Source: Ulota crispa
Lineage: Eukaryota > Streptophyta > Bryopsida > Orthotrichales > Orthotrichaceae
NCBI GenBank assembly: GCA_963920765.1
Contig: OY987242.1
Coordinates: 27,986,002 to 28,050,001, forward strand
Direction of reading: 5' to 3'
DNA length: 64,000 bases
The notes beneath the pieces were generated by a model. That model searched no databases. It was not told the DNA's origin and saw only the letters and a list, made by a program, of their open reading frames with translations. Below, in pieces: positions 1-64,000 of the stretch (the stretch's first letter is position 1; every line of letters starts with the position of its first letter). The position numbers and the translations under genes are program-made.

Positions 1-116
1 TTTCATGCCTTCACAAAAAAGATGCAACCTTCCAAATTGGCTTCCATCATTCCATGTACGTAAGCAGATGGATAATAAAAATGAGTTTGTTACATCTGCT
101 TGCTACCTTTATTTAC

Positions 117-1976
117 TTCACTGTCATCAATAGCTTTGTATTCCATGTTCTTGAGAGCAAGCTCGACCCCATAACCTCCCAGATTAACTGGGCCACCATA
201 ACCACTCCGCGCACACCTTTCAGCATCTCTCTCGCAGCCAGAAGAAAGTACAGGACGAACAATGTACTTGATGAACCCCTGCAGAACATATAATCTCTTT
301 TGAGTACAACGATAGATTCAAGGGAGCTAATACCCCGGTGACTATCGAACAATGCTGAAGTCAAAGAAAGTCGAGACCATGAAAACTTACAACAGATAGC
401 ATATTTGGAAATAAGAATTGGAAAATAAAAATGAATCCATATATGTCTGCTCACACGTCATAATACGCTTACATCTTTCGCGGCATCAGCCAGAAGAGTA
501 TGAAGTCTTTCAAAACATGGAGTTCCAAGTGCGCCATAGAGAATAGCAGGAAGTTCACCATATTCGGATCCAGGATAGATATGGTCGAACTCAAAAACCT
601 CCGGCTGACCCTTCTCTTCACCAGAGCTGTGAGAAAAGAAAAAAAACTCGTCATCAAAGCTGTTGATTCCATGAGAAGGTTATCAGATTTATCATGAGCT
701 AATAGTACAAACTACTAATTTTCATGAAAGTCATGGACCCAATAAGCATCACTAGAGAATATAGGACACCTTTCTTCTGCCGAAAACTGAAGCCAGTTGA
801 AGACTTGGGATTCCTCAAAAAGAATTTGGGACCCAGTGTCAATCCAACAGCATCTCCCTTCTGAGGCGGACGGAGTCTTCCCCACTGACCACCTGTCGGC
901 ACGAACTTCATTTCGAACTTCCTCATTCGCCTGAAATGAACAGCAACAACAGGCCCTTTTCAAATTGGTCTTTTTATCAAAACTGAACTACGTTGTCTGT
1001 GATAAAGAAAACCACAAAAATAATTGGCTTGAGGTGCTTGTGCTCTCTGACGTATGGAAGTCAGATCACTGGGAATTCCAGCTGCCAAATTGACAAACAT
1101 AAGAGAAAGGTTTCGACAAAACGCTCAAAAAGGGTGAGATGCAAAATAAAAAGTGTTACCTTCTCATACACCGCAAGACTTTCTGTCGCAAGTTGTCGGT
1201 ACAGAACCAGCTTGGGTGATGCCGACCGCAAAGAAAGAGACAATCGAAAGAGAGGGGAAAGAGGTGCCCCAAGAAGGGAGCTCCCGGTGTCCTCAATATG
1301 CTGCAAGCATTCTTTGTCTGTGTGGAGCTTAGCAGATTCACCAGTCTCCAGCCATTGTTCTAAGAACCGCCAGTAGAGGTCATTCCTCTCCTTTGCTAGC
1401 AACTCACTGCAACCGTGAACGAGGGAGGGACCCATTAGACATACACCCAATGTAGGCTTTCAAGGCCACGCCAGAGTAAAACCTCCCATTCAATAATCAC
1501 CAGGATGTTCAGATTATTTCCAACTAATATAGTCTACACCCTTAATCAAAATTTGAGGTTAACATAATATCAGTTCCTTCTGATTCTGCAATGCCGCACT
1601 CGGGAGAATACCATCTCCAAACAGCATTCAAGTACAAACACAATTTGTGATTTCAGAGACTCAACGACAGGGATCTCAGTTGCTCAAGAATTTGTATAGA
1701 GTGAGTGATCTCTCGTTATGGTGAAAACACGCGTTGCCTCGGAAGTCACGACCTCATGCCAACTCCGCAATTAGGCGATTCTGTACGTAGCATCAGATTC
1801 AGAGGGTGGAAATCTAACCCGGCCTCAAGGAGAAACGAAGTACCCTCCCACTTGGCTCGAACGGAGACATTCACACTTTTCCCGTCACTTAGAGCGCGCA
1901 CATTGGCCGATGTGCACAACAGCAGCAGCAGCGATCCCAGCACCACAACAGAGTGACACCGCAACAGGGAGCCCAT
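117..1976 (-). CDS. UGGT/EBS1: UDP-glucose:glycoprotein glucosyltransferase (UGGT), 5' part, 5 exons, runs off the left edge
   Basis: UGGT is the ER-lumen folding sensor that re-glucosylates misfolded N-glycoproteins so that calnexin/calreticulin rebind them. Five exons join in frame with no stop, giving 294 residues: 1976-1819, 1406-1160, 930-770, 626-473 and 278-117. All introns are GT/AG; the donors GTTAGA (exon 1) and GTGTCC (exon 3) are weak, but the joined protein fits the family well. The start at 1976 was chosen because it opens a signal peptide (MGSLLRCHSVVVLGSLLLLL). Next come KSVNVSVRAKW, LLEAGELLAKERNDLYWRF, LRSASPKLVLYRQLATESL, CCWIDTG, FEFDHIYPGSE, AILYGALGTPCF, YIVRPVLSSGC and VNLGGYGVELALKNMEYKA, all close to the N-terminal thioredoxin-like region of plant UGGT. 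The C-terminal GT24 catalytic domain is outside the window. The frame stays open upstream of 1976, but I read that as 5' UTR. Confidence 0.93.
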
Positions 1977-4132
1977 AGTGCTCCCTGCTTGTCCCACCGC
2001 TGCTTTCCAAAAGCAAAATGCAGCGGCCTTTCGCTCCTGGTTCACTCTCACAGCACCATTGAACAAGTGACCTGCAATCGAGTAAATTATAACCAAATAG
2101 AACCCTAATTCCTGGCTACGATGATATTCAGATTTTAGTACCTTGGAATTCCCCTCTGCGAACAAAACCTAAACTCAATCAAAACGTGGGCGTCACAGCT
2201 GCATGCGATCTACGTCACGTTAATGAAGAGGAAGAAGAAGATCCGGCATCATCAAGCTGCTAGTCTCAAGAAAAGCACACCCGAGACTTGTATCAGCTAC
2301 AAGTGATGGCCCTACCAACGTGGGCTGCAAATCTAGTAAGAAGGCCTAAAAACAAGTTCCATGCGAGTTCATCAACATGGTCGAAGCTCGCAACAAATTG
2401 AAACCTGCCTCCCTCGCACTTGCCCTTAACCCAGATTTTTCGCATACAATGGAGCAATCTCCTCGTGGATATGCGAACCCATAACCCATTGCGGCTTTGC
2501 CCTCTGTTCCTGGAGAACTCAAAAACAGGCACTTCCGCTGGTGGCGTCAGCACCCGACGTGGCAGGGAGGTGAAAGCTGAGATGGCACGTGATCATTGAG
2601 CAGCACGCATCGGTGACGACTGACTGGGGGAAGTGCCGGTAGTCAATGCACCGCTCCCAATTCCTCGGCATAAAATTAGGGTTATGTTTTTTCGCATGGT
2701 AACTGAAGTTTCATTTAGGGTTTGGGTTCTCAGATACTCCCTCTATCCTAAAATGATCTTCATGTTGACCTTTATTTAGTGTCTAGTGACACTTGCACAT
2801 AGTCCAAAAGCATGGGCATGCTAACCAATCCCATGCCATCAAGTAAGTGACTACCGGTGTTCTTCAAAAATGTCTCAAAAATTCAATTTTCAAGCACTTT
2901 GAAACTACACTTTGAAAACTAATATGAAACTCAAAATTTCAGAACAATATGAGGACATCAAACTCTAATCATAATTCAAAAAATTTTGAAAAATGATTTT
3001 TTCCAAGCTTAATCTATAACATTTTGTGTAACAGGAAGATCATTTTGGGACGGAGGGAGTATTTTTTTGCTGATAAATCATGCACCATGGCAAATTGTTT
3101 ATCGCGCTTTGGTAGGGCTCTTCAAATCATGTATTAGCATAAGTGGATCAGCTTGTTACCAATATTAACACCAGAATGAAATGATATTTTCTGCTTTACA
3201 TAGTTGCGCTCTGCTTGTAGGTGTGTCCTCTCTCGTTGGACATCTATGAGGTCCGCACGGCTCCATAGCTGACTGCGTTAGAGTATCTACCGCCTCACTT
3301 GCAATGGGATCCATATTAGAAACCGTACGTTTTTTGGCTTCACTACTGTGAATTGGATCATTGCCGTCTTTGACGAAGCCTAGTTAGCATTTACAAGAAA
3401 ACTGCATGAAAGATTGGATTTTGCTTGCTTGCATCGTTGGTGGTGAGCAAGAATCACCGCAGGAGTAGTGTCGAGATGAGTAATTGACAGGTTCTGCCAG
3501 TTCCACATACGAACAACTCTTACATTACTCCAGTGGCAGATGTCTGACTTCGTCTTACTGGCTTCCGGTGAGAGATGTTGGCTCTTGAAATCCCAAATGC
3601 CTGGCAACAAATTTAACAGTTCTTTGGAGCCAGCTCTCCAGCGCACGCAGCTATGCATTCAAATAACCTTCTTAGTGTACTTTTGACGCCGGAGACCCAC
3701 CATGACCCACCTTCATCAGATGAAACATTCAATGTTCACCTTTTAATTTTTACCAACATGCTGAAAGTTCTGTATCACGTGTTTTGTCAATTGATCGCCA
3801 TGATTTCTTCTGTTGGTGTCCATTTTTCTGTTAAGCCTGTTGAAACCGGACGCTGAGCTAGAATTTGTGGGGTGGGTGCATGGAATCATCAGCAGGTTGA
3901 GGTACGACGACGACGAGTCGGTACTAAGTTACAGGCTGTCACGAGTTGCACGTGTGTGTGTGGACATCTCGAGGGTGTTTGGACCAATTCGTGTTTCTAC
4001 CGGAGTATGCGGACAGTGTCGGCTTGTGTGGGATTGCGATCAATGCCATGTTTTGCTTTAAGAGCCTCTTGTGCTCGCCCGTGCTCTGATTGAATCGGGC
4101 TGTGCGTGCGTGCGAGCTTCTCGCCCTAGGCC
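1977..4132. other. Divergent spacer between UGGT and ISA3
   Basis: This 2.2-kb spacer must hold both promoters because the two genes point away from each other. It contains a G-box-like CACGTG near 2587 and one Stowaway-type MITE (2737-3059). I see no other gene. Confidence 0.6.
2737..3059. mobile_element. Stowaway-type (Tc1/mariner) MITE
   Basis: The 323-bp element has terminal inverted repeats CTCCCTCTATCCTAAAATGA on the left and, read inward from the right, CTCCCTCCGTCCCAAAATGA. It is flanked by TA on both sides (2735-2736 and 3060-3061). CTCCCTCCGT ends with a TA duplication are the hallmark of plant Stowaway MITEs. There is no coding capacity. Confidence 0.9.
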
Positions 4133-6936
4133 ATGGCCATGGCAACTCTGTTCAAACCCTGGCGCTCCTGCTCCTGCTCCTCGCCACTCTTCTCTCACGC
4201 ACCCTCTCCTCCTTCTCCTCCCGCTGTAGCGATTCAGTGTGCTGCTGCTTCTCCCTCCCGATCCAGCCGGAGCTCGATCGCCCACAAGCATATGGACTCA
4301 ATTTGCGAGGGCGGTGCTCACAAGCTCAGACTGCGTCATTGTGTGGCCTCCGCGATCCAGACGGCCGTCACGGCGTTGGGAATTCCATTCACTTGCGAGC
4401 CCGGAGAAGCTCGACCTCTGGGTGCCTCGCCAGCTGAGACTGGGATCAACTTTGCTCTCTTCTCTCAGCATGCGACATCGGTGTCCTTGTGTATGTAAGT
4501 GTCGGAGTTCATCCCTCTTCCTGCTTCAAAGTCACAAATTTTTACGCTAATTTGTGTCGTTTGGTCATCCTACCTATCAAATTGTCGGCAACTTGATCGA
4601 GCTAGTTTTTCAAACGGGAGAGTGTGATGGAAAGTTTCAATGCTGTACGTATGAGTGCAAGAATCTATATCCTCGTGTTACAGCTGTTTTGGCCAATAGA
4701 AAAATTTCTTGAGTGTTTCTTATAAGGAAGGGAGTCAAAAGCTGAATCTATATGTCCATAGTCAACTGTTTAAGTTTATTTCTCAAGTCCTGTGAATGAA
4801 TCCTCCGTAGCTGTTATGTCTTGCTTCATGCCCCAATTACGACTTTCGTGATCAGAGTTTCTGGTGTTGATCACTACATTTGTAATTTGAAGTTTGTTGT
4901 TATCATGAGGGTTTCCGCTGCAATATTGTGTCAAAAATGGCAAACTCACGGTATAAAAATTGCTTTGCTCTCACAGATACCTGAACCCTGCGAACACGGA
5001 AGTGCCGACGCACGTGATTGAGCTGGACGCTCAAAAGCACCGAACAGGCAACACATGGCATGTGCTGGTAGAGGGGCTCCCTCAGAGAGATGTGTTGTAC
5101 GGCTACCGAGTGGATGGGCCAAAGGGGTGGGAGAAGGGCCACCGGTTTGATGGCGATCAAGTGTTGCTGGACCCGTATGCCAAATTGGTCGAGGGTCGGC
5201 GTGTTTTCGGAGATTCCAGTGAGAAGACGACTCCTTTTCTGGGCACCTACGACTTTTCTGACATAAATGATTTCAATTGGGGAGAGGGTTACCAAGCTCC
5301 TGGGCTCCATGAACGTGACCTCGTCATCTACGAAATGAATGTGCGCGGTTTTACTCGAGATGAGTCATCAGGTTTAGAACCAGGTGTCTGGGGAAGCTAC
5401 CTAGGGATGATAGAGAAGATCCCCCATTTAGTGCAGCTAGGGATCAACGCCGTTGAGCTGTTGCCCGTCTTTGAGTATGATGAATTTGAGTTTCAGAGGA
5501 GGAAGAACCCGCGAGACCACATGATCAATACATGGGGCTACTCGACGGTCAACTTCTTTGCGCCTATGAGCCGGTATGCTAGCGACGGTGGTGGAGCTCT
5601 GGCAGCTTCGTTTGAGTTCAAGGAGATGGTGCGTGCTTTGCACAATGCAGGTATTGAGGTGATCCTCGATGTGGTTTACAACCATACGAATGAATCCGAC
5701 GATGAGCATCCTTACCCCACCTCCTTCCGCGGCATTGACAACTTGGTCTACTACATGGTGGACTTGAATAGTTACGTGCAGCTTGCAAATTACGGTGGCT
5801 GTGGGAACACTTTCAACTGCAACCATCCTGTGGTTATGGAGCTCATCATGGACAGTCTACGTCACTGGGTGACGGAGTATCATGTTGATGGCTTTCGTTT
5901 TGATTTGGCCAGCATCCTTTGCCGGGGGACCGATGGGCAGCCTCTTGCATCCCCACCTCTTGTGAAAGCTATTGCACATGACCCTCTACTGAAGCAGTGT
6001 AAGCTCATAGCCGAGCCGTGGGACTGTGGAGGTTTGTACCTCGTGGGGCGCTTCCCGAACTGGGACAAGTGGGCGGAATGGAACGGGAAGTACCGTGATG
6101 ATGTGCGCAGGTTTATCCGAGGGGATGCAGGTTTGAAAGGTGCCTTTGCCACTCGGTTAGCAGGCTCTGCTGATTTGTATCACAATTGTAATAGAAAACC
6201 ATACCACGGCATCAACTTCGTGATTGCGCACGACGGGTTCACTCTTCATGATCTGGTAGCGTACAACATGAAGCACAATGCCGCGAATGGCGAGGGAGGT
6301 CAGGATGGCTCCAGCGACAATCTGAGCTGGAACTGCGGAGCTGAGGGGGAAACCGAGGATTCTGGAGTGAAGGCCATTCGGAGCCGGCAGATGAAGAACT
6401 TTCAAATTGCGTTGTTTGTTTCGCAGGGCACGCCCATGATTTTGATGGGAGATGAGTATGGGCATACTCGCCTTGGGAACAACAACAGCTATGGGCACGA
6501 CACGAAGATCAACCATTTTCAATGGAAAGAGCTGGAATCCAAACGAAAGTCCCAGTTTCGGTTCTTTGCCAAGACGATCCAGTTTCGCAAGGAGCATCCT
6601 CTGCTTGGTCGAGAGTCATTCCTGGATGAGAAGGATGTGACGTGGCATGAGCGGGACTGGTCGAATGCCGACAGCCGGTTTCTGGCCTTCACGCTCTATG
6701 AAGGCAGCTTGGGTGGAGGTGATTTATTTGTTGCTTTCAACTCGCATGATTTTGGAGTGCAAGTGAATGTGCCGCCTCCACCAGCTGGGAAGCAATGGTT
6801 TCGTCTTGTGGACACTAATCTGCCGTCTCCTGATGACTTCTGTGACGAAGGCCAGGTTCGCGTCGGTTACCATTATGAATTGGTTCCATTTTCTTCAGTT
6901 GTGTTTCATGCGAAGTCTTATTTTCCCGACGGATGA
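4133..6936 (+). CDS. ISA3: Isoamylase-type starch debranching enzyme, ISA3 class (one intron)
   Basis: ISA3 hydrolyses alpha-1,6 branch points of short-chain glucans during starch breakdown in plastids. Exon 1 is 4133-4494 and exon 2 is 4977-6936, with donor GTAAGT and acceptor CTCACAG, giving 773 residues, close to the usual ISA3 length. The first 50 residues are rich in Ser/Ala/Pro and basic and fit a transit peptide. A CBM48-like region precedes the GH13 barrel. The conserved regions are visible: DVVYNH (from Asp352), [11 protein letters not shown] with nucleophile Asp430, LIAEPWD with acid/base Glu467, and [14 protein letters not shown] with Asp540. The C-terminal signatures [18 protein letters not shown] and [18 protein letters not shown] are ISA3-like rather than ISA1- or ISA2-like. 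All catalytic residues are present. ATG at 4133 is followed by another in-frame ATG at 4139. Confidence 0.96.
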
Positions 6937-8492
6937 CTTGGACAGGCTGGATGTAATTGCCTGCCGGTGTCTAGGATTTTGAGTAGATTAGGTGCCTTTT
7001 TGTTTTAACTCCATCACTCAGATTTTCTCCTCCAGAGAATCTGTGACGAGTTTATCAAAAACCGAGAAACGGAAGTCATCAGTCACCAATCTTTGGTTGC
7101 TTGTTCTGACCCACTTATCTTTTAAAAGCTGCCTTGTTTCTCGATCACTTTGTTAGTTCAACAGCTAATTGGCGAGGGGCGCCCTGCCTCCTGAACATTC
7201 ATCAACTTTTTACATTAGTTTGTTATAATGAGAAACTTGTGAAACCAGCTGGCTCATCAATTACTAACTTATGATACCAACTTAACAGCCTTTAGCAGTT
7301 ATGAGAATATGCCCTTCTCCTTTGCAGATGGCAACTAACATAAAAGAATCTAGAAGTGTGATAATCCCTTATCATAGCTTTGGGTACTTCCCACCTAAGA
7401 TGGGTTTAAGGTTGTGCAAGGAAGAATCAGAGTTCCTTTGCTAAGGATGTTGATGCAACTCCTCAAGAGTGTTACGAATGAAGCCGCTTCATTCAGAGGT
7501 TCATTTCAAATTTTAAGACCCTTTGATCTGGCAATAAGTCCTTGCACTTCTGCGTACGTACTTAACAACAATAAGCGATTTGATTGGGAAAAACTAATCC
7601 TAAGATTTTCATGTATTTAAAATGACCAATTTATTCATCAGGTATTATATGCAGATATGATTCATGTATGCTAAATTCTGTGATTCTGAAATCAACGACT
7701 CATGTACTCACCCACTCACCTACCGGTACTTGTCCACTTAGTTTAGCTACTTTGCAAGTGGAGCAAACATAATTTGAGAAAACGTCCATGGTCACTCATT
7801 TCTCAATAGAAATGAGCTTGTCTACTGTTTCTAATAGTGGTCTAAAACCTCCCACTTTAAATTTGCATAAACATTTATATATGGTGATAAAAATCTGGTC
7901 AAAAGCAAGTTTGGTTGTGTTATCCAAAGATCTATACATAGCTCTATGCACCTCGCCAAAATCATAGTTCCTACATATGCTTAAACTGGCGCAATAGTAT
8001 CTCTTGTCTGAAGTTGCTTTAGCCACAACGATTCCTAGCAAATTATTGCAAATTTTTTTGCAAGAGCCAAAATTGTGGTGGAGTTTCAATACAGGGCCAG
8101 CATCAACAATGGAATAGTCTCTCCACATGTTGTTTACACGAAACTAGAACAAAATAAACTTGATAATTTGTAAAAAAGTTATCCATGCCTATAAGGTTGC
8201 CAATAACAAAAAAGAAAGAGATCAAGTCCTCGGTAAGAGAATGGTTGATGTTCGTTATAGAATACACAATACTAGGACTTTGATAAAGTTACTGCTTGGA
8301 TTCCAAAAACCCATCAATTGAAACTGCCCCTTGAGTAACTTTTGCATGCAATGTTCAAATGTTGTTTATACTCTTCATTCAAGTTTGGAATAGATTTTTC
8401 AATGTGTGTTGACTAAAAGCACTAAGTCTCTGTGACGTGTGATCATTGTCAAAGAAAGTTGCTCACTTGGAGGTGATTCATCCTAAGTGTTA
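6937..8492. other. ISA3 3' region and AT-rich spacer
   Basis: The first part probably holds the ISA3 3' UTR. The rest is AT-rich with only short random reading frames, and I recognise no gene or structured repeat. Confidence 0.5.
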
Positions 8493-8496
8493 TTAA

Positions 8497-9443
8497 CCCC
8501 TAAACGACCAAGGGTTCATTCAATGGACACTTGAGAACTTGGTATAGGGTCATACGAAGTCAATATTGGATGTTCTCAAAATTGTTACACAACGTGTACT
8601 TACACTTGTAAATTTCAAGTGGAAATGTAACCTTTTCCTGAATTGGATGTCCAATTCAAAAGTTGAGTTGCCCAAAAGAATTCGGGCAGCTTGGGCATCT
8701 TTGCAAAATCTAATACTAAAACTCTCACAAATTTTTGAAATTTGGCATGTAAGTAATTAATAAAACATAGTGTACAAATGTCAAAAAAACAATAAAATTT
8801 GAGCTCTCAAATCATATTCTAAGAGGAGTCAAACTTTATTAACTTTGTTCAAGCAACTTCAAGAAAAAATGTTTTCTTCTAACTTCAAGCCCTATTATCT
8901 TGCACTCTCTAAACTCAAAGTTCTTGAAACTTTTTTAGCATATTCCAAATGTTTGTCTCTAACTTTTGACTATTCAAATTTCAAATAAAGGACTTCCTCA
9001 TTGCAAAAGAAATCGTGAAAAAATGACTAGTGTATTGCCAATTTGCTTAAGTACTTCCTTGCATTGCAAGGTGATTTAGAATAAGCTAGGTTTTATATTT
9101 GCTTCTGAAGTTTTTCATGAGTGGATATAACATTCTATATTTATGAATGGTCAAAAAGCTCAAATATGTGTAGAGCAAAAAATCACTCTAGGAGGGCTTA
9201 AAGTTTGTTGACCTTGTTTTGCAAGAACAAAAATAAGTTGTTTTTCTCTCTTTAAATGTTATAATCTTTCAATCCATGAAGTCAAATGGGATGAAATTTT
9301 TATTGTATATTGGATAAATATTCTACTATGGTTTTTTATGGCTAAGGTTTCTAAAAAATGTTTTGATTTTCATTTTTGATCAATACACCAAAAAATGCAT
9401 TTTTTGACAATGTTTCTTGAAAAATCCCTTGGTCCTTTAGGGG
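8497..9443. mobile_element. piggyBac-like non-autonomous element A
   Basis: The 947-bp element has ends CCCCTAAACGACCAAGG and, read inward from the right, CCCCTAAAGGACCAAGG. It is flanked by TTAA at 8493-8496 and 9444-9447. It is the same subfamily as the copy at 48515-49471: both continue with matching ACTTGAGAACTTGG and GATGTTCTCAAAA. It has no transposase frame. Confidence 0.85.
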
Positions 9444-9447
9444 TTAA

Positions 9448-10237
9448 CCGTGAGCGCCCCACCTCCCCAATATGGCCTCCCATAATCATACTTTTTCAAA
9501 ATTGGGTCCAAATCAAAAGTGTACTATCCATAAAACTGTAAGGCTACGGTACCACTCTCATGCCGCAAAGTGGGCAATGGGGGTTTCACCACTTGTACAA
9601 GTGCGGATTGTGCAAATCAAGTATGCTAATAATACATCAAATTTTCATTTCATGTGGTTTAGGTTTTGGGCAAGAGGATAGAGACCACTAGATATGGCCG
9701 GTTCAATATTGTTAGGGGTATTTTCACTGTTTTGGCACGCATCCTTCAAACTAGAAAATTGTTTTGCAATTGTGCCATTGGAAGTTGTGCCCTTGCGGAA
9801 GTCAAAGCCGTACCTCTCCCTTGTCTATTGTCCACCGTGCCGTGTGAGCCTTGCAACTTCAGGCCTTTGAAAAAGTACCTTGCAGATGTTAGAACATCAC
9901 CAAATTTGGCAACAAGCAAGATACTTGTAAACCACACCCCATGCCTAAATTTCATCAAAAGGGGCCTCTTTTAAGGCATGAATTCATGCGTCCACAACCA
10001 CTGACCCCTCCCATAATTGGCCAATTGCCACATAGTCAATTGTACTTTGACTATCATAATCTCCAAAATGGTGTGGTCAAAAAATTTGCAAATTTCTGAT
10101 CAAATGCATTAAGCACCCTTTTTGCTATTTTAGAAGTGAATCCTCTCTTATCTAAGTTCCTAGCTTGGGGCATACAATGCTTTTGAGCATGGTCCACTTG
10201 GCCTCATTTTTTTGATTCAATTGTGGGCGCTCAAGGG
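9448..10237. mobile_element. piggyBac-like element B (GAGCGCCC end type)
   Basis: This 790-bp segment starts CCGTGAGCGCCCCACC and ends, read inward from the right, CCCTTGAGCGCCCACA. Its bounding TTAA sites (9444-9447 and 10238-10241) are shared with elements A and C on either side. It carries a short unassigned reading frame (9666-9974) in which I recognise nothing. Confidence 0.65.
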
Positions 10238-10241
10238 TTAA

Positions 10242-10887
10242 CCCCTAAATGCCCAAGGCCTATTTGAGCTTCTTGGAATTTCCATGAAACTAAACAATCA
10301 ACTAACCCTTTCATAAATTTCATCAAGTTTTTTTCAACTGTAACCGTACAAATTTAAACTAAACTTGTTAGAGTTTACATGAAAAAAGAAAACACAACAA
10401 TATCACTTATAGTTTGAAAGATTATAACCTTTGAATACAAGGGTGTTAAAACTGCAAAAGTGACTTGAAGCCTTTGAATCCTCATTTCACATGTCAAATC
10501 AAAAAAGTTGGTCACCAAAAAAATATGAAGTTTATGGTCATGACATGTCTAACTTTAATCAATTTACAGTTTTAAAAATCTACTCTTATATATTTTTTAA
10601 ATGGATTTTGAATGTGGATTTTTCTCCAAACTCTAATGTATTTGAAGCTCATTTTCAAGATCTTCCAACTTACACTAGAAAACTCAAGATTGCAATGGAC
10701 ACTCTTGTACAAAAGCTTGAGTAGAAAAATCATCAACACTTATTTCAAAAACTGATATTTGATGTTGAAAATAGACTTCAAAACAAACGTGAATTGAAAC
10801 AAATATTGAAAATAGTGATTTGATAAAGCTTTATTCATCTTCAAAGTTTCGTAAAGACCCAAATATGGTAGCTTGGGCATTTAGGGG
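10242..10887. mobile_element. piggyBac-like non-autonomous element C
   Basis: The 646-bp element has ends CCCCTAAATGCCCAAGG and, read inward from the right, CCCCTAAATGCCCAAGC. TTAA lies at 10238-10241 and 10888-10891. It is the same subfamily as element K at 27357-28008, as shown by the shared CCTATTTGAGCTTCT-type start. Confidence 0.85.
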
Positions 10888-11073
10888 TTAATGGTGTTGA
10901 GGGAGGATGCACCCTTTCTCAATCCTTTTGTCCACAGCCTTATGGAGTTCATTTCAATACAATAAAAATGACAATTTCTGATAATAAGAGCCTATTATTT
11001 TCTGTAGCACAAGGTTTGAAGGTTACTTACACATTATGTGTCTTTCTTGTGAATCATTGACTAAGGATGCAAG

Positions 11074-12336
11074 AATGCTAAAGACTGAGGGAGGAGCAAT
11101 GAGCGTTGAGCGTTGAGCAATGAGTGTTGAGCAATAGGCAAATTTTTCATGAAAATTGGAAAGTTAAAAATGATATTTAGTAAGTTTTATACAATTGTAA
11201 GTAGGCAAAAATGGTCACTCATGAATAAAATTTCTGGATGATGTTTGAAATTCATCCATTGAAACAAACAAATGAAAAAATAAATTGGATGAATGAAAAC
11301 TAAAATAGATAAATGTAAATAGAAAGAGGACAACAAATATTATTGTTATTATTACTAATATGTATTTATTTGTGAGTTTTTCCCCTTTATTTTTAATTTT
11401 TTGCAAATTTTGTTTTTGTGTTTTAGGACCCTCCTTGGAACCCAAGAGGCCCACTTGTGGTGGTTTTGGATTTTGTAAAGGGCTCCTTGGATTCTAAGAA
11501 GCACTTCTAAAAATATCATTTTTTTTTAAACATTTTTATGCTCATTTTTTTTTTTTTTTTTACAAATTTTGATTTTGGATTTTAGGACCCTCCTCGAAAC
11601 CCGAGAGGCCCAGCTGTGGTGAATTTGGATTTTGTAAAAACCTCCTTGGATTTCAAGGAGCACTTCTAAAAATAACATTTTTTTTTTAATTTTCATTTTT
11701 AAGCTTCTTTTTTTTTTCACAAAATTTGTTTTTGTGTTTTAGGACCCTGCTCAAAACCCGAGAGGCCCACTTGCGGTGGTTTTGGATTTTGTAAAAGCCT
11801 CCTTGGAATCTGGAGCACTTCTAAAAATAGTTTTTTTTTTTTTTTGGATTTTTTGTGTGTTTTAGAACCCTCCTCGAATCCTGGAGGTCCACTTTTGGTG
11901 GTTTTGGAATTTATAAAAGAGTCATAGAATTTGTTAAAATTGCTCAATTCATTGTAATAAATGCATTTACAAGGCAAGGATTAGATAAATTTGACAATTT
12001 TCTTTCTAAAAATGTCATTGTAGCTGATTTCTAGCAATAACAACTAAGTTACTTTTTAAATACTCTAGATTTTGTTGACCTTTTCTGAATTGTGCAATTT
12101 TAACAAATTCTAAGACTCCTTTACAAAATTCATAACATGCACAAATAGGCCTCCAGGTTCCAAGGAGGGTCCTAAAGCACAAAAACAAAATCAAAAAAAT
12201 AAACATAATAATAAATTTGTTTTTAGAAATGCTCTTCGGATTCCAAGGAGGCTTCTCCAAAATCCAAAACCACCAAAAGTGGGCCTCCAGGTTCCAAGGA
12301 GGGTTCCAAAAACAAAACAAAAATACCCAAAAAAAT

Positions 12337-12374
<38 letters not shown>

Positions 12375-12884
12375 GTGCTCCTTGGATTCCAATGAGGCTT
12401 TTACAAAATCCAAAACTAGCAAAAGTGGGCCTCAAAGTTCCGAGGAGGGTTCCAAAAACAAACAAAAAAATCCAAAAATCCAAAAAAAGAAACAATTTTT
12501 TAGCTTAAAAATGTAAAATAATAAAAATAAAAATAAATTGCTATTTTTAGAAGTGCTCCTTAGAATCCGAGGAGCCCTTTACAAAATCCAAAACCACCAC
12601 AAGTGGTCCTCTAGGGTTCCAAGGAGGGTCCTAAAACACAAAAATGAAATTTGTAAAGGAAAAAAAAAAAAAGGAACAAAAAAAGTTTATAAGAGGTATT
12701 TTCCTCCAAATTTATTTAGTAATTTGTTAGTTTTATTAGTTTTTTCATTACTTTTTTTGGCTCAACCTCACTTTTTATTATTAATTTAAAAAATAAAAAT
12801 AAAATGAGAATTTTCATTGCTCAAATCCAAATGCTAAGTGCTCAATGCTCAACGCTCATTACTCTCGACTCAGACCTTAGCATT
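11074..12884. repeat. 1.8-kb foldback element with inverted arrays of an internal repeat
   Basis: The outer ends match as inverted repeats (AATGCTAAAGACTGAG on the left; AATGCTAAGGTCTGAG read inward from the right), followed by shared AATGAGCGTTGAGC. The left half holds about four direct copies of a unit of roughly 85-150 bp containing GGTTTTGGATTTTGTAAA (near 11460, 11620, 11777 and 11900). The right half holds the same unit inverted (near 12150, 12250, 12400 and 12580). The whole is a large imperfect palindrome with no credible gene. Confidence 0.75.
12339..12371. repeat. (TA)n microsatellite
   Basis: About 16 TA units lie inside the right arm of the 1.8-kb foldback. The Ile-Tyr repeats that reading frames show here are an artefact of this array. 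Confidence 0.95.
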
Positions 12885-13369
12885 GGTGACTGTGGATGAT
12901 TAAACAAACTCACTCCATTGAAAATTATGCTTAACAATATGACTCTCATAATGAAAATAATATCCTCTCGCACTCCTACGACATGGAATTCTCTAAACAA
13001 AACTCTGATTCTTCAGTTCTTAATTTTGGCTTACTCTAAATTTTCAACTACTTTCTAAAAAAAATCCAATAGTAGGTGCTTTACATGAAGAACCAAATCC
13101 TAATTGAAAATATACCCAAAACTTGGCAAATAAAAAATGTAAAACTATTTCATGTGCTGAACATCAACTTTTGAAAGTTTAAGTGTTAAATTGGATATTC
13201 AAATTATAAAAAAACAAATATAAAAAGATATTTTTATAGTGTCAAGAACAAATGTCAACATTTTAAACAAACAAAATATTGTATATGCGATTGCACAATA
13301 AATTAGGAATAATTGGTGTCTTCGAGGTAGATTTTGGCAAAAAAGTAATCTTCTTGTTCAATGATTTAA

Positions 13370-14256
13370 CTCCTAAAGCACTAAGCTCAAATTTTCACAA
13401 AAGCCGCTCCAAAACTGTCATTCCTAGTACAAGGACCAAATTTTAGAAAAATAAATTAAAAAAAATAGATAAATCAAAAGATGTGGAAAAAAATTCAAGA
13501 GTTTTCACTATGTAGATTGTTAGATATTTGAGTTTGAATTGACAAATAGCCATTTTTTGTCTCAAAAATCTAGGCAACTCCACTTCACAAGGTCATATTT
13601 GTATGAAAAAACTCCAAAATAGTTGTATTTTTTTGGATTTGTTCTTCAAAGCAAGTTGGCTACACACTTGAAATTTTCAAATCATTTGGACTTTTGGAAA
13701 AACAGTAGTAAATAAAAAGAAGTAGAGAATAATTCAAACCACTAAATTGTTAAGAACTTAATTATGGAAATAAAATATTCCAATCTCAATGGTTGTAATG
13801 TTGTGATAAACAATATACATCTTTTGGTTTTGTTTTTGTTCTAAAATATTGATAATTGAGTAAATTAATGGACTTCAAAGTTTATTTTAGAGTAGAGAAT
13901 CCATAATTGCCCAGCAAACAAAATTTTCACATAACTTTCATCTCATTAATCAAAATGGAATGATTCAAAGCTCCTCAAGTATATATTAATCTAAAGAACC
14001 AATTTCAAAAAACAAAATTCAGAAAATGTAATTTTTGAAATAGTTTTTTGGCTGCCCGTCTAGCAAAGAAAACAACGTATCATGCAATAACCTTTGAACC
14101 ATGAAGTCAAAATTTATGAAATTTGTTGGGCCTTAAAGATTCTCCTTGGACACATCATGTGTGAAAATTTCAAAGAAAAAAAATGAAAACCCCATTAGTA
14201 GTGAGCTGCCCAAAAATTACTATGTTGCCAAAAAAGGGCGTTCAATGCTTTAAGGG
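13370..14256. mobile_element. piggyBac-like element D
   Basis: The 887-bp element has ends CTCCTAAAGCACT and, read inward from the right, CCCTTAAAGCATTGAACG. TTAA flanks it at 13366-13369 and 14257-14260. The interior shares stretches with element N, including ATGATTCAAAGCTCC and GGCTGCCCG. Confidence 0.72.
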
Positions 14257-14635
14257 TTAAAAGCATAACTTAATGTTTGTACAATTGAACATCATACTCT
14301 AATTTTTTTTTATCTATACTCAAATTTAGTCTTAGCAAATTGGTTTTTAAAATAAATTGTGCTATAACAATGTCATACAAATTGTATTTTAAATAACACT
14401 ATAACTTTGGAAATAGTTATTTAATTTGTGGTTGCAACAAAAAGTTTAGTTTAAGGAATTCCAAAAATATTTAAGTAAGACAAAACTCAGTTTTAGTATA
14501 ATAATTGTTAGTTGAAATCAAACGCACCTAAAAATCATTTTGAAACCCAAACTGGTTCATGCAACAAAAGAAATGGCTTAAGGTAGGAGCAGTCATAAGC
14601 GTCAAACTAAGGGTTTTGAACCTGGTGACTATTAA

Positions 14636-15547
14636 CCCCTAAAGAATCAACTGTCCATTCAACAGATAAACGGGATTTTGGGTATGTACCTATGGCCAAA
14701 CTACTTTGCATGATTTTTTGAAATTTTTATTGAAGATGGGAATTCAAAGATTTAAGTGGGTATCTAGTTATATTTCAATTGATGCCAAGGAACAAGAGTT
14801 ATGTCCAAATAAGCACAAATTTGGGGACTCCGGGCAGCAAATAAAATCTTACAAAAGCTTGATTTTTTTTTCCTTTATCATAGATTATATCTTTGTCTAC
14901 ATCTGAAGCTTTGATTCATTCCATATGGACTAGTTATGAGAAAGTCATGGACAATTTTGTTTTTCTGGCAATTCAAGCATCTTCTTGAAAAAATAACTTA
15001 TAAACTTCATTTTTGAATGCAATTTTCACATTTTTTCAAAAAAAATTGTTGGAGAGGGTGAAGTTTGCTTTCTAGAACAATCTCACCTTTGGGATCATTG
15101 CATTTCAATTCCATTGCAAGGTTATTAGCAATTTAAATTTTGTTCAATCTCATACCTTCTTCTGCCTAATGTTTTTTTTAAATAATGAAGATTAGTTATT
15201 TTTTGTTTTTTTTTTCTCCCAAGATTACCAACTCAACTTTTCACCATGCAAAAATAGAATTCCAAACTCTGTGGTGCAAAAATTTTAAATTAAAAAAGTT
15301 CAAAGTTAAAAACTCTAGTCAAGCAAGGTGCAAAAAAAGTTGTTTTTTACTTTTTTAATGCAAATATCTTCCAACTTGTATAGTCAAAGTTCTTGAATTT
15401 TGTATGACACATTCTTGTAATAGTCTAGTACAAGATCCTACGGTTAGATATGCAAAAAGACTAATTTTCAAACTTTTTTACTCTTTGCCATAGAGGTGGC
15501 AGTTTTGCGTGTCTTTTGACAAAATAAAGGCCATGGTCCTTTAGGGG
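14636..15547. mobile_element. piggyBac-like element E
   Basis: The 912-bp element starts CCCCTAAAGAATCAAC and ends, read inward from the right, CCCCTAAAGGACCATGG. TTAA lies at 14632-14635 and 15548-15551. An inverted relative (O) sits in the lectin intron at 44710-45872, and the element at the right window edge resembles its right end. Confidence 0.85.
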
Positions 15548-15809
15548 TTAATAAACATCTAGCAAACTATAGAACCCTATTAGGAACAAAAAAATAATAA
15601 GTTTGCACTTTTGAATGTATTATTTGGATATTGTGAGAATAAGTTGTGAATTTTTAAAGAGCAAACTGCCATTGCACCCATAACCAATACTAAGGTTTCA
15701 TGTTCACATGTTGTACATCCTTGTAACTACATCTATTTACTTCCACAGATTTCCAAGATTTTAGAAGTGACGGTTATGGAGACACTAACGCTTATGGGTG
15801 TTCCTACCT

Positions 15810-16348
15810 CCCCTAAACGCCCAATCAACCATTTTTTGGTCGCTGCCCTTTTTTTGGGCTGCCCAAAATGAAAAAATATATTTTTTGAAAAATTTGAAAA
15901 AAAACCATATAGAAAAGCGGATCTACTTTCCAACCCAATTTGAATCACGTCAATCCAAGTTAAACTCCATCAAAGAGAATTTTTCAAAGAAAAACACTTC
16001 AATATTTGCTAATGTTACAAAATTTACTACTTTGGGAAACTAATGATGTTCTCTCCATCAAAACTATTGCATTTTTGAACTTTCATATACAATGTCTATT
16101 TTTAACCAATCATACCAAATTTCAAACTTTATGAATATATATTTTTAATTGTGATGAATATTAAATGATAAATGCTTATAAATTCATTTTAGAAGAGTAC
16201 AAAACTTTTTTTGAATATTTGACTGTATGAATAATTACCAAACATCATGATTCTTATTTTCTCTTTAGATTCAACCTTCATCAAAGTTACAAAAGTATCA
16301 TTTTACAATGCATCTATGTTTTGCCCTTACCCCTCGAGCATTTAGGGG
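15810..16348. mobile_element. piggyBac-like element F
   Basis: The 539-bp element starts CCCCTAAACGCCCAATC and ends, read inward from the right, CCCCTAAATGCTCGAGG. The right flank is TTAA (16349-16352). The left flank reads ACCT, so the left target copy has decayed or was never canonical. Confidence 0.75.
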
Positions 16349-16378
16349 TTAAGCAAATGTAAGATGAGTTGTTAAATG

Positions 16379-16552
16379 CACTATATAGAATCCGTGTTTT
16401 TTATAATAGACTTTTTTGAATGTCCACTTTTTTTAATGTTATAATTAATATTAAAACTAGCATCTTGATGTTATGTTTAATGTCAATGTTAACATGTAAA
16501 TAAGTGAACGTTCAAAAAAAATTGTTATAAAAAACAAGAGTTTCTTATAGTG
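16379..16552. mobile_element. CACTA-type MITE
   Basis: The 174-bp element begins CACTATATAGAA and ends TTTCTTATAGTG. A 3-bp direct repeat ATG flanks both sides, as expected for CACTA elements. Subterminal inverted sequence (GTGTTTTTTATAA versus TTATAAAAAAC) extends the fold. A related copy lies at 44178-44337. Confidence 0.82.
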
Positions 16553-17178
16553 ATGTTAGGAATACTGTTGGAATTGTAATACTATTCTAAATGCCCTAGA
16601 TTTTGTACATGATTTTATGATAACTACATCTACTTTGACATCAAAGAAATTTCTTAGGCATTATCACCAATAAATATTGTATCTATTCACTAATTTCAAT
16701 ATTGGTTTTCCAACTTCAATGTTAACCAACTTAAGCAACCTAAAACGTTTTGTGTAATAGTTTATAAAGGATATTACATCAACATTGCAATTGTGTTGTT
16801 TCTCTATGCATTGATATTTTAACAATGTTTGCACTAAAGTAAATGTCACTACAAACACTATTTTGGAGCCAAAAGTGTATGAATACAATGTACATTAAAC
16901 CATTGTAATTACCAATTAATGATGGTATGAGTTTACGATTGTTGTCATGGCTTTTCAACATATACTCATGAACTGATTGGAGAAACATTGACACTACTGA
17001 TAATCAGTATGTAGACACATTTGTAATCAAAAAACTCATTTCAAACCTTGTTATATAAACTTTAAAAGATGAAACAAAATTCTCATGCCCAATTCAACTT
17101 TTGAGAAGATGTTGGATGCAATATATTTTAGACACTTATAAAATTCAGGAAGTATATATATTTCATTGCTAGATTTAA

Positions 17179-18090
17179 CCCCTAAGTGCCCAAGGTACCA
17201 GGTTTTGGTGTCCAAAAAATTTCAAGAAATTTTGAAACCCTACTGTTGAGACCCTTTTGAAGGCACAAATTTTATTGTTTTCAAGTCTTTTTTTGTGGAA
17301 AGGTTTGCGCTAAAGTCAATTTCATTGTTCAAATTTAATTTCCCCCATATCTTATTCCAGTTGTTTTTGGTGGAAAAGTGATTGCAAGCATACATTTTGT
17401 GTCATGAAAACTGTCATGAATATTGTTGTGAATAGTGTCACAAAGCCTATGACAAGTTGCCACATTGAAAAAATGGGCATCAAGTTGAGAAAAATGTGAA
17501 AATTTCCCTTGGGCAATAAGGGCCCTTTTATTGAAATTTTGACATCTAACAAAATCTAAAACTGATGTTGGACTAATTTCACTTAGAATGTCATTGTTAA
17601 AAAAATTACAATTCATTCAACATTGAATTTTCTTTCTTTCATAAGGATTTTTGGTCAATAATTGAAGCTAAAAGAATTATTTGAATTGGACAGTTGAGCT
17701 TTGATAGTTGCGTTGCTGGCTCACTTGTGAAATTGTGATCATAGTTTTGGAAGGGAGGCCATTAGTTTTGAAGTAACAACAAACACTACAACATTCTAAG
17801 TGGTTGTTTCTCAAATTTGTATCCAAAAGTTGCCAATTTGCATTAGAAATTTTGAGCAGTTCCAAAAAAAAGCAAAAAATTCTATACTCATCATCATTTA
17901 ATCACAAATATCTTAAAATTTGCGTGGCCATTTTGGATTCTTTTTGAATAACACCATCTAAAAACCTTGAAGTTCAAGATTCAATAGTTACAATTTTGTT
18001 TTGATGTTCAATAATCATCTTACAAGAACAATTCAAAATCTTCAAAACTGCCTTTCAAAAACAAGAAATACACCCTTGGGCATTTAGGGC
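17179..18090. mobile_element. piggyBac-like element G
   Basis: The 912-bp element starts CCCCTAAGTGCCCAAGG after TTAA (17175-17178). Its right end reads CCTTGGGCATTTAGGGC, and the following site has decayed to TTGA. It is the same subfamily as element L (35578-36467) and the inverted partial copy near 49.9-50.8 kb. Its intact TTAA at 17913-17916 is the site occupied by element R in that other copy. Confidence 0.8.
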
Positions 18091-19190
18091 TTGAGGTACA
18101 ATGAAATTTACCATAATACAAGTTAAAGTTCATGAGATACTTGAAAAGGACTATCATTTGATTTGGTGATAGGATGGGGCAATGAACCTAAAATTGAAGC
18201 CATGTTTTTTGATGGTTGCTCGAGTAGTGCAAACTGTGGAAAGCAAATGGTGGAAAATCTTGCAGAAAATGTCTAGCAAAATGAGTGAATTATGTTACAA
18301 AGTAGGTTGAGCCCCATGCAGTATTAAAGCAAATCAATGTCATATTTCCATTGGATGATTAAGCTAGTAGAATGCTTTTTGTTTCTTATTGACTAAAATT
18401 AACTGTTTCTCACAATTCTCATCTCCCAAATAATCCCTTTTATGCACTCGTCAAAGTCAACCGTTTGTATGATGAACTTTTTGGACCATTTTCTAAAAAC
18501 TATTTCTTTATCTGTAATATATGTGTCAATTTGGTTTAAGAGTTTCTCACATATTCTCAACACATTTGACATAATTCCTAGAGTTACAAATCGCTCAAGC
18601 GCACAAATTAGACTTACATGCTCTCAAATTGACTTTCTTACTTTTGGTACCTACCATCATTAAAACGTTTCCTCTATGATTGCTAGATTCTCAAAAATGG
18701 TAAAGATGCAAGAACTGAACAATTAATCATACCATTTCTATTTTCTTTTGTAATGTTGCTTTATATAGCCCCCAAGTCCAGAGTTTTTGCAAATTTTTGC
18801 CAAAGTCTTACCTGAAATTGTCACTAGCTCCCAATAAACTAAGAAATTTCAAAAAAAAAGTGGATGAATTTGCCAAGTCCTTCATTCCTCAAACACCAGA
18901 TTCGCCAACTTTTGAATGAAAATAGCTTATATTAGCAAATGTATTGGATAAACAAGCACACCTCATTCATTCTTTCCAATTACAGGCAATTTTTCCTTAC
19001 ATGCGTGAGGTCCAAGGTGTGTGTCACTCTACTTAGACAAATTCCAAAAAAAAAAATCATGCCCAAGTCTTTTATTTTTAATTGCTAACTAAAGAACTTC
19101 TAAATTTTATGAATACAACCTAATAAAGGTGAAACAATTCTTTAAGTCCAAATCAAGAATTTTAAATTTAAATTCTCAAACTGCATGCTC
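18091..19190. other. AT-rich spacer with diverged interspersed repeat
   Basis: I find no gene. The part near 18800-19020 is a diverged relative of sequence near 28990-29190: both contain TCTTACCTGAAA and a later TTTTCCTTAC in the same order. It is probably part of an old unclassified transposon. Confidence 0.5.
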
Positions 19191-19193
19191 ATG

Positions 19194-19556
19194 GCACCCC
19201 TTGTGAGCATGAAATGTGATTTTTAATGTTGATTTTTTTATTTGAATCAAAAGCTTTGTTTCACCTTTATCATTTTAAAGCTATACTCCAAAAAAAGAGG
19301 TGCTGCAATTTGAAACTAAAAATATAGGACTTTTGAGTAACTTAGCAAAAATGCATCAAAAAATGGTATTGGTGCAGTAATATTTCAACAAAAATTTGTG
19401 TTTGTCATTTTTTCTTTTGAGGAAGTGGTAATGCCATGATTGAATGACCAATGGACCACTTGAATAAATCAAAAGTAGCACTAAATTGTCAAATTTTGTG
19501 CTCATAAGGGGTGTCTTGTTAGCAGTTTAGGGTGTTGAGGTAGTAATTCCCTATAT
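19194..19556. repeat. Inverted-repeat element related to 29752-30155, left end worn
   Basis: The right end carries GGTAGTAATTCCCTAT preceded by GTGCTCATAAGGGGTGTC. The left side has the matching inverted CACCCCTTGTGAGCATGAAA but lacks the outermost part. The interior matches the copy at 29752-30155 in opposite orientation. I could not assign a superfamily. Confidence 0.6.
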
Positions 19557-19735
19557 ATATATATGTGACTCTTTTTTGTTAAAATAAAGGTTTGTTGAAA
19601 TATCATTTTTAAAATTTTAGGAATATTGGAACTTATTAGCTGATTTGTAAAGAAATATGTTTTCCAAGTACTCAAAAAATTCACCAGTTAATAGTATTAA
19701 ATTATAACATTGAAGTCACAGTAGCAGTATATTAA

Positions 19736-20627
19736 CCCTTAAAGGACAGAGCTAATATAATACATGTTGTGTAGGCTGTTGTATAATTGGCATTTGCTAG
19801 CAACAAAAAGTTTTAATTTGGGATCTTGACTACCTCACTAGAACATTATTGATCTATATTCTAACTTCTTTGTTGATCTCAAATGTAATAAAGGTGTGGA
19901 TGCACTCCAAATACAAGTAAAATACCCCGTAGTGTACTGGTTGCAAAGGGCTGCTTTAACAACATATTCATTAAATTGGGAGATTGGGCACCTCCCAAAA
20001 TAACCAAAGGAGACATAAAACTTTTCAATTTTAGGTTAGTTTTGAAAGGTTTTATTGCAATTTAGGTCAAGTTGACTTAAATTCCAATAAAATCTTCTAA
20101 TTTTAGGTCAAATCTGAAAGGATTTATGTTGATTCAGCTCAAATCAAGTTGAATTGACATAAAACCTTTTGTCAACTTTCCTTTACATTACCTCTCATTT
20201 CAATGGAGAACCCCCATTAATGGATGGGAATTGATATGTACACACTGGGGATTGATATTTGCACACCTCCTTAGGGAGTAAACTATAGATTTCTACTGTC
20301 AAAAAGCTGAATTTGAGAATTTTGAATTCAAATTTGGACTAAGAGACCATGATTTAGTTTAGAACCATAAAAAAAAGTTGCAATTGGACAACACCCAATG
20401 AAAAGCTTAGCTAAGGGAAAAAGTCTTACTTTTACTTTTATTTGTAATAAAAATTTAACTTTTTCATTGATTGTTGTGCAATTGCAACCTTTTTTATGGT
20501 TCTAGACTAAATCATAGTCTCTCAATCCAAATCTGAATTCAAAATTCTCAAATTCAACTTTTGGATGGCCCCTGGTGTGTACATATCAATTCCCTTAATG
20601 AATATGAGGTTCTTTGTCCTTTAGGGG
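19736..20627. mobile_element. piggyBac-like element H with internal hairpin
   Basis: The 892-bp element starts CCCTTAAAGGACAGAG and ends, read inward from the right, CCCCTAAAGGACAAAG. TTAA lies at 19732-19735 and 20628-20631. The right third (about 20250-20590) folds back on itself: GAGAATTTTGAATTCAAAT and AACCATAAAAAAAAGTTGCA recur inverted around a short centre. Confidence 0.83.
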
Positions 20628-20898
20628 TTAAGTTGGTTGCAATGTAATTTTAAATGAGACTCTATAAGTGTAATGTTTGGTTTGAACCATACGTTGTGTC
20701 AATATAAACACTCTTTTGCATCATCTAGAATGGAGATTCTTTTCCCATTTTTTTGGTTCACAAACCAATTATTATTTTTTGGTAATAGTTTCAAAAACAA
20801 ATGCTTGCTCATAGTCAAACTCATTGAAATTGCAAATGAAAATGTGTATTTCTTGTAATTATCATTGATCAATCTATCATATTATAAAAAAGTTTCTA

Positions 20899-21399
20899 TC
20901 AAGTGTAAAAACCCAAATCTTGCAAGTCCATGCAACAAAGGGATGGATTCTTGGTCTCAATGAGGTTTACAAGAAACTCAAAAAAGGCAGGTTCACATGC
21001 AATGATCAAACCTCCTTCATAATTATATCCAAATTCCTTGGCCGACTTTGCCAACAATATTTGGAACACATCATGCTTGAGGATCTTAACTTTGATCACA
21101 AATTGGCACCTCTCCACACCAATATACACAACCAAGGACCCCATAGGCACATCATTGGGTACAACTTCACCTTTTTCCAATTTAACCCCTAAGCGCCTGA
21201 GGGCTTGGCTCCAGGTGCTGGGGATTGCCAAAAGAAAGGCTATTTGTACAAAGTGTACTAACTCAAAAAAGAAATTGTACAAGGGGGTAGAGAGTGGGTT
21301 TGAAGTACAATTGAGTAGCCTAACAAGATCATAATTTTCAATCCACATAGACACTTGGATTGAAGGAAGGTCCCTCAATTTTAGCTTTTTTAGTTTCAA
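20899..21399 (-). CDS. SAUR-like (small auxin-up RNA) ORF with a transposon-derived N-terminus
   Basis: SAUR proteins are small plant regulators of auxin-linked growth. The C-terminal 95 residues carry the SAUR core: VPNDVPMGSLVVYIG, then RCQFVIKVKILKHDVFQILL, AKSAKEFGYNYEGGLIIAC and FFEFLVNLIE. This matches the family pattern of DVPKGH-AVYVG, R-FVVP-SYL-HP-FQ-LL, and EEFGF---GGL-IPC. The usual Lys/Gly and Pro residues are partly replaced, so the copy may be relaxed. The first 71 or so codons lie inside the 232-bp TTAA-bounded element I (21186-21417), and the frame stays open across the junction. Translation could instead start closer to the core, but no ATG lies between the junction and GSLVVYIG except the Met of DVPMG. 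It may be a live chimera or a 5'-disrupted gene. Confidence 0.62.
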   Translation of the reverse strand: MKLKKLKLRDLPSIQVSMWIENYDLVRLLNCTSNPLSTPLYNFFFELVHFVQIAFLLAIPSTWSQALRRLGVKLEKGEVVPNDVPMGSLVVYIGVERCQFVIKVKILKHDVFQILLAKSAKEFGYNYEGGLIIACEPAFFEFLVNLIETKNPSLCCMDLQDLGFYT

Positions 21400-21417
21400 A
21401 CTCTAGGTGCTCAAGGG
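21186..21417. mobile_element. piggyBac-like element I (232 bp), inside the SAUR ORF
   Basis: The ends are CCCCTAAGCGCCTGAGG and, read inward from the right, CCCTTGAGCACCTAGAG. TTAA is present at 21182-21185 and 21418-21421. It lies exactly where the recognisable SAUR homology stops, so it looks inserted into the 5' part of that gene. Confidence 0.75.
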
Positions 21418-22370
21418 TTAACATAACTTGAATGGTGCACAAACTTGGATTGCACTTTTTGCAATACCCTTTGCACTTGTTTGCCAAGTTTTCCCATTAC
21501 GCCCATTTTTTATGACAAATTACAAAATGACAAGTCACCAAAACCGATGTTCTTCACAACACAATATACCTCACAACCACAAGTGCCAATCATAACACAA
21601 TGGTGTGTAAACAAGCGACAACAAAAAAGAAAGTGAGTTGAAGAGAAAGGAAAGGAGAGATATCCAAAGTACGAATTGTAAAAGAATAATAAAACAATGA
21701 GAGAAGACCTTATTTAAAACTTGGTACTTTTACGTTGGCCCTTTTACTTTGTCCCACTCCAACACATTCTTTTTTTACTTTTCATCCAACCAAACGTTAC
21801 GTGAAGCTACTAGTTCATCCAAAAGCAAGGGCTGCTTTCTTCATCCGGGCGCAGCCTTTTTTTTACAAGCTACATGGTGCCAAATAACAACATAAATTTT
21901 GGTCCTACGACCATTGTGAAAGAAAAGAGGGGATTTTTTTTTACCATTTTTGCCACATTGCCATCCTCCTTGGCTGTTGCGTAGCCTCTCAGCAACATGG
22001 AGCAGCTCACGTCACCTTCTTTGTTGCCAGTGTTTAGGGTTCAGGCTGCATAGGCTTAGTGTGCCTTTGCCACTTTGCACCATCATTGTAACAGTTGATC
22101 GCCAAATCAGCCCACTTCCTCTAGCCCTTGGCGCTAATGGTGCGAGCATATTTTTTTGGTAATTGCCAAATCAAAATCTTCATACCAGCAGTTAGTCGCC
22201 ATTTAGTTCATTGTAAAATGCCAAGATTGTCGCCAAATCTCTGCATTGTCTATTCGGTGTAGTGGGGTGGGATTCGTGGGAATGTGGGAGTCGCAGAGAT
22301 TGGCCGTGAGGTTTGTGGCTTCTGCAGCCGGAGAGGGTGAAGCAATTGCTTGGTGTTTGATTTTTTTTTA

Positions 22371-22660
22371 TCTGCCTCTCTTTCTTGGTTTGATTGGTTG
22401 CTTGTTTTTTGTCATTGTTTGCTTAGTCTTTGTATTTTTTTGGGTCATAGTAGTGGGGAGATTTTGATCTCCCTCTCTTTCTTGGTTTGACTTGTTGCTT
22501 GATTTTTGTCATTTTTTGCTCAGTGCTTGTTTGCTTTTTGGGTCATAGTAGTGGGGAGATTTTTAACTCCCTCTCTTTTTTGGTGTAACTAGTTGCTTGT
22601 TTTTTGTCATTATTTGTTTAGTGATTATTTACTTTGTTAGTCATAGTAGTGGGGAGATCC
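22371..22660. repeat. Three tandem copies of a ~97-bp unit
   Basis: Three successive units each begin CTCCCTCTCTTTCTTGGTTT or a variant and end GGTCATAGTAGTGGGGAGAT. They start near 22371, 22468 and 22567 and have diverged by several substitutions. I see no gene attached to them. Confidence 0.8.
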
Positions 22661-23674
22661 GTGTGCAGTGACAACCATTCTGAGAGAATTAACAAAAAAT
22701 TATGTTCTTTTGTGCTCACCTACACCCTAAACTGAGTTACCAATGCTCACGGATGCAAGCAACTGAAGCAAGTGACTTCCTCTTCAATTGCCAAAGCTGG
22801 TAAATATTATCAACATCTGTGCCTTGTGAATGTGCATGTGCATTGTTGAATTGTGGTAAAGAATGATTGAAAGTGATTAGTTGTATTTGTGGCTGTGTTT
22901 GTTTAAGTGGGACCTCCCATGAGCGCGGCTAATGCATTTATTGTCACTCTACACCCTTGAAGTCCATCTCCAATACCATTGTTTTCTTTCTTTGTATGTG
23001 TAGCCAGTAGTTATACAAAAAACCACTCTTACAAACTTCTTATTGCAATATTTAGAAAGTGGTTCAAATGTAGGTGCCAGTTTTAGAAATCGACTTGCGC
23101 ATGCGTAGCCACTACAAACTTAGCATCTGCTACCATAGTCGCCACATACAGCTATAACTCTCAATTGGCCAAGTGCCACATTTGTTGAAAATTACTAGAG
23201 GACTTTATCCAGAAAATAAACTTAATAAAAATACAATTTTGCCACTTGCACTACACATTACTTCTAATAGTAGCCACATCCTAGACAATTGAAAAACTCT
23301 AAAAAAATGGCTGACCGGGCATATGCGGGGATGCTATCTAAAATTAATATTTTTAAGTACCTCCAATGGCTGAAATCAGTGCCTAAAATTCTATATTTTG
23401 TACTCCCCAAGCAAAGGATGAACAAGTATAGTGGGAGGACAAAAAGATTGGGAAATCTTAGCCAGACACGCAATTCTAGTGATCCCAAATATGCTTTTCA
23501 CTTTTAGCTCAAGTGGGTAAAAACACTACTGAAAAGCTAAATTTATCAAACTTAACACTGCTAAGTTCCCAAAATTTTTAACTACATAAATTTTTTGCTA
23601 GCAATCCTACAAAATTTAGCCAATTCATAGATTGCTCTTCAACTCCTCATTTCCCAATCTTTTTGTCCCCCCAT

Positions 23675-25463
23675 TGTACAGTACCCAAAAGAAAAAGTAC
23701 ATAACACCCTTTTATGGCATCCAAAGAAATATGTATAACAAATAATATAACTGATGTTTCATTCTCACATTTTTAATATGCAATCCTCATGCAATATTGA
23801 TCAAGCATATCAAATTTTAGTTACTAAAACCCAAAATCCTATTTTTGGTAAATGGTTTTGTGTCAAAATCATGGTTTTACAAGAAAGCTGATTAATAAAT
23901 AGTGGTGGTGAATTTTTGAGATTTGATTGCACAAATATATAGGAGACATTCATATGCACATCTCCCTTTTAACCCTTTAAAGACCACACACATTTTCCCA
24001 AAATCCACTAGAAACCTGGGCAATAAGATTAAATGTGCATTTGAAACAAATATGGGCCCAATTTGAATAATCCAACCGTGTAAATGTGAAGAACACCTTG
24101 TTTGTTGTAATGTATCTAAATTTCAGCTAGATCTACTGTTGGAGGTGAAATATTATAATGATTGAGTGAGCCATATATGGAAAATCTCTAGTTTTTTATG
24201 CTTGTATGGTTTTTAACGTTAACGCTTCATGCAAGCTTTGATTGAGAAGAGCCTTACATTTCTAGAAAGCAAGGTTTCCCACCTTTCCAACAAGACTAGT
24301 TTCACTCAAAACAGACAAAAATAGCAATCACAAGGTGTAGCTAAGTGGACAAAAAGGGTCAAAAATCCCAGTTTCTTTGCTACCCTAAAATGGTTCTACA
24401 AGAAATTTGATAACTGTTACGGAAAATCCGATTAGTGAAATCAATCAAGAATTGGCCTTAAATGTAGGATGAACTTTTTTTTAAACAAATTGATAGCATC
24501 ATTTCAATGGATTCTCAAATAGTACAATTGTACAACTACTGTATAGAGAAACAACACAAGCTTATTTCTTGAGCAATCTGAAGTTTTTTAAGACTACACA
24601 ATTGAAATATGGCATTCTTCTTGGATGCTTGATGTATTGTGTTGTTACTTTGATCCATCTTTGACCAAATATGGATACGTATTTTGAGGCCATGATGTAT
24701 AAACACCATTATTTATCAACTCCCATATCTGATTCTATTGTCATTTTTTGGGTTGGATGCAAAATTCTTGTGATCACAAGCGTTCTTCGAGATTATTTTC
24801 CAAATTATTGAGCAATTTTATTGTATAGCCAAAAACTACTCTCCCAAACCAAAATATGGTTTGGTGGTCTCTAAACGGTTAAACAAACATTTCCAAATAA
24901 ATTAAAATTCCTTCTATAGAGATTTTAATGTTAGGGTGATCATGACCAAATTTAGTAAAATACATATCTCTTCATGGAAATTAGTTTTTGGCAAAAAAAA
25001 TATATATCATCATGTTTAAAGGTACAAACTAATCATAATATAAGAGTCAAATAACAAAAACTAATTTCCATGAAGAGATATGTATTTTACTAAATTTGGT
25101 CATGATCACCCTAACATTAAAATCTCTATAGAAGAAATTTTGAGTTTTTTGGAAGTGTTTGTTTAAAAGGAAGATGTGCGTATGGATGTCTCCTACATAT
25201 CCATGCAATCAAATCTCAAAAACTCATCACCACTATTAATTAATTAACTTTCTTGTAAAACCATGATTTTGACACAAAACCGTTTACCAAAAATAGGATT
25301 TTGGGTATTAGTAACTAAACTTTGATATGCATGCTTGATCAAGATTGCATGAGGATTGCATATTAAAAATGTGAGAATGAAACATTAATTATATTATTTG
25401 TTATACATACTTCTTTAGATGCCATAAAAAGTATCATGTACTCTTTCTTTTGAGTACTGTACA
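23675..25463. repeat. Long foldback element (arms ~400 bp), interrupted by element J
   Basis: The left arm starts at TGTACAGTAC (23675) and the right arm ends with its complement at 25463. The arms match over AAGTACATAACACC/GTATCATGTAC, TTCTCACATTTTTAATATGC, and ATTTTAGTTACTAAAACCC or close variants. The inner arms (24885-24990 and 25045-25160) share CATGACCAAATTTAGTAAAA and ATGGAAATTAGTTTTTG. Element J interrupts only the left arm. A diverged single-arm relative lies near 29470-29670. Confidence 0.82.
23973..24878. mobile_element. piggyBac-like element J, nested in the foldback
   Basis: The 906-bp element has ends CCCTTTAAAGACCACAC and, read inward from the right, CCGTTTAGAGACCACCA. TTAA lies at 23969-23972 and 24879-24882. 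The uninterrupted right arm of the host foldback has a single TTAA at the matching place (about 25163-25166), which proves insertion with TTAA duplication. Confidence 0.88.
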
Positions 25464-25469
25464 GTAGGC

Positions 25470-27352
25470 CATGATTGATAAGTTGACAAAATGCACTAAT
25501 TATCGAGGGATGAATTACGTTCATCACCAACCTCGAATATTCAAATAAACTCTAGGCTAAAGAATTAGTAAGGACTACGGTAATAACAACATTCTAGATC
25601 TGGGTGACTTTGTGGGTTTTTTGTCCACTTTTTCATGTGACGTGTACCCATCACAAATTCTTGGCATACTTGCTAAATAGTTTGTACACGTTTTGCTTGG
25701 TGTCTTGTGAACCCACAAATGAATAAAACCTGATTTTACATGCGCAGTGAAATCGACTTATTTGTGTGACTCTTCGGTTTAAACAGTAGATAATTAGTGC
25801 CTAAGGGGGGCAAGGAAGCAAGTGCGTTGTTACTTAATTAAGTACTAGTGTGGCCATGTGCAGTTGGCCCAATTTTTACCCACCCACGTTTTCATGTCAT
25901 TTTCTCATGTCACCTGTGGTTAAACTTGAACTTTACTTCAATTAAATTAGCACTCTATTTCATTTTTAAGTGAGCATCCAAATTTTGCTTTAGTTAGACT
26001 TTTTACACAAAACTTGTCTTTGGTCAACCAATAATTTTCTTAAATTTTAATCTATTAAAAACATTGGAATTCAATAACTTTCCCACAGTATGCCAAATGC
26101 CACAAACCCAAGCCTCTTTGGTGAGAGTTTTCCAACTGTACCAAACACGCGATGAGGGACTCACAATCATAGAGATCTCAACATGACAAACAAACATCCA
26201 AACATCTAAACAAATAGCATGCTTTAAGGTATAAATAACAAACAACTAAAAATTAAATTGATTAAAGTAGACACATCCATACCCAACCTTTTAACAAGGC
26301 CTCCCCAATTAAGACCTTGTGTGCCCGGGGTGTATATTTCATAACCAAAATGTACACCTTGGGTACATTAAGGGTCGGCCAAGGGGAGGGGTTGGTTTTG
26401 AGTGTGTCTACCTTAGTATAGTTTGAATGCGTTTTGCATTGTGTATCTTTGAGTTATACTAACATTTTGGATGACTTTTTATTTATTTTTTCCTATCTTT
26501 TTCTCTCCGTCTTTTTGTTTGAGCTTCAAATGTTTGAGTGACTAACACACACCCAATGCTTTGTAACAGAGAATTTTGAACTTTTAGTATTAATAGGGAA
26601 TTTTGAATTGAGTGACAAATAGACAATCCATAGTATAGATAGATGTGAATAATGTTGGGTTGTGCTCATGTGTTTAGCGCCTCACTAATTTTTGTTACTA
26701 TGGAAGATGGTAAATACACCCTGAACAATTCGAAGTTTGTGTCCTTTGCCAAGTACCAATCTTTATCCGATAGAATCTTCTCAAAAATGCACCTAGTATG
26801 AGCATGAACATCTAGGGTTAGTTATAGATACATCTACGACTATGAAGATCAATAATAAACTCATACGTAAGGTCACAAAAAAAAAAAATCCAAAATTCAA
26901 TACCGATTTTGTTTGAAAATGAAAAATTTCAAAAGATTTGCCATACGTGTGGAGAAGAAAACAATGTTAGAGGGTACTTGTGATTTTGGTATTATCCCAA
27001 ACCTTGTTTTTCTTAAACCAAACTTAAATATTCAGCAAGGATGTGCCTACCTTGTCCTTCATTTAATAAACTTTATTTAAATAAATGTGTGTGTCGTAAG
27101 ATGTTTTTATAGTGTAGTTTTTTTTACATTGCAAGATTCACTGTTCGTATAACTAGAAATAGGCTGTATGATTCATTAGTTCAAAGAGTTTGTAAAATAT
27201 GTTGGACATTGAAGTGGATGATAGAATTCATTGAGTACAGTATGAATGCAATTGTAGTGTGAATTAATTTGGTCTTGGAGATTGACAACATTGTTTTGGC
27301 AAGTCATAATCCATACAAATGTTTAGACTCTGATTAAATGTTCATATTGATA
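25470..27352. other. AT-rich spacer, nothing recognised
   Basis: Only short reading frames without recognisable similarity occur here, and I saw no paired inverted repeats of note. The reading frame at 26024-26245 on the minus strand looks random. Confidence 0.45.
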
Positions 27353-27356
27353 TTAG

Positions 27357-28008
27357 CCCCTAAATGCCCAAGGCCTTTTTTGAGCTTCTAGGAATTTACT
27401 CTAAATTGTAGAAAATGTCAAATTTTGATAAGTTGTATTAATTTTTTTAAAATTGTAACCATACAAATTCAAATTATATATGTTAAACATTGCATGGGAA
27501 AGGAAAACACAAGAATACCGTTTATGGATTGAAAGATTATAATGTTTGATCAAGACTCAAGAGGGTGTTAAAATTGCAAAAATTACTTCAAAGTCTTTTA
27601 ATCCTCTTTTCACATGTCAAGTCTAAAATCTTGGTCACCAAAAAAATATGAGGTCAAAGGACATAACATACTAACTCCAATCCATTTATGGCTTTTGAAA
27701 ATTTCTTTTACAATTTTTTAATATGAATTCCTAGTGTGAATTTTTCTCCAAAATCTAGTGTATTTGAGACTCATTGTCATGAGCTCTCAACACTAAAAAG
27801 GTGAAGATTGTAATTCACACCCTTGCACAAAATTTTGAATAGAAAATTCCCAATCAATAATATTAAAAATTTGATTTTTGATGCTAAAACAAGTTTTCAA
27901 AATGAATAATTCTAAAATAATAATTACTAAAAATATTAGCTTAGTTAGGTTTTATTGAACTTCAAAATATTGTCGGCACCAAAATGTGGTGCCTTGTGCA
28001 TTTAGGGG
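27357..28008. mobile_element. piggyBac-like element K with TTAG target copies
   Basis: The 652-bp element has ends CCCCTAAATGCCCAAGG and, read inward from the right, CCCCTAAATGCACAAGG. It is flanked by TTAG on both sides (27353-27356 and 28009-28012) rather than TTAA. It is the same subfamily as element C. Confidence 0.83.
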
Positions 28009-28012
28009 TTAG

Positions 28013-29751
28013 ATTGGAAAAGACTGCATTTCTTCTTCAATAATGACGTAGAGAACCACCAAGGACATGTGCTTTATTAATGAAAAGTATCTACATTGTT
28101 TGAGATTTTGTTTGATTAAAAACTCATGTATTGTACTTGAAATTTAGGGAATTGTACATCCTATGCCTTCTTTTTAAGCAAATTTTAATTCAAAATCCAA
28201 GAACAATTTTTTTTTACATTATGGACATTTTTGGATTGCACTTGCATCGAAAACATGTTAAAAATATGTTAAAATCATCTTTGGTTTTTTTTTTATTGTC
28301 GGATACAACCTTATAACTAGTACAAAGTTCATGTGTTTGTTTAGACATTTTGCTGAAGAATGCACACCTAACAGTATTTGATGTTTTTGTAATGCTGTTT
28401 AAAATGTTTGATACTAGATGCATGGATGACAGTGCAAAAATCATCTTTCTATTACATCGTTTCAGGTTTTATATCACAAAAAAACAAATCAAATCAAAAA
28501 ATGCAAGTGCTTAAAGGCACAAAACAAATTCCAGTTGACTTTGGGATAATGAAATCAAATGTTTAAAAAAGCACTCCAAAAATTCAATACATGGATGTAG
28601 TCCTTATAAAATGAACATGATTTTGAGCAACTTTGAGCACAAATGTAGTAAAAATTCAAGAAATAGGGCAAATTCCATGGCAGTAGAAAACAGCAAATTT
28701 CAAAACCAACAGAAAATTTGCAATGTAAAATTATTTGCTGTTTATTGATTTTCCAAATTTTGTGGGTAGCATGAAAATTTGCAACTAATATTTGATTGAC
28801 TGAGGTTTTGCTTTGAAAGTGCCAGAATACTGCTACATGTGACTTTCAAGTTAACGCTTCAACATTCATATTTTTGGATGTACAAATGGCATAAAATTTG
28901 AATTTTGTGGGCAGGTAATCTTGAGGTAGTACCAAGAAAATTTTAAAATAGTGTTTACAATCCCAACTAGTGAAAATTTCGTGGCGAAAATTTACTTAAA
29001 TCTTACCTGAAAACCTGAGTAGCTACCGTAATACAAAAAAAATCAATGAAAGAATGGATGAATTTCCAAATCCCTCTCCTAGTTACCACTAAGTTAGCCA
29101 AATTCTGGATGGAAGCTACTAATATTAGTAGATCTTGAGGATGAACACGCACTTGTCATTAATTTTATCCAATTTTGTCCAAATTTTCCTTACTTGTTTG
29201 TATTGTGGGGTGCGTGTTGCTCTACGAGAAAAACACAAAAAATAAACCTGGACCCAAATGTACAATGAGTACATCATCTGTTTTTAGGCTTGATTTTTTG
29301 ATACTATCTATTGTCCACTTTCAGAGATTTTTTTATTTGCCAAGCAAGAATCCTGAAATTAAGTTGTGCATAAATGTACAACACCCAGGTAATAAAAACA
29401 CATACCGCCTATTTTGCACGTCAAAGAACTGGCATAATATAGAGTATGGTTGATATATTTTTTTGTCTTGCATCATAGTTTTGAATTTATATGCAATCCC
29501 AATCAAGCATACCAAATTTTAGTTCCAAAGATCTTGAATCCCATTTTTGGTGAATTTTTTTGTATCATTTTGTGATAATTAATTGAAAAACATTAATGAT
29601 GAAATTTTGAGATTTGATTGTATGGGTATGTAGAAAACATCCTCTCGCAAATTGCTCACCCTTAAACAAACCCCCTTAAGTAACAAAAATATGATCTACA
29701 AAGAATTCAATGTGACATGTGGTTTGCCCAAATTTTGTAAAACATAAATTG
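28013..29751. other. AT-rich spacer with diverged repeat fragments
   Basis: No gene is recognisable. The part near 28990-29190 is related to 18800-19020. The part near 29470-29670 is related to the arms of the 23675-25463 foldback. Confidence 0.5.
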
Positions 29752-30155
29752 GGAATTACTACAAGAACACCCTAAATTGCTAACGTGACACCCCTTGTGA
29801 GCATGAAATTTGATCATTTGGTGCTATTTTTTATTTAATCAAGTGATCCATTATTCATTCATTCATGGCATTACCACCTCCTTGAAAGAAAACATGACAA
29901 ATACAAATTTTTGTTGAAATATTATTGCACTAATCCTATTTTTTGATGTATTTTTGCTTTAAGTAACTCAAAAGTCCTATATTTTTTGTTTCAAATTTAA
30001 GCACATCTATTTGATTTTAGTATAACCTTAGAATGATAAAGGTGAAACAAATCTTTTGATTCAATAAAAAAATCAGCATTAAAATCACATTTCATGCTCA
30101 TAGGGGGGGTCTTGTTAGCAATTTAGGGTGTGGATGTAGTAATTCCCTATAAATT
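29752..30155. repeat. ~400-bp inverted-repeat element, second copy of the 19.2-kb repeat
   Basis: The left end GGGAATTACTACAAGAAC, then CACCCTAAATTGCTAAC, is repeated inverted at the right end as GTTAGCAATTTAGGGTG and GTAGTAATTCCC. Inside both ends comes the sequence TGAGCATGAAA or its inverse. The terminal inverted repeats are about 60 bp. There is no coding capacity and the superfamily is not assigned. Confidence 0.72.
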
Positions 30156-30864
30156 TCTTTATGATAATTGGATTTTGTTATTGAATCACACATAATGATT
30201 AACTTTGTACCTTTATAAATGATGTTATGCTTACTTGGTGAAAAATTAGTAACACCATATTAGATAAATTGGGAAAAATGATACATTTTGGGACTTCTGA
30301 ACTTTACATTCTTGAGAATGTATTGGTGATTTAGAGTGAATTTCATGTTGGTGGACAACAAACAAATTGTTATTCTTCTCTTTGAGACTTCACTAAATCC
30401 CATATAGTTTGTCATTCATCCATTTTTTTTCCTTGATTCATGATTTCTTGTGTAAGTTGACCACCATTTGAACGATCTTCAAAATAAGATTTTATGATCT
30501 TTAAAGATTGACATAAGTCATAGAACTGGTGTGTGTCAAGTTTCATTCTTAATTTAAAAAGTGAGATTTTAAATTTGGGTTTTCAAAATAAATGGAGTCA
30601 ATTAATGGAAATGATACCATCACTTAATGCACGTTATTCCAATTTGCAGTATACTAATTTAGTAAAAATTTGATAATTTGAGATTTTCAAGCTTAGAAAT
30701 TTACACTTGTGCGCACCATGATGTAGAACTTTTACTATGGATTGTAAATAAAAAAGGGAATCACATAATAAACTATATTCATACTTAACACCATTTGTAA
30801 AAGCAAAATTGGTATTCATTATATTATTGATGTAGGATTGGATAAGTCAATCTCTTTTCTTGTT

Positions 30865-32524
30865 TCAAAAGGCAACAAGCTCTTGAAGAAACTCTCTCTT
30901 GTATTTACACACTACTATAGATAATTCACCCAAGTAAGTTATACCCACTCCAATGTGCAAGGTTGGAGTTGGAAAGAAGTTTTCAAGATCCAACCCAAAT
31001 GATTTTGACAAGTAGGTGATCAACGTAGAGGCCACTAACACTCCCAATATTTACCAATTTGGAAGTGCCTACCACAATGAAAATGTTTGAGAATTTTGAA
31101 AATACTGTCAAATGAAGTTAAGCAAGGAACATACCTGCAGACCCTATTGATGGATTTAGCCAAGATTAGGCCATTTGTTGATGCAATACATAGAAATGCC
31201 TTGCTAATGCACATATAAACTATAGTAAAACAAAGTAATTGGGGGATGGATTGCCAATTTGAAAGCACCTCTTGCGTGATCACTGCTTGTAGAAATGCTT
31301 CACTTACACCATTGATTGCAAGAGTGAAGATGTAAATGCAATAGTATCCCAATGCAATAGTTGCATTTTTGTCACTCCACTCCTTGTTATACAGACAGAG
31401 TAGCTCGTAAGCATAATTTGGGCCAAGTGCAATAAACACCAATCCAAAGAAGCTGGCAAGTTTGAGTGCTAATAGAAGCATGCGCTCTAGGTTGCATTTC
31501 TTATTATTTTTTTGGCCTATTGCACATCTTATAGAATTTTCTTTGGCAAACATTGCAAATGCACCTTCTTCAAAAGGTTGAAATATAGAGCGCACCACAA
31601 GGCTCCTTATACTATCAACCAATCCATAAATCCCTTGATTATAAATTGATTCGAAGAGCACAAGCACCCACTTCTCACCTTCTTGTAGGACCAATTTTAA
31701 TCCTGAATTCCATGTAATTGCAATATATAGTTTAATAAGGGAAACATCAAGTTTGAGGTTTTTTTTGAATCCCAAGGAAAACACATTACCTTGGTAGTAA
31801 ACCAATCTAAAAGGAAACACACTTCCTTTATACAAGGAAAGAAAGTAAAACAATAACATAAAAATAAACAGCAACTATATGCAAGTTGTGCATATGCAAA
31901 TGCGAGTCCATTGTCCGATCCAATGCCTTGAAGAAGAAAGGTATAGGTGACAAGACATTGACTGATTGTGGCTGCCCGTTCAATGAATGCACGCAAGCGC
32001 AGCAACAACAAGTGTTGTGCCAAGATATATAAAGGTTCACTACATAACTCCAAGATTGTTGCTATTTCCAATATAAATATCGGAGAGCTATAATCAAAAA
32101 GAAACTGAAAGCCTTGCCACCACATTGCAACACCCATTGTTATAATAACTCACCATGGCACTGTTAGCCATGCAACCGCCAAAAGCCTTGAGTTGCTATG
32201 TATCCATTTTGAATGAGTATCTTGTCCAACTTCACAATGATTTTGATGTAAACAACCACATCGAAATCCTTCTTGACTTATATATAATATCAATGTCGTG
32301 AAGGTACTAAATTGCATGGCTTGCAATCCGAATTGTTCAATGGTAAGGTAACGTTGCATTCTTTGGTTGATGAAGAATAACAACAAACGTAACAAATTTT
32401 GCGATCCTATAAAATATAATACGTAGGTGTGGAAGATGCTCAATCCCTTTGGATTACAAGTCCTAGCCTTATTTTCCACAAGAGACTTATTGTCTCCCTC
32501 ATTGTTGCCTTCCATTTTTATCAA
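30865..32524 (-). pseudogene. RFT1: RFT1 (ER lipid-linked oligosaccharide translocation protein), intronless broken copy
   Basis: RFT1 is a multi-pass ER protein needed for the dolichol-linked oligosaccharide step of N-glycosylation. Homology runs from the N-terminus (RYLTIEQFGLQAMQFSTF, YISQEGFRCGCLH) through ILAQHLLLLRLRAFIE, LQEGEKWVLVLFES, IYGLVDSIRSLVVRSIFQPF and LGYYCIYIFTLAINGVSEAF to the C-terminus (HIGVGITYLG, KREFLQELVAF). About 1.66 kb covers the full family length with no intron. The frame is broken by an in-frame TGA at 32152-32150 between LTVPW and VIITMGVAMWWQG, a frameshift near 31845-31875, a second near 31080-31125, then TAG at 31071-31069 and TAA at 31053-31051. The lack of introns could mean a retrocopy, but I see no clear poly(A) tail or target duplication. 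Confidence 0.88.
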
Positions 32525-32605
32525 ATTTTTATTTATTTTAATATTCCATAATGCTTGAGATGATTATAGATATCTATGTGTAAAATAATACAATAAGAAT
32601 ATGAT

Positions 32606-33128
32606 CATTCATTCATTCATTCATTCATTCATTCATTCATTCATTCATTCATTCATTCATTCATTCATTCATTCATTCATTCATTCATTCATTCATTCAT
32701 TCATTCATTCATTCATTCATTCATTCATTCATTCATTCATTCATTCATTCATTCATTCATTCATTCATTCATTCATTCATTCATTCATTCATTCATTCAT
32801 TCATTCATTCATTCATTCATTCATTCATTCATTCATTCATTCATTCATTCATTCATTCATTCATTCATTCATTCATTCATTCATTCATTCATTCATTCAT
32901 TCATTCATTCATTCATTCATTCATTCATTCATTCATTCATTCATTCATTCATTCATTCATTCATTCATTCATTCATTCATTCATTCATTCATTCATTCAT
33001 TCATTCATTCATTCATTCATTCATTCATTCATTCATTCATTCATTCATTCATTCATTCATTCATTCATTCATTCATTCATTCATTCATTCATTCATTCAT
33101 TCATTCATTCATTCATTCATTCATTCAT
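32606..33128. repeat. Perfect tetranucleotide array (CATT)n, about 131 units
   Basis: The repeat runs without a visible interruption for about 523 bp. Because four is not a multiple of three it yields an open frame of Ile-His-Ser-Phe repeats, which is not a gene. It separates the RFT1 pseudogene from the HVA22 promoter. Confidence 0.97.
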
Positions 33129-33989
33129 AAGTTGAATAATGTAAAAGATGAAAAAAACTCAAACCTTTACTTTTGAAAATAACTTATCTATCATATAATT
33201 GAATATGATTGTAAAAGTGTCTATGGTGGTAATAAAATTTGGACAAAAATAAAAGTGTAAAAGTTATACATTGAATTTAGTAAAATTTCTAGTACACAAA
33301 TACCTTCTTCTATTAAAATTTTAATACTGAATTTTGATGTTAATTAAATGGCCAAAACAATTTTGAGAAGATGATTGTAACTCCATAGGAAATCCATGGT
33401 TGAAGGCCCGTCCGCTTTGAGGGTCTAACCATGAGGTTAGTGACAGGGCAGAAGCAAACATCCACTGACAGTTCGAAGACTCCAAACGACTGACAGTGCC
33501 ACCGTCCAAGGTAAGAAGTTGGATGAAAAACGGGAGCTCCAAACGAATGAACCTAATGACGGCACGTTCAACGATTCTCCCGTACCTCCCCCAATCAGAA
33601 GCAGCGGAAGGACCTCCGCGTGCTGACATGTCAGGCCCGGCACCACTCATTCCGCCACCTGGATCGCATCCGAGTCCCCACCTGGCAGTGACTTGGTAAA
33701 AAGCCCTAAGACCGCTCGTCTTCGTCGTCGTCGCGGGTCCCCCGCGCTCCGATTGTGCTATGAAATCCGTGGCCAATGGATTCTTCCATAGTCTAGGAGC
33801 TTCCGTCGGTCGTTCGGCGTTCCGCTTGCTTTCGGCAGTTTTCTCTTGCTAGGGTGGACGCAAAGCAACGTTAGCATCCATCTTGCAATTTCATTTTTGA
33901 TTTTTGTGCTCTGGTTGGAGTTTTGCAAGGTGTTGTTGTGTTTTCTTAACTTTAGGCTCGTTGAGGGCGTTGGAGTAGGGTTTGCAAAG

Positions 33990-34511
33990 ATGGGATGGCT
34001 ATGGACCCTCGGGGTGCGGAGTTACGCCTTGGCAGGCCCGGTGATGATGTTGCTGTACCCGTTGTATGCGTCGATCATGGCGATCGAGAGCCCTTACAAG
34101 GAGGACGACGAACAATGGTTGACGTACTGGGTGTTGTACTCGTTGGTGTCGCTCATCGAGATGGCACTCTGGCCCGTGATCGCGTGGATCCCGTTCTATT
34201 CCACCTTCAAGCTCGTGATCGCGTCGTGGCTGGTGTTGCCGCAATTTCGAGGGGGGATTATTCTGTATGAGAAGTTTGTGCGCCCTTACTTGAGCGCGCA
34301 TGTCGGTACTACCGGCGGGCAGCTTTCGGAGGTGGAGCGGAAGTGGCTCGGTGCCATCAGCCCGGACGCCCAGTCGTCTGTTGTGGCATACATCCGGGAG
34401 AACGGAGTTGACAAATTTGATGCGATCATGCAAGCGGAGACTCAGAACCTCAAGCCCGTGGAAACCGGCACAATCCAGGAGCCTGATAGTTCTTCCTCTA
34501 TCTCAGAGTAG
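33990..34511 (+). CDS. HVA22/TB2-DP1 family protein
   Basis: HVA22 proteins are plant members of the DP1/Yop1/REEP family that shape ER tubules; several are induced by ABA and stress. The 173-residue protein has the family core: LAGPVMMLLYPLYASIMAIE, then DDEQWLTYWVLYSLVSLIE, WIPFYSTFKLVIASWLVLPQ and YEKFVRPYL. Two hydrophobic hairpin segments span roughly residues 13-35 and 47-85. The tail ends acidic and Ser-rich (EPDSSSSISE). The start at 33990 was chosen because family homology begins right after it; the frame is open further up, but the extra residues look like UTR or intron. The coding region has no intron, though a 5'-UTR intron ending near 33955 (CTTTAG) is possible. Confidence 0.93.
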   Translation: MGWLWTLGVRSYALAGPVMMLLYPLYASIMAIESPYKEDDEQWLTYWVLYSLVSLIEMALWPVIAWIPFYSTFKLVIASWLVLPQFRGGIILYEKFVRPYLSAHVGTTGGQLSEVERKWLGAISPDAQSSVVAYIRENGVDKFDAIMQAETQNLKPVETGTIQEPDSSSSISE

Positions 34512-35573
34512 AAAGTTGGGTTGAAAGCGGGGGATTTAACCTAGGCTCGCATGCATGTCTTCGAAGGTATTGTAGACAGGGTTTATTTATGACATGGTGG
34601 CCGTTTTTTGTATAGATGGCCAGTTCATCATGTGCTTGGCTCTCGTCGGACAATCTGAGTGCCAGTTGTAATATTATTATTGACGTACTAACATTCGATC
34701 ACGACGTTAGTCTTTTCGCTTACTCTCGTTTTCAGATCTGTTTATCTCTTTTGTGAAGCACCGACTAGGTTGGGGATGTTTTGTGAATTCACAGGCTGAT
34801 ATCCACGGAAGTGTATCTTGCACAGGCTGTGACTATTACGTTTTTGGGAAGAAGAATTAAGACCCCTATATGTCTCCTAGGACTGAATCATGTTGATAAT
34901 ATGTATGAACGACCTCACATGTTAAAACCCTTCCTTTTATGCAACAAATGAAAAATCTGGGGTGTTTGACGCTGAGTCCTTTGAATCTCCTGAGTTGCAA
35001 TTGCACTTCTTGATATGCTGTAGAAGTTCTTATTCTTTTTACTGTTGAACAAGATTCTGCTTGCATGCATGGAATAACCTTTCTGAACCAATGTTCGAGA
35101 AGTGCCCAGGATTCCAAAAAAATTGAAGAATTCCGAGTGACATACATGTGAATGAGAAACTGACCTCAAAGTGAGAAATTAACAAACGAAATGTAGATAA
35201 AAAAAGTCTCGGCAATTTGGCTGACTTACTTACAATTCCTTTGTATATTGATTCTCTATGGTTTTTCTTTTTTGGATTATATTTGAGTATATGAAATGTA
35301 AAATAAATAAAATAATCAGAATAAAAAGTAATAAAAATTAGACCTGGACTTGAGAGGGCATGACGTGTGGGAGTTCAGAGTGAATCTTCTCCTTCTTGTG
35401 TTCTTGACTTTGACTTGTATAAGTGAGATTGTGTTGTGAAGATAGAGCAAGAATCTAGGTGTTGTGCCTACAATTGTTTTGGAAGGATTAGATAAGGAGT
35501 TTGATCATATCATTGATGGTGCCATGCCTTTGTAGAAAAATAAAAGTAAGTATCAATTTTTGTATGTTAACCT
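34512..35573. other. HVA22 3' region and spacer
   Basis: The HVA22 3' UTR probably occupies the first few hundred bases. Nothing else is recognisable before element L. Confidence 0.5.
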
Positions 35574-35577
35574 TTAA

Positions 35578-36467
35578 CCCCTAAATTCTCAAGGTACCAA
35601 ATTTTGGTGTTCATAAAATTTGAAGAAATTTTGAAACCTTGTTGAAGACATAGATTTGATATTTTTAAGGTTTATTTTTTGGAGAAGTTTTGCTGAATTG
35701 AGCTTTAGCATTCAATTTTAATTTCCTCCATATGTTATTCCAATTGTTTTCGGTGGAAGCTAAATTGTAAGTATGTATTTTGTGTCTTAAAAAGTGTCAT
35801 GAATAATGTTGTGAATAGTGTCACACAGCTAATGACAAGTTGTCACATTGAAAAAATGCCTACTTTCCACATTGAAAAGATGGGCATCAAGTTGAGGAAA
35901 AAGTGAAGATTTCCCTTGGGCACTCCTAGGTAATAAAGGCCCTCTTATTGAAATTTTGTCATGTAACAAAATATGCTTTTGGATTAATTTCACTTGGAAC
36001 ATTTTTGTTTTAAAAATTAGAATTCATTTGTAGTTGAATTTTCTTTTACACATGATAATTTTTGGGAAATACTTAAAGCTAAAAAATTTCTTTATATTAG
36101 GTGGTTGTGCTTTGATCGTTGCATTGTAGGTTCATTTGTGAAACTCTAGTCATGGATTTGGAAGGGAAGTCATTAGTTTTCAAATAACAACAATAGACAC
36201 TAAATTATCCTAAAGGGTTGTTTTCCAATTTGTATCCAAAAGTTGCCAATTTGCATTAGAAGTTTTGAGCGGCTCCAAAAAAAAGCAAAAATTTCATACT
36301 CATTTACATTCAATCACAAAATCTCAAAATTTGCGTGGCCATTTTGGATTGTTTTTGGGTAGCACCAACTTGCAATTTGATGTTTAATAATGATCTTACA
36401 AGGATAATTCAAGAATTTCAAAAAAGCCTTCCAAAATCAAGAAAAACACCCTTGTGCATGTAGGGAT
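35578..36467. mobile_element. piggyBac-like element L
   Basis: The 890-bp element starts CCCCTAAATTCTCAAGG and ends, read inward from the right, TCCCTACATGCACAAGG. TTAA lies at 35574-35577 and 36468-36471. It is closely related to element G across its length, including TTGTATCCAAAAGTTGCCAA. Confidence 0.85.
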
Positions 36468-36704
36468 TAAAGTTACTTGACTTTCTTAATTGGCCTTAGT
36501 CCAAGTGATGCTTCATGTTTCTTTGACTTACTTGATTCTCAAAATAGAGAATTGGGTTGAATGACATGGTGTTGTTTTGTTGTATTAACTAGCTTCGGAA
36601 AAATGCATGGACCCTCTTTTGGATCCACGTATTTTCCAAAGCAACATCCTTGTCCCCAAGAAGGTGGGTGCTTATTTAAGTTCAATTCTTGCCTAGAACA
36701 TTAA

Positions 36705-36846
36705 CCCCTGAATAGCCCTCGAGAGCTGAACTATAGGATTGTATTTTTTGAAAATACCCTCGCAATCGAACTGTTGAACAACAAGTTTTGCCAGGTCCAT
36801 ATACAGTGGACATATAGCCACAAAGGGCGTTTGAGATGTTTAAGGG
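36705..36846. mobile_element. Short piggyBac-like element M (142 bp)
   Basis: It starts CCCCTGAATAGCCCTCGAG and ends, read inward from the right, CCCTTAAACATCTCAAACG. TTAA lies at 36701-36704 and 36847-36850. Only the terminal parts resemble the larger elements. Confidence 0.7.
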
Positions 36847-36850
36847 TTAA

Positions 36851-38032
36851 ATTATGGAGCCATAAATTATACATAAACTCCTTTGAAATTGTCACACATG
36901 GAAAATAAATTTGACTATACACACCACATTTCAAAAATATGCTAAAGAAAAGTTTACAATCTTGGCAATTTACTGAATGATAAATAGAGATGACAGGTTT
37001 ACACCAAGAAAAAAAATGAGCTATATGCAAGTGCCAAATGAATTTTTTTTTGCTAAACCTTGTGGACAAAACTAGAAAATGCACTAACTTTTGCATAAAA
37101 CTTCTTGGATTATGACTGGAACTTGTAAATAGCACTTGTTGGTTAATGTTCAAGCTCAATTTGTTGCAACAGTTGGATAGTCCATTCACATATAGTAGAT
37201 GCTACAGTGTGGAATCTCAATGAAACATAGAAATATTCAATTTTAGATGGCTTCATAACATTGTTAACACGGCTGTAAACTTCCCCGCACGGGGAGATAT
37301 ATTCCTCCCCAGATTCATGGGGGGCCTTTAGTTATAATTTGAGGCTTGTACTAGCTGGGTGGCTGTCTTAGCGCTGAAGGGTTCCTGTTTCGACGAGAAG
37401 AAAAGGGAGCCCTCCAATGCTAATAAACAATATTATATTATCAACTTGCAATTAGTCTAGCGAGCATTTTAGGGAAACGATAATTATAGGGTGGTGAAAG
37501 TTGTCCCATAGAACGTTTTGAAATTCAGGTCAAACAGATTTGTCAGTTTTGTATCCTGGTACCATGCAATCCAGTTGGTGTATGGTACAATCGTACGAGT
37601 GCGGAAAAGTAGAGGAATTTTTTGGATCCTTAGTTGAAAGTTGTAACATACTGCAGTGTATGTCCTGCGTACTTACCCTGCACTCGTAGATATTTGACAA
37701 TCTCTAAATCACATGATTGCCTGGTACACTCAACTGATATTAGGGGACTTCAAACATCAATTTTTTTCGTGACTCACGTTACGATTCACCTCTGGGAATT
37801 CACTTGTGAACCTCACTATGACTCACTTCTGGACTTTACTCTTAATGTGATTCACGTGAGGTGTGAATTTCAGAAACTTGTCTTCATGGTTTCTCAAGGC
37901 TCATTCATGTGTGTTCTCAAATCCCAAAATTTCTCTTGTAGAAATTTCCGCAAACTCACAGATGTCTCAGACTTTGTGCGTGCGAGGGAACAAAAACAAT
38001 TCCCTAGTGGCGGAGATCTTGTGAGGTGAGAA
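36851..38032. other. Spacer without recognised gene
   Basis: Open frames at 36731-37189 (minus) and 37634-38029 (plus) show no similarity I can name. A short GGGG/CCCC-rich patch near 37280-37325 (CCCCGCACGGGG) resembles the ends of the foldback at 47.06-47.34 kb. Confidence 0.4.
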
Positions 38033-38151
38033 TAGGGTTTAATTTACTGGCGAATTCTAACAGGTTTTTGCGACTCAAGTGGCTTCCCTCCAGATATTCT
38101 CCAGTGGAGAGAGGCCACAGAGTCACTTGTTCGCCAGTAAATTAAACCCTG
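38033..38151. mobile_element. Miniature hAT-type element (119 bp)
   Basis: Its ends are TAGGGTTTAATTTACTGG and, read inward from the right, CAGGGTTTAATTTACTGG. An 8-bp direct repeat GGTGAGAA flanks both sides (38025-38032 and 38152-38159). A (T/C)AGGG end with an 8-bp target duplication is typical of hAT. Most of the element folds into one hairpin. Confidence 0.8.
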
Positions 38152-38305
38152 GGTGAGAAGTTCAAGGGCCAGATTTCACGTTTGAAGCCCTCTATTATTT
38201 ATATAGCCTAGGAGGTTTTAATGAGTTTGTCAATCAGTAAACACAGTTTCTAAATATGGAGGTGTGTGTACACAAGAAAGTTTCTTCCCAAAGTACTGTC
38301 ATTAA

Positions 38306-39017
38306 CCCATAAAGGCCCATTGTCCCCTCAGGAGACAAATGGGGTTTTGGGCAAGTACCTATGGCTAAACTACTTTGCGTAATTTTCTAAAACTTTTATT
38401 AAAGGTGAGGAATTCAAAGATCTAAGTGGAAATGTAACTTTTTCTTCATTCTGACATTTATTGAAGACGTTATGCATGAATAACTAATAAACATGGGACT
38501 AGGCAACCCAAAAACTTTTGTAAAAATTGTTGTTTTCAAATAAAAATCTGAAATAGGTTCTTTAGACTTATATAGACGTGGGGAGCTTTGAATCATTCAA
38601 TTTTGATAGATGAGATGAAAGTTATGAGAAGTTTTAGTTTGCAGGTAGGTGTGATCTTGAGAGAAACCACACCTACCCACAAACTAAAACTTCTCATAAC
38701 TTTCATCTCATTTATCAGAATTGAATGATTCAAAGCTCCCCACGTCTATATAAGTCTCAAGAACCTATTTCAGATTTTTGTTTGAAAAAAAAGCAATTTT
38801 TACAGAAGTTTTTGGGCTGCCCGGAGTTCCCTCTTTTCCATAAATTCATTTTTAGCTTCAATAAATGTTAGAATGAAGAAAAAATTTCATTCCCATATAA
38901 ATTTTTGAATTCCTCACTTTGAATAAAAGTTTCAAAAAATCATGCAAAGTAGTTTAGCCATAGGTACATGCCCAAAATCCCATTTGTCCCTCAAAAGGGT
39001 CCTTGGGCCTTCAGGGG
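38306..39017. mobile_element. piggyBac-like foldback element N
   Basis: The 712-bp element has ends CCCATAAAGGCCCATTG and, read inward from the right, CCCCTGAAGGCCCAAGG. TTAA lies at 38302-38305 and 39018-39021. Nearly the whole element is an inverted repeat with arms of about 350 bp; the centre reads AAACTTCTCATAACTTTC and its complement around a short loop. Confidence 0.85.
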
Positions 39018-39687
39018 TTAAGAAAGTTGTTTGTTGCTGCTCAAAAATCAATTTTTTCTGTATCATGCAATACGCTACTCTTAGAATGCAGCGACTGTAA
39101 ATAAGTGACAGAATCAAAACTCTTAACCAATTTTAAAATGGGAACACTGTGTCTCACAACAAACATCTTCCAACCGATTGCATAGATAGTTTTATTTCAG
39201 TATCATTCAATCACCGCCAAAAAGTAGCAGACTCGCAAGTTACCATTTCAAACAACTTTTTCAATTAGTACACAAGCACACTTCTTTAGCAAATGCTGCA
39301 AAAACAAGATGATACCAGATGAACTGATAAGCAAACAATAAAAACTTCCAATTTCCAAATTTGTACATCTACGGAGGTTTCTAAACTTTCAATCCACCCA
39401 CTTTTAAAACTTAGATCTATCTCTAACATACGGAAGTTTGCAAGGGATGTTTTACGAGTAACATATTCGCATGTCACGCAAGCAAGCTTATTTACATGCG
39501 TGCCAGTGTCTTGTTTGCGTCCGACCCAGCTTTGTATGTGATTGCAAGCTGCATTAATAGTGCCAAGGGTGAACTTTAATTAAAAGAAAAGAGCTACCAT
39601 GGAAGTACTACGTGCAATGAGACCAGGGGTTAAATTCTGATGTTCAACTTCCTCCGTGATGTAAACTTTTCTGTAACAGAGGATTAA

Positions 39688-41236
39688 TTAGTAGGGCTCG
39701 CTGCTGCCATGGTGTCCTGGCAGCTTTTCCTTTACCTTCTCCACCATGCTCTTCTTCGGTGGGGCATTAGGATCCGAGTTCGTGACGCCACCGTCGGCAG
39801 TGTTGTGCTGCCCTGGCAGCTTTTGCTTGATCTTGTTCATCAGCCCGTCCTTCTGCGCTCCGTGCGTGCTCGCTGCAACACAAAACCAGCCATCTCAACA
39901 CTTACCAAGTCCTTGCAAGAGCATGTATACCCGTAACCAAACTTCTAATGACAATACTGAGAAATAATTGGTTCCACTTTACCCGTACAACCTGAATATC
40001 ACGACAAAGTTACATCATTCATTTCCATAGCAAACATCTCAAATTATAGCACCAAACTGTTTGTTTCTGCTTCCAGTCCTGGAATTCCTCTCCTACATTC
40101 TCTAATTCAGCAGTAGTGGATTTCAGAGTAAGCTCATTTCATCATTCCATGTCCTTATCGTTACAGAGGACTTACCACACAGCGCACTACAGTCCTTCAA
40201 AAATTCTTCCAAATATTACAAGTTGTCACAAGCCATCTCCTTGCAGGAGGGTAACAAAAATTTTACCATTGAAGATTCATCTTTAAACGACAACCCAGGA
40301 TTCACCTTCAACTCCAGGAGTAAAAAATGATCATTCTCTAATTAGAAATCTATACTTACGTGATTCAAAACGCATCTTCAAATCCAGTAGTAAAAACGTG
40401 TTCATCCTCTAACTAGATAGTTGAGAGAAAATGGGGTTTTAAAGTAAACACCGCTTTTGCCCCTCCCTATCATTTTTGCCATTTCAAATTCAGAAGCAAA
40501 AAAATTCATGCATTCGCATGCAATACTACTCAAAAAGTCACTACATACAAAGGCAGCTCCGCAGCATGTTCACCACATCTAATGATATGCATGTTTCCAG
40601 AGAAACATTCCACTTTAAAAAAAACTCTCTGAACTCCTTCGTTTCTACTTGTAAGAATTGTTGTGAAAATTCAGATTTTCAACGGAGACACTCGTTGGGA
40701 GGGAGAGATTGTACGTATCCTCTAGAGCGTGCGTGAATGGAAAAAGGCACAATTGAAACCTGATTCAGAGATTGTTACAGATGGAAGGTGATACATATTG
40801 CCGTGAAATTAAAGAAGGGTGGGTGGAGAGCAGCTTGCTTACATGTATCCTCGGCACTCCAGCCATCGCCAGCAGGGACGGTCTGCGTGCCATGCGGCGC
40901 CTTGTCGAAATTCGACTGCAGAGGATCCACAGCGCCGTAAGAGCTCGTGTCGGTCGCTCCCAACTGCGGATCGGCTCCCTCGTGCCCGTAGCTGCCCGTC
41001 TTGCCCTCCAGCCCGAACTGCGTCTGGTCACTGGTGCCGTGGTCGAAGGTACCGCCTTCATTCAAGTCGCCGTAGCCCGACTTGGGCCCTCCGACGCCGG
41101 TGGCGGTGTCGCCAGCCGTCGAGTAATCGCTCCCATCCTTATAACCAAACTCATCCTGATGCGTGTTGTACGTCGTCGACGCCGGCCTCTCGCCCTGACC
41201 ACCGACGTACCCACTCTGCTGATTGTAATCAGCCAT
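39688..41236 (-). CDS. Dehydrin (LEA group 2), Y-like plus two K segments
   Basis: Dehydrins are disordered hydrophilic proteins that protect membranes and enzymes during drying or cold. Exon 1 is 41236-40843 and exon 2 is 39872-39688, joined by GTAAGC and TTGCAG across a 970-bp intron, giving 192 residues. The protein is rich in Gly, Asp, Thr and Tyr and has no Cys or Trp except one Trp near the exon junction. A Y-segment-like THQDEFGYKDG lies at residues 25-35. K segments are KDGLMNKIKQKLPGQH (139-154) and KKSMVEKVKEKLPGHH (171-186), close to the consensus EKKGIMDKIKEKLPG. No serine tract is seen. An ACGTG core (ABRE-like) lies just before the ATG, and a tandem duplication and a transposon sit further upstream. 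Confidence 0.93.
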
Positions 41237-41393
41237 CGCTCCCTCCCACGTTGTTCGTCAAGCAAATCTTCCGTCAAAGCTTCTCAATCCAAAGACGTAC
41301 CAGTCGAGAATTCTGCAGCAACGCAATTGTATGGCAAAGTCTGTGCGTACCAAACTAGGAGGGTGATGTTTTTTGTTTCAATACTGGATCAAA

Positions 41394-41871
41394 TAGTAGT
41401 CGAAGATAAGAGGCTTTGTAGTTGGAAGTTGATGTGATGAGTTTAGAAATGTCTATATCCATTGTGGAATGTTACTCTTGGATCCCATATGGTATGCATG
41501 TGCGTGCCAGGTGGAGGCGAGAGAGGTTGACAATTGTTGCCATGCGCGAACTGGAACTTGCTCTTGCGAAAGCATGCTGCTGACTAGCGGCCGGATAACT
41601 TAGTTCTTGAATATTTTTTAGATATTCTGCTGTAGTAGTCGAAGAGAAGAGGCTTTGTAGATAGAAGTTGATGTGATGAGTTTAGAAATGTCTAGATTCA
41701 TTGTGGAATATTACACTTGGATCCCATGTGGTATGCATTTGCGTGCCAGGTGGAGGCGAGAGAGGTTGACAACTGTTGCCATGCGCGAACTGGAACTTGC
41801 TCTTGCGAAAGCATGCTGCTGACTAGCGGCCGGATAACTTAGTTTTTGAATATTTTTTAGATATTCTGCAA
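41394..41871. repeat. 239-bp tandem duplication upstream of the dehydrin
   Basis: Two adjacent copies are 239 bp apart and differ at only a few sites. Both include GTCGAAGA(T/G)AAGAGGCTTTG, GTGCGTGCCAGGTGGAGGCG and CTGACTAGCGGCCGGATAAC. The block starts about 160 bp upstream of the dehydrin ATG, so it probably duplicates promoter or upstream sequence. Confidence 0.93.
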
Positions 41872-41921
41872 ATGGTGCTCACCGCCTCCTAAATCTTTGA
41901 TTCTTAGTTAATTTCTTCTAA

Positions 41922-42368
41922 GGTAGGAGCGCCTTAAATGGACACTTTTGTTAAATCAATTCAAGAAGAAGGTGCACTGAGATTTTGAATACAAAATTTT
42001 GTTAGGAAATGGGCACAAATGGACAAAAAATTGTTCTCATGCATTTTTATGGATAAAATATGAATTTTTGAAGACGAGGCTGTAGATACACCTATTGCGG
42101 ACACTATATCTATTGTAAATCGGTCATGAATCTTTGGAAAACAAACACAAAGAAGATCAATTGAGTGGACGCAAGAGTTCGAGATTAGATCACTTTAATG
42201 CTTAAAATGGTCACTGTGACCACTCATACCCATGGTTCGTGTCCCATTTGCCCAACTACTATATCTCATACCTGAGGTTCGTGTCCTATTTGCCCAGCTT
42301 CTGGATCCGATACGGGCTGTTTTATAAGTGTCCATAAACAAATCTTGTCCATTTAAGGTGCTCCTACC
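41922..42368. mobile_element. GGTARGAG-family element W4, upstream of the dehydrin
   Basis: The 447-bp element has ends GGTAGGAGCGCCTTAAATGG and, read inward from the right, GGTAGGAGCACCTTAAATGG. The flanks are CTAA on the left and TTAG on the right, each one base from TTAA. It belongs with elements at 53045, 61832 and 63104. Confidence 0.75.
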
Positions 42369-43170
42369 TTAGTGGATGCATTCATTGTGCTGCATTGATT
42401 AATGGCTTTAGATTGACGAAGTATTGCATCGATTCACAAGCAATTATTCTTCAAGATGAAGTGAGAGTGTTTGAATGTATTCTGTACACGATGTTAGTTG
42501 CCACTCAGATACTCAATCAAGGATTTTTATACGAGAAAAACTACATGTAAACTGCAAGTGCACCATGAAACAAGCGATGAGCAGATCCTGTTGGTTTGTA
42601 GTTATACTACAGCAGGAATAGAATGATCCTCTAGTGACTTGGATTACTTTTGTATGGTAACTTGAATTTCTGAACTACGATGATTGGTATGAGCACATGT
42701 AATAACTGGATTTGCATCTGCCTGGCTATGGAGGATTTGGTGAGTTGAGACAAATGAGCATTCAAATTCAAGATGACGTCACAAAAGAAAACTTGCTCCA
42801 CACCTTTGTTTTAATTAACACATTTTAGGTACTAAAGACACTAGGTACATGATTCTTGTCTCCTGTAACAACCTCAACTACATAAAACAAGTAAAACTTG
42901 GCTAAGTTGATTTTAAAGTGGGAATGGACTTATTTGTTATGGCGAGAAGTGGTCAACAACTTTTCATTGTGAATTTTCATAAAATTGCATACATAGATAT
43001 CACTCTATTATATTATCACATTAGGCTATTGTAATGAAAGTAACCTATCCATATCTCTGTATTAAACATCTTTCTAAAAGCACTCTTTTACATATTGATT
43101 AGAGTGCGTAAAATGATGCAGATGATATCATATGCCTTCATGTCTATCACCAAATGGAGTAGTGCAATCA

Positions 43171-46100
43171 CTACTTGAACATGCACACACCGATTTGCGT
43201 GAGATGGGTGTTGTTATTGGCTCCCAAAAAGCCCACTATGTAGCCCTTGTTCTTGGGAGATAAGAAAGACTTTTTGCCCGGATTATCAACATTGCCCCAA
43301 GTGTATTGATTGTTGTTACTGTCAAAAAATGTTAGTGTAACTAGCCCATTTTTGTCGTTGTAAGTTCCACCCACTTGCACAAGTGGCACGTTGTTAGGAT
43401 CCCTTATAGGAAACTTGAACTACACCCAACCCCAATCATTTCAATGCATCAAGACACAAATGCCAACTTGTTACATTGAATCATAAGATCTCTCAAAATT
43501 GTACCTTTAGATAATTCAAAGGACTCTCATCAAGCAAAAGCCTAAAGCCTACACTACACTCTTCATGAGGAGTCAAGCTCAATGAGACGTTAAAGATATT
43601 ATTTCAAGGAAGTTTGTTCATATAGAGATGACAAGCAAGCAAAGACTTGTCAGCAGTAATAAAGTGCATGGGTATATCTTGTAATCTAGCTTTACAAAAT
43701 AGTCCACATTTGACGCTTTGATTAAGTATGGTTGGAAAAATCTAATCAGACAAATAAAAATCCATCACCACTCCTCTCCCTCAACGTGGTACTTCTCATT
43801 GTCCACATTACCTTATAGATCATACTAAGGGCCTCCTTCCAAGTGATCCAAGTGAGGGGGTGTTCGATGAAGGGCATTGAATCAGCCAAATGGGAGTCTT
43901 GATTTTGCTAGAATCTCATTTGATCGATTATCGATGGGCTCTACCAACCACAATCTGGGGAGTTTTTTTAGCTTAACTAGCTTGTATCCTACATTCTCTT
44001 GGACCAACTAGTTGTCTAAAGTATACCCCCGGCCAAGCCTATAGAAATAAAGGATATTTTCTCTTTTTTCCTCTTAAATGGTCAATTTTTTTCCTAAACT
44101 TTTGAATTCAATTTGGCAATTCTCAAAATCAACCAACTAGCTTGTGACTAAGCTTAAATGCAGGTACCTGCATTTAACTTGTGTTTTTTATAACAGATTT
44201 TTTTGGACGTCCACTTGAACTGTGTTACAATAGATGTTAAAACTAACATCTTGATGTCATGTTTGATGGCATTGTTAACATAAAAACAATTAGACATCCA
44301 AAAAATCTGTTATAAAAAACACAAGTTTCTTCTAGTGAGTACTCCCCATACACTACTACCAACCACCCCCCTCACATGGAAGGAGGCTCTAAGTAGCATT
44401 TTCATATGTCCAATAAAATTTTCTCAAGTTTACCAAGGGTCTCAAACGTGTTATTCATTAATTTGGGAAAACAATGGGTACCATTTTGTACCTCACCTTA
44501 ATCCAAAATTGCCATCTTAATTTAAATTAAGGAGGTCACCTGAAACCTAGTTATTGAACTTCTGTCCAAAAGGAGCGTATTTCTAAAAGATGCATATCTC
44601 ATTTCATTGGAAAACAGTTAACAAATTTCCAATTCAATGAATAAGGCGTTCTTTGGAAAAAAAGTTAGAAATCCCACAATTCCACTTTGTATGTTTTTTC
44701 CCAAATTAATGCCTAAATCTCTGGGGCCTTTATTTTGTCAAAAGACACTCAAAACTGCCACTTCTATTGCAAAGATTAAAAAAGTTTGAAAATTGGTTTT
44801 TTGCATATCTAACCATAGGATCTTGTACTAGACTAGTATAAGAATGTGGAAACAAAAATTCAAAAACTCTAACCGCATAGATTGCAAGATATTTGTGTTT
44901 AAAGTGTCAAAAACAAACTTTTTTGCACCTTGAATGACTAGATTATTTGACTTTGATCTTTTTTAACTTCAAATTTTTGCACCACAAAGTTTTGGGGTTT
45001 ATTTTTCAAAGGTGAAAATTTGAGTTGAGAATCTTTGGAAAAAAATCAAAACAAAACATACTTAATTTTCATTCTTTAAAAAAACATTAGTTAGAAGAAG
45101 GTATGAGACTAAACAAAAACTTTAATTGTTAATAACCTTGCAATGGAATTGAAATGCAATACAATGGTGAGACTATTCTAGAAAGCAAACTTCACCTATT
45201 CCAACAATTTTTTTTGAAAAAATGTTAAAATTTCATTCAAAAATGAAGTTTATAAGTTATTTTTTCAAGAAGATGCTTGAGGTGCCAAAAATTAGGATTG
45301 TCCATAGCTTTCTCATAACTAGTCCAAATGAAATGAATCAAAGCTTTAGATGTAGGAAAAACTATAACCTATGAGAAGGAAAAATAAAAATAAAAATTTT
45401 GCCCAATCTCCATAAATTTTTGCTTATCTAGGCATAACTTTTGCTTTTGGTCATAGATTGGAATAAAAATTATATTCCCCAAAAGCTAATAACGGGATAT
45501 TCATTAAATTGGGAAAAACAAAGGTACCATTTTGTACTCCACCTCAATCCAAAATAGTCACCCTAAACCATATTCAAAAGTATCAAATTCAATCTAAGCC
45601 ACTAAGATTTTTTCCCTCACAAATTCCTCCTCTCAAGTGAGGACATGTGTACCTAAAAACATTGGAGCTTGGTTGGGGGCCTGCTTTGGGGTCACCCCAA
45701 ACCTTCAAAAAGTCCCAAAATGAACGTTTAGTCCCAATTTAATGAATATCCGGTTTAATGTATTTTCCTATTTACAAAAAAAAGTTTCAAAAAATCAAAA
45801 CAAAAATTGAAACCGTAGGTACCTGCCCGAAATCCCATTTGTCCCGCGAGGGGACACTCGGGGATGTAGGGGTTAACAAATAACGTGTTCTCAATCAAAC
45901 AGAGTATCAAAGTACATAAACTTCATCTCAACCAAAGCAAAGATGACACAATTTAGCATTATGAATCACATCTTTCTGAGTTACCGATCACCACTGTACT
46001 CAAACAATTGCCTCTGACTGTGCATGACGAAATCCACAGAGAGACAGAGAGACAGAGGACTTACCGTGAATTTCTGTTTGCCGGTGACGACGCCATGGGT

Positions 46101-47647
46101 GAAGGTGACGAAGGAGGGGATGGTCTGGTCCGTGAGGAGGAAGTCCACCCACTCCGTCTTGATGCCCTTGATGCCCGTGGTGGTGAAGCTGATGAGCAAT
46201 GTCGATATGTTCGCATGCTGCCCGTCCTGCCACCCCGACGACCCCGTCGGAATGCTCTTCGGCCACAGCCCGTACTTGTGCTCGCACGCCACAAAAGGAA
46301 CGGGTGGCCCTGTCGTCGCCAGCATTCGCGACGGCGCTGCTCGAGAGCCGCACGCAACATTTGCTACACTTGCTGCCAGAATCTGTCATCATCAGTTGCC
46401 CAACAAGGGAACTCAACCAAGTTAGACCCGGGATTAGACCGGCTTTGCTTTGCATCATGCATTCTCTGTCTGTGCAGTGGATTGAACGCAAAACAGAAAC
46501 AAAAACACCATATTAGGTAAATTGGGAAAAACAGAGGGATCATTTTGTATTCACCTAAATCTCTCATTAAATAATTGTAGGCATAGTTGTTGTTTAAAAG
46601 TTGTGATTATCAAAGTTCTTGGAAGCAATCACTGAGACTTAACTAATGTACAAAAAAATGCATGCTTGTTTAAAATGCATGCTTGTTTTTTGTGATATGC
46701 TAATATATACCTCATAGCAAAAGTAAAGTGTGAAAGTCTCAAAATGTATGATTTTTCCCAATTTACCTAATATGGTGTTGAGAGTGACAGTCACAAAAAG
46801 GCAGTATCATACCCATCATGGTACTGATTCTATCGAACGTCGGCATAAAGATGAGGAAATGACTCATCCTCCTCCTCGAGAATTCACTTGCACATCTAAC
46901 TCTTCCTGGTCTCAGCACTATACATTTATTGCACATGCACAAGAAAACACACTCCATACTAGATTGTCTGAGAGAAACATAACTCTGATTCCTCTTTGAA
47001 ACCAGAGTACATTAAGAGTCTATATCTTCAGGTTCCACAGCAATGTATTCAGGAGAATTATACACCCCTGCTCCAATTACAGGGAGCGTATATAAATCCC
47101 CGTGATGTTCATGGGGGAATTACAGTGGTTACTCTATAAGGTTCAAATTTTACTTGTGTAAATTTTCTCTTAAGTCTCAACTTCTTCCGTGTTTAATCTT
47201 CTATATTTCAACACGAAAAAAGTTGAAACTAAGAGAATATTTACACAAGAAAATTTCAAACCTCACAGACGAACCACTGTAATTCCCCCGTGAGCATCAC
47301 GGGGATTTATATACGCTCCCTGTGCAATGAGCGGGGAGATCCTAAGAGCAGTAGAAAGTCATCAGAATGAAGTGGCTAAAAAACCAGTCGAAATTCGAAT
47401 CTACCGGATGTAAGTCGGCCAGATTTTCAAAAAAATGTTCAATTACAGTATAAATCGGTAGAAAATGAGAAATGCCGGATTGCTGGTGAAATGCAAATCT
47501 GCCCGGATACTACTCTGTTTATTCCATACCACACTAGAGTGCAGTTGCAATCAAGCAGATTGAACCACTTGAAACTACAAGTAGCATTGCACGCGAGGAT
47601 TCACTTACCCCAAGCAGCAACAGCTGAATCGTTCTCTTCGTCGCCAT
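43171..47647 (-). CDS. Secreted jacalin-like (mannose-binding type) lectin, 3 exons
   Basis: Jacalin-related lectins bind mannose or galactose; secreted forms often act in defence. Exons are 47647-47609, 46382-46065 and 43419-43171, all phase 0 with GTAAGT donors, giving 201 residues. The signal peptide (MATKRTIQLLLLG then ILAASVANVACGSRA) spans exons 1 and 2. The C-terminal 130 residues have the beta-prism layout: KGIKTEWVDFLLTD, SFVTFTHGVVTGKQKF, FPIRDPNNVPLVQVGGTYND, then GLVTLTFFDSNNNQYTWG and a closing KGYIVGFLGA followed by LTQIGVCMFK. The last stretch matches the jacalin motif GKIVGFFGR---LDAIGVY, but the ligand-binding Gly-Arg-Asp pattern is weak. The introns (2.6 and 1.2 kb) hold several transposons. 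The family call rests on fold-level resemblance. Confidence 0.72.
44178..44337. mobile_element. CACTA-type MITE, left end worn, in lectin intron 2
   Basis: The right end reads GTTTCTTCTAGTG, the complement of CACTAGAAGAAAC. The inverted subterminal parts ACTTGTGTTTTTTATAACAG and CTGTTATAAAAAACACAAGT match perfectly. The left terminal CACTA is missing or mutated. It is related to 16379-16552. Confidence 0.75.
44449..44705. mobile_element. Worn copy of the ATTCATTAAATTGGG element family
   Basis: The left side reads TTATTCATTAATTTGGGAAA, then GGGTACCATTTTGTAC, as in the better copies at 45491 and 49595. The right side ends TTTTTTCCCAAATTAAT. It abuts the left end of element O. Confidence 0.5.
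44710..45872. mobile_element. piggyBac-like element O (E subfamily, inverted) with a nested element
   Basis: The right end reads GATGTAGGGG followed by TTAA (45873-45876); the left end TGCCTAAATCTCTGGGGCC follows TTAA (44706-44709). The interior matches element E in inverted orientation, including GCCTTTATTTTGTCAAAAGA. Removing the nested 265-bp element at 45491-45755 leaves about 0.9 kb, the size of E. It lies within intron 2 of the lectin gene. Confidence 0.78.
45491..45755. mobile_element. 265-bp TIR element, 4-bp target duplication TAAT
   Basis: The ends are AACGGGATATTCATTAAATT and, read inward from the right, AACCGGATATTCATTAAATT. TAAT flanks both sides (45487-45490 and 45756-45759). 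The copy at 49595-49862 is very similar but flanked by AAGG. It is nested in element O. Confidence 0.83.
46504..46779. mobile_element. 276-bp TIR element, AACACCATATTAGG type, in lectin intron 1
   Basis: The ends are AACACCATATTAGGTAAATT and the exact complement at the right. Inside comes GGGAAAAAC, shared with the 45491 and 49595 elements, so the two end types look related. No target duplication is obvious. It has no coding capacity. Confidence 0.78.
47063..47338. repeat. 276-bp foldback element in lectin intron 1
   Basis: Long inverted arms share CAGGGAGCGTATATAAATCC, CCGTGATG and GGGGGAATTACAGTGGTT. They meet near 47200 around a short centre. No clear target duplication was found. Confidence 0.8.
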
Positions 47648-48047
47648 AGCTCTGATCATCACAACCACAGCTCAAGTGATGTAATCAAGCAGGGCGCACT
47701 GAGACGAGATGAGTCGCACAGACTGCTCTCATCTCCACCTTAAATCCCTGCTGCGAAAAGAGCGGTGGTGGGTTGACTTGCCCCGTTGCCCGTACCTTTC
47801 AGTCAGTTGACTTTCGGTACCGCGCACGGAATACGTACACTCGTTGCTGCGAATCGTTTTTTTGCAAAAAGTGGCAACCAGCCGACTTCGAAACATGTGA
47901 GGATAATAGCTAGATATGTCGCATTTTCTATGATTTGAAGTATCCAGATGAAAGCACTCGACTTTTGCAAAACGAAATGTGTGGATACATGCACCTAATC
48001 TTATTTGATAAAGTGCTATTGATAAGTCTGAATAGATGGATATCTTC

Positions 48048-48299
48048 AACACCATATTAGGTAATCTGGGCAAAAGGGAGGTACCATTTTGTATTCCACC
48101 TTAAATTTAAAAAGTTACCTTAAATCAGATTTGAAGGTATCAAATTTAGTGTGAACCACTAAGATTTTTTCCTCACAAATTCCTCCTCTCAAGTGAGGGC
48201 ACGTGTACCCAAAAAAAAACCTTGAGCTTGGTTTAAGGTAATCACCTAAAACCTAAAAGTCTCAAAAAGTACCCTATTGCCCACATCACTGAATATGTT
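48048..48299. mobile_element. Worn AACACCATATTAGG-type element
   Basis: The left end AACACCATATTAGGTAA matches the 46504 element. The interior shares AAATTCCTCCTCTCAAGTGA with 45491-45755. The right end is degraded. Confidence 0.6.
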
Positions 48300-48514
48300 C
48301 TCCATAATTATACAATTGCACAAATAGGAGTTTTAATGCTGACTTGCTGCAAATGCAAACACTTGCAAACGTAAACATGGGAATTGCACCATTGGAAGTG
48401 ATCTAGGAGCAACAAAAGTCAACTCCCTTTGACAGCTGTCAATTCTTTCTAATATTGGTGCTAATGTGGATCAGTGGATATTTGGAATTGTTGTCTGTAA
48501 TACGTTCTTTTTAA

Positions 48515-49471
48515 CCCCTAAAGGACCAAGTGGCTATTCAATAGCCACTTGAGAACTTGGGTAGGGTCATATGGAGTCACTTTTTGTTAGATGTTCTCAA
48601 AACTGTTACACAAGGTGCAAATATGTATATCCCTCAAGTGGAAATGTAATTTTTTCCCCAATCGGATGCCCGGTTCAAAAGTTATGTTGCATAAAAGAAT
48701 TCAGGCAGCTTGGGCATCTTGGGCATCTTTGGAGAATTTTATACTAAAACTCTCATCAACTTTTGAAATTTGGCAAGTATGTAACCAAAAAGACATGGTG
48801 TACAATTGTCAAAAAAAAAAAAAAATTGAGCTCTCACATCATGTTTTGAAGGGAGTCAAACTTTGTTAACTGTGTTCAGGCTGTTTCAAGAAGAAAAAAT
48901 TCCTCTAACTTTAGGCCCTATTCTATTTCAATTTATAAATCCAAAACTCTTGAAACTTTTTTTCACTAATTCCAAATGTTTGTCTCCAACTATTCACCAT
49001 TTAGATTTCAAATGAAAGACTTCCTCATTGTAGAAGAAATCATGAAAGAATGACTAGTGTATTGCCAATTCACTAAACCTCCTTGTATTGCATGGTGATT
49101 TACAATAAGCTAGATTCTATACTTGCATCTGAAAATTTTCATGAGTGAACCTAACATCATATACTTGTAAGTGGTCAAAAAGTTCAAATTTGTGTAGAGC
49201 AAAAGTTTTACTCTAAGAAGGCTCAAAATCTGTTGACCTTGTTTTGCAAGAATGAAAAAAAGCTATTTTTCTCACTTCAAATGTTATAATCTTACAATCT
49301 ATGTGGTCAAATGGGCTGAAATTTTTTGCACATATTTATTTATGTGTTTGACTAGCTTTTGTACTGTTGGAATTGAGAAAAAATGTTTTTTTTTTTCAAT
49401 TTTGAGCAATGCACTAAAAGTTGGCAGTTTCTGAGATTTTTTCTCAAAAAACACCCCTGGTCCTTTAGGGG
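48515..49471. mobile_element. piggyBac-like element Q (A subfamily)
   Basis: The 957-bp element has ends CCCCTAAAGGACCAAGTGG and, read inward from the right, CCCCTAAAGGACCAGGGG. TTAA lies at 48511-48514 and 49472-49475. It aligns with element A over its whole length. Confidence 0.87.
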
Positions 49472-49594
49472 TTAATCGTGCTTTGAGCTCTTGGATGATT
49501 GTTGGCTAAGCAGAGAAGATTGTATGCTAGAAACAATGATAACGTAACTGCAAGTAATGGCAGGATTCTATTTACCAGCGACCTTTGGCAAAGG

Positions 49595-49862
49595 AACGGG
49601 ACATTCATTAAATTGGGAAAAACAAAGGTACCATTTTGTGCTCCACTTCAATCCAAAATAGTTACCTCAAACCAAATTCAAAAGTATCAAATTTAGTCTA
49701 AGTCATTAAGATTTTTTCCCTCACAAATTCCTTCTCTCAGGTGAGGACATGTGTACCAAAAAAACAGTGGAGCTCAGTTGGGGGCCTGCTTTGGGGTGAT
49801 CACCCCAAACCTTCAAAAGTCCCAAAATGACCATTTTGTCCCAATTTAAAAAATATCCCGTT
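49595..49862. mobile_element. 268-bp TIR element, 4-bp target duplication AAGG
   Basis: The ends are AACGGGACATTCATTAAATT and, read inward from the right, AACGGGATATTTTTTAAATT. AAGG flanks both sides (49591-49594 and 49863-49866). It is the same family as 45491-45755. Confidence 0.82.
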
Positions 49863-49899
49863 AAGGTTAGTTTACTAGAGTTACTAAAATATATTCCCA

Positions 49900-50800
49900 T
49901 CTTTTACAACATCAAAACAAAATTGTAATCATAGAATCTTGAACTTCAAGGCTTCTAGATGGCGCTATCCAAAATAGTCATGTAGATTTTAACCCCTCAC
50001 CGCCCCGGGTACAACAAAAAAGACTGAAATGGGACCACATTCTGGCTCTTGGAGTGGTGAGGGGTTAAGATGTTTGTGATTGAATGTGGATGAATGTAGA
50101 TTTTGTGCTTTCTTTGGAGTTGCCCAAAATTTCTAATGCAAATTAGCAACTTTTGGATACAAAATTGGAAAACAACCACTTAGGATGCTTTAGTGTTGAT
50201 TGTTGTTACTCCAAAACTAATGGCCCCTCTTCCAAATCCATGAACACCTTTTCACAAATGAGCTTGCAACACAACTATCAAAGCGCAATTGTCTAATACA
50301 AAGAACTTTTTTATCTTCAAATATTGACCAAAAATCATTATGAATGAAAGAAAATTCAATGGTGAATGAATTCTAGTTTTCATAACAAAGACATTCCAAT
50401 TGAAAGTAGTTCAAAAGTAATTTTAGAATTTGTTGAATGTCAAAATTTCAATAAAAGGGCCCTCTTTGCCCATGGGAATGCCCAAGGGAAACCTTCACCT
50501 TTTTCTCAACTTGATGATTGTCTTTTCCATGTGACAACTTATTGTAGGCTCTGTGACACTATTCACGACACTTTTCATGACACCTTTCATGACACAAAAT
50601 GTATGCTTGCAGTTAACCTTCCACACAAAAAATTGGAATAAAATATGGAGAAAATTAAATTTGAACACTAAAACTAACTTCAACGTGCAACTTTTCCAAA
50701 AAAAAACCGTTAAAACAAGCAAATATGTGCCTTCAATAGGTTTTCAAAATTTCCTAAAAAATTTTGAATACCAAACTCTGGTGCCTCTGGCATTTACGGG
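49900..50800. mobile_element. Partial piggyBac-like element S (G/L subfamily, inverted) carrying element R
   Basis: The right end reads CTGGCATTTACGGG followed by TTAA (50801-50804). The interior matches elements G and L in inverted orientation, for example CATCAAAACAAAATTGTAA and TTAGCAACTTTTGGATAC. The left terminal sequence is missing, so the start is approximate. Confidence 0.72.
49993..50064. mobile_element. 72-bp piggyBac-like mini-element R nested in S
   Basis: The ends are CCCCTCACCGCCCC and, read inward from the right, CCCCTCACCACTCC. TTAA lies at 49989-49992 and 50065-50068. Element G shows the same sequence context with a single TTAA (17913-17916), so this is a clean insertion. 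Confidence 0.78.
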
Positions 50801-50992
50801 TTAAGTTGGAGCCTCCCAAGACTTGGGAGTTGGGACTGTGGGAGGCTGGGAGCACCGTCGGCAGCATCTTGACTTTAGCCTGAAAATTCCTAATCCTGGG
50901 CTCAGGATGACTCTATAGCTGCAGGCCTCGACGATTTTGAACGTGCAAATGGAATAACCGCAGCCCACAGGGGTTTTCACGCCATCTCAAGG

Positions 50993-51314
50993 GCGGGCCA
51001 CACAGGCCAGAACTGCCGGTTCAAATCGGCAGTTTGTAATAAACAGGTAGCGGTTCTTACATGTTTGTGAAAAAGTAGATTTTTTGATTTTCAAGGCTCA
51101 CTTTTCTTGTCTATATAAAATTGTCAATTTTGAGAGTTCACAAACTGCCGTCTCAAACTTCTTATCTTAGAATTGTGAAAAGGTTATCTTTAAGTGAACA
51201 GCAGATGAAAATTTGAAAAAGTGGTTGTCTCATAGTTTTACAAAAATATAAGTTACTTCTCATTTGTTTCAAACTGCTAGTTTTTGGCCTGTGTGGCCCT
51301 GGCATCAGGGCATC
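50993..51314. mobile_element. Possible Mutator-like MITE
   Basis: Inverted GGGCCACACAGGCCA occurs near both ends, and a 9-bp direct repeat ATCTCAAGG flanks the segment (50984-50992 and 51315-51323). The right end extends about 15 bp beyond the inverted repeat, so the exact terminus is uncertain. A 9-bp duplication suggests Mutator-like origin. Confidence 0.5.
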
Positions 51315-51323
51315 ATCTCAAGG

Positions 51324-53040
51324 ACCCCCCCACACAAATTTCATCAAGGATCTACGTGGAAGCTGCATGCGTACTTTCTATGCATGGTTAAAGTGTGGAA
51401 TTTGACGCCTATTTGAATTGGAGTTGAACATGTGCTTGCCTCTTAGGGTCACTGCACCTAATAACCAAAATACATAGAGCATCTCCACCCGACCTCAGAG
51501 CATCCTCACCGTTATACAATCAACAGACTTGCAAGGGCACTTTGTGTGGTTGCTCCATTTGGCACACCTCCCCATAAACATGCCAATGTTGTATACAAGA
51601 CAAGGCTTGTTCAAATCTAGCTCAAAAATAAAAACGTCAAGAGTTTGGGTCTTTGTTAAAGAGCTCAAGTCCAAGACAATCAAAGTTTGTTGGTTGGTTG
51701 TCAAGTGAGGCTTGTGATTTAAACTTGACACTTGTCCTTTGTGATACACTCTTAGTTCATGTTGGAGGACAACAATAAGACATTTGAGATTGAGCAAGAC
51801 TACAATTGTGGATGGGCCATCGACACCTGCTTTTGGAAGCTCCAAGTTGCATGCAAAGGTATGGATGCTCTCAAGAGCATCATCACTAGGAAACATAATA
51901 ACCCCATATCCATCAAATATGGGGTTTAATGTTTCTTATTTCAGTGTTAATCACATGTTTTTCTCACTTGTTCAATTAGGAACATTAATTTCCCACCAAT
52001 GACAAGTTCTTTTGTTTGCAAAAACAAATAGATTCTTCACTGGTGATTATTCAATTTACAAATTGTAGAAGAAGAAACATGATTTTTTGAAGTTGTTGTT
52101 CACAAGGATATTGCAATTTTTGCTATGCCAAAGAGAGTGAATATATTAGTAGGTCCATGCAATAATTGCTATCTTTCATTTAAAAGTCCTCCAACCCTCA
52201 GTTTTGCTGTATGAGTGCAAATGCCCTCTAGGCCTCTTCACATTAGTTACGGCAATGACCAAAGCATTGAAAAAATTTTAATTGGAGAAGGAGAGATTCA
52301 AGTTCACTTAACCAAGCATCAAAATTGAAGGGCAATCGAGGCTTAAAATGGATGATAAAATGGCATGGAATCTTACATGTCATAAAATGAATAAGGTTTC
52401 ATAAGCACCCAAATTTTGCGTTGAGACTCTCAAGAGGTTCTTTGACTAGATTTGTATGGTGACTAAACCATCCCAAAATTTTGATTGGCCAATTTTGTTA
52501 CTTTGTAATATTATTTGCTATTGAAAATGTTATTTTACTAATGTCTTTTTTTATGATCATTGTTTATATTGCTGGGAACACAAGTGTTCTTTTTGCAAAG
52601 TTTTTTTATTGTTGAAATGCTCAATTATAGCATAAATTGCATTCTAGTTATAGAAATTTTGATATTATTGTAACAAATAAAATGTATTGAAGTTTTTATT
52701 GTGATTAATGAGTATTTGTTTAATATCATTTTTTTACAACCAATCTCAATTGTAAAAGCACACTAAAACAATGGCATGATCATTAATTTTGTATTTCCTC
52801 TTTGTACTATTGATCAAACTTTTGATAGTAAATTCTATAGTCTTCTTGATTACACGTTTCCTTCTTTATCTCTTTGGCATTCAAATGCTTGAAATTTTAT
52901 TAAGAAGAGTGGAGAAAAGAGGGAGGGGGAATTTAGAGAATAAGAAAGAATAAAACATTGACCAAACCCCAAGAACCTGTCTAAGTTAATTTTAAAACTA
53001 AAAAGATGTGACTAATAGGTGGTAAAATTAGCTTTGGTCA
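51324..53040. other. Spacer without recognised gene
   Basis: The longest frame (51495-51896, minus, 133 residues) has no motif I can name and may be a decayed transposon fragment. The rest is AT-rich. Confidence 0.4.
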
Positions 53041-53044
53041 TTAA

Positions 53045-53174
53045 GGTAAGAGGTTCTAAAATGGTGCTGGTTCTAAATGCATGCACTTATAGGAATGTTT
53101 AACATGTTCCCCTCAAATATTTATTATTGTCATTCATGAGTTAGGTATTCTTAGCCATTTTAGAGCCTCTTACC
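53045..53174. mobile_element. GGTARGAG-family element W3 (130 bp)
   Basis: The ends are GGTAAGAGGTTCTAAAATGG and, read inward from the right, GGTAAGAGGCTCTAAAATGG. TTAA lies at 53041-53044 and 53175-53178. No coding capacity. Confidence 0.8.
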
Positions 53175-53178
53175 TTAA

Positions 53179-55447
53179 TCATGCCTAAGAGCAGTGACCA
53201 TGAAATAAACATGGAATGGCTCTTAGGCAATAGTAAAGAAACCCTTAGGGTATATTTTAGTGTTTGCTAAGTAGCAATGGTCCAAGACATTTACGTTAGG
53301 TAATAGAGTATATTTCACGTTGGCAAATAAAGTTTCACTCATCATGTCCATGTGAGTGTGGGAAAAATAAGCGAAAGAATAGGATTTGTAAGTTGTCAAA
53401 GAAACTTCAAAAGTGGTTGTATTTCAAACTCAAAACTTCAAGATATTACATTTCTTTTTGAAGCGCCTCAAAACTCTTGTTTTTGAGCCTTGCACTTCAA
53501 AGGTGGCCCTTGCTCTTCAAACATGCCCCATAAGCTTAAATAGTCATTTGATCATTCACCAAGGAGAATAAAGGATAAATTTCACTAATTAGGGGGTTTC
53601 ATATATGCCTTACACCACCAAAATTGTTCACGTGAATGAAATTGGTGAACAAGTTAGTCAAGCCACCATTCATGTCCTCTCAATCACCCATTCAAATATC
53701 CAAATTGTAGTGAACTACTCACCACCCTTTCAACTTTGCCCACAATCACTAATTCCGTATGGATCCCTTGAACTCCACCATTGTTGCTTCTAAGCTGGAA
53801 CCCTTTGTCTCCACAATTGTCCGCTTCTAATCAAGATCTCTTCAGCTCCACCATCGTCGCTTCTGGCGCATCGCAATTCCTTGAATGACCTTGACCTAAT
53901 AATCAACTTTGCATCCAAACTGTCTAAAGGCGCGGAGCAAGAGCCAAGAGGCAGGCAACAACTCAAACAGGCGTAGGCGCGAGAGCGACAAAACACAAAC
54001 GGAGCTAGCGGGAGAGGCAAGGAGGGAGAGGCTTCATGTCATTCACGCGTGAACGAGCAATGAGGACCTCCAGGACCTCCTCGAGGTCCTCATGGCTTGT
54101 TCACTTTTGTGACTTCACGTTCACCATGAACAAAAACTTGTTCACGACCATTCGTTCACCATTTTTTTGAGATATTTGAAACCCCCTATTCTAAAATGAA
54201 TAGTGTTTGAAGAACCATTACTTTGACACACTAGGATGGAGTGTCATGAAAGAATTTTGTGGAGCCTACAGCACTTATCATCAATATTTGAATTGTGTTG
54301 GGCCCTAAGAGAGCATGCTCTAATGCAGTTTTATCCAAAGTGGATGCATTATACAGAAATCTTCCAACAACACCCTTCCAATGGAATGTTACATGCCTTG
54401 TTTGGAACCAAAGCAAATTAGCGATAATTCAATACAGAAATTGATCAACTGTTCAACTTTTCTGCTCTTTACCAAGTTTTACGCTCATAGAAAATTCGGC
54501 AGCACATGGAAGATGCTCTGCTAAAGGAATTCATCTCATCGACAAGTCCATAAAACAGTGTTTAATGAGATTTCATTCGATAGGTACTAGAGAAATTCAG
54601 TAAACATTGAATTCTTTAGTGGGTTTCAGACCTGGAGAACGAGTTTTGGAAGAGGACGTGGTCGAACTTGCTTTTCACCGATCAAAATTAACAGCATCGA
54701 GACTTTGAGGATCCCAAGCAGCACATAAGTGCATGATGACAATCAGGAATAGTTACCGGTGAACAACTCGGTGCACAACTTGATGGTGCTGTTACTCAGC
54801 TAGAAAGGAGGTAAACTAGTTTAAGAATTGAACACTTCAATGTGCACCTCCAAATTTCTACTTCGACATCTGCATTCACCGTGGAATTCAACAAACTTCT
54901 CAACACCATGGTTGTTTCAAAATTTGAACAGAGAAAGGACAACAAAAAGAATTCTATGATCTTTTTCATCAACAACCTGCAAGTTGTATGAGGAAAGAAT
55001 CGCAGTACGTTGAAGAATATCAGGTTTCGGTTTTCATTAATATAGACTTGAGCCACCAAGTTCGCATCCGGCAAAAAAAGAGAAGGCTTCTGGATAGACC
55101 AACAACCAGAGTCACCGCCCATAGATCGAGCAGGAAACTCATAAGCGTCGGCAAAAGTTATCAGCCAAGTTGCCACTGGAGTCTAAATATAAAAGAAGAA
55201 AATGAAGAGACAGTCCCGCTCAATTTCCGATTCTGTACTACCAACATCACTTGGACAATCGAAACTACTGTAGTAGCACCACAGATTTCTTCAAAAATAT
55301 AACAAGCTGCCCAGGAGTTCACTTGGTCCATGCTCCGACCAGGACAGATGGCTTACAACAGAGTATCTGATGGCTTTTCAACAACTGGAAACGACACAAA
55401 AGTGTGAGGACAGGACCAGAGACTTCAGAAACTGACAACACTTCCAA
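53179..55447. other. Spacer and probable IQD 3' region
   Basis: Near 54059-54094 there is a GC-rich hairpin (GAGGACCTCCAGGACC and its inverse). The stretch 54.8-55.45 kb may hold the IQD 3' UTR. I recognise no further gene. Confidence 0.4.
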
Positions 55448-58400
55448 TCAGGTTCTCCACCTCTTGTCTCCTGATAACGAGTTTCTGCGTGCCGGTGATT
55501 CAGCTCCAGTAGTCTCCATGATCCGAGGCTTCTCTTTCGGAGTTGTTGCTTTTGGGCTTGGAGTTCCCCGGCTCTGCAAAACGAAAACATTCAAAACAAC
55601 GACATACTAGATTGGTGAACCATGAGGACTCCTTTACTGACCACCTTTTACCAACAGCAACTCCTATATTCGTGCACCCTGCTGGATGCCTTGGATATCT
55701 GTCTATGGTTACTGAGTTTTCAATGCAAATGGGCATGTTTGCTGCACTTATTGTGCTGTACAACCTCCCACTTCTGAAATGCATAAAGAACTCGTGACTG
55801 ATTTTGATGTCAGCAGAATTGGGTCTGGCATCCAAAGGTGACTCCACAGCACTGTAGATCGCCCAAAATTCGTACTACTACTTATGTGAATAGGCTGAGA
55901 TTGATACAAGTAGTTTACTCCGTATGGTGGATGAGCGAGTTATGGTACGTACCTGGAAGGACTGGGACTTGCGGGTGCCGAAGGCGGTCTTGGGGGAATC
56001 GGTGCCCTTGCTCACGGATGGCGAACCTCCAATGGAATATCGTTTCGGTGTCGTCCGGACAGGTGAGTCGGGGGTATCCGGGCCCCTGGTTTTAGGATTG
56101 CTGGAGGACCGAAACTTGGCCTTTGCTGATTCTGTTGGCACCATGTACCGGCATGTGGGTCGCTTGCTTGGGATGGGGCTGTCCCCGTTTTCTCCTCCCT
56201 TCTCCACGTTTGGTGACTTGCTGTCACCATTTTCCTGGTGGCCGTTGCTGGTGTGTCCGTTTACGACGTCTGCATACGAGCAATCGCATGAATAAGAACA
56301 CCGTAGCTGTGTCCATCTTCGTATTACCAATGACAACACCAACAGCAAACCCGTTCTCTTCATCTCAGATAAACGAGACTATGCAAAGTTACGAAGGAAT
56401 GCAACACTCTTTCTTCACCAAAATCGCATCTCGTCTTGTACTGTACATTCGCATCAACTGATGCACAATTTGAATTTACCTGAAGAGGATCCCTTGGCAC
56501 TCGGTGCGTCTTGATGCTCGTCGTTTGAACCTGATCCGCAACCGGAGCTGTGAGTCTCACCATTCAACGCCCCACAAGTGTCTCCTCTGTGATCGCTGTT
56601 ATGCGCTTCTGGCAGGACCAAGTGTTCCATGGTGACGGAAGGGTCTTCCCCTGCGGAGTCGAGTCCAGGAGGCGTTTCTGGCACAGGAAGCGAAGTGTCT
56701 GAAGCTTGTGGAGATGGTGGGATAGGGAGTGAACTTTCTGAGACTGCAGGGGATGGAGGCATCGACTTCTCACGAGCCGGTGACTGGAGAGCGTCCGGCA
56801 TTCCCGACTGGAAAATCTGGATGGGTGATCTGTCTTCTTCCATAGCCGGAGGAATAGGCACTTCAATGGGCGGTGGCCTGGGAATGACGTGATGGCCGTT
56901 GGGTGGAGACGTAGGTGTTGTTGCGGGGGAAGACACTGGTGCACGCCAGTCAGCGACACTACCAAAATCAGGCTCGATCTTCTCGGACAAGGGACTGGAT
57001 GGAGATCGGGAAAGCTCTTTCTTCTCCGATAATGGGCTTGAAGGAGATCGAAGACGCTCTCTCTTCTCGGAAAACGGGCTTGATGGAGATCTAACGGGCT
57101 CTTTCTTCTCCGAGAACGAGCTTGTCAATGACGCTCTGACAGACTCTCTCTTCTCTGAGAGAGAACTTGAGGAGGATCTGAGGAAGTCTTTCTTCTCCGC
57201 AAAGGACCTCGCAGATCTGATAGGCTCTTTCTTCTCGGGTAATCTGGTAGGCTCCTTCTTCTCGGCTGAAGACTTCGCAGACTCTCGCTTCTCCAACATC
57301 GAGTTTGAAGATTTGGTGGACTCCCTCTCGGAAGGAGATTTGCCATGCTCTTTCTGGCTTGAGGATCTCACGGGCTCCTTCGATGACTTGACAGGCTCCT
57401 TCTTCTCAGCCATGGGGCTGGACGATTTGATAGGCTCCTTCTTCTCAGACATGGGGTTCGAAGACCTGGACTTCGCTGGAATCGGATTCGGTACGTAGTC
57501 TTCGTGATACTTCACTTTCAATGTGTTCACATCGACCTCCTTTGTGGTGTACTCCGAGTTCTTCCGTGATGGGATGATTTCGATGAAGTCTTTCGATTTA
57601 CTTGAGCCGTTGGGGACTTCAACATCGCGACTCTCCCAAGGCCTGGCATACGACCAGAGCTCCAGCCATGACCAGCCCCAATGAGGTTGGCCTGGGTTAC
57701 AATCAATGACCAATGAGCTCCGATTTGGAGCGCTTCTCTTTAACTGCCACAACAAAGAAAAGGCTCCGTAAATTTGAGTTCATAAATGGACACGATTCAA
57801 CAGTGAACTGTAAAGAACACCAGAATGAACACGAAGGATGTTAGCATGTGCGCATCATCAAGTGACACGAAATGACCAAGATCTAATTTAGGTGTAATGG
57901 AAAACGAGTACCTGCTGCGTGAAAAGGTTTGCCGTTGGCCGTTTCTGCTGGAATACCTCTCTTTCACCCTGAATCACTTGAGGTCCAGGGTGTTGTAATC
58001 CTCCTCTGCTTGCATCCTGAACAGAGAGCATATTGTTAGAGTTGGAAAAAATTTCCGATTTAAAGGATAACAGTGAAGATTTCAAAGTGCTCAATTCTTG
58101 AATAGTACAATGGAGTTAACGTGATACAAAGCGAGAGAAATGGAGCACACCACATGATGGCCAGCTCGAGAGCTAAGCCGACGCCTCTTTGATATTCTGC
58201 TTCGTACAGCTCTACCATCCTTGGACACCCGAACGCGGCGTCCTCGAAAGACAGCTTGTACACGAACAATAGCTTCCATCGTCGTCAAAGTTGTGGCGGC
58301 TTGTCTGCGTATTTGATGACCTCGAAGCAATGCTTGAAGTCTTATCAATCCTTTCAAAGCCTGCCCATTTCAACATTAAGAGTTTGACCTATTAGTAACC

Positions 58401-59524
58401 AAAAATTATGGAGTAAGGACGTCCAATTCGATTGATCGTACTGTAAGAAATACAATTGATAAGAAACCAAATTGAATATCACTAGAACCAGTAAAGATTA
58501 CTGGATATGTTGGTCATAACATAGCAAAGTCTACCAAAGAAAAGTCCCCACATGACTCACTCAAGCTTGCTCAAACAAATATGAGACCAAGTTTAAGCTT
58601 CTTGGTCCTTCACGGATAAATGGAAACCATTCTCCGTATCGAGAGGTCTAAAAGTTCGTGATGCAGCTCGAAGATTCCATCACCAGGTGTTAAATTTGTA
58701 CTAATTTCAAGTTAGACAATGTAAAATAATTGCTCTTGCTGTCGTCTTAGTTAGTACGTTCCACTACTGTACCGCTTGCGTAGCAATGTAGGACGTGCTT
58801 GTATGATCTGATCGACCTACAATGGAAAAAAACCCACAAAGGTGAATATTTTGGCTATTTGAATCATACCAAAGGCTCATTGAATCGCTGCTGAATTTTG
58901 GCAGCGGCCTCTTCTTCTTCGCTGATACTATCGTCATCATCCTGCTGCTGCTGCTGCTTATCCACCACTTGGACTTCAACACCATTGCTAGCCTTGTTCT
59001 CCTCTTCTTCGATCACGTTCTCTGGTGCCTTCTCGGAATGGTTTGCAACAATGGCAGGATCTACTGCCTCCGGAGTAGGTAAAGGATGAGGGAGAACTTG
59101 TTGGCCACGACTGCGCTCTGGCTCGGCCTCGTCATGGGTGACTATTTCAAACGACGGCAGCGGATGAGGTGTTGGCTGAGGATGACGTACGGGTGAGTGA
59201 TCATACTGCTTGGAGAGGAGTGTCTCATCACCATCAGCCTTCTGCATGACAATAAAAACAAAGCATCACTTAGCTGATGTGCGCAAGACCAGAAAATCCA
59301 CGAATACCATCATAAATCAATTAAGGCTCAACCCCAATGAGATATTAAGATTAACAAGCGAGTCACACTTCAAAGTAGCTCATCCCAGCCACAAAATTCG
59401 AATCTCCACCTACCGAGTCCTGCTGATCTGGAGAAGAAGGCCTCTCCTTGGATGGTGAGCGGAAGGCGTTCTTCACTGCTTTGAACCACTTGTTGGGCTT
59501 GTTTGGCTTGTTTGATTTTCCCAT
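55448..59524 (-). CDS. Large IQ67-domain (IQD) calmodulin-binding protein
   Basis: IQD proteins bind calmodulin and link calcium signals to microtubules or membranes. Exons: 59524-59414, 59241-58870, 58360-58151, 58016-57912, 57743-56480, 56269-55953 and 55573-55448, all GT/AG and in phase, giving about 834 residues. The start gives MGKSNKPNKPNKWFKAVKNA, the typical basic N-terminus. The IQ67 core is AAAKIQQRF, then ALKGLIRLQALLRGHQIRRQ, AATTLTTMEAIVRVQAVFRG and RRVRVS. Next come LKRSAPNRSSLVIDCNPGQP and HWGWSWLELW, a long Ser/Lys/Glu region with about 12 copies of an EKKEPxRSS unit, and a C-terminal DUF4005-like YMVPTESAKAKFRSSSNPK. The first IQ motif is not fully resolved: joining 58870 to 58360 drops about six residues, and a possible small exon near 58760-58815 (encoding SYIATQA in one frame) does not splice in phase with canonical sites. 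Confidence 0.9.
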
Positions 59525-61828
59525 TGCACTCGATTTGCAGCTTCAACCTTGAGCCACTTTCAGGAGCCTGAATAGATAAAATAAAATTATTCTGAGCTCC
59601 CACACACAAGTATGAATAGTTTCCGAAGATGCGGTTGCACATTCGTTCATGCTATTACATATCTATATAATTTGATTTGCAGATCCTGGAAGTGACTAGG
59701 TGTCTTAATGCGATATTGACTAGTAACTTCGAAACACGCAGTGTCTGGCTTGGACAAATAATTTTCGATTCTTTTGAGAGAGTAAAATAAAGTCCGGGAA
59801 GGAGCTGGAATGCGTGACTTGCGACAGGCCAGACGATAGAAAATAGATTGGAAGACACATAATCTTACATTTAATTTCGATGTACGTCTTGCAGTTTCTG
59901 CTTGTCATCCGCTTTGGCTGCTCCTGCAACGGAACGTAACCAGCATTAGTAAGAAGACAGCATTGATGACGCCTTCACAAAGAAATGTACAATTAGTTTC
60001 TGTGATTGGTCCACTACTCAAAGCTCAATGTGACAAAAGCATGGGCACAACATGTACACTTGTCTCACAGCATACTGTACTAGAAACCCTGAAGACAACT
60101 CCATCAGACTGCAAGGGCTTTTAATTGTGACCACATTGTAACAGCAAAGTCAGAAAGCTTGATCCACATATAAGAAAGTTGGAAGCAGTTGTAAATGCTC
60201 TCTAACGAATTAAAGTAGCCAGGCAGTAGCTAAAAACGTCAGAAATTAACAAGAGTTGGAACTTACAATCAAGGTACAGTAATGGACATAACTTTAAGAT
60301 ATGGAGAGATATTGCAAGACATGGCTTAGAACTACAGAGGGGAGTCGAATATGCTGAAGGCCATGCCCTGTTATTTTAAGCAACGGCCCAGAATAGTATC
60401 ATTCGACCGATAACACCGTCGATGAGCTTGAGATGCTCCAAGGTGCATGAGCAAACTGATGACTACTGTACACTAGGACCCGGTCTGCAGCTTTGACCGT
60501 ATCAACCAACCAATAGTCTTTAACAAAAGGCTTTCAGCGAAGTCTTCGCTTGTAAACATCTCAAGCAATAAGCTGCTAACAAAGCTCCTGCTTTTCGTGA
60601 TATGCTGGCAGACAACGATGATGCGTGGTGGTCTTACCCCACATTGCGCCCTGACTCCAGAATAAACAGCTCTCCATTTCCCTTCTATAGCCAGTGCCAA
60701 ACCGCAAATGACCCAAAATAAACTCCAACCTACTTGCCAAAGTGGAGGACGGCGAAACACACTCACGGTTCCAACTTCCACTGAAAAGGTGGGCTGATCG
60801 ATAGCTCTCACGCCGAAGAAGATACAACACCAAGTGCCTGCTCCAAAACCTCCCAAAAGACCTTCTTTCCCATGCCTGCAGCTATGGCGCCTCTTGGACA
60901 AACATGTCAACACTTAAGGGGTCTTTGTTGGCGCAATGCGTCGCTTAAGAGCAGAGATAGCCAGCAACAACGCTGTGAGTGTTATTGACTAGTTATCTGC
61001 ATCCACGGAAGCTCCCATTTGCACGCAGTCCAATCATGAGAGGTTGCCGGCCGCCCCCTGTATTCGAAGAAGACTCACCTCACCTTCTCCTGAACATCAG
61101 AAGTAAATCAGTTTTCTGCATCATATGTCAGATACCCTCCTGATTGTCAAAATGTAGAACCTTTCGTGAATGTCAAAAGGCCATTGCCATAGCCCTGCGC
61201 TTGCCACAGAAGCTGAAGGCCTGCACCGGCGCCGCTACAAACAATGCGAAGGACAGAAGCAAAGCAGATGCACCCACCCGTCTCATGCAAACCCAGCTTC
61301 CGTGACTCTATATCGTAGCCAAGGACATGGCCAGTAGTCTAAGAACTTTACCAAGGGACGCGCTCGGCTAAACCTACTAAGCTTACTCCTTCGAAAGCTT
61401 GAAGAGCGGCTGCTGCTGCTGCAGCTTCAACCTGCTTACAGACGCTCCGACTACTAAAACAACTCTCAAGGCACTAACTTACTAAGCTTACTCCTCTTCA
61501 CCGAATGTCTAACTCATGACGAGACCTGCAGAATCAAAAGGGCCTGGCCGGGTTCCCCCCCATCGCCATTGCTTCACCACGTTCGTTGCCTGTGCCAGCT
61601 AAGTTATGTTACGAAATGAATGGCACCAGAGTCTACTGCTGCTAAGTTACAGCAGTAATCACCGACTTCGTCTGTCACTGGTCGTTCGTACGATCCGTTT
61701 TCATTCCGGTCAGATTTGATTATTTCTCACGAATCCCTGTTACTCCGCCTCACTTTTCAAACTTTCCAACCAGCCTGCTTGCTCAACGTACCGGTACTCT
61801 CCCCCACTTCCTACTCAAAAACTCTACT
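59525..61828. other. IQD upstream region
   Basis: This stretch is less AT-rich than the repeat fields and probably holds the IQD promoter and perhaps 5'-UTR exons. The minus-strand frame at 60473-60913 has no recognisable motif. A short (GCT)n patch lies near 61408. Confidence 0.45.
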
Positions 61829-61831
61829 AAT

Positions 61832-62143
61832 GTAGGAGGCTCGTGAATGGACCATCTAAGGACTGAAACTGAATTTTGGGGAGGTGAAACTTCTAGAAAT
61901 ATTTTTCAGTAAATTTCCCTACAAGAGGAATTGGCATCTAGGTTGCTTCATATTTTTTTGGAGCTTTGTAGAAATAGTTATGAAATGTTGAAGTTGAAAC
62001 AGCATAGGGCTTTAAATTGCCCACCTCCTCACAAATGTACATTACTTATACATTGTTGAAGATTATGAAAAAAAACATGTACAAATAGAGTACATTTGGG
62101 GGTGGGTGATTTTAGGACTTGGGCGTTTTTAGAACCTCCTTCC
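61832..62143. mobile_element. GGTARGAG-family element W1
   Basis: The right end reads inward as GGAAGGAGGTTCTAAAAACG with TTAA at 62144-62147; the left end GTAGGAGGCTCGTGAATGG has lost its TTAA (CTAAT). The interior matches 63104-63426, for example CTGAAACTGAATTTTGGGGA. Confidence 0.7.
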
Positions 62144-62147
62144 TTAA

Positions 62148-63099
62148 GGCCCACTTTACACTATGTTGGAGAAGAACATTGGTCAAGACTTGTAGGATAA
62201 TGGAGCAATGAGATTGGAGGAAATTTCATTTGTTACCAGACTAGGTGGGGCTATAATTTCATTTTTCTTGGTGGGAGCTAGTTGAGCGGGAGAATGAGGT
62301 ACTTTTAGGCTCCAACACAATCATGGCAACATACAACTAGGAGATGACCCTGTTAAAACGACATCCTCAAACAGCAAATTTGCTTGTTTCCCAATGTCGT
62401 GGGACTTTTACTCCGTTTACTACTGGAGTTGCTTGCAATAACTTGCAGCTTCATGGCAACAACTCACAAGTGATTGTAAGTGTATTCTCCAATACCTAAA
62501 TCTGCAATGAGAATTGCGTTAAGATTGAGAGGATCCGTCAGCTGAAAGGACTACAAGATAACTGGAACGGGAAGCGGCCAGTTCCCATTCCCGAACCTTG
62601 TGATGGGTTGATGATGGCCTGCCTAAGTTCCTCCTGGACGATTTCCGCTTGAGATAAGAGCAAGTTAATGAGAAGTAATTTCTTGCGTGAGCAACCAGCT
62701 GAGTTCCTTTCGAAATCCAGCGGACATGATCAGTGCTTCTTGTGCAAGGAAATTCCATGTCAGTCTGCCTGAATGTACTGCTGGTAACTTAACTATGGTC
62801 ACGGCAAGTGAACATTTGTCGCCTGCTCTGGCGCCCCTCCAGTCATCAATTGCCCTGCAACGTCTTTCCTGTCCTCCACGTTACGTTTCAGAACTCAGAC
62901 CCTGCACCCTTCAATACTGGTGATTACTGGACTCTATACAAAAAAAAACACGAACGACTGTTAAGTTATTGCTTGACCTCTTTAATTAATGACACAGCTC
63001 AGGCGTCCCCACGCTCCATATAAGCAAATGGATTAAACTTAACTTATGTGGAGTTTCTTGTGATGACTGACAACCAAGCCTCCTTGCATCGTTCTCACA
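62148..63099. other. Spacer without recognised gene
   Basis: Only short, unassignable frames occur. No structured repeat was noticed. Confidence 0.4.
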
Positions 63100-63103
63100 T
63101 TAA

Positions 63104-63426
63104 GGTAAGAGGCTCATAAACCGACCATTTAAGAGCTGAAACTGAATTTTGGGGAGGTGTAACTTCTTGATATATTTTTCAGTAAATTTTTCTTGAAAGA
63201 CAAGAGGAATTGGCATCTAATTCAAGTTATTTTGTATTTTTCAGAGCAATGTGGAATTAGTTATGAAATTTTGAAGTGGAAAGGCCATATGGCTCTAAAA
63301 TGGTGCACCTCCTCAATGTACGTCCACTATACATTTCTGAAAGGCTATGAATAAGGGCATGTACCGGTGGAGTTCATTTGGGGAGGTGAGCGGTATTATT
63401 GCCTCGCAGAATTCGAGCCTCTTACC
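63104..63426. mobile_element. GGTARGAG-family element W2
   Basis: The 323-bp element has ends GGTAAGAGGCTCATAAACCG and, read inward from the right, GGTAAGAGGCTCGAATTC. TTAA lies at 63100-63103 and 63427-63430. It is homologous to W1 across its length. Confidence 0.82.
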
Positions 63427-63656
63427 TTAATCCTTGAGTGTCCAGAGTTATTTTAGGGTTTAGGAGAAAATAGGGGGTTTAATGGCCACCACAGCTTGGA
63501 AAATTACATCTAGAAAAGTGACCATAGGATTTGAAAAAGGACTACCTTCTCTTGTGACGGGGACCAGCCATGACTATTTTCACCATACAAATTAAGAGAA
63601 AAAGTGAGATAATGTTGTGGGCCCCAATGACAGGATCCTGTTGCTGGGGTGCTTAA

Positions 63657-64000
63657 CCCCTAAAGGACTGAGCCATTTTTTCAGTGAAAATCACTCAAAA
63701 CTGCCACTTTTGGGGGTGTTAGTAAGAAGGTAATTTTTTTGAAAATTTGGAAAATCTAATCGTAGGATCTTGCCCTAGACTGGATTAGGTACTTGTGGGA
63801 AAAAAATCAGGTCATTCCAGATGGACATGAGTGAGATATTTACATCTAAAGTGAAAAGAAACATTTTTTTCATGCTACCGCAAAATTTTAGAAGCCTTTG
63901 ACCATTCTTACATGAAAATAATTGCTCTATGCAACTTTGCGCTTTATTTTTCCCATGTAGGAGATCAAGTTAGCTATGTGTGGGAGAATTTTCAAATCAA
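63657..64000. mobile_element. piggyBac-like element T, cut by the window edge
   Basis: It starts CCCCTAAAGGACTGAGCC after TTAA (63653-63656). The first part resembles the right end of element E read inward (CAAAACTGCCAC). The other end is outside the window. Confidence 0.75.

Follow-up and report, generated by a model that had tools for sequence, protein, structure and literature searches.

The window analysed here, a 64,000-nt stretch of the genome of the moss Ulota crispa, carries small elements bounded by TTAA, which raises the question of which transposon superfamily they belong to and what moved them. The LFY protein of this genome has the residue typical of mosses. An earlier note, made from the window sequence alone, proposed piggyBac, a superfamily best known from animals. 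The note counted at least 18 elements and one more at the window edge, all seated at TTAA. We recognised 19 elements with CCC...GGG-type ends (Table 1), together taking up ~21% of the window length, but TTAA is present on both sides of only 14, the others having TTAG on both sides (n = 1), one decayed flank (n = 2) or a single end (n = 2). The proposed size range of 72-957 bp holds for all but one element (44710-45872; 1,163 bp, with a nested repeat inside), whereas the three start strings thought to be common to all have exceptions, for example, CCCATAAA at 38306 and CCCCTCAC at 49993.

Table 1. Elements with CCC...GGG-type ends in the window. Flanks are given as left/right; L numbers denote transposase loci elsewhere in the genome.
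Position	Strand	Element	Features
8497..9443	+	family 1, non-autonomous piggyBac-type	947 bp, TTAA/TTAA; 78% copy of 48515-49471, likeness ends at TTAA; another copy in L012
9448..10237	.	element between two neighbours	790 bp; one TTAA common with each neighbour; left TIR degenerate (CCGTGAGCGCCC vs CCCTTGAGCGCCC), left end placed by eye
10242..10887	+	family 2	646 bp, TTAA/TTAA, TIR 16/17; 73% copy of 27357-28008
13370..14256	+	element	887 bp, TTAA/TTAA, TIR 12/17; partial matches in L013-L016, L019, L021
14636..15547	+	family 4	912 bp, TTAA/TTAA, TIR 12/17; 82% over 767 bp to 45468-44725(-)
15810..16348	+	element, one flank decayed	539 bp, ACCT/TTAA, TIR 12/17; partial matches in L016
17179..18090	+	family 3	912 bp, TTAA/TTGA; internal-deletion derivative of group-D piggyBac element (L022)
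19736..20627	+	element	892 bp, TTAA/TTAA, TIR 14/17
21186..21417	+	element adjoining SAUR-type coding stretch	232 bp, TTAA/TTAA, TIR 11/17 (weak case)
23973..24878	+	906 bp element, inside one arm of long inverted repeat	TTAA/TTAA; other arm is empty site with one TTAA
27357..28008	+	family 2	652 bp; TTAG on each side, a 4-bp direct repeat
35578..36466	+	family 3	889 bp, TTAA/TTAA; 74% copy of 17179-18090; both ends match L022 element
36705..36846	+	element, weak TIR	142 bp, TTAA/TTAA, TIR 9/17
38306..39017	+	fold-back element	712 bp, TTAA/TTAA; arms 38289-38466/38856-39033 and 38530-38653/38668-38791
44710..45872	-	family 4	TTAA/TTAA; nested copy of another repeat at about 45491-45818
48515..49471	+	family 1	957 bp, TTAA/TTAA
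49993..50064	.	72 bp element, nested in family 3 copy	TTAA/TTAA; empty site visible in 17179 copy
49908..50800	-	family 3, far end lost	single TTAA end at 50801-50804; 80% to 17179-18090
63657..64000	+	element running off window edge	TTAA on visible side; 345-349 bp matches in L013, L014, L016, L026

Four multi-copy families are present in the window, with copies 73-82% alike, and the likeness between copies ends at TTAA wherever both retain that end (in family 4, just one end could be aligned directly). Elsewhere in the genome, 39 more near-full-length copies were found for the element at 23973-24878 (40 places scored among 2,400 candidates), with relatives of this 906-bp family up to 94% alike, and 39 others for that at 27357-28008 (40 scored among 4,776 candidates); end pairs similar in size to the 72 bp element (79 and 80 bp) occur elsewhere on C1. 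The coding stretch next to the 21186-21417 element is of the SAUR type (PF02519 match in 20899-21402, minus strand). Another small TTAA family, with 5'-GG..CC-3' ends, is also present in the window.

An end-profile search yielded 50 sites, of which 29 directly follow TTAA; the corresponding figures for 20 first-order Markov resamplings were 13.15 and 0.1. This excess is circular because 27 of the 29 TTAA sites are the profile's own seeds, chosen for TTAACCC/GGGTTAA. A generic search for all TTAA pairs with similar ends returned 16 pairs, nine of which begin with CC; given that the same search with 12 other 4-mers returned 0-18 pairs (18 for AATT), the TTAA count alone is not distinctive. Independent support for the elements comes from the multi-copy families that stop at TTAA and from the genome-wide counts and flanks.

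The genome scan suggested in the earlier note bore out its proposal: across 275 Mb, there are 3,823 exact copies of the 17-base end, 3,258 (85%) of them immediately after TTAA, and none of its reversed control. Other end classes, TTAACCCTTTARMGACCA and TTAACCCYTCAYCGCC, occur 1,289 and 831 times, respectively, again with no occurrences of the controls. Among the first 100 places listed for TTAACCCTTTARMGACCA, neighbours less than 3 kb apart form 19 convergent pairs, 17 of which span 899-923 bp, and no divergent or same-strand pairs. Copies without paired TTAA, which would have spoken against the proposal, were not seen as a pattern: of the 20 distant copies inspected, 19 are flanked by TTAA/TTAA and one by TAAA/TTAA. 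Two empty sites within the window, the counterparts of 23973-24878 and 49993-50064, each contain a single TTAA. The elements have inserted into TTAA with duplication of these 4 bp.

No transposase was detected in the window, in agreement with the earlier note, either in a Pfam scan of 120 of the 172 open stretches (at least 36 aa) overlapping the elements, which gave weak single matches to Tra1_ring (0.0011) and Myb_DNA-bind_3 (0.0053), or among the PF13843 places (116 of 528 candidates scored). The genome as a whole, however, contains at least 120 matches to PF13843 (DDE_Tnp_1_7; best 1.3e-73; the same 116 of 528 candidates scored), compared to none in 14 control genomes. The transposases match solved piggyBac members in the PDB, namely, piggyBat (9c0f; 1.7e-16) and 6x67 (3e-13; the record itself says 'Transposase'), which we take to be the T. 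ni piggyBac protein. Twenty transposase loci were read with 4 kb flanks, and around eight of these, TTAA-bounded elements of 5.0-5.7 kb with CCC-type ends were identified, two pairs of which align TTAA to TTAA. The TTAA pair scored above the best of seven control 4-mers at six of the eight loci; L020 tied and L025 fell below the control, and both were accepted through alignment to L016 and L021. For the other 12 loci, there was no accepted end pair within 4 kb, two of them (L012 and L019) having CCC-type top pairs that were left uncounted. The pair 541-6830 of L014 was rejected as a single element: the group-D likeness begins about 1 kb inside its left end, and its left part consists of a separate MITE similar to the one from 63657 onward.

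All three catalytic Asp residues, sought by patterns in six-frame translation, are kept at six of the 20 loci (L009, L018, L022, L026, L027 and L028); L019 has three Asp patterns with the second Asp replaced by Asn, and the other 13 loci show one or two. The first two Asp motifs aligned to piggyBat, and the third Asp did so in a separate alignment. Cys-rich tails are found in L024 and L028, the former scoring only -0.2 against the piggyBat tail. No intact transposase was seen in the 20 loci read. Assigned by best match to five queries rather than by a tree, and only weakly so in the case of L008 and L026, the transposases form five groups that differ in their ends. Ends like those of at least three groups are present in the window, so the single end-recognising transposase envisaged in the earlier note is too simple. 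The upstream open frames of L022 and L014 resemble each other over about 82 residues (2e-08) and have no match in Pfam, and we therefore do not propose a second gene for the element.

Family 3 links the small elements to the transposases. Bases 1-57 of the 17179-18090 element correspond to 1-57 of the L022 element (75%), and bases 333-911 to 5157-5737 of its 5,738 bp (81%). Family 3 of the window thus derives, via internal deletion, from a group-D element of the L022 type. At eight of the 20 loci, a DDE_Tnp_1_7 transposase lies inside elements with such ends, as is characteristic of piggyBac, and family 3 descends from one of these elements. The inverted ends of the transposase-bearing elements open with a C-run, another piggyBac feature, with CCC at 15 of the 16 ends of the eight accepted elements and CTCC at one end of L016. 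The TTAA-pair search around the transposases presupposed no end sequence, whereas the window seeds are uninformative on this point, having been chosen for CCC. Of the 27 seed ends, 19 have C and six have T at position 4, and all 27 have T at position 5; the commonest start is CCCCT, and the 906-bp family starts with CCCTT. The piggyBac terminal motif published in the cited passage of PMC2872659 is CC[C/T]T, so that most seed ends here carry one more C, and CCCCT is absent from the four end motifs named in the cited part of PMC10813416.

Taken with the genome-wide TTAA-bound ends, these data identify the window elements, almost certainly, as non-autonomous piggyBac elements (MITEs), in line with the superfamily proposed in the earlier note. 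A highly improbable alternative is that some of them are Sola3 elements, or those of another superfamily using TTAA, and that the piggyBac transposases are unrelated residents. Sola3 targets TTAA too, and for the class CCCCTAAAGGACCAAGG, the commonest in the window, no directly linked transposase element was found among the 20 loci; between family 1 and the group-D element in L014, only the last 25 bp are common (88%). Nevertheless, class CCCCTAAAGGACCAAGG shares the frame CCCCTAAA..CCAAGG with the linked group-D class, and TTAA followed by a CCC start agrees with piggyBac as described in the cited passages of PMC2872659 and PMC10813416. We see next to no chance that the elements are Kolobok, the competitor named in the earlier note, which also duplicates TTAA and in favour of which the 5'-GG..CC-3' family of the window can be cited: Kolobok termini are 5'-RR..YY-3' (PMC9587614, in the part cited), so the 5'-CC..GG-3' end bases oppose this reading, and for family 3 it is contradicted by the parent element's transposase, which matches piggyBac models. 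Finally, TTAACCCC..GGGGTTAA could also be read as TA + ACCCC..GGGGT, but MITEs with a TA (Tc1/mariner, Stowaway) or TTA (Tourist) target merely favouring a TTAA context deserve scarcely any credence in view of the full TTAA at 39 of 40 flanks, the whole single TTAA at empty sites, the non-palindromic 4-bp direct repeat TTAG/TTAG at 27357-28008, a duplication of 4 bp instead of the TA or 3 bp of Tc1/mariner or PIF/Harbinger, and a linked transposase of the piggyBac family.

Under the piggyBac assignment, the small elements were most likely moved by larger, transposase-bearing elements of the same genome. Transposases encoded by elements of the 5.0-5.7 kb type would have bound the ends of the small elements, excised them and pasted them into TTAA sites. 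Over time, several kinds of transposase seem to have been at work, each acting on an end variant of its own.

The moss elements share with the piggyBac superfamily the TTAA duplication, C-rich inverted ends and DDE_Tnp_1_7 with its Asp motifs, and differ in their host, in the presence of five transposase groups in one genome and in length, 5.0-5.7 kb against the 2,472 bp of classical piggyBac, albeit within the 1.23-9.51 kb of animal piggyBac elements (PMC10813416, in the part cited). A close parallel is found in the coral CMITEs, piggyBac MITEs that, in the cited passages of PMC2872659, are likewise flanked by TTAA, accompanied by related transposase-bearing elements in the genome, and found with an empty-site allele and in arrays; the coral is an animal host, however, and its array consists of one unit, whereas here three different neighbours are joined by single TTAAs. 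Among the literature matches listed (in one case, the best 20 of 442), there was no paper on a moss-native piggyBac, and in the moss paper PMC10619864, where the string 'piggybac' occurs twice, the passage checked reads 'piggybacking'. The description of piggyBac as rarely reported in land plants is fair, although it should not be taken to mean unknown. The superfamily itself is an established one; the host is under-documented, and the scale is unusual.

We can suggest only tentatively, and consider it rather unlikely, that this moss, a land plant, hosts a full piggyBac radiation on a par with animal ones, comprising at least five transposase lineages with their own end codes and thousands of MITEs, with one lineage so recent that a working native copy survives. 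Animal geneticists make wide use of piggyBac as a tool, but in land plants the superfamily is seemingly thinly documented, and a moss with more than 100 matches to piggyBac transposases and TTAA-bounded ends in the thousands offers a direct route to the age of the superfamily in plants. The same genome allows one to ask whether these elements were acquired by descent or by transfer, and how ends and transposases diverged together.

For the small TTAA-bounded elements in the window, 27 seed ends were chosen by the presence of TTAACCC or GGGTTAA. All 27 have T at position 5, a feature outside the selection criterion, and the common 17-base motif is approximately CCCCTAAA[T/G]G[C/A]CCAAGG. The end profile matched 50 sites in the window, 29 of them after TTAA (13.15 and 0.1, respectively, in resampled sequence), a count that is not independent because the seeds account for 27 of those 29. 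Independent support comes from the copies, which are 73-82% alike: elements at 8497 and 48515 (family 1), 10242 and 27357 (family 2), 17179, 35578 and 50800 (family 3), and 14636 and 44710, the latter on the minus strand (family 4). The likeness ends at TTAA wherever both copies retain that end; in family 4, this is directly visible at one end only. The 19 elements counted make up about 21% of the window, that is, 12,625 bases in 17 intervals plus 790 (9448-10237), with a 72-bp element falling inside 49908-50800 and a repeat nested in 44710-45872 counted in. The nested repeat is one piece of another repeat family spanning 44445-49934 (pieces at 44445, 45491, 46504, 48054 and 49595). At 32605-33128, the 4-base unit TCAT is present in 131 perfect copies.

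Two empty sites in the window each contain one TTAA. The 72-bp element (49993-50064) splits a family 3 copy, and the matching site reads ATCTTAAAATTTGCG in the 17179 copy, with one TTAA, versus ATCTCAAAATTTGCG in the 35578 copy. Of the two arms of a long inverted repeat, one is split by the 906-bp element at 23973-24878, and its counterpart has the empty site CTTCCTTTTAAACAAACAC. This inverted-repeat element (23675-25463) is of a different kind, with arms about 90% alike and ends, judged by eye, of about TGTACAGTAC. Element 27357-28008 has TTAG at both flanks, which fits a 4-bp duplication, not a TA duplication. In 19 of 20 distant copies of the 906-bp and 652-bp families, TTAA is present at both the left and the right flank (in all, 39 of 40 flanks), the sole exception being TAAA/TTAA. 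These were ten copies per family from lists ranked by whole-element similarity: the first ten rows after the window's own copy for the 652-bp family, and the first ten matching 1 to 906, with three rows 1-3 bases short skipped, for the 906-bp family. At C6:9799292-9801109 of the same genome, one 906-family copy lies within another, the inner one being flanked by TTAA/TTAA.

Across the 275-Mb genome, the 17-mer end occurs 3,823 times, 3,258 (85%) immediately after TTAA, and two further end classes comprise 1,289 and 831 TTAA-preceded ends; controls gave 0 throughout. Neighbors separated by less than 3 kb were sorted by orientation among 100 listed places for each of two end classes. For TTAACCCTTTARMGACCA, all 19 pairs are convergent, and 17 of these span 899-923 bp; for the 17-mer, convergent pairs number 12 (10 at 637-664 bp), alongside 6 same-strand pairs and 3 divergent ones. 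In whole-element searches, the candidates scored (40 of 2,400 for the 906-bp and 40 of 4,776 for the 652-bp family) are full length within 4 bases per end, except for two additional fragments, both from a single copy that is split by another.

The genome contains at least 120 matches to the piggyBac transposase model PF13843, all above the cut-off (best E = 1.3e-73; 116 of 528 candidates scored); none of the matches listed lies inside the window, and 14 control genomes gave no match. By best match to five queries, a sorting that is not tree-based, 24 tested loci fall into groups A-E. Against solved structures, the only matches of a group D stretch with E of 0.001 or less were piggyBat (1.7e-16) and 6x67 (3e-13); a group A stretch matched the same two (4.8e-13 and 1.7e-08). 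Among 20 loci read, six retain all three Asp motifs, one more has Asn at the second, 13 have one or two, and no intact transposase was seen. The matched stretch is stop-free in 10 of 120 PF13843 rows, several of which span part of the model only. Three pairs of matches whose scores are equal or nearly so lie on opposite strands (C2:36765124/36779670, C7:18203169/18223004 and C10:676128/785346, with spacings of about 15, 20 and 109 kb), a pattern that may reflect inverted duplication on a local scale.

An exhaustive search of TTAA pairs at 20 transposase loci, with no end sequence assumed, led to eight accepted elements; 15 of their 16 ends begin with CCC and one L016 end with CTCC. The best of seven control 4-mers scored 11 in six of the eight loci, 14 in L020 and 12 in L025; because of these scores, the latter two rest on alignment from TTAA to TTAA (L016 versus L020, 89-93%; L021 versus L025, 88%). 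The L014 pair was dropped as composite, and L012 and L019, with CCC-type top pairs (11/16), were left out of the count; none of the top three pairs at the other nine loci has CCC at both ends. L012 and L017 have a right end in common, CCCTTTAAGGACC beside TTGA and TCCTTTAACGACC beside TTAA. End variants track the transposase groups.

Accepted elements at transposase loci (sizes include both TTAAs) and ends of transposase groups (one to three loci per group)
Feature	Size (bp)	End score (of 16)	Ends or remark
L016	5,308	13	
L018	5,510	12	
L020	5,230	14	
L021	5,027	12	
L022	5,746	15	
L024	5,581	14	
L025	4,998	10	second-ranked pair
L027	5,102	12	
Group A			CCCCA(A/G)AA or CCCTAGAA
Group B			CCCTTTA..GACC
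Group C			CCC(C/T)TCA or CCCTTGACCGCC
Group D			CCCCTAAATGCC
Group E			CCCCTTGAGGAC

Family 3 positions 1-57 align with the same positions of the L022 element (75%), and 333-911 with its positions 5157-5737 of 5,738 (81%); the two ends correspond and the middle is mostly absent, which makes this family an internal-deletion derivative of an L022-type element. Likeness of the 906-bp family to group B is confined to the ends, and the ends of the 72-bp element resemble those of group C. Beyond the boundaries, duplication, copy number, common ends and derivative relation documented here, movement would involve binding of both ends by the transposase of the larger elements, followed by excision and reinsertion at TTAA. 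Neighboring ends have a single TTAA in common at 9444-9447 and 10238-10241 in the window and at L016, L019, L022 and L024, suggesting that flanking TTAAs of old elements served again as targets.

A different small TTAA-flanked family is present at 53041-53178 and 63100-63430, with a degenerate copy at about 61828-62101. Its ends, GGTAAGAGG(C/T)TC..GAGCCTCTTACC (5'-RR..YY-3'), are Kolobok-type, and exact TTAAGGTAAGAGGCTC ends number 145 genome-wide (controls, 0).

The window codes for plant proteins: when ten open frames were compared with Pfam, five gave matches (isoamylase domains, RFT1, HVA22, SAUR-type PF02519 and DUF4005). At 20899-21417, the 5' side of the SAUR-type frame (minus strand) runs into a 232-bp TTAA element, the matched domain itself lying outside it. 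The LFY DNA-binding domain of this genome reads KPKMRDYVHCYALHCLD; we take Asp at the marker position to denote mosses and His most other land plants, and because the residue is of the moss type, we think that the host is a moss.

These elements agree with piggyBac as described in PMC2872659 and PMC10813416, except that the commonest start here has one C more than the starts given there; the latter also describes occasional TTAG duplications and element sizes of 1.23-9.51 kb. Table 2 of PMC4438587 gives PiggyBac for all taxonomic groups studied, in a passage that sets land plants against other groups; a fern repeat table (PMC6890710) and a list of angiosperm MITE superfamilies (PMC10004981) include it. 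The open-licence literature searched, which leaves most subscription journals outside, yielded no paper on moss-native piggyBac elements. Given the fit to published descriptions and the lack of a moss paper there, the elements belong to an established kind; the host is under-documented for it, and the scale is unusual.
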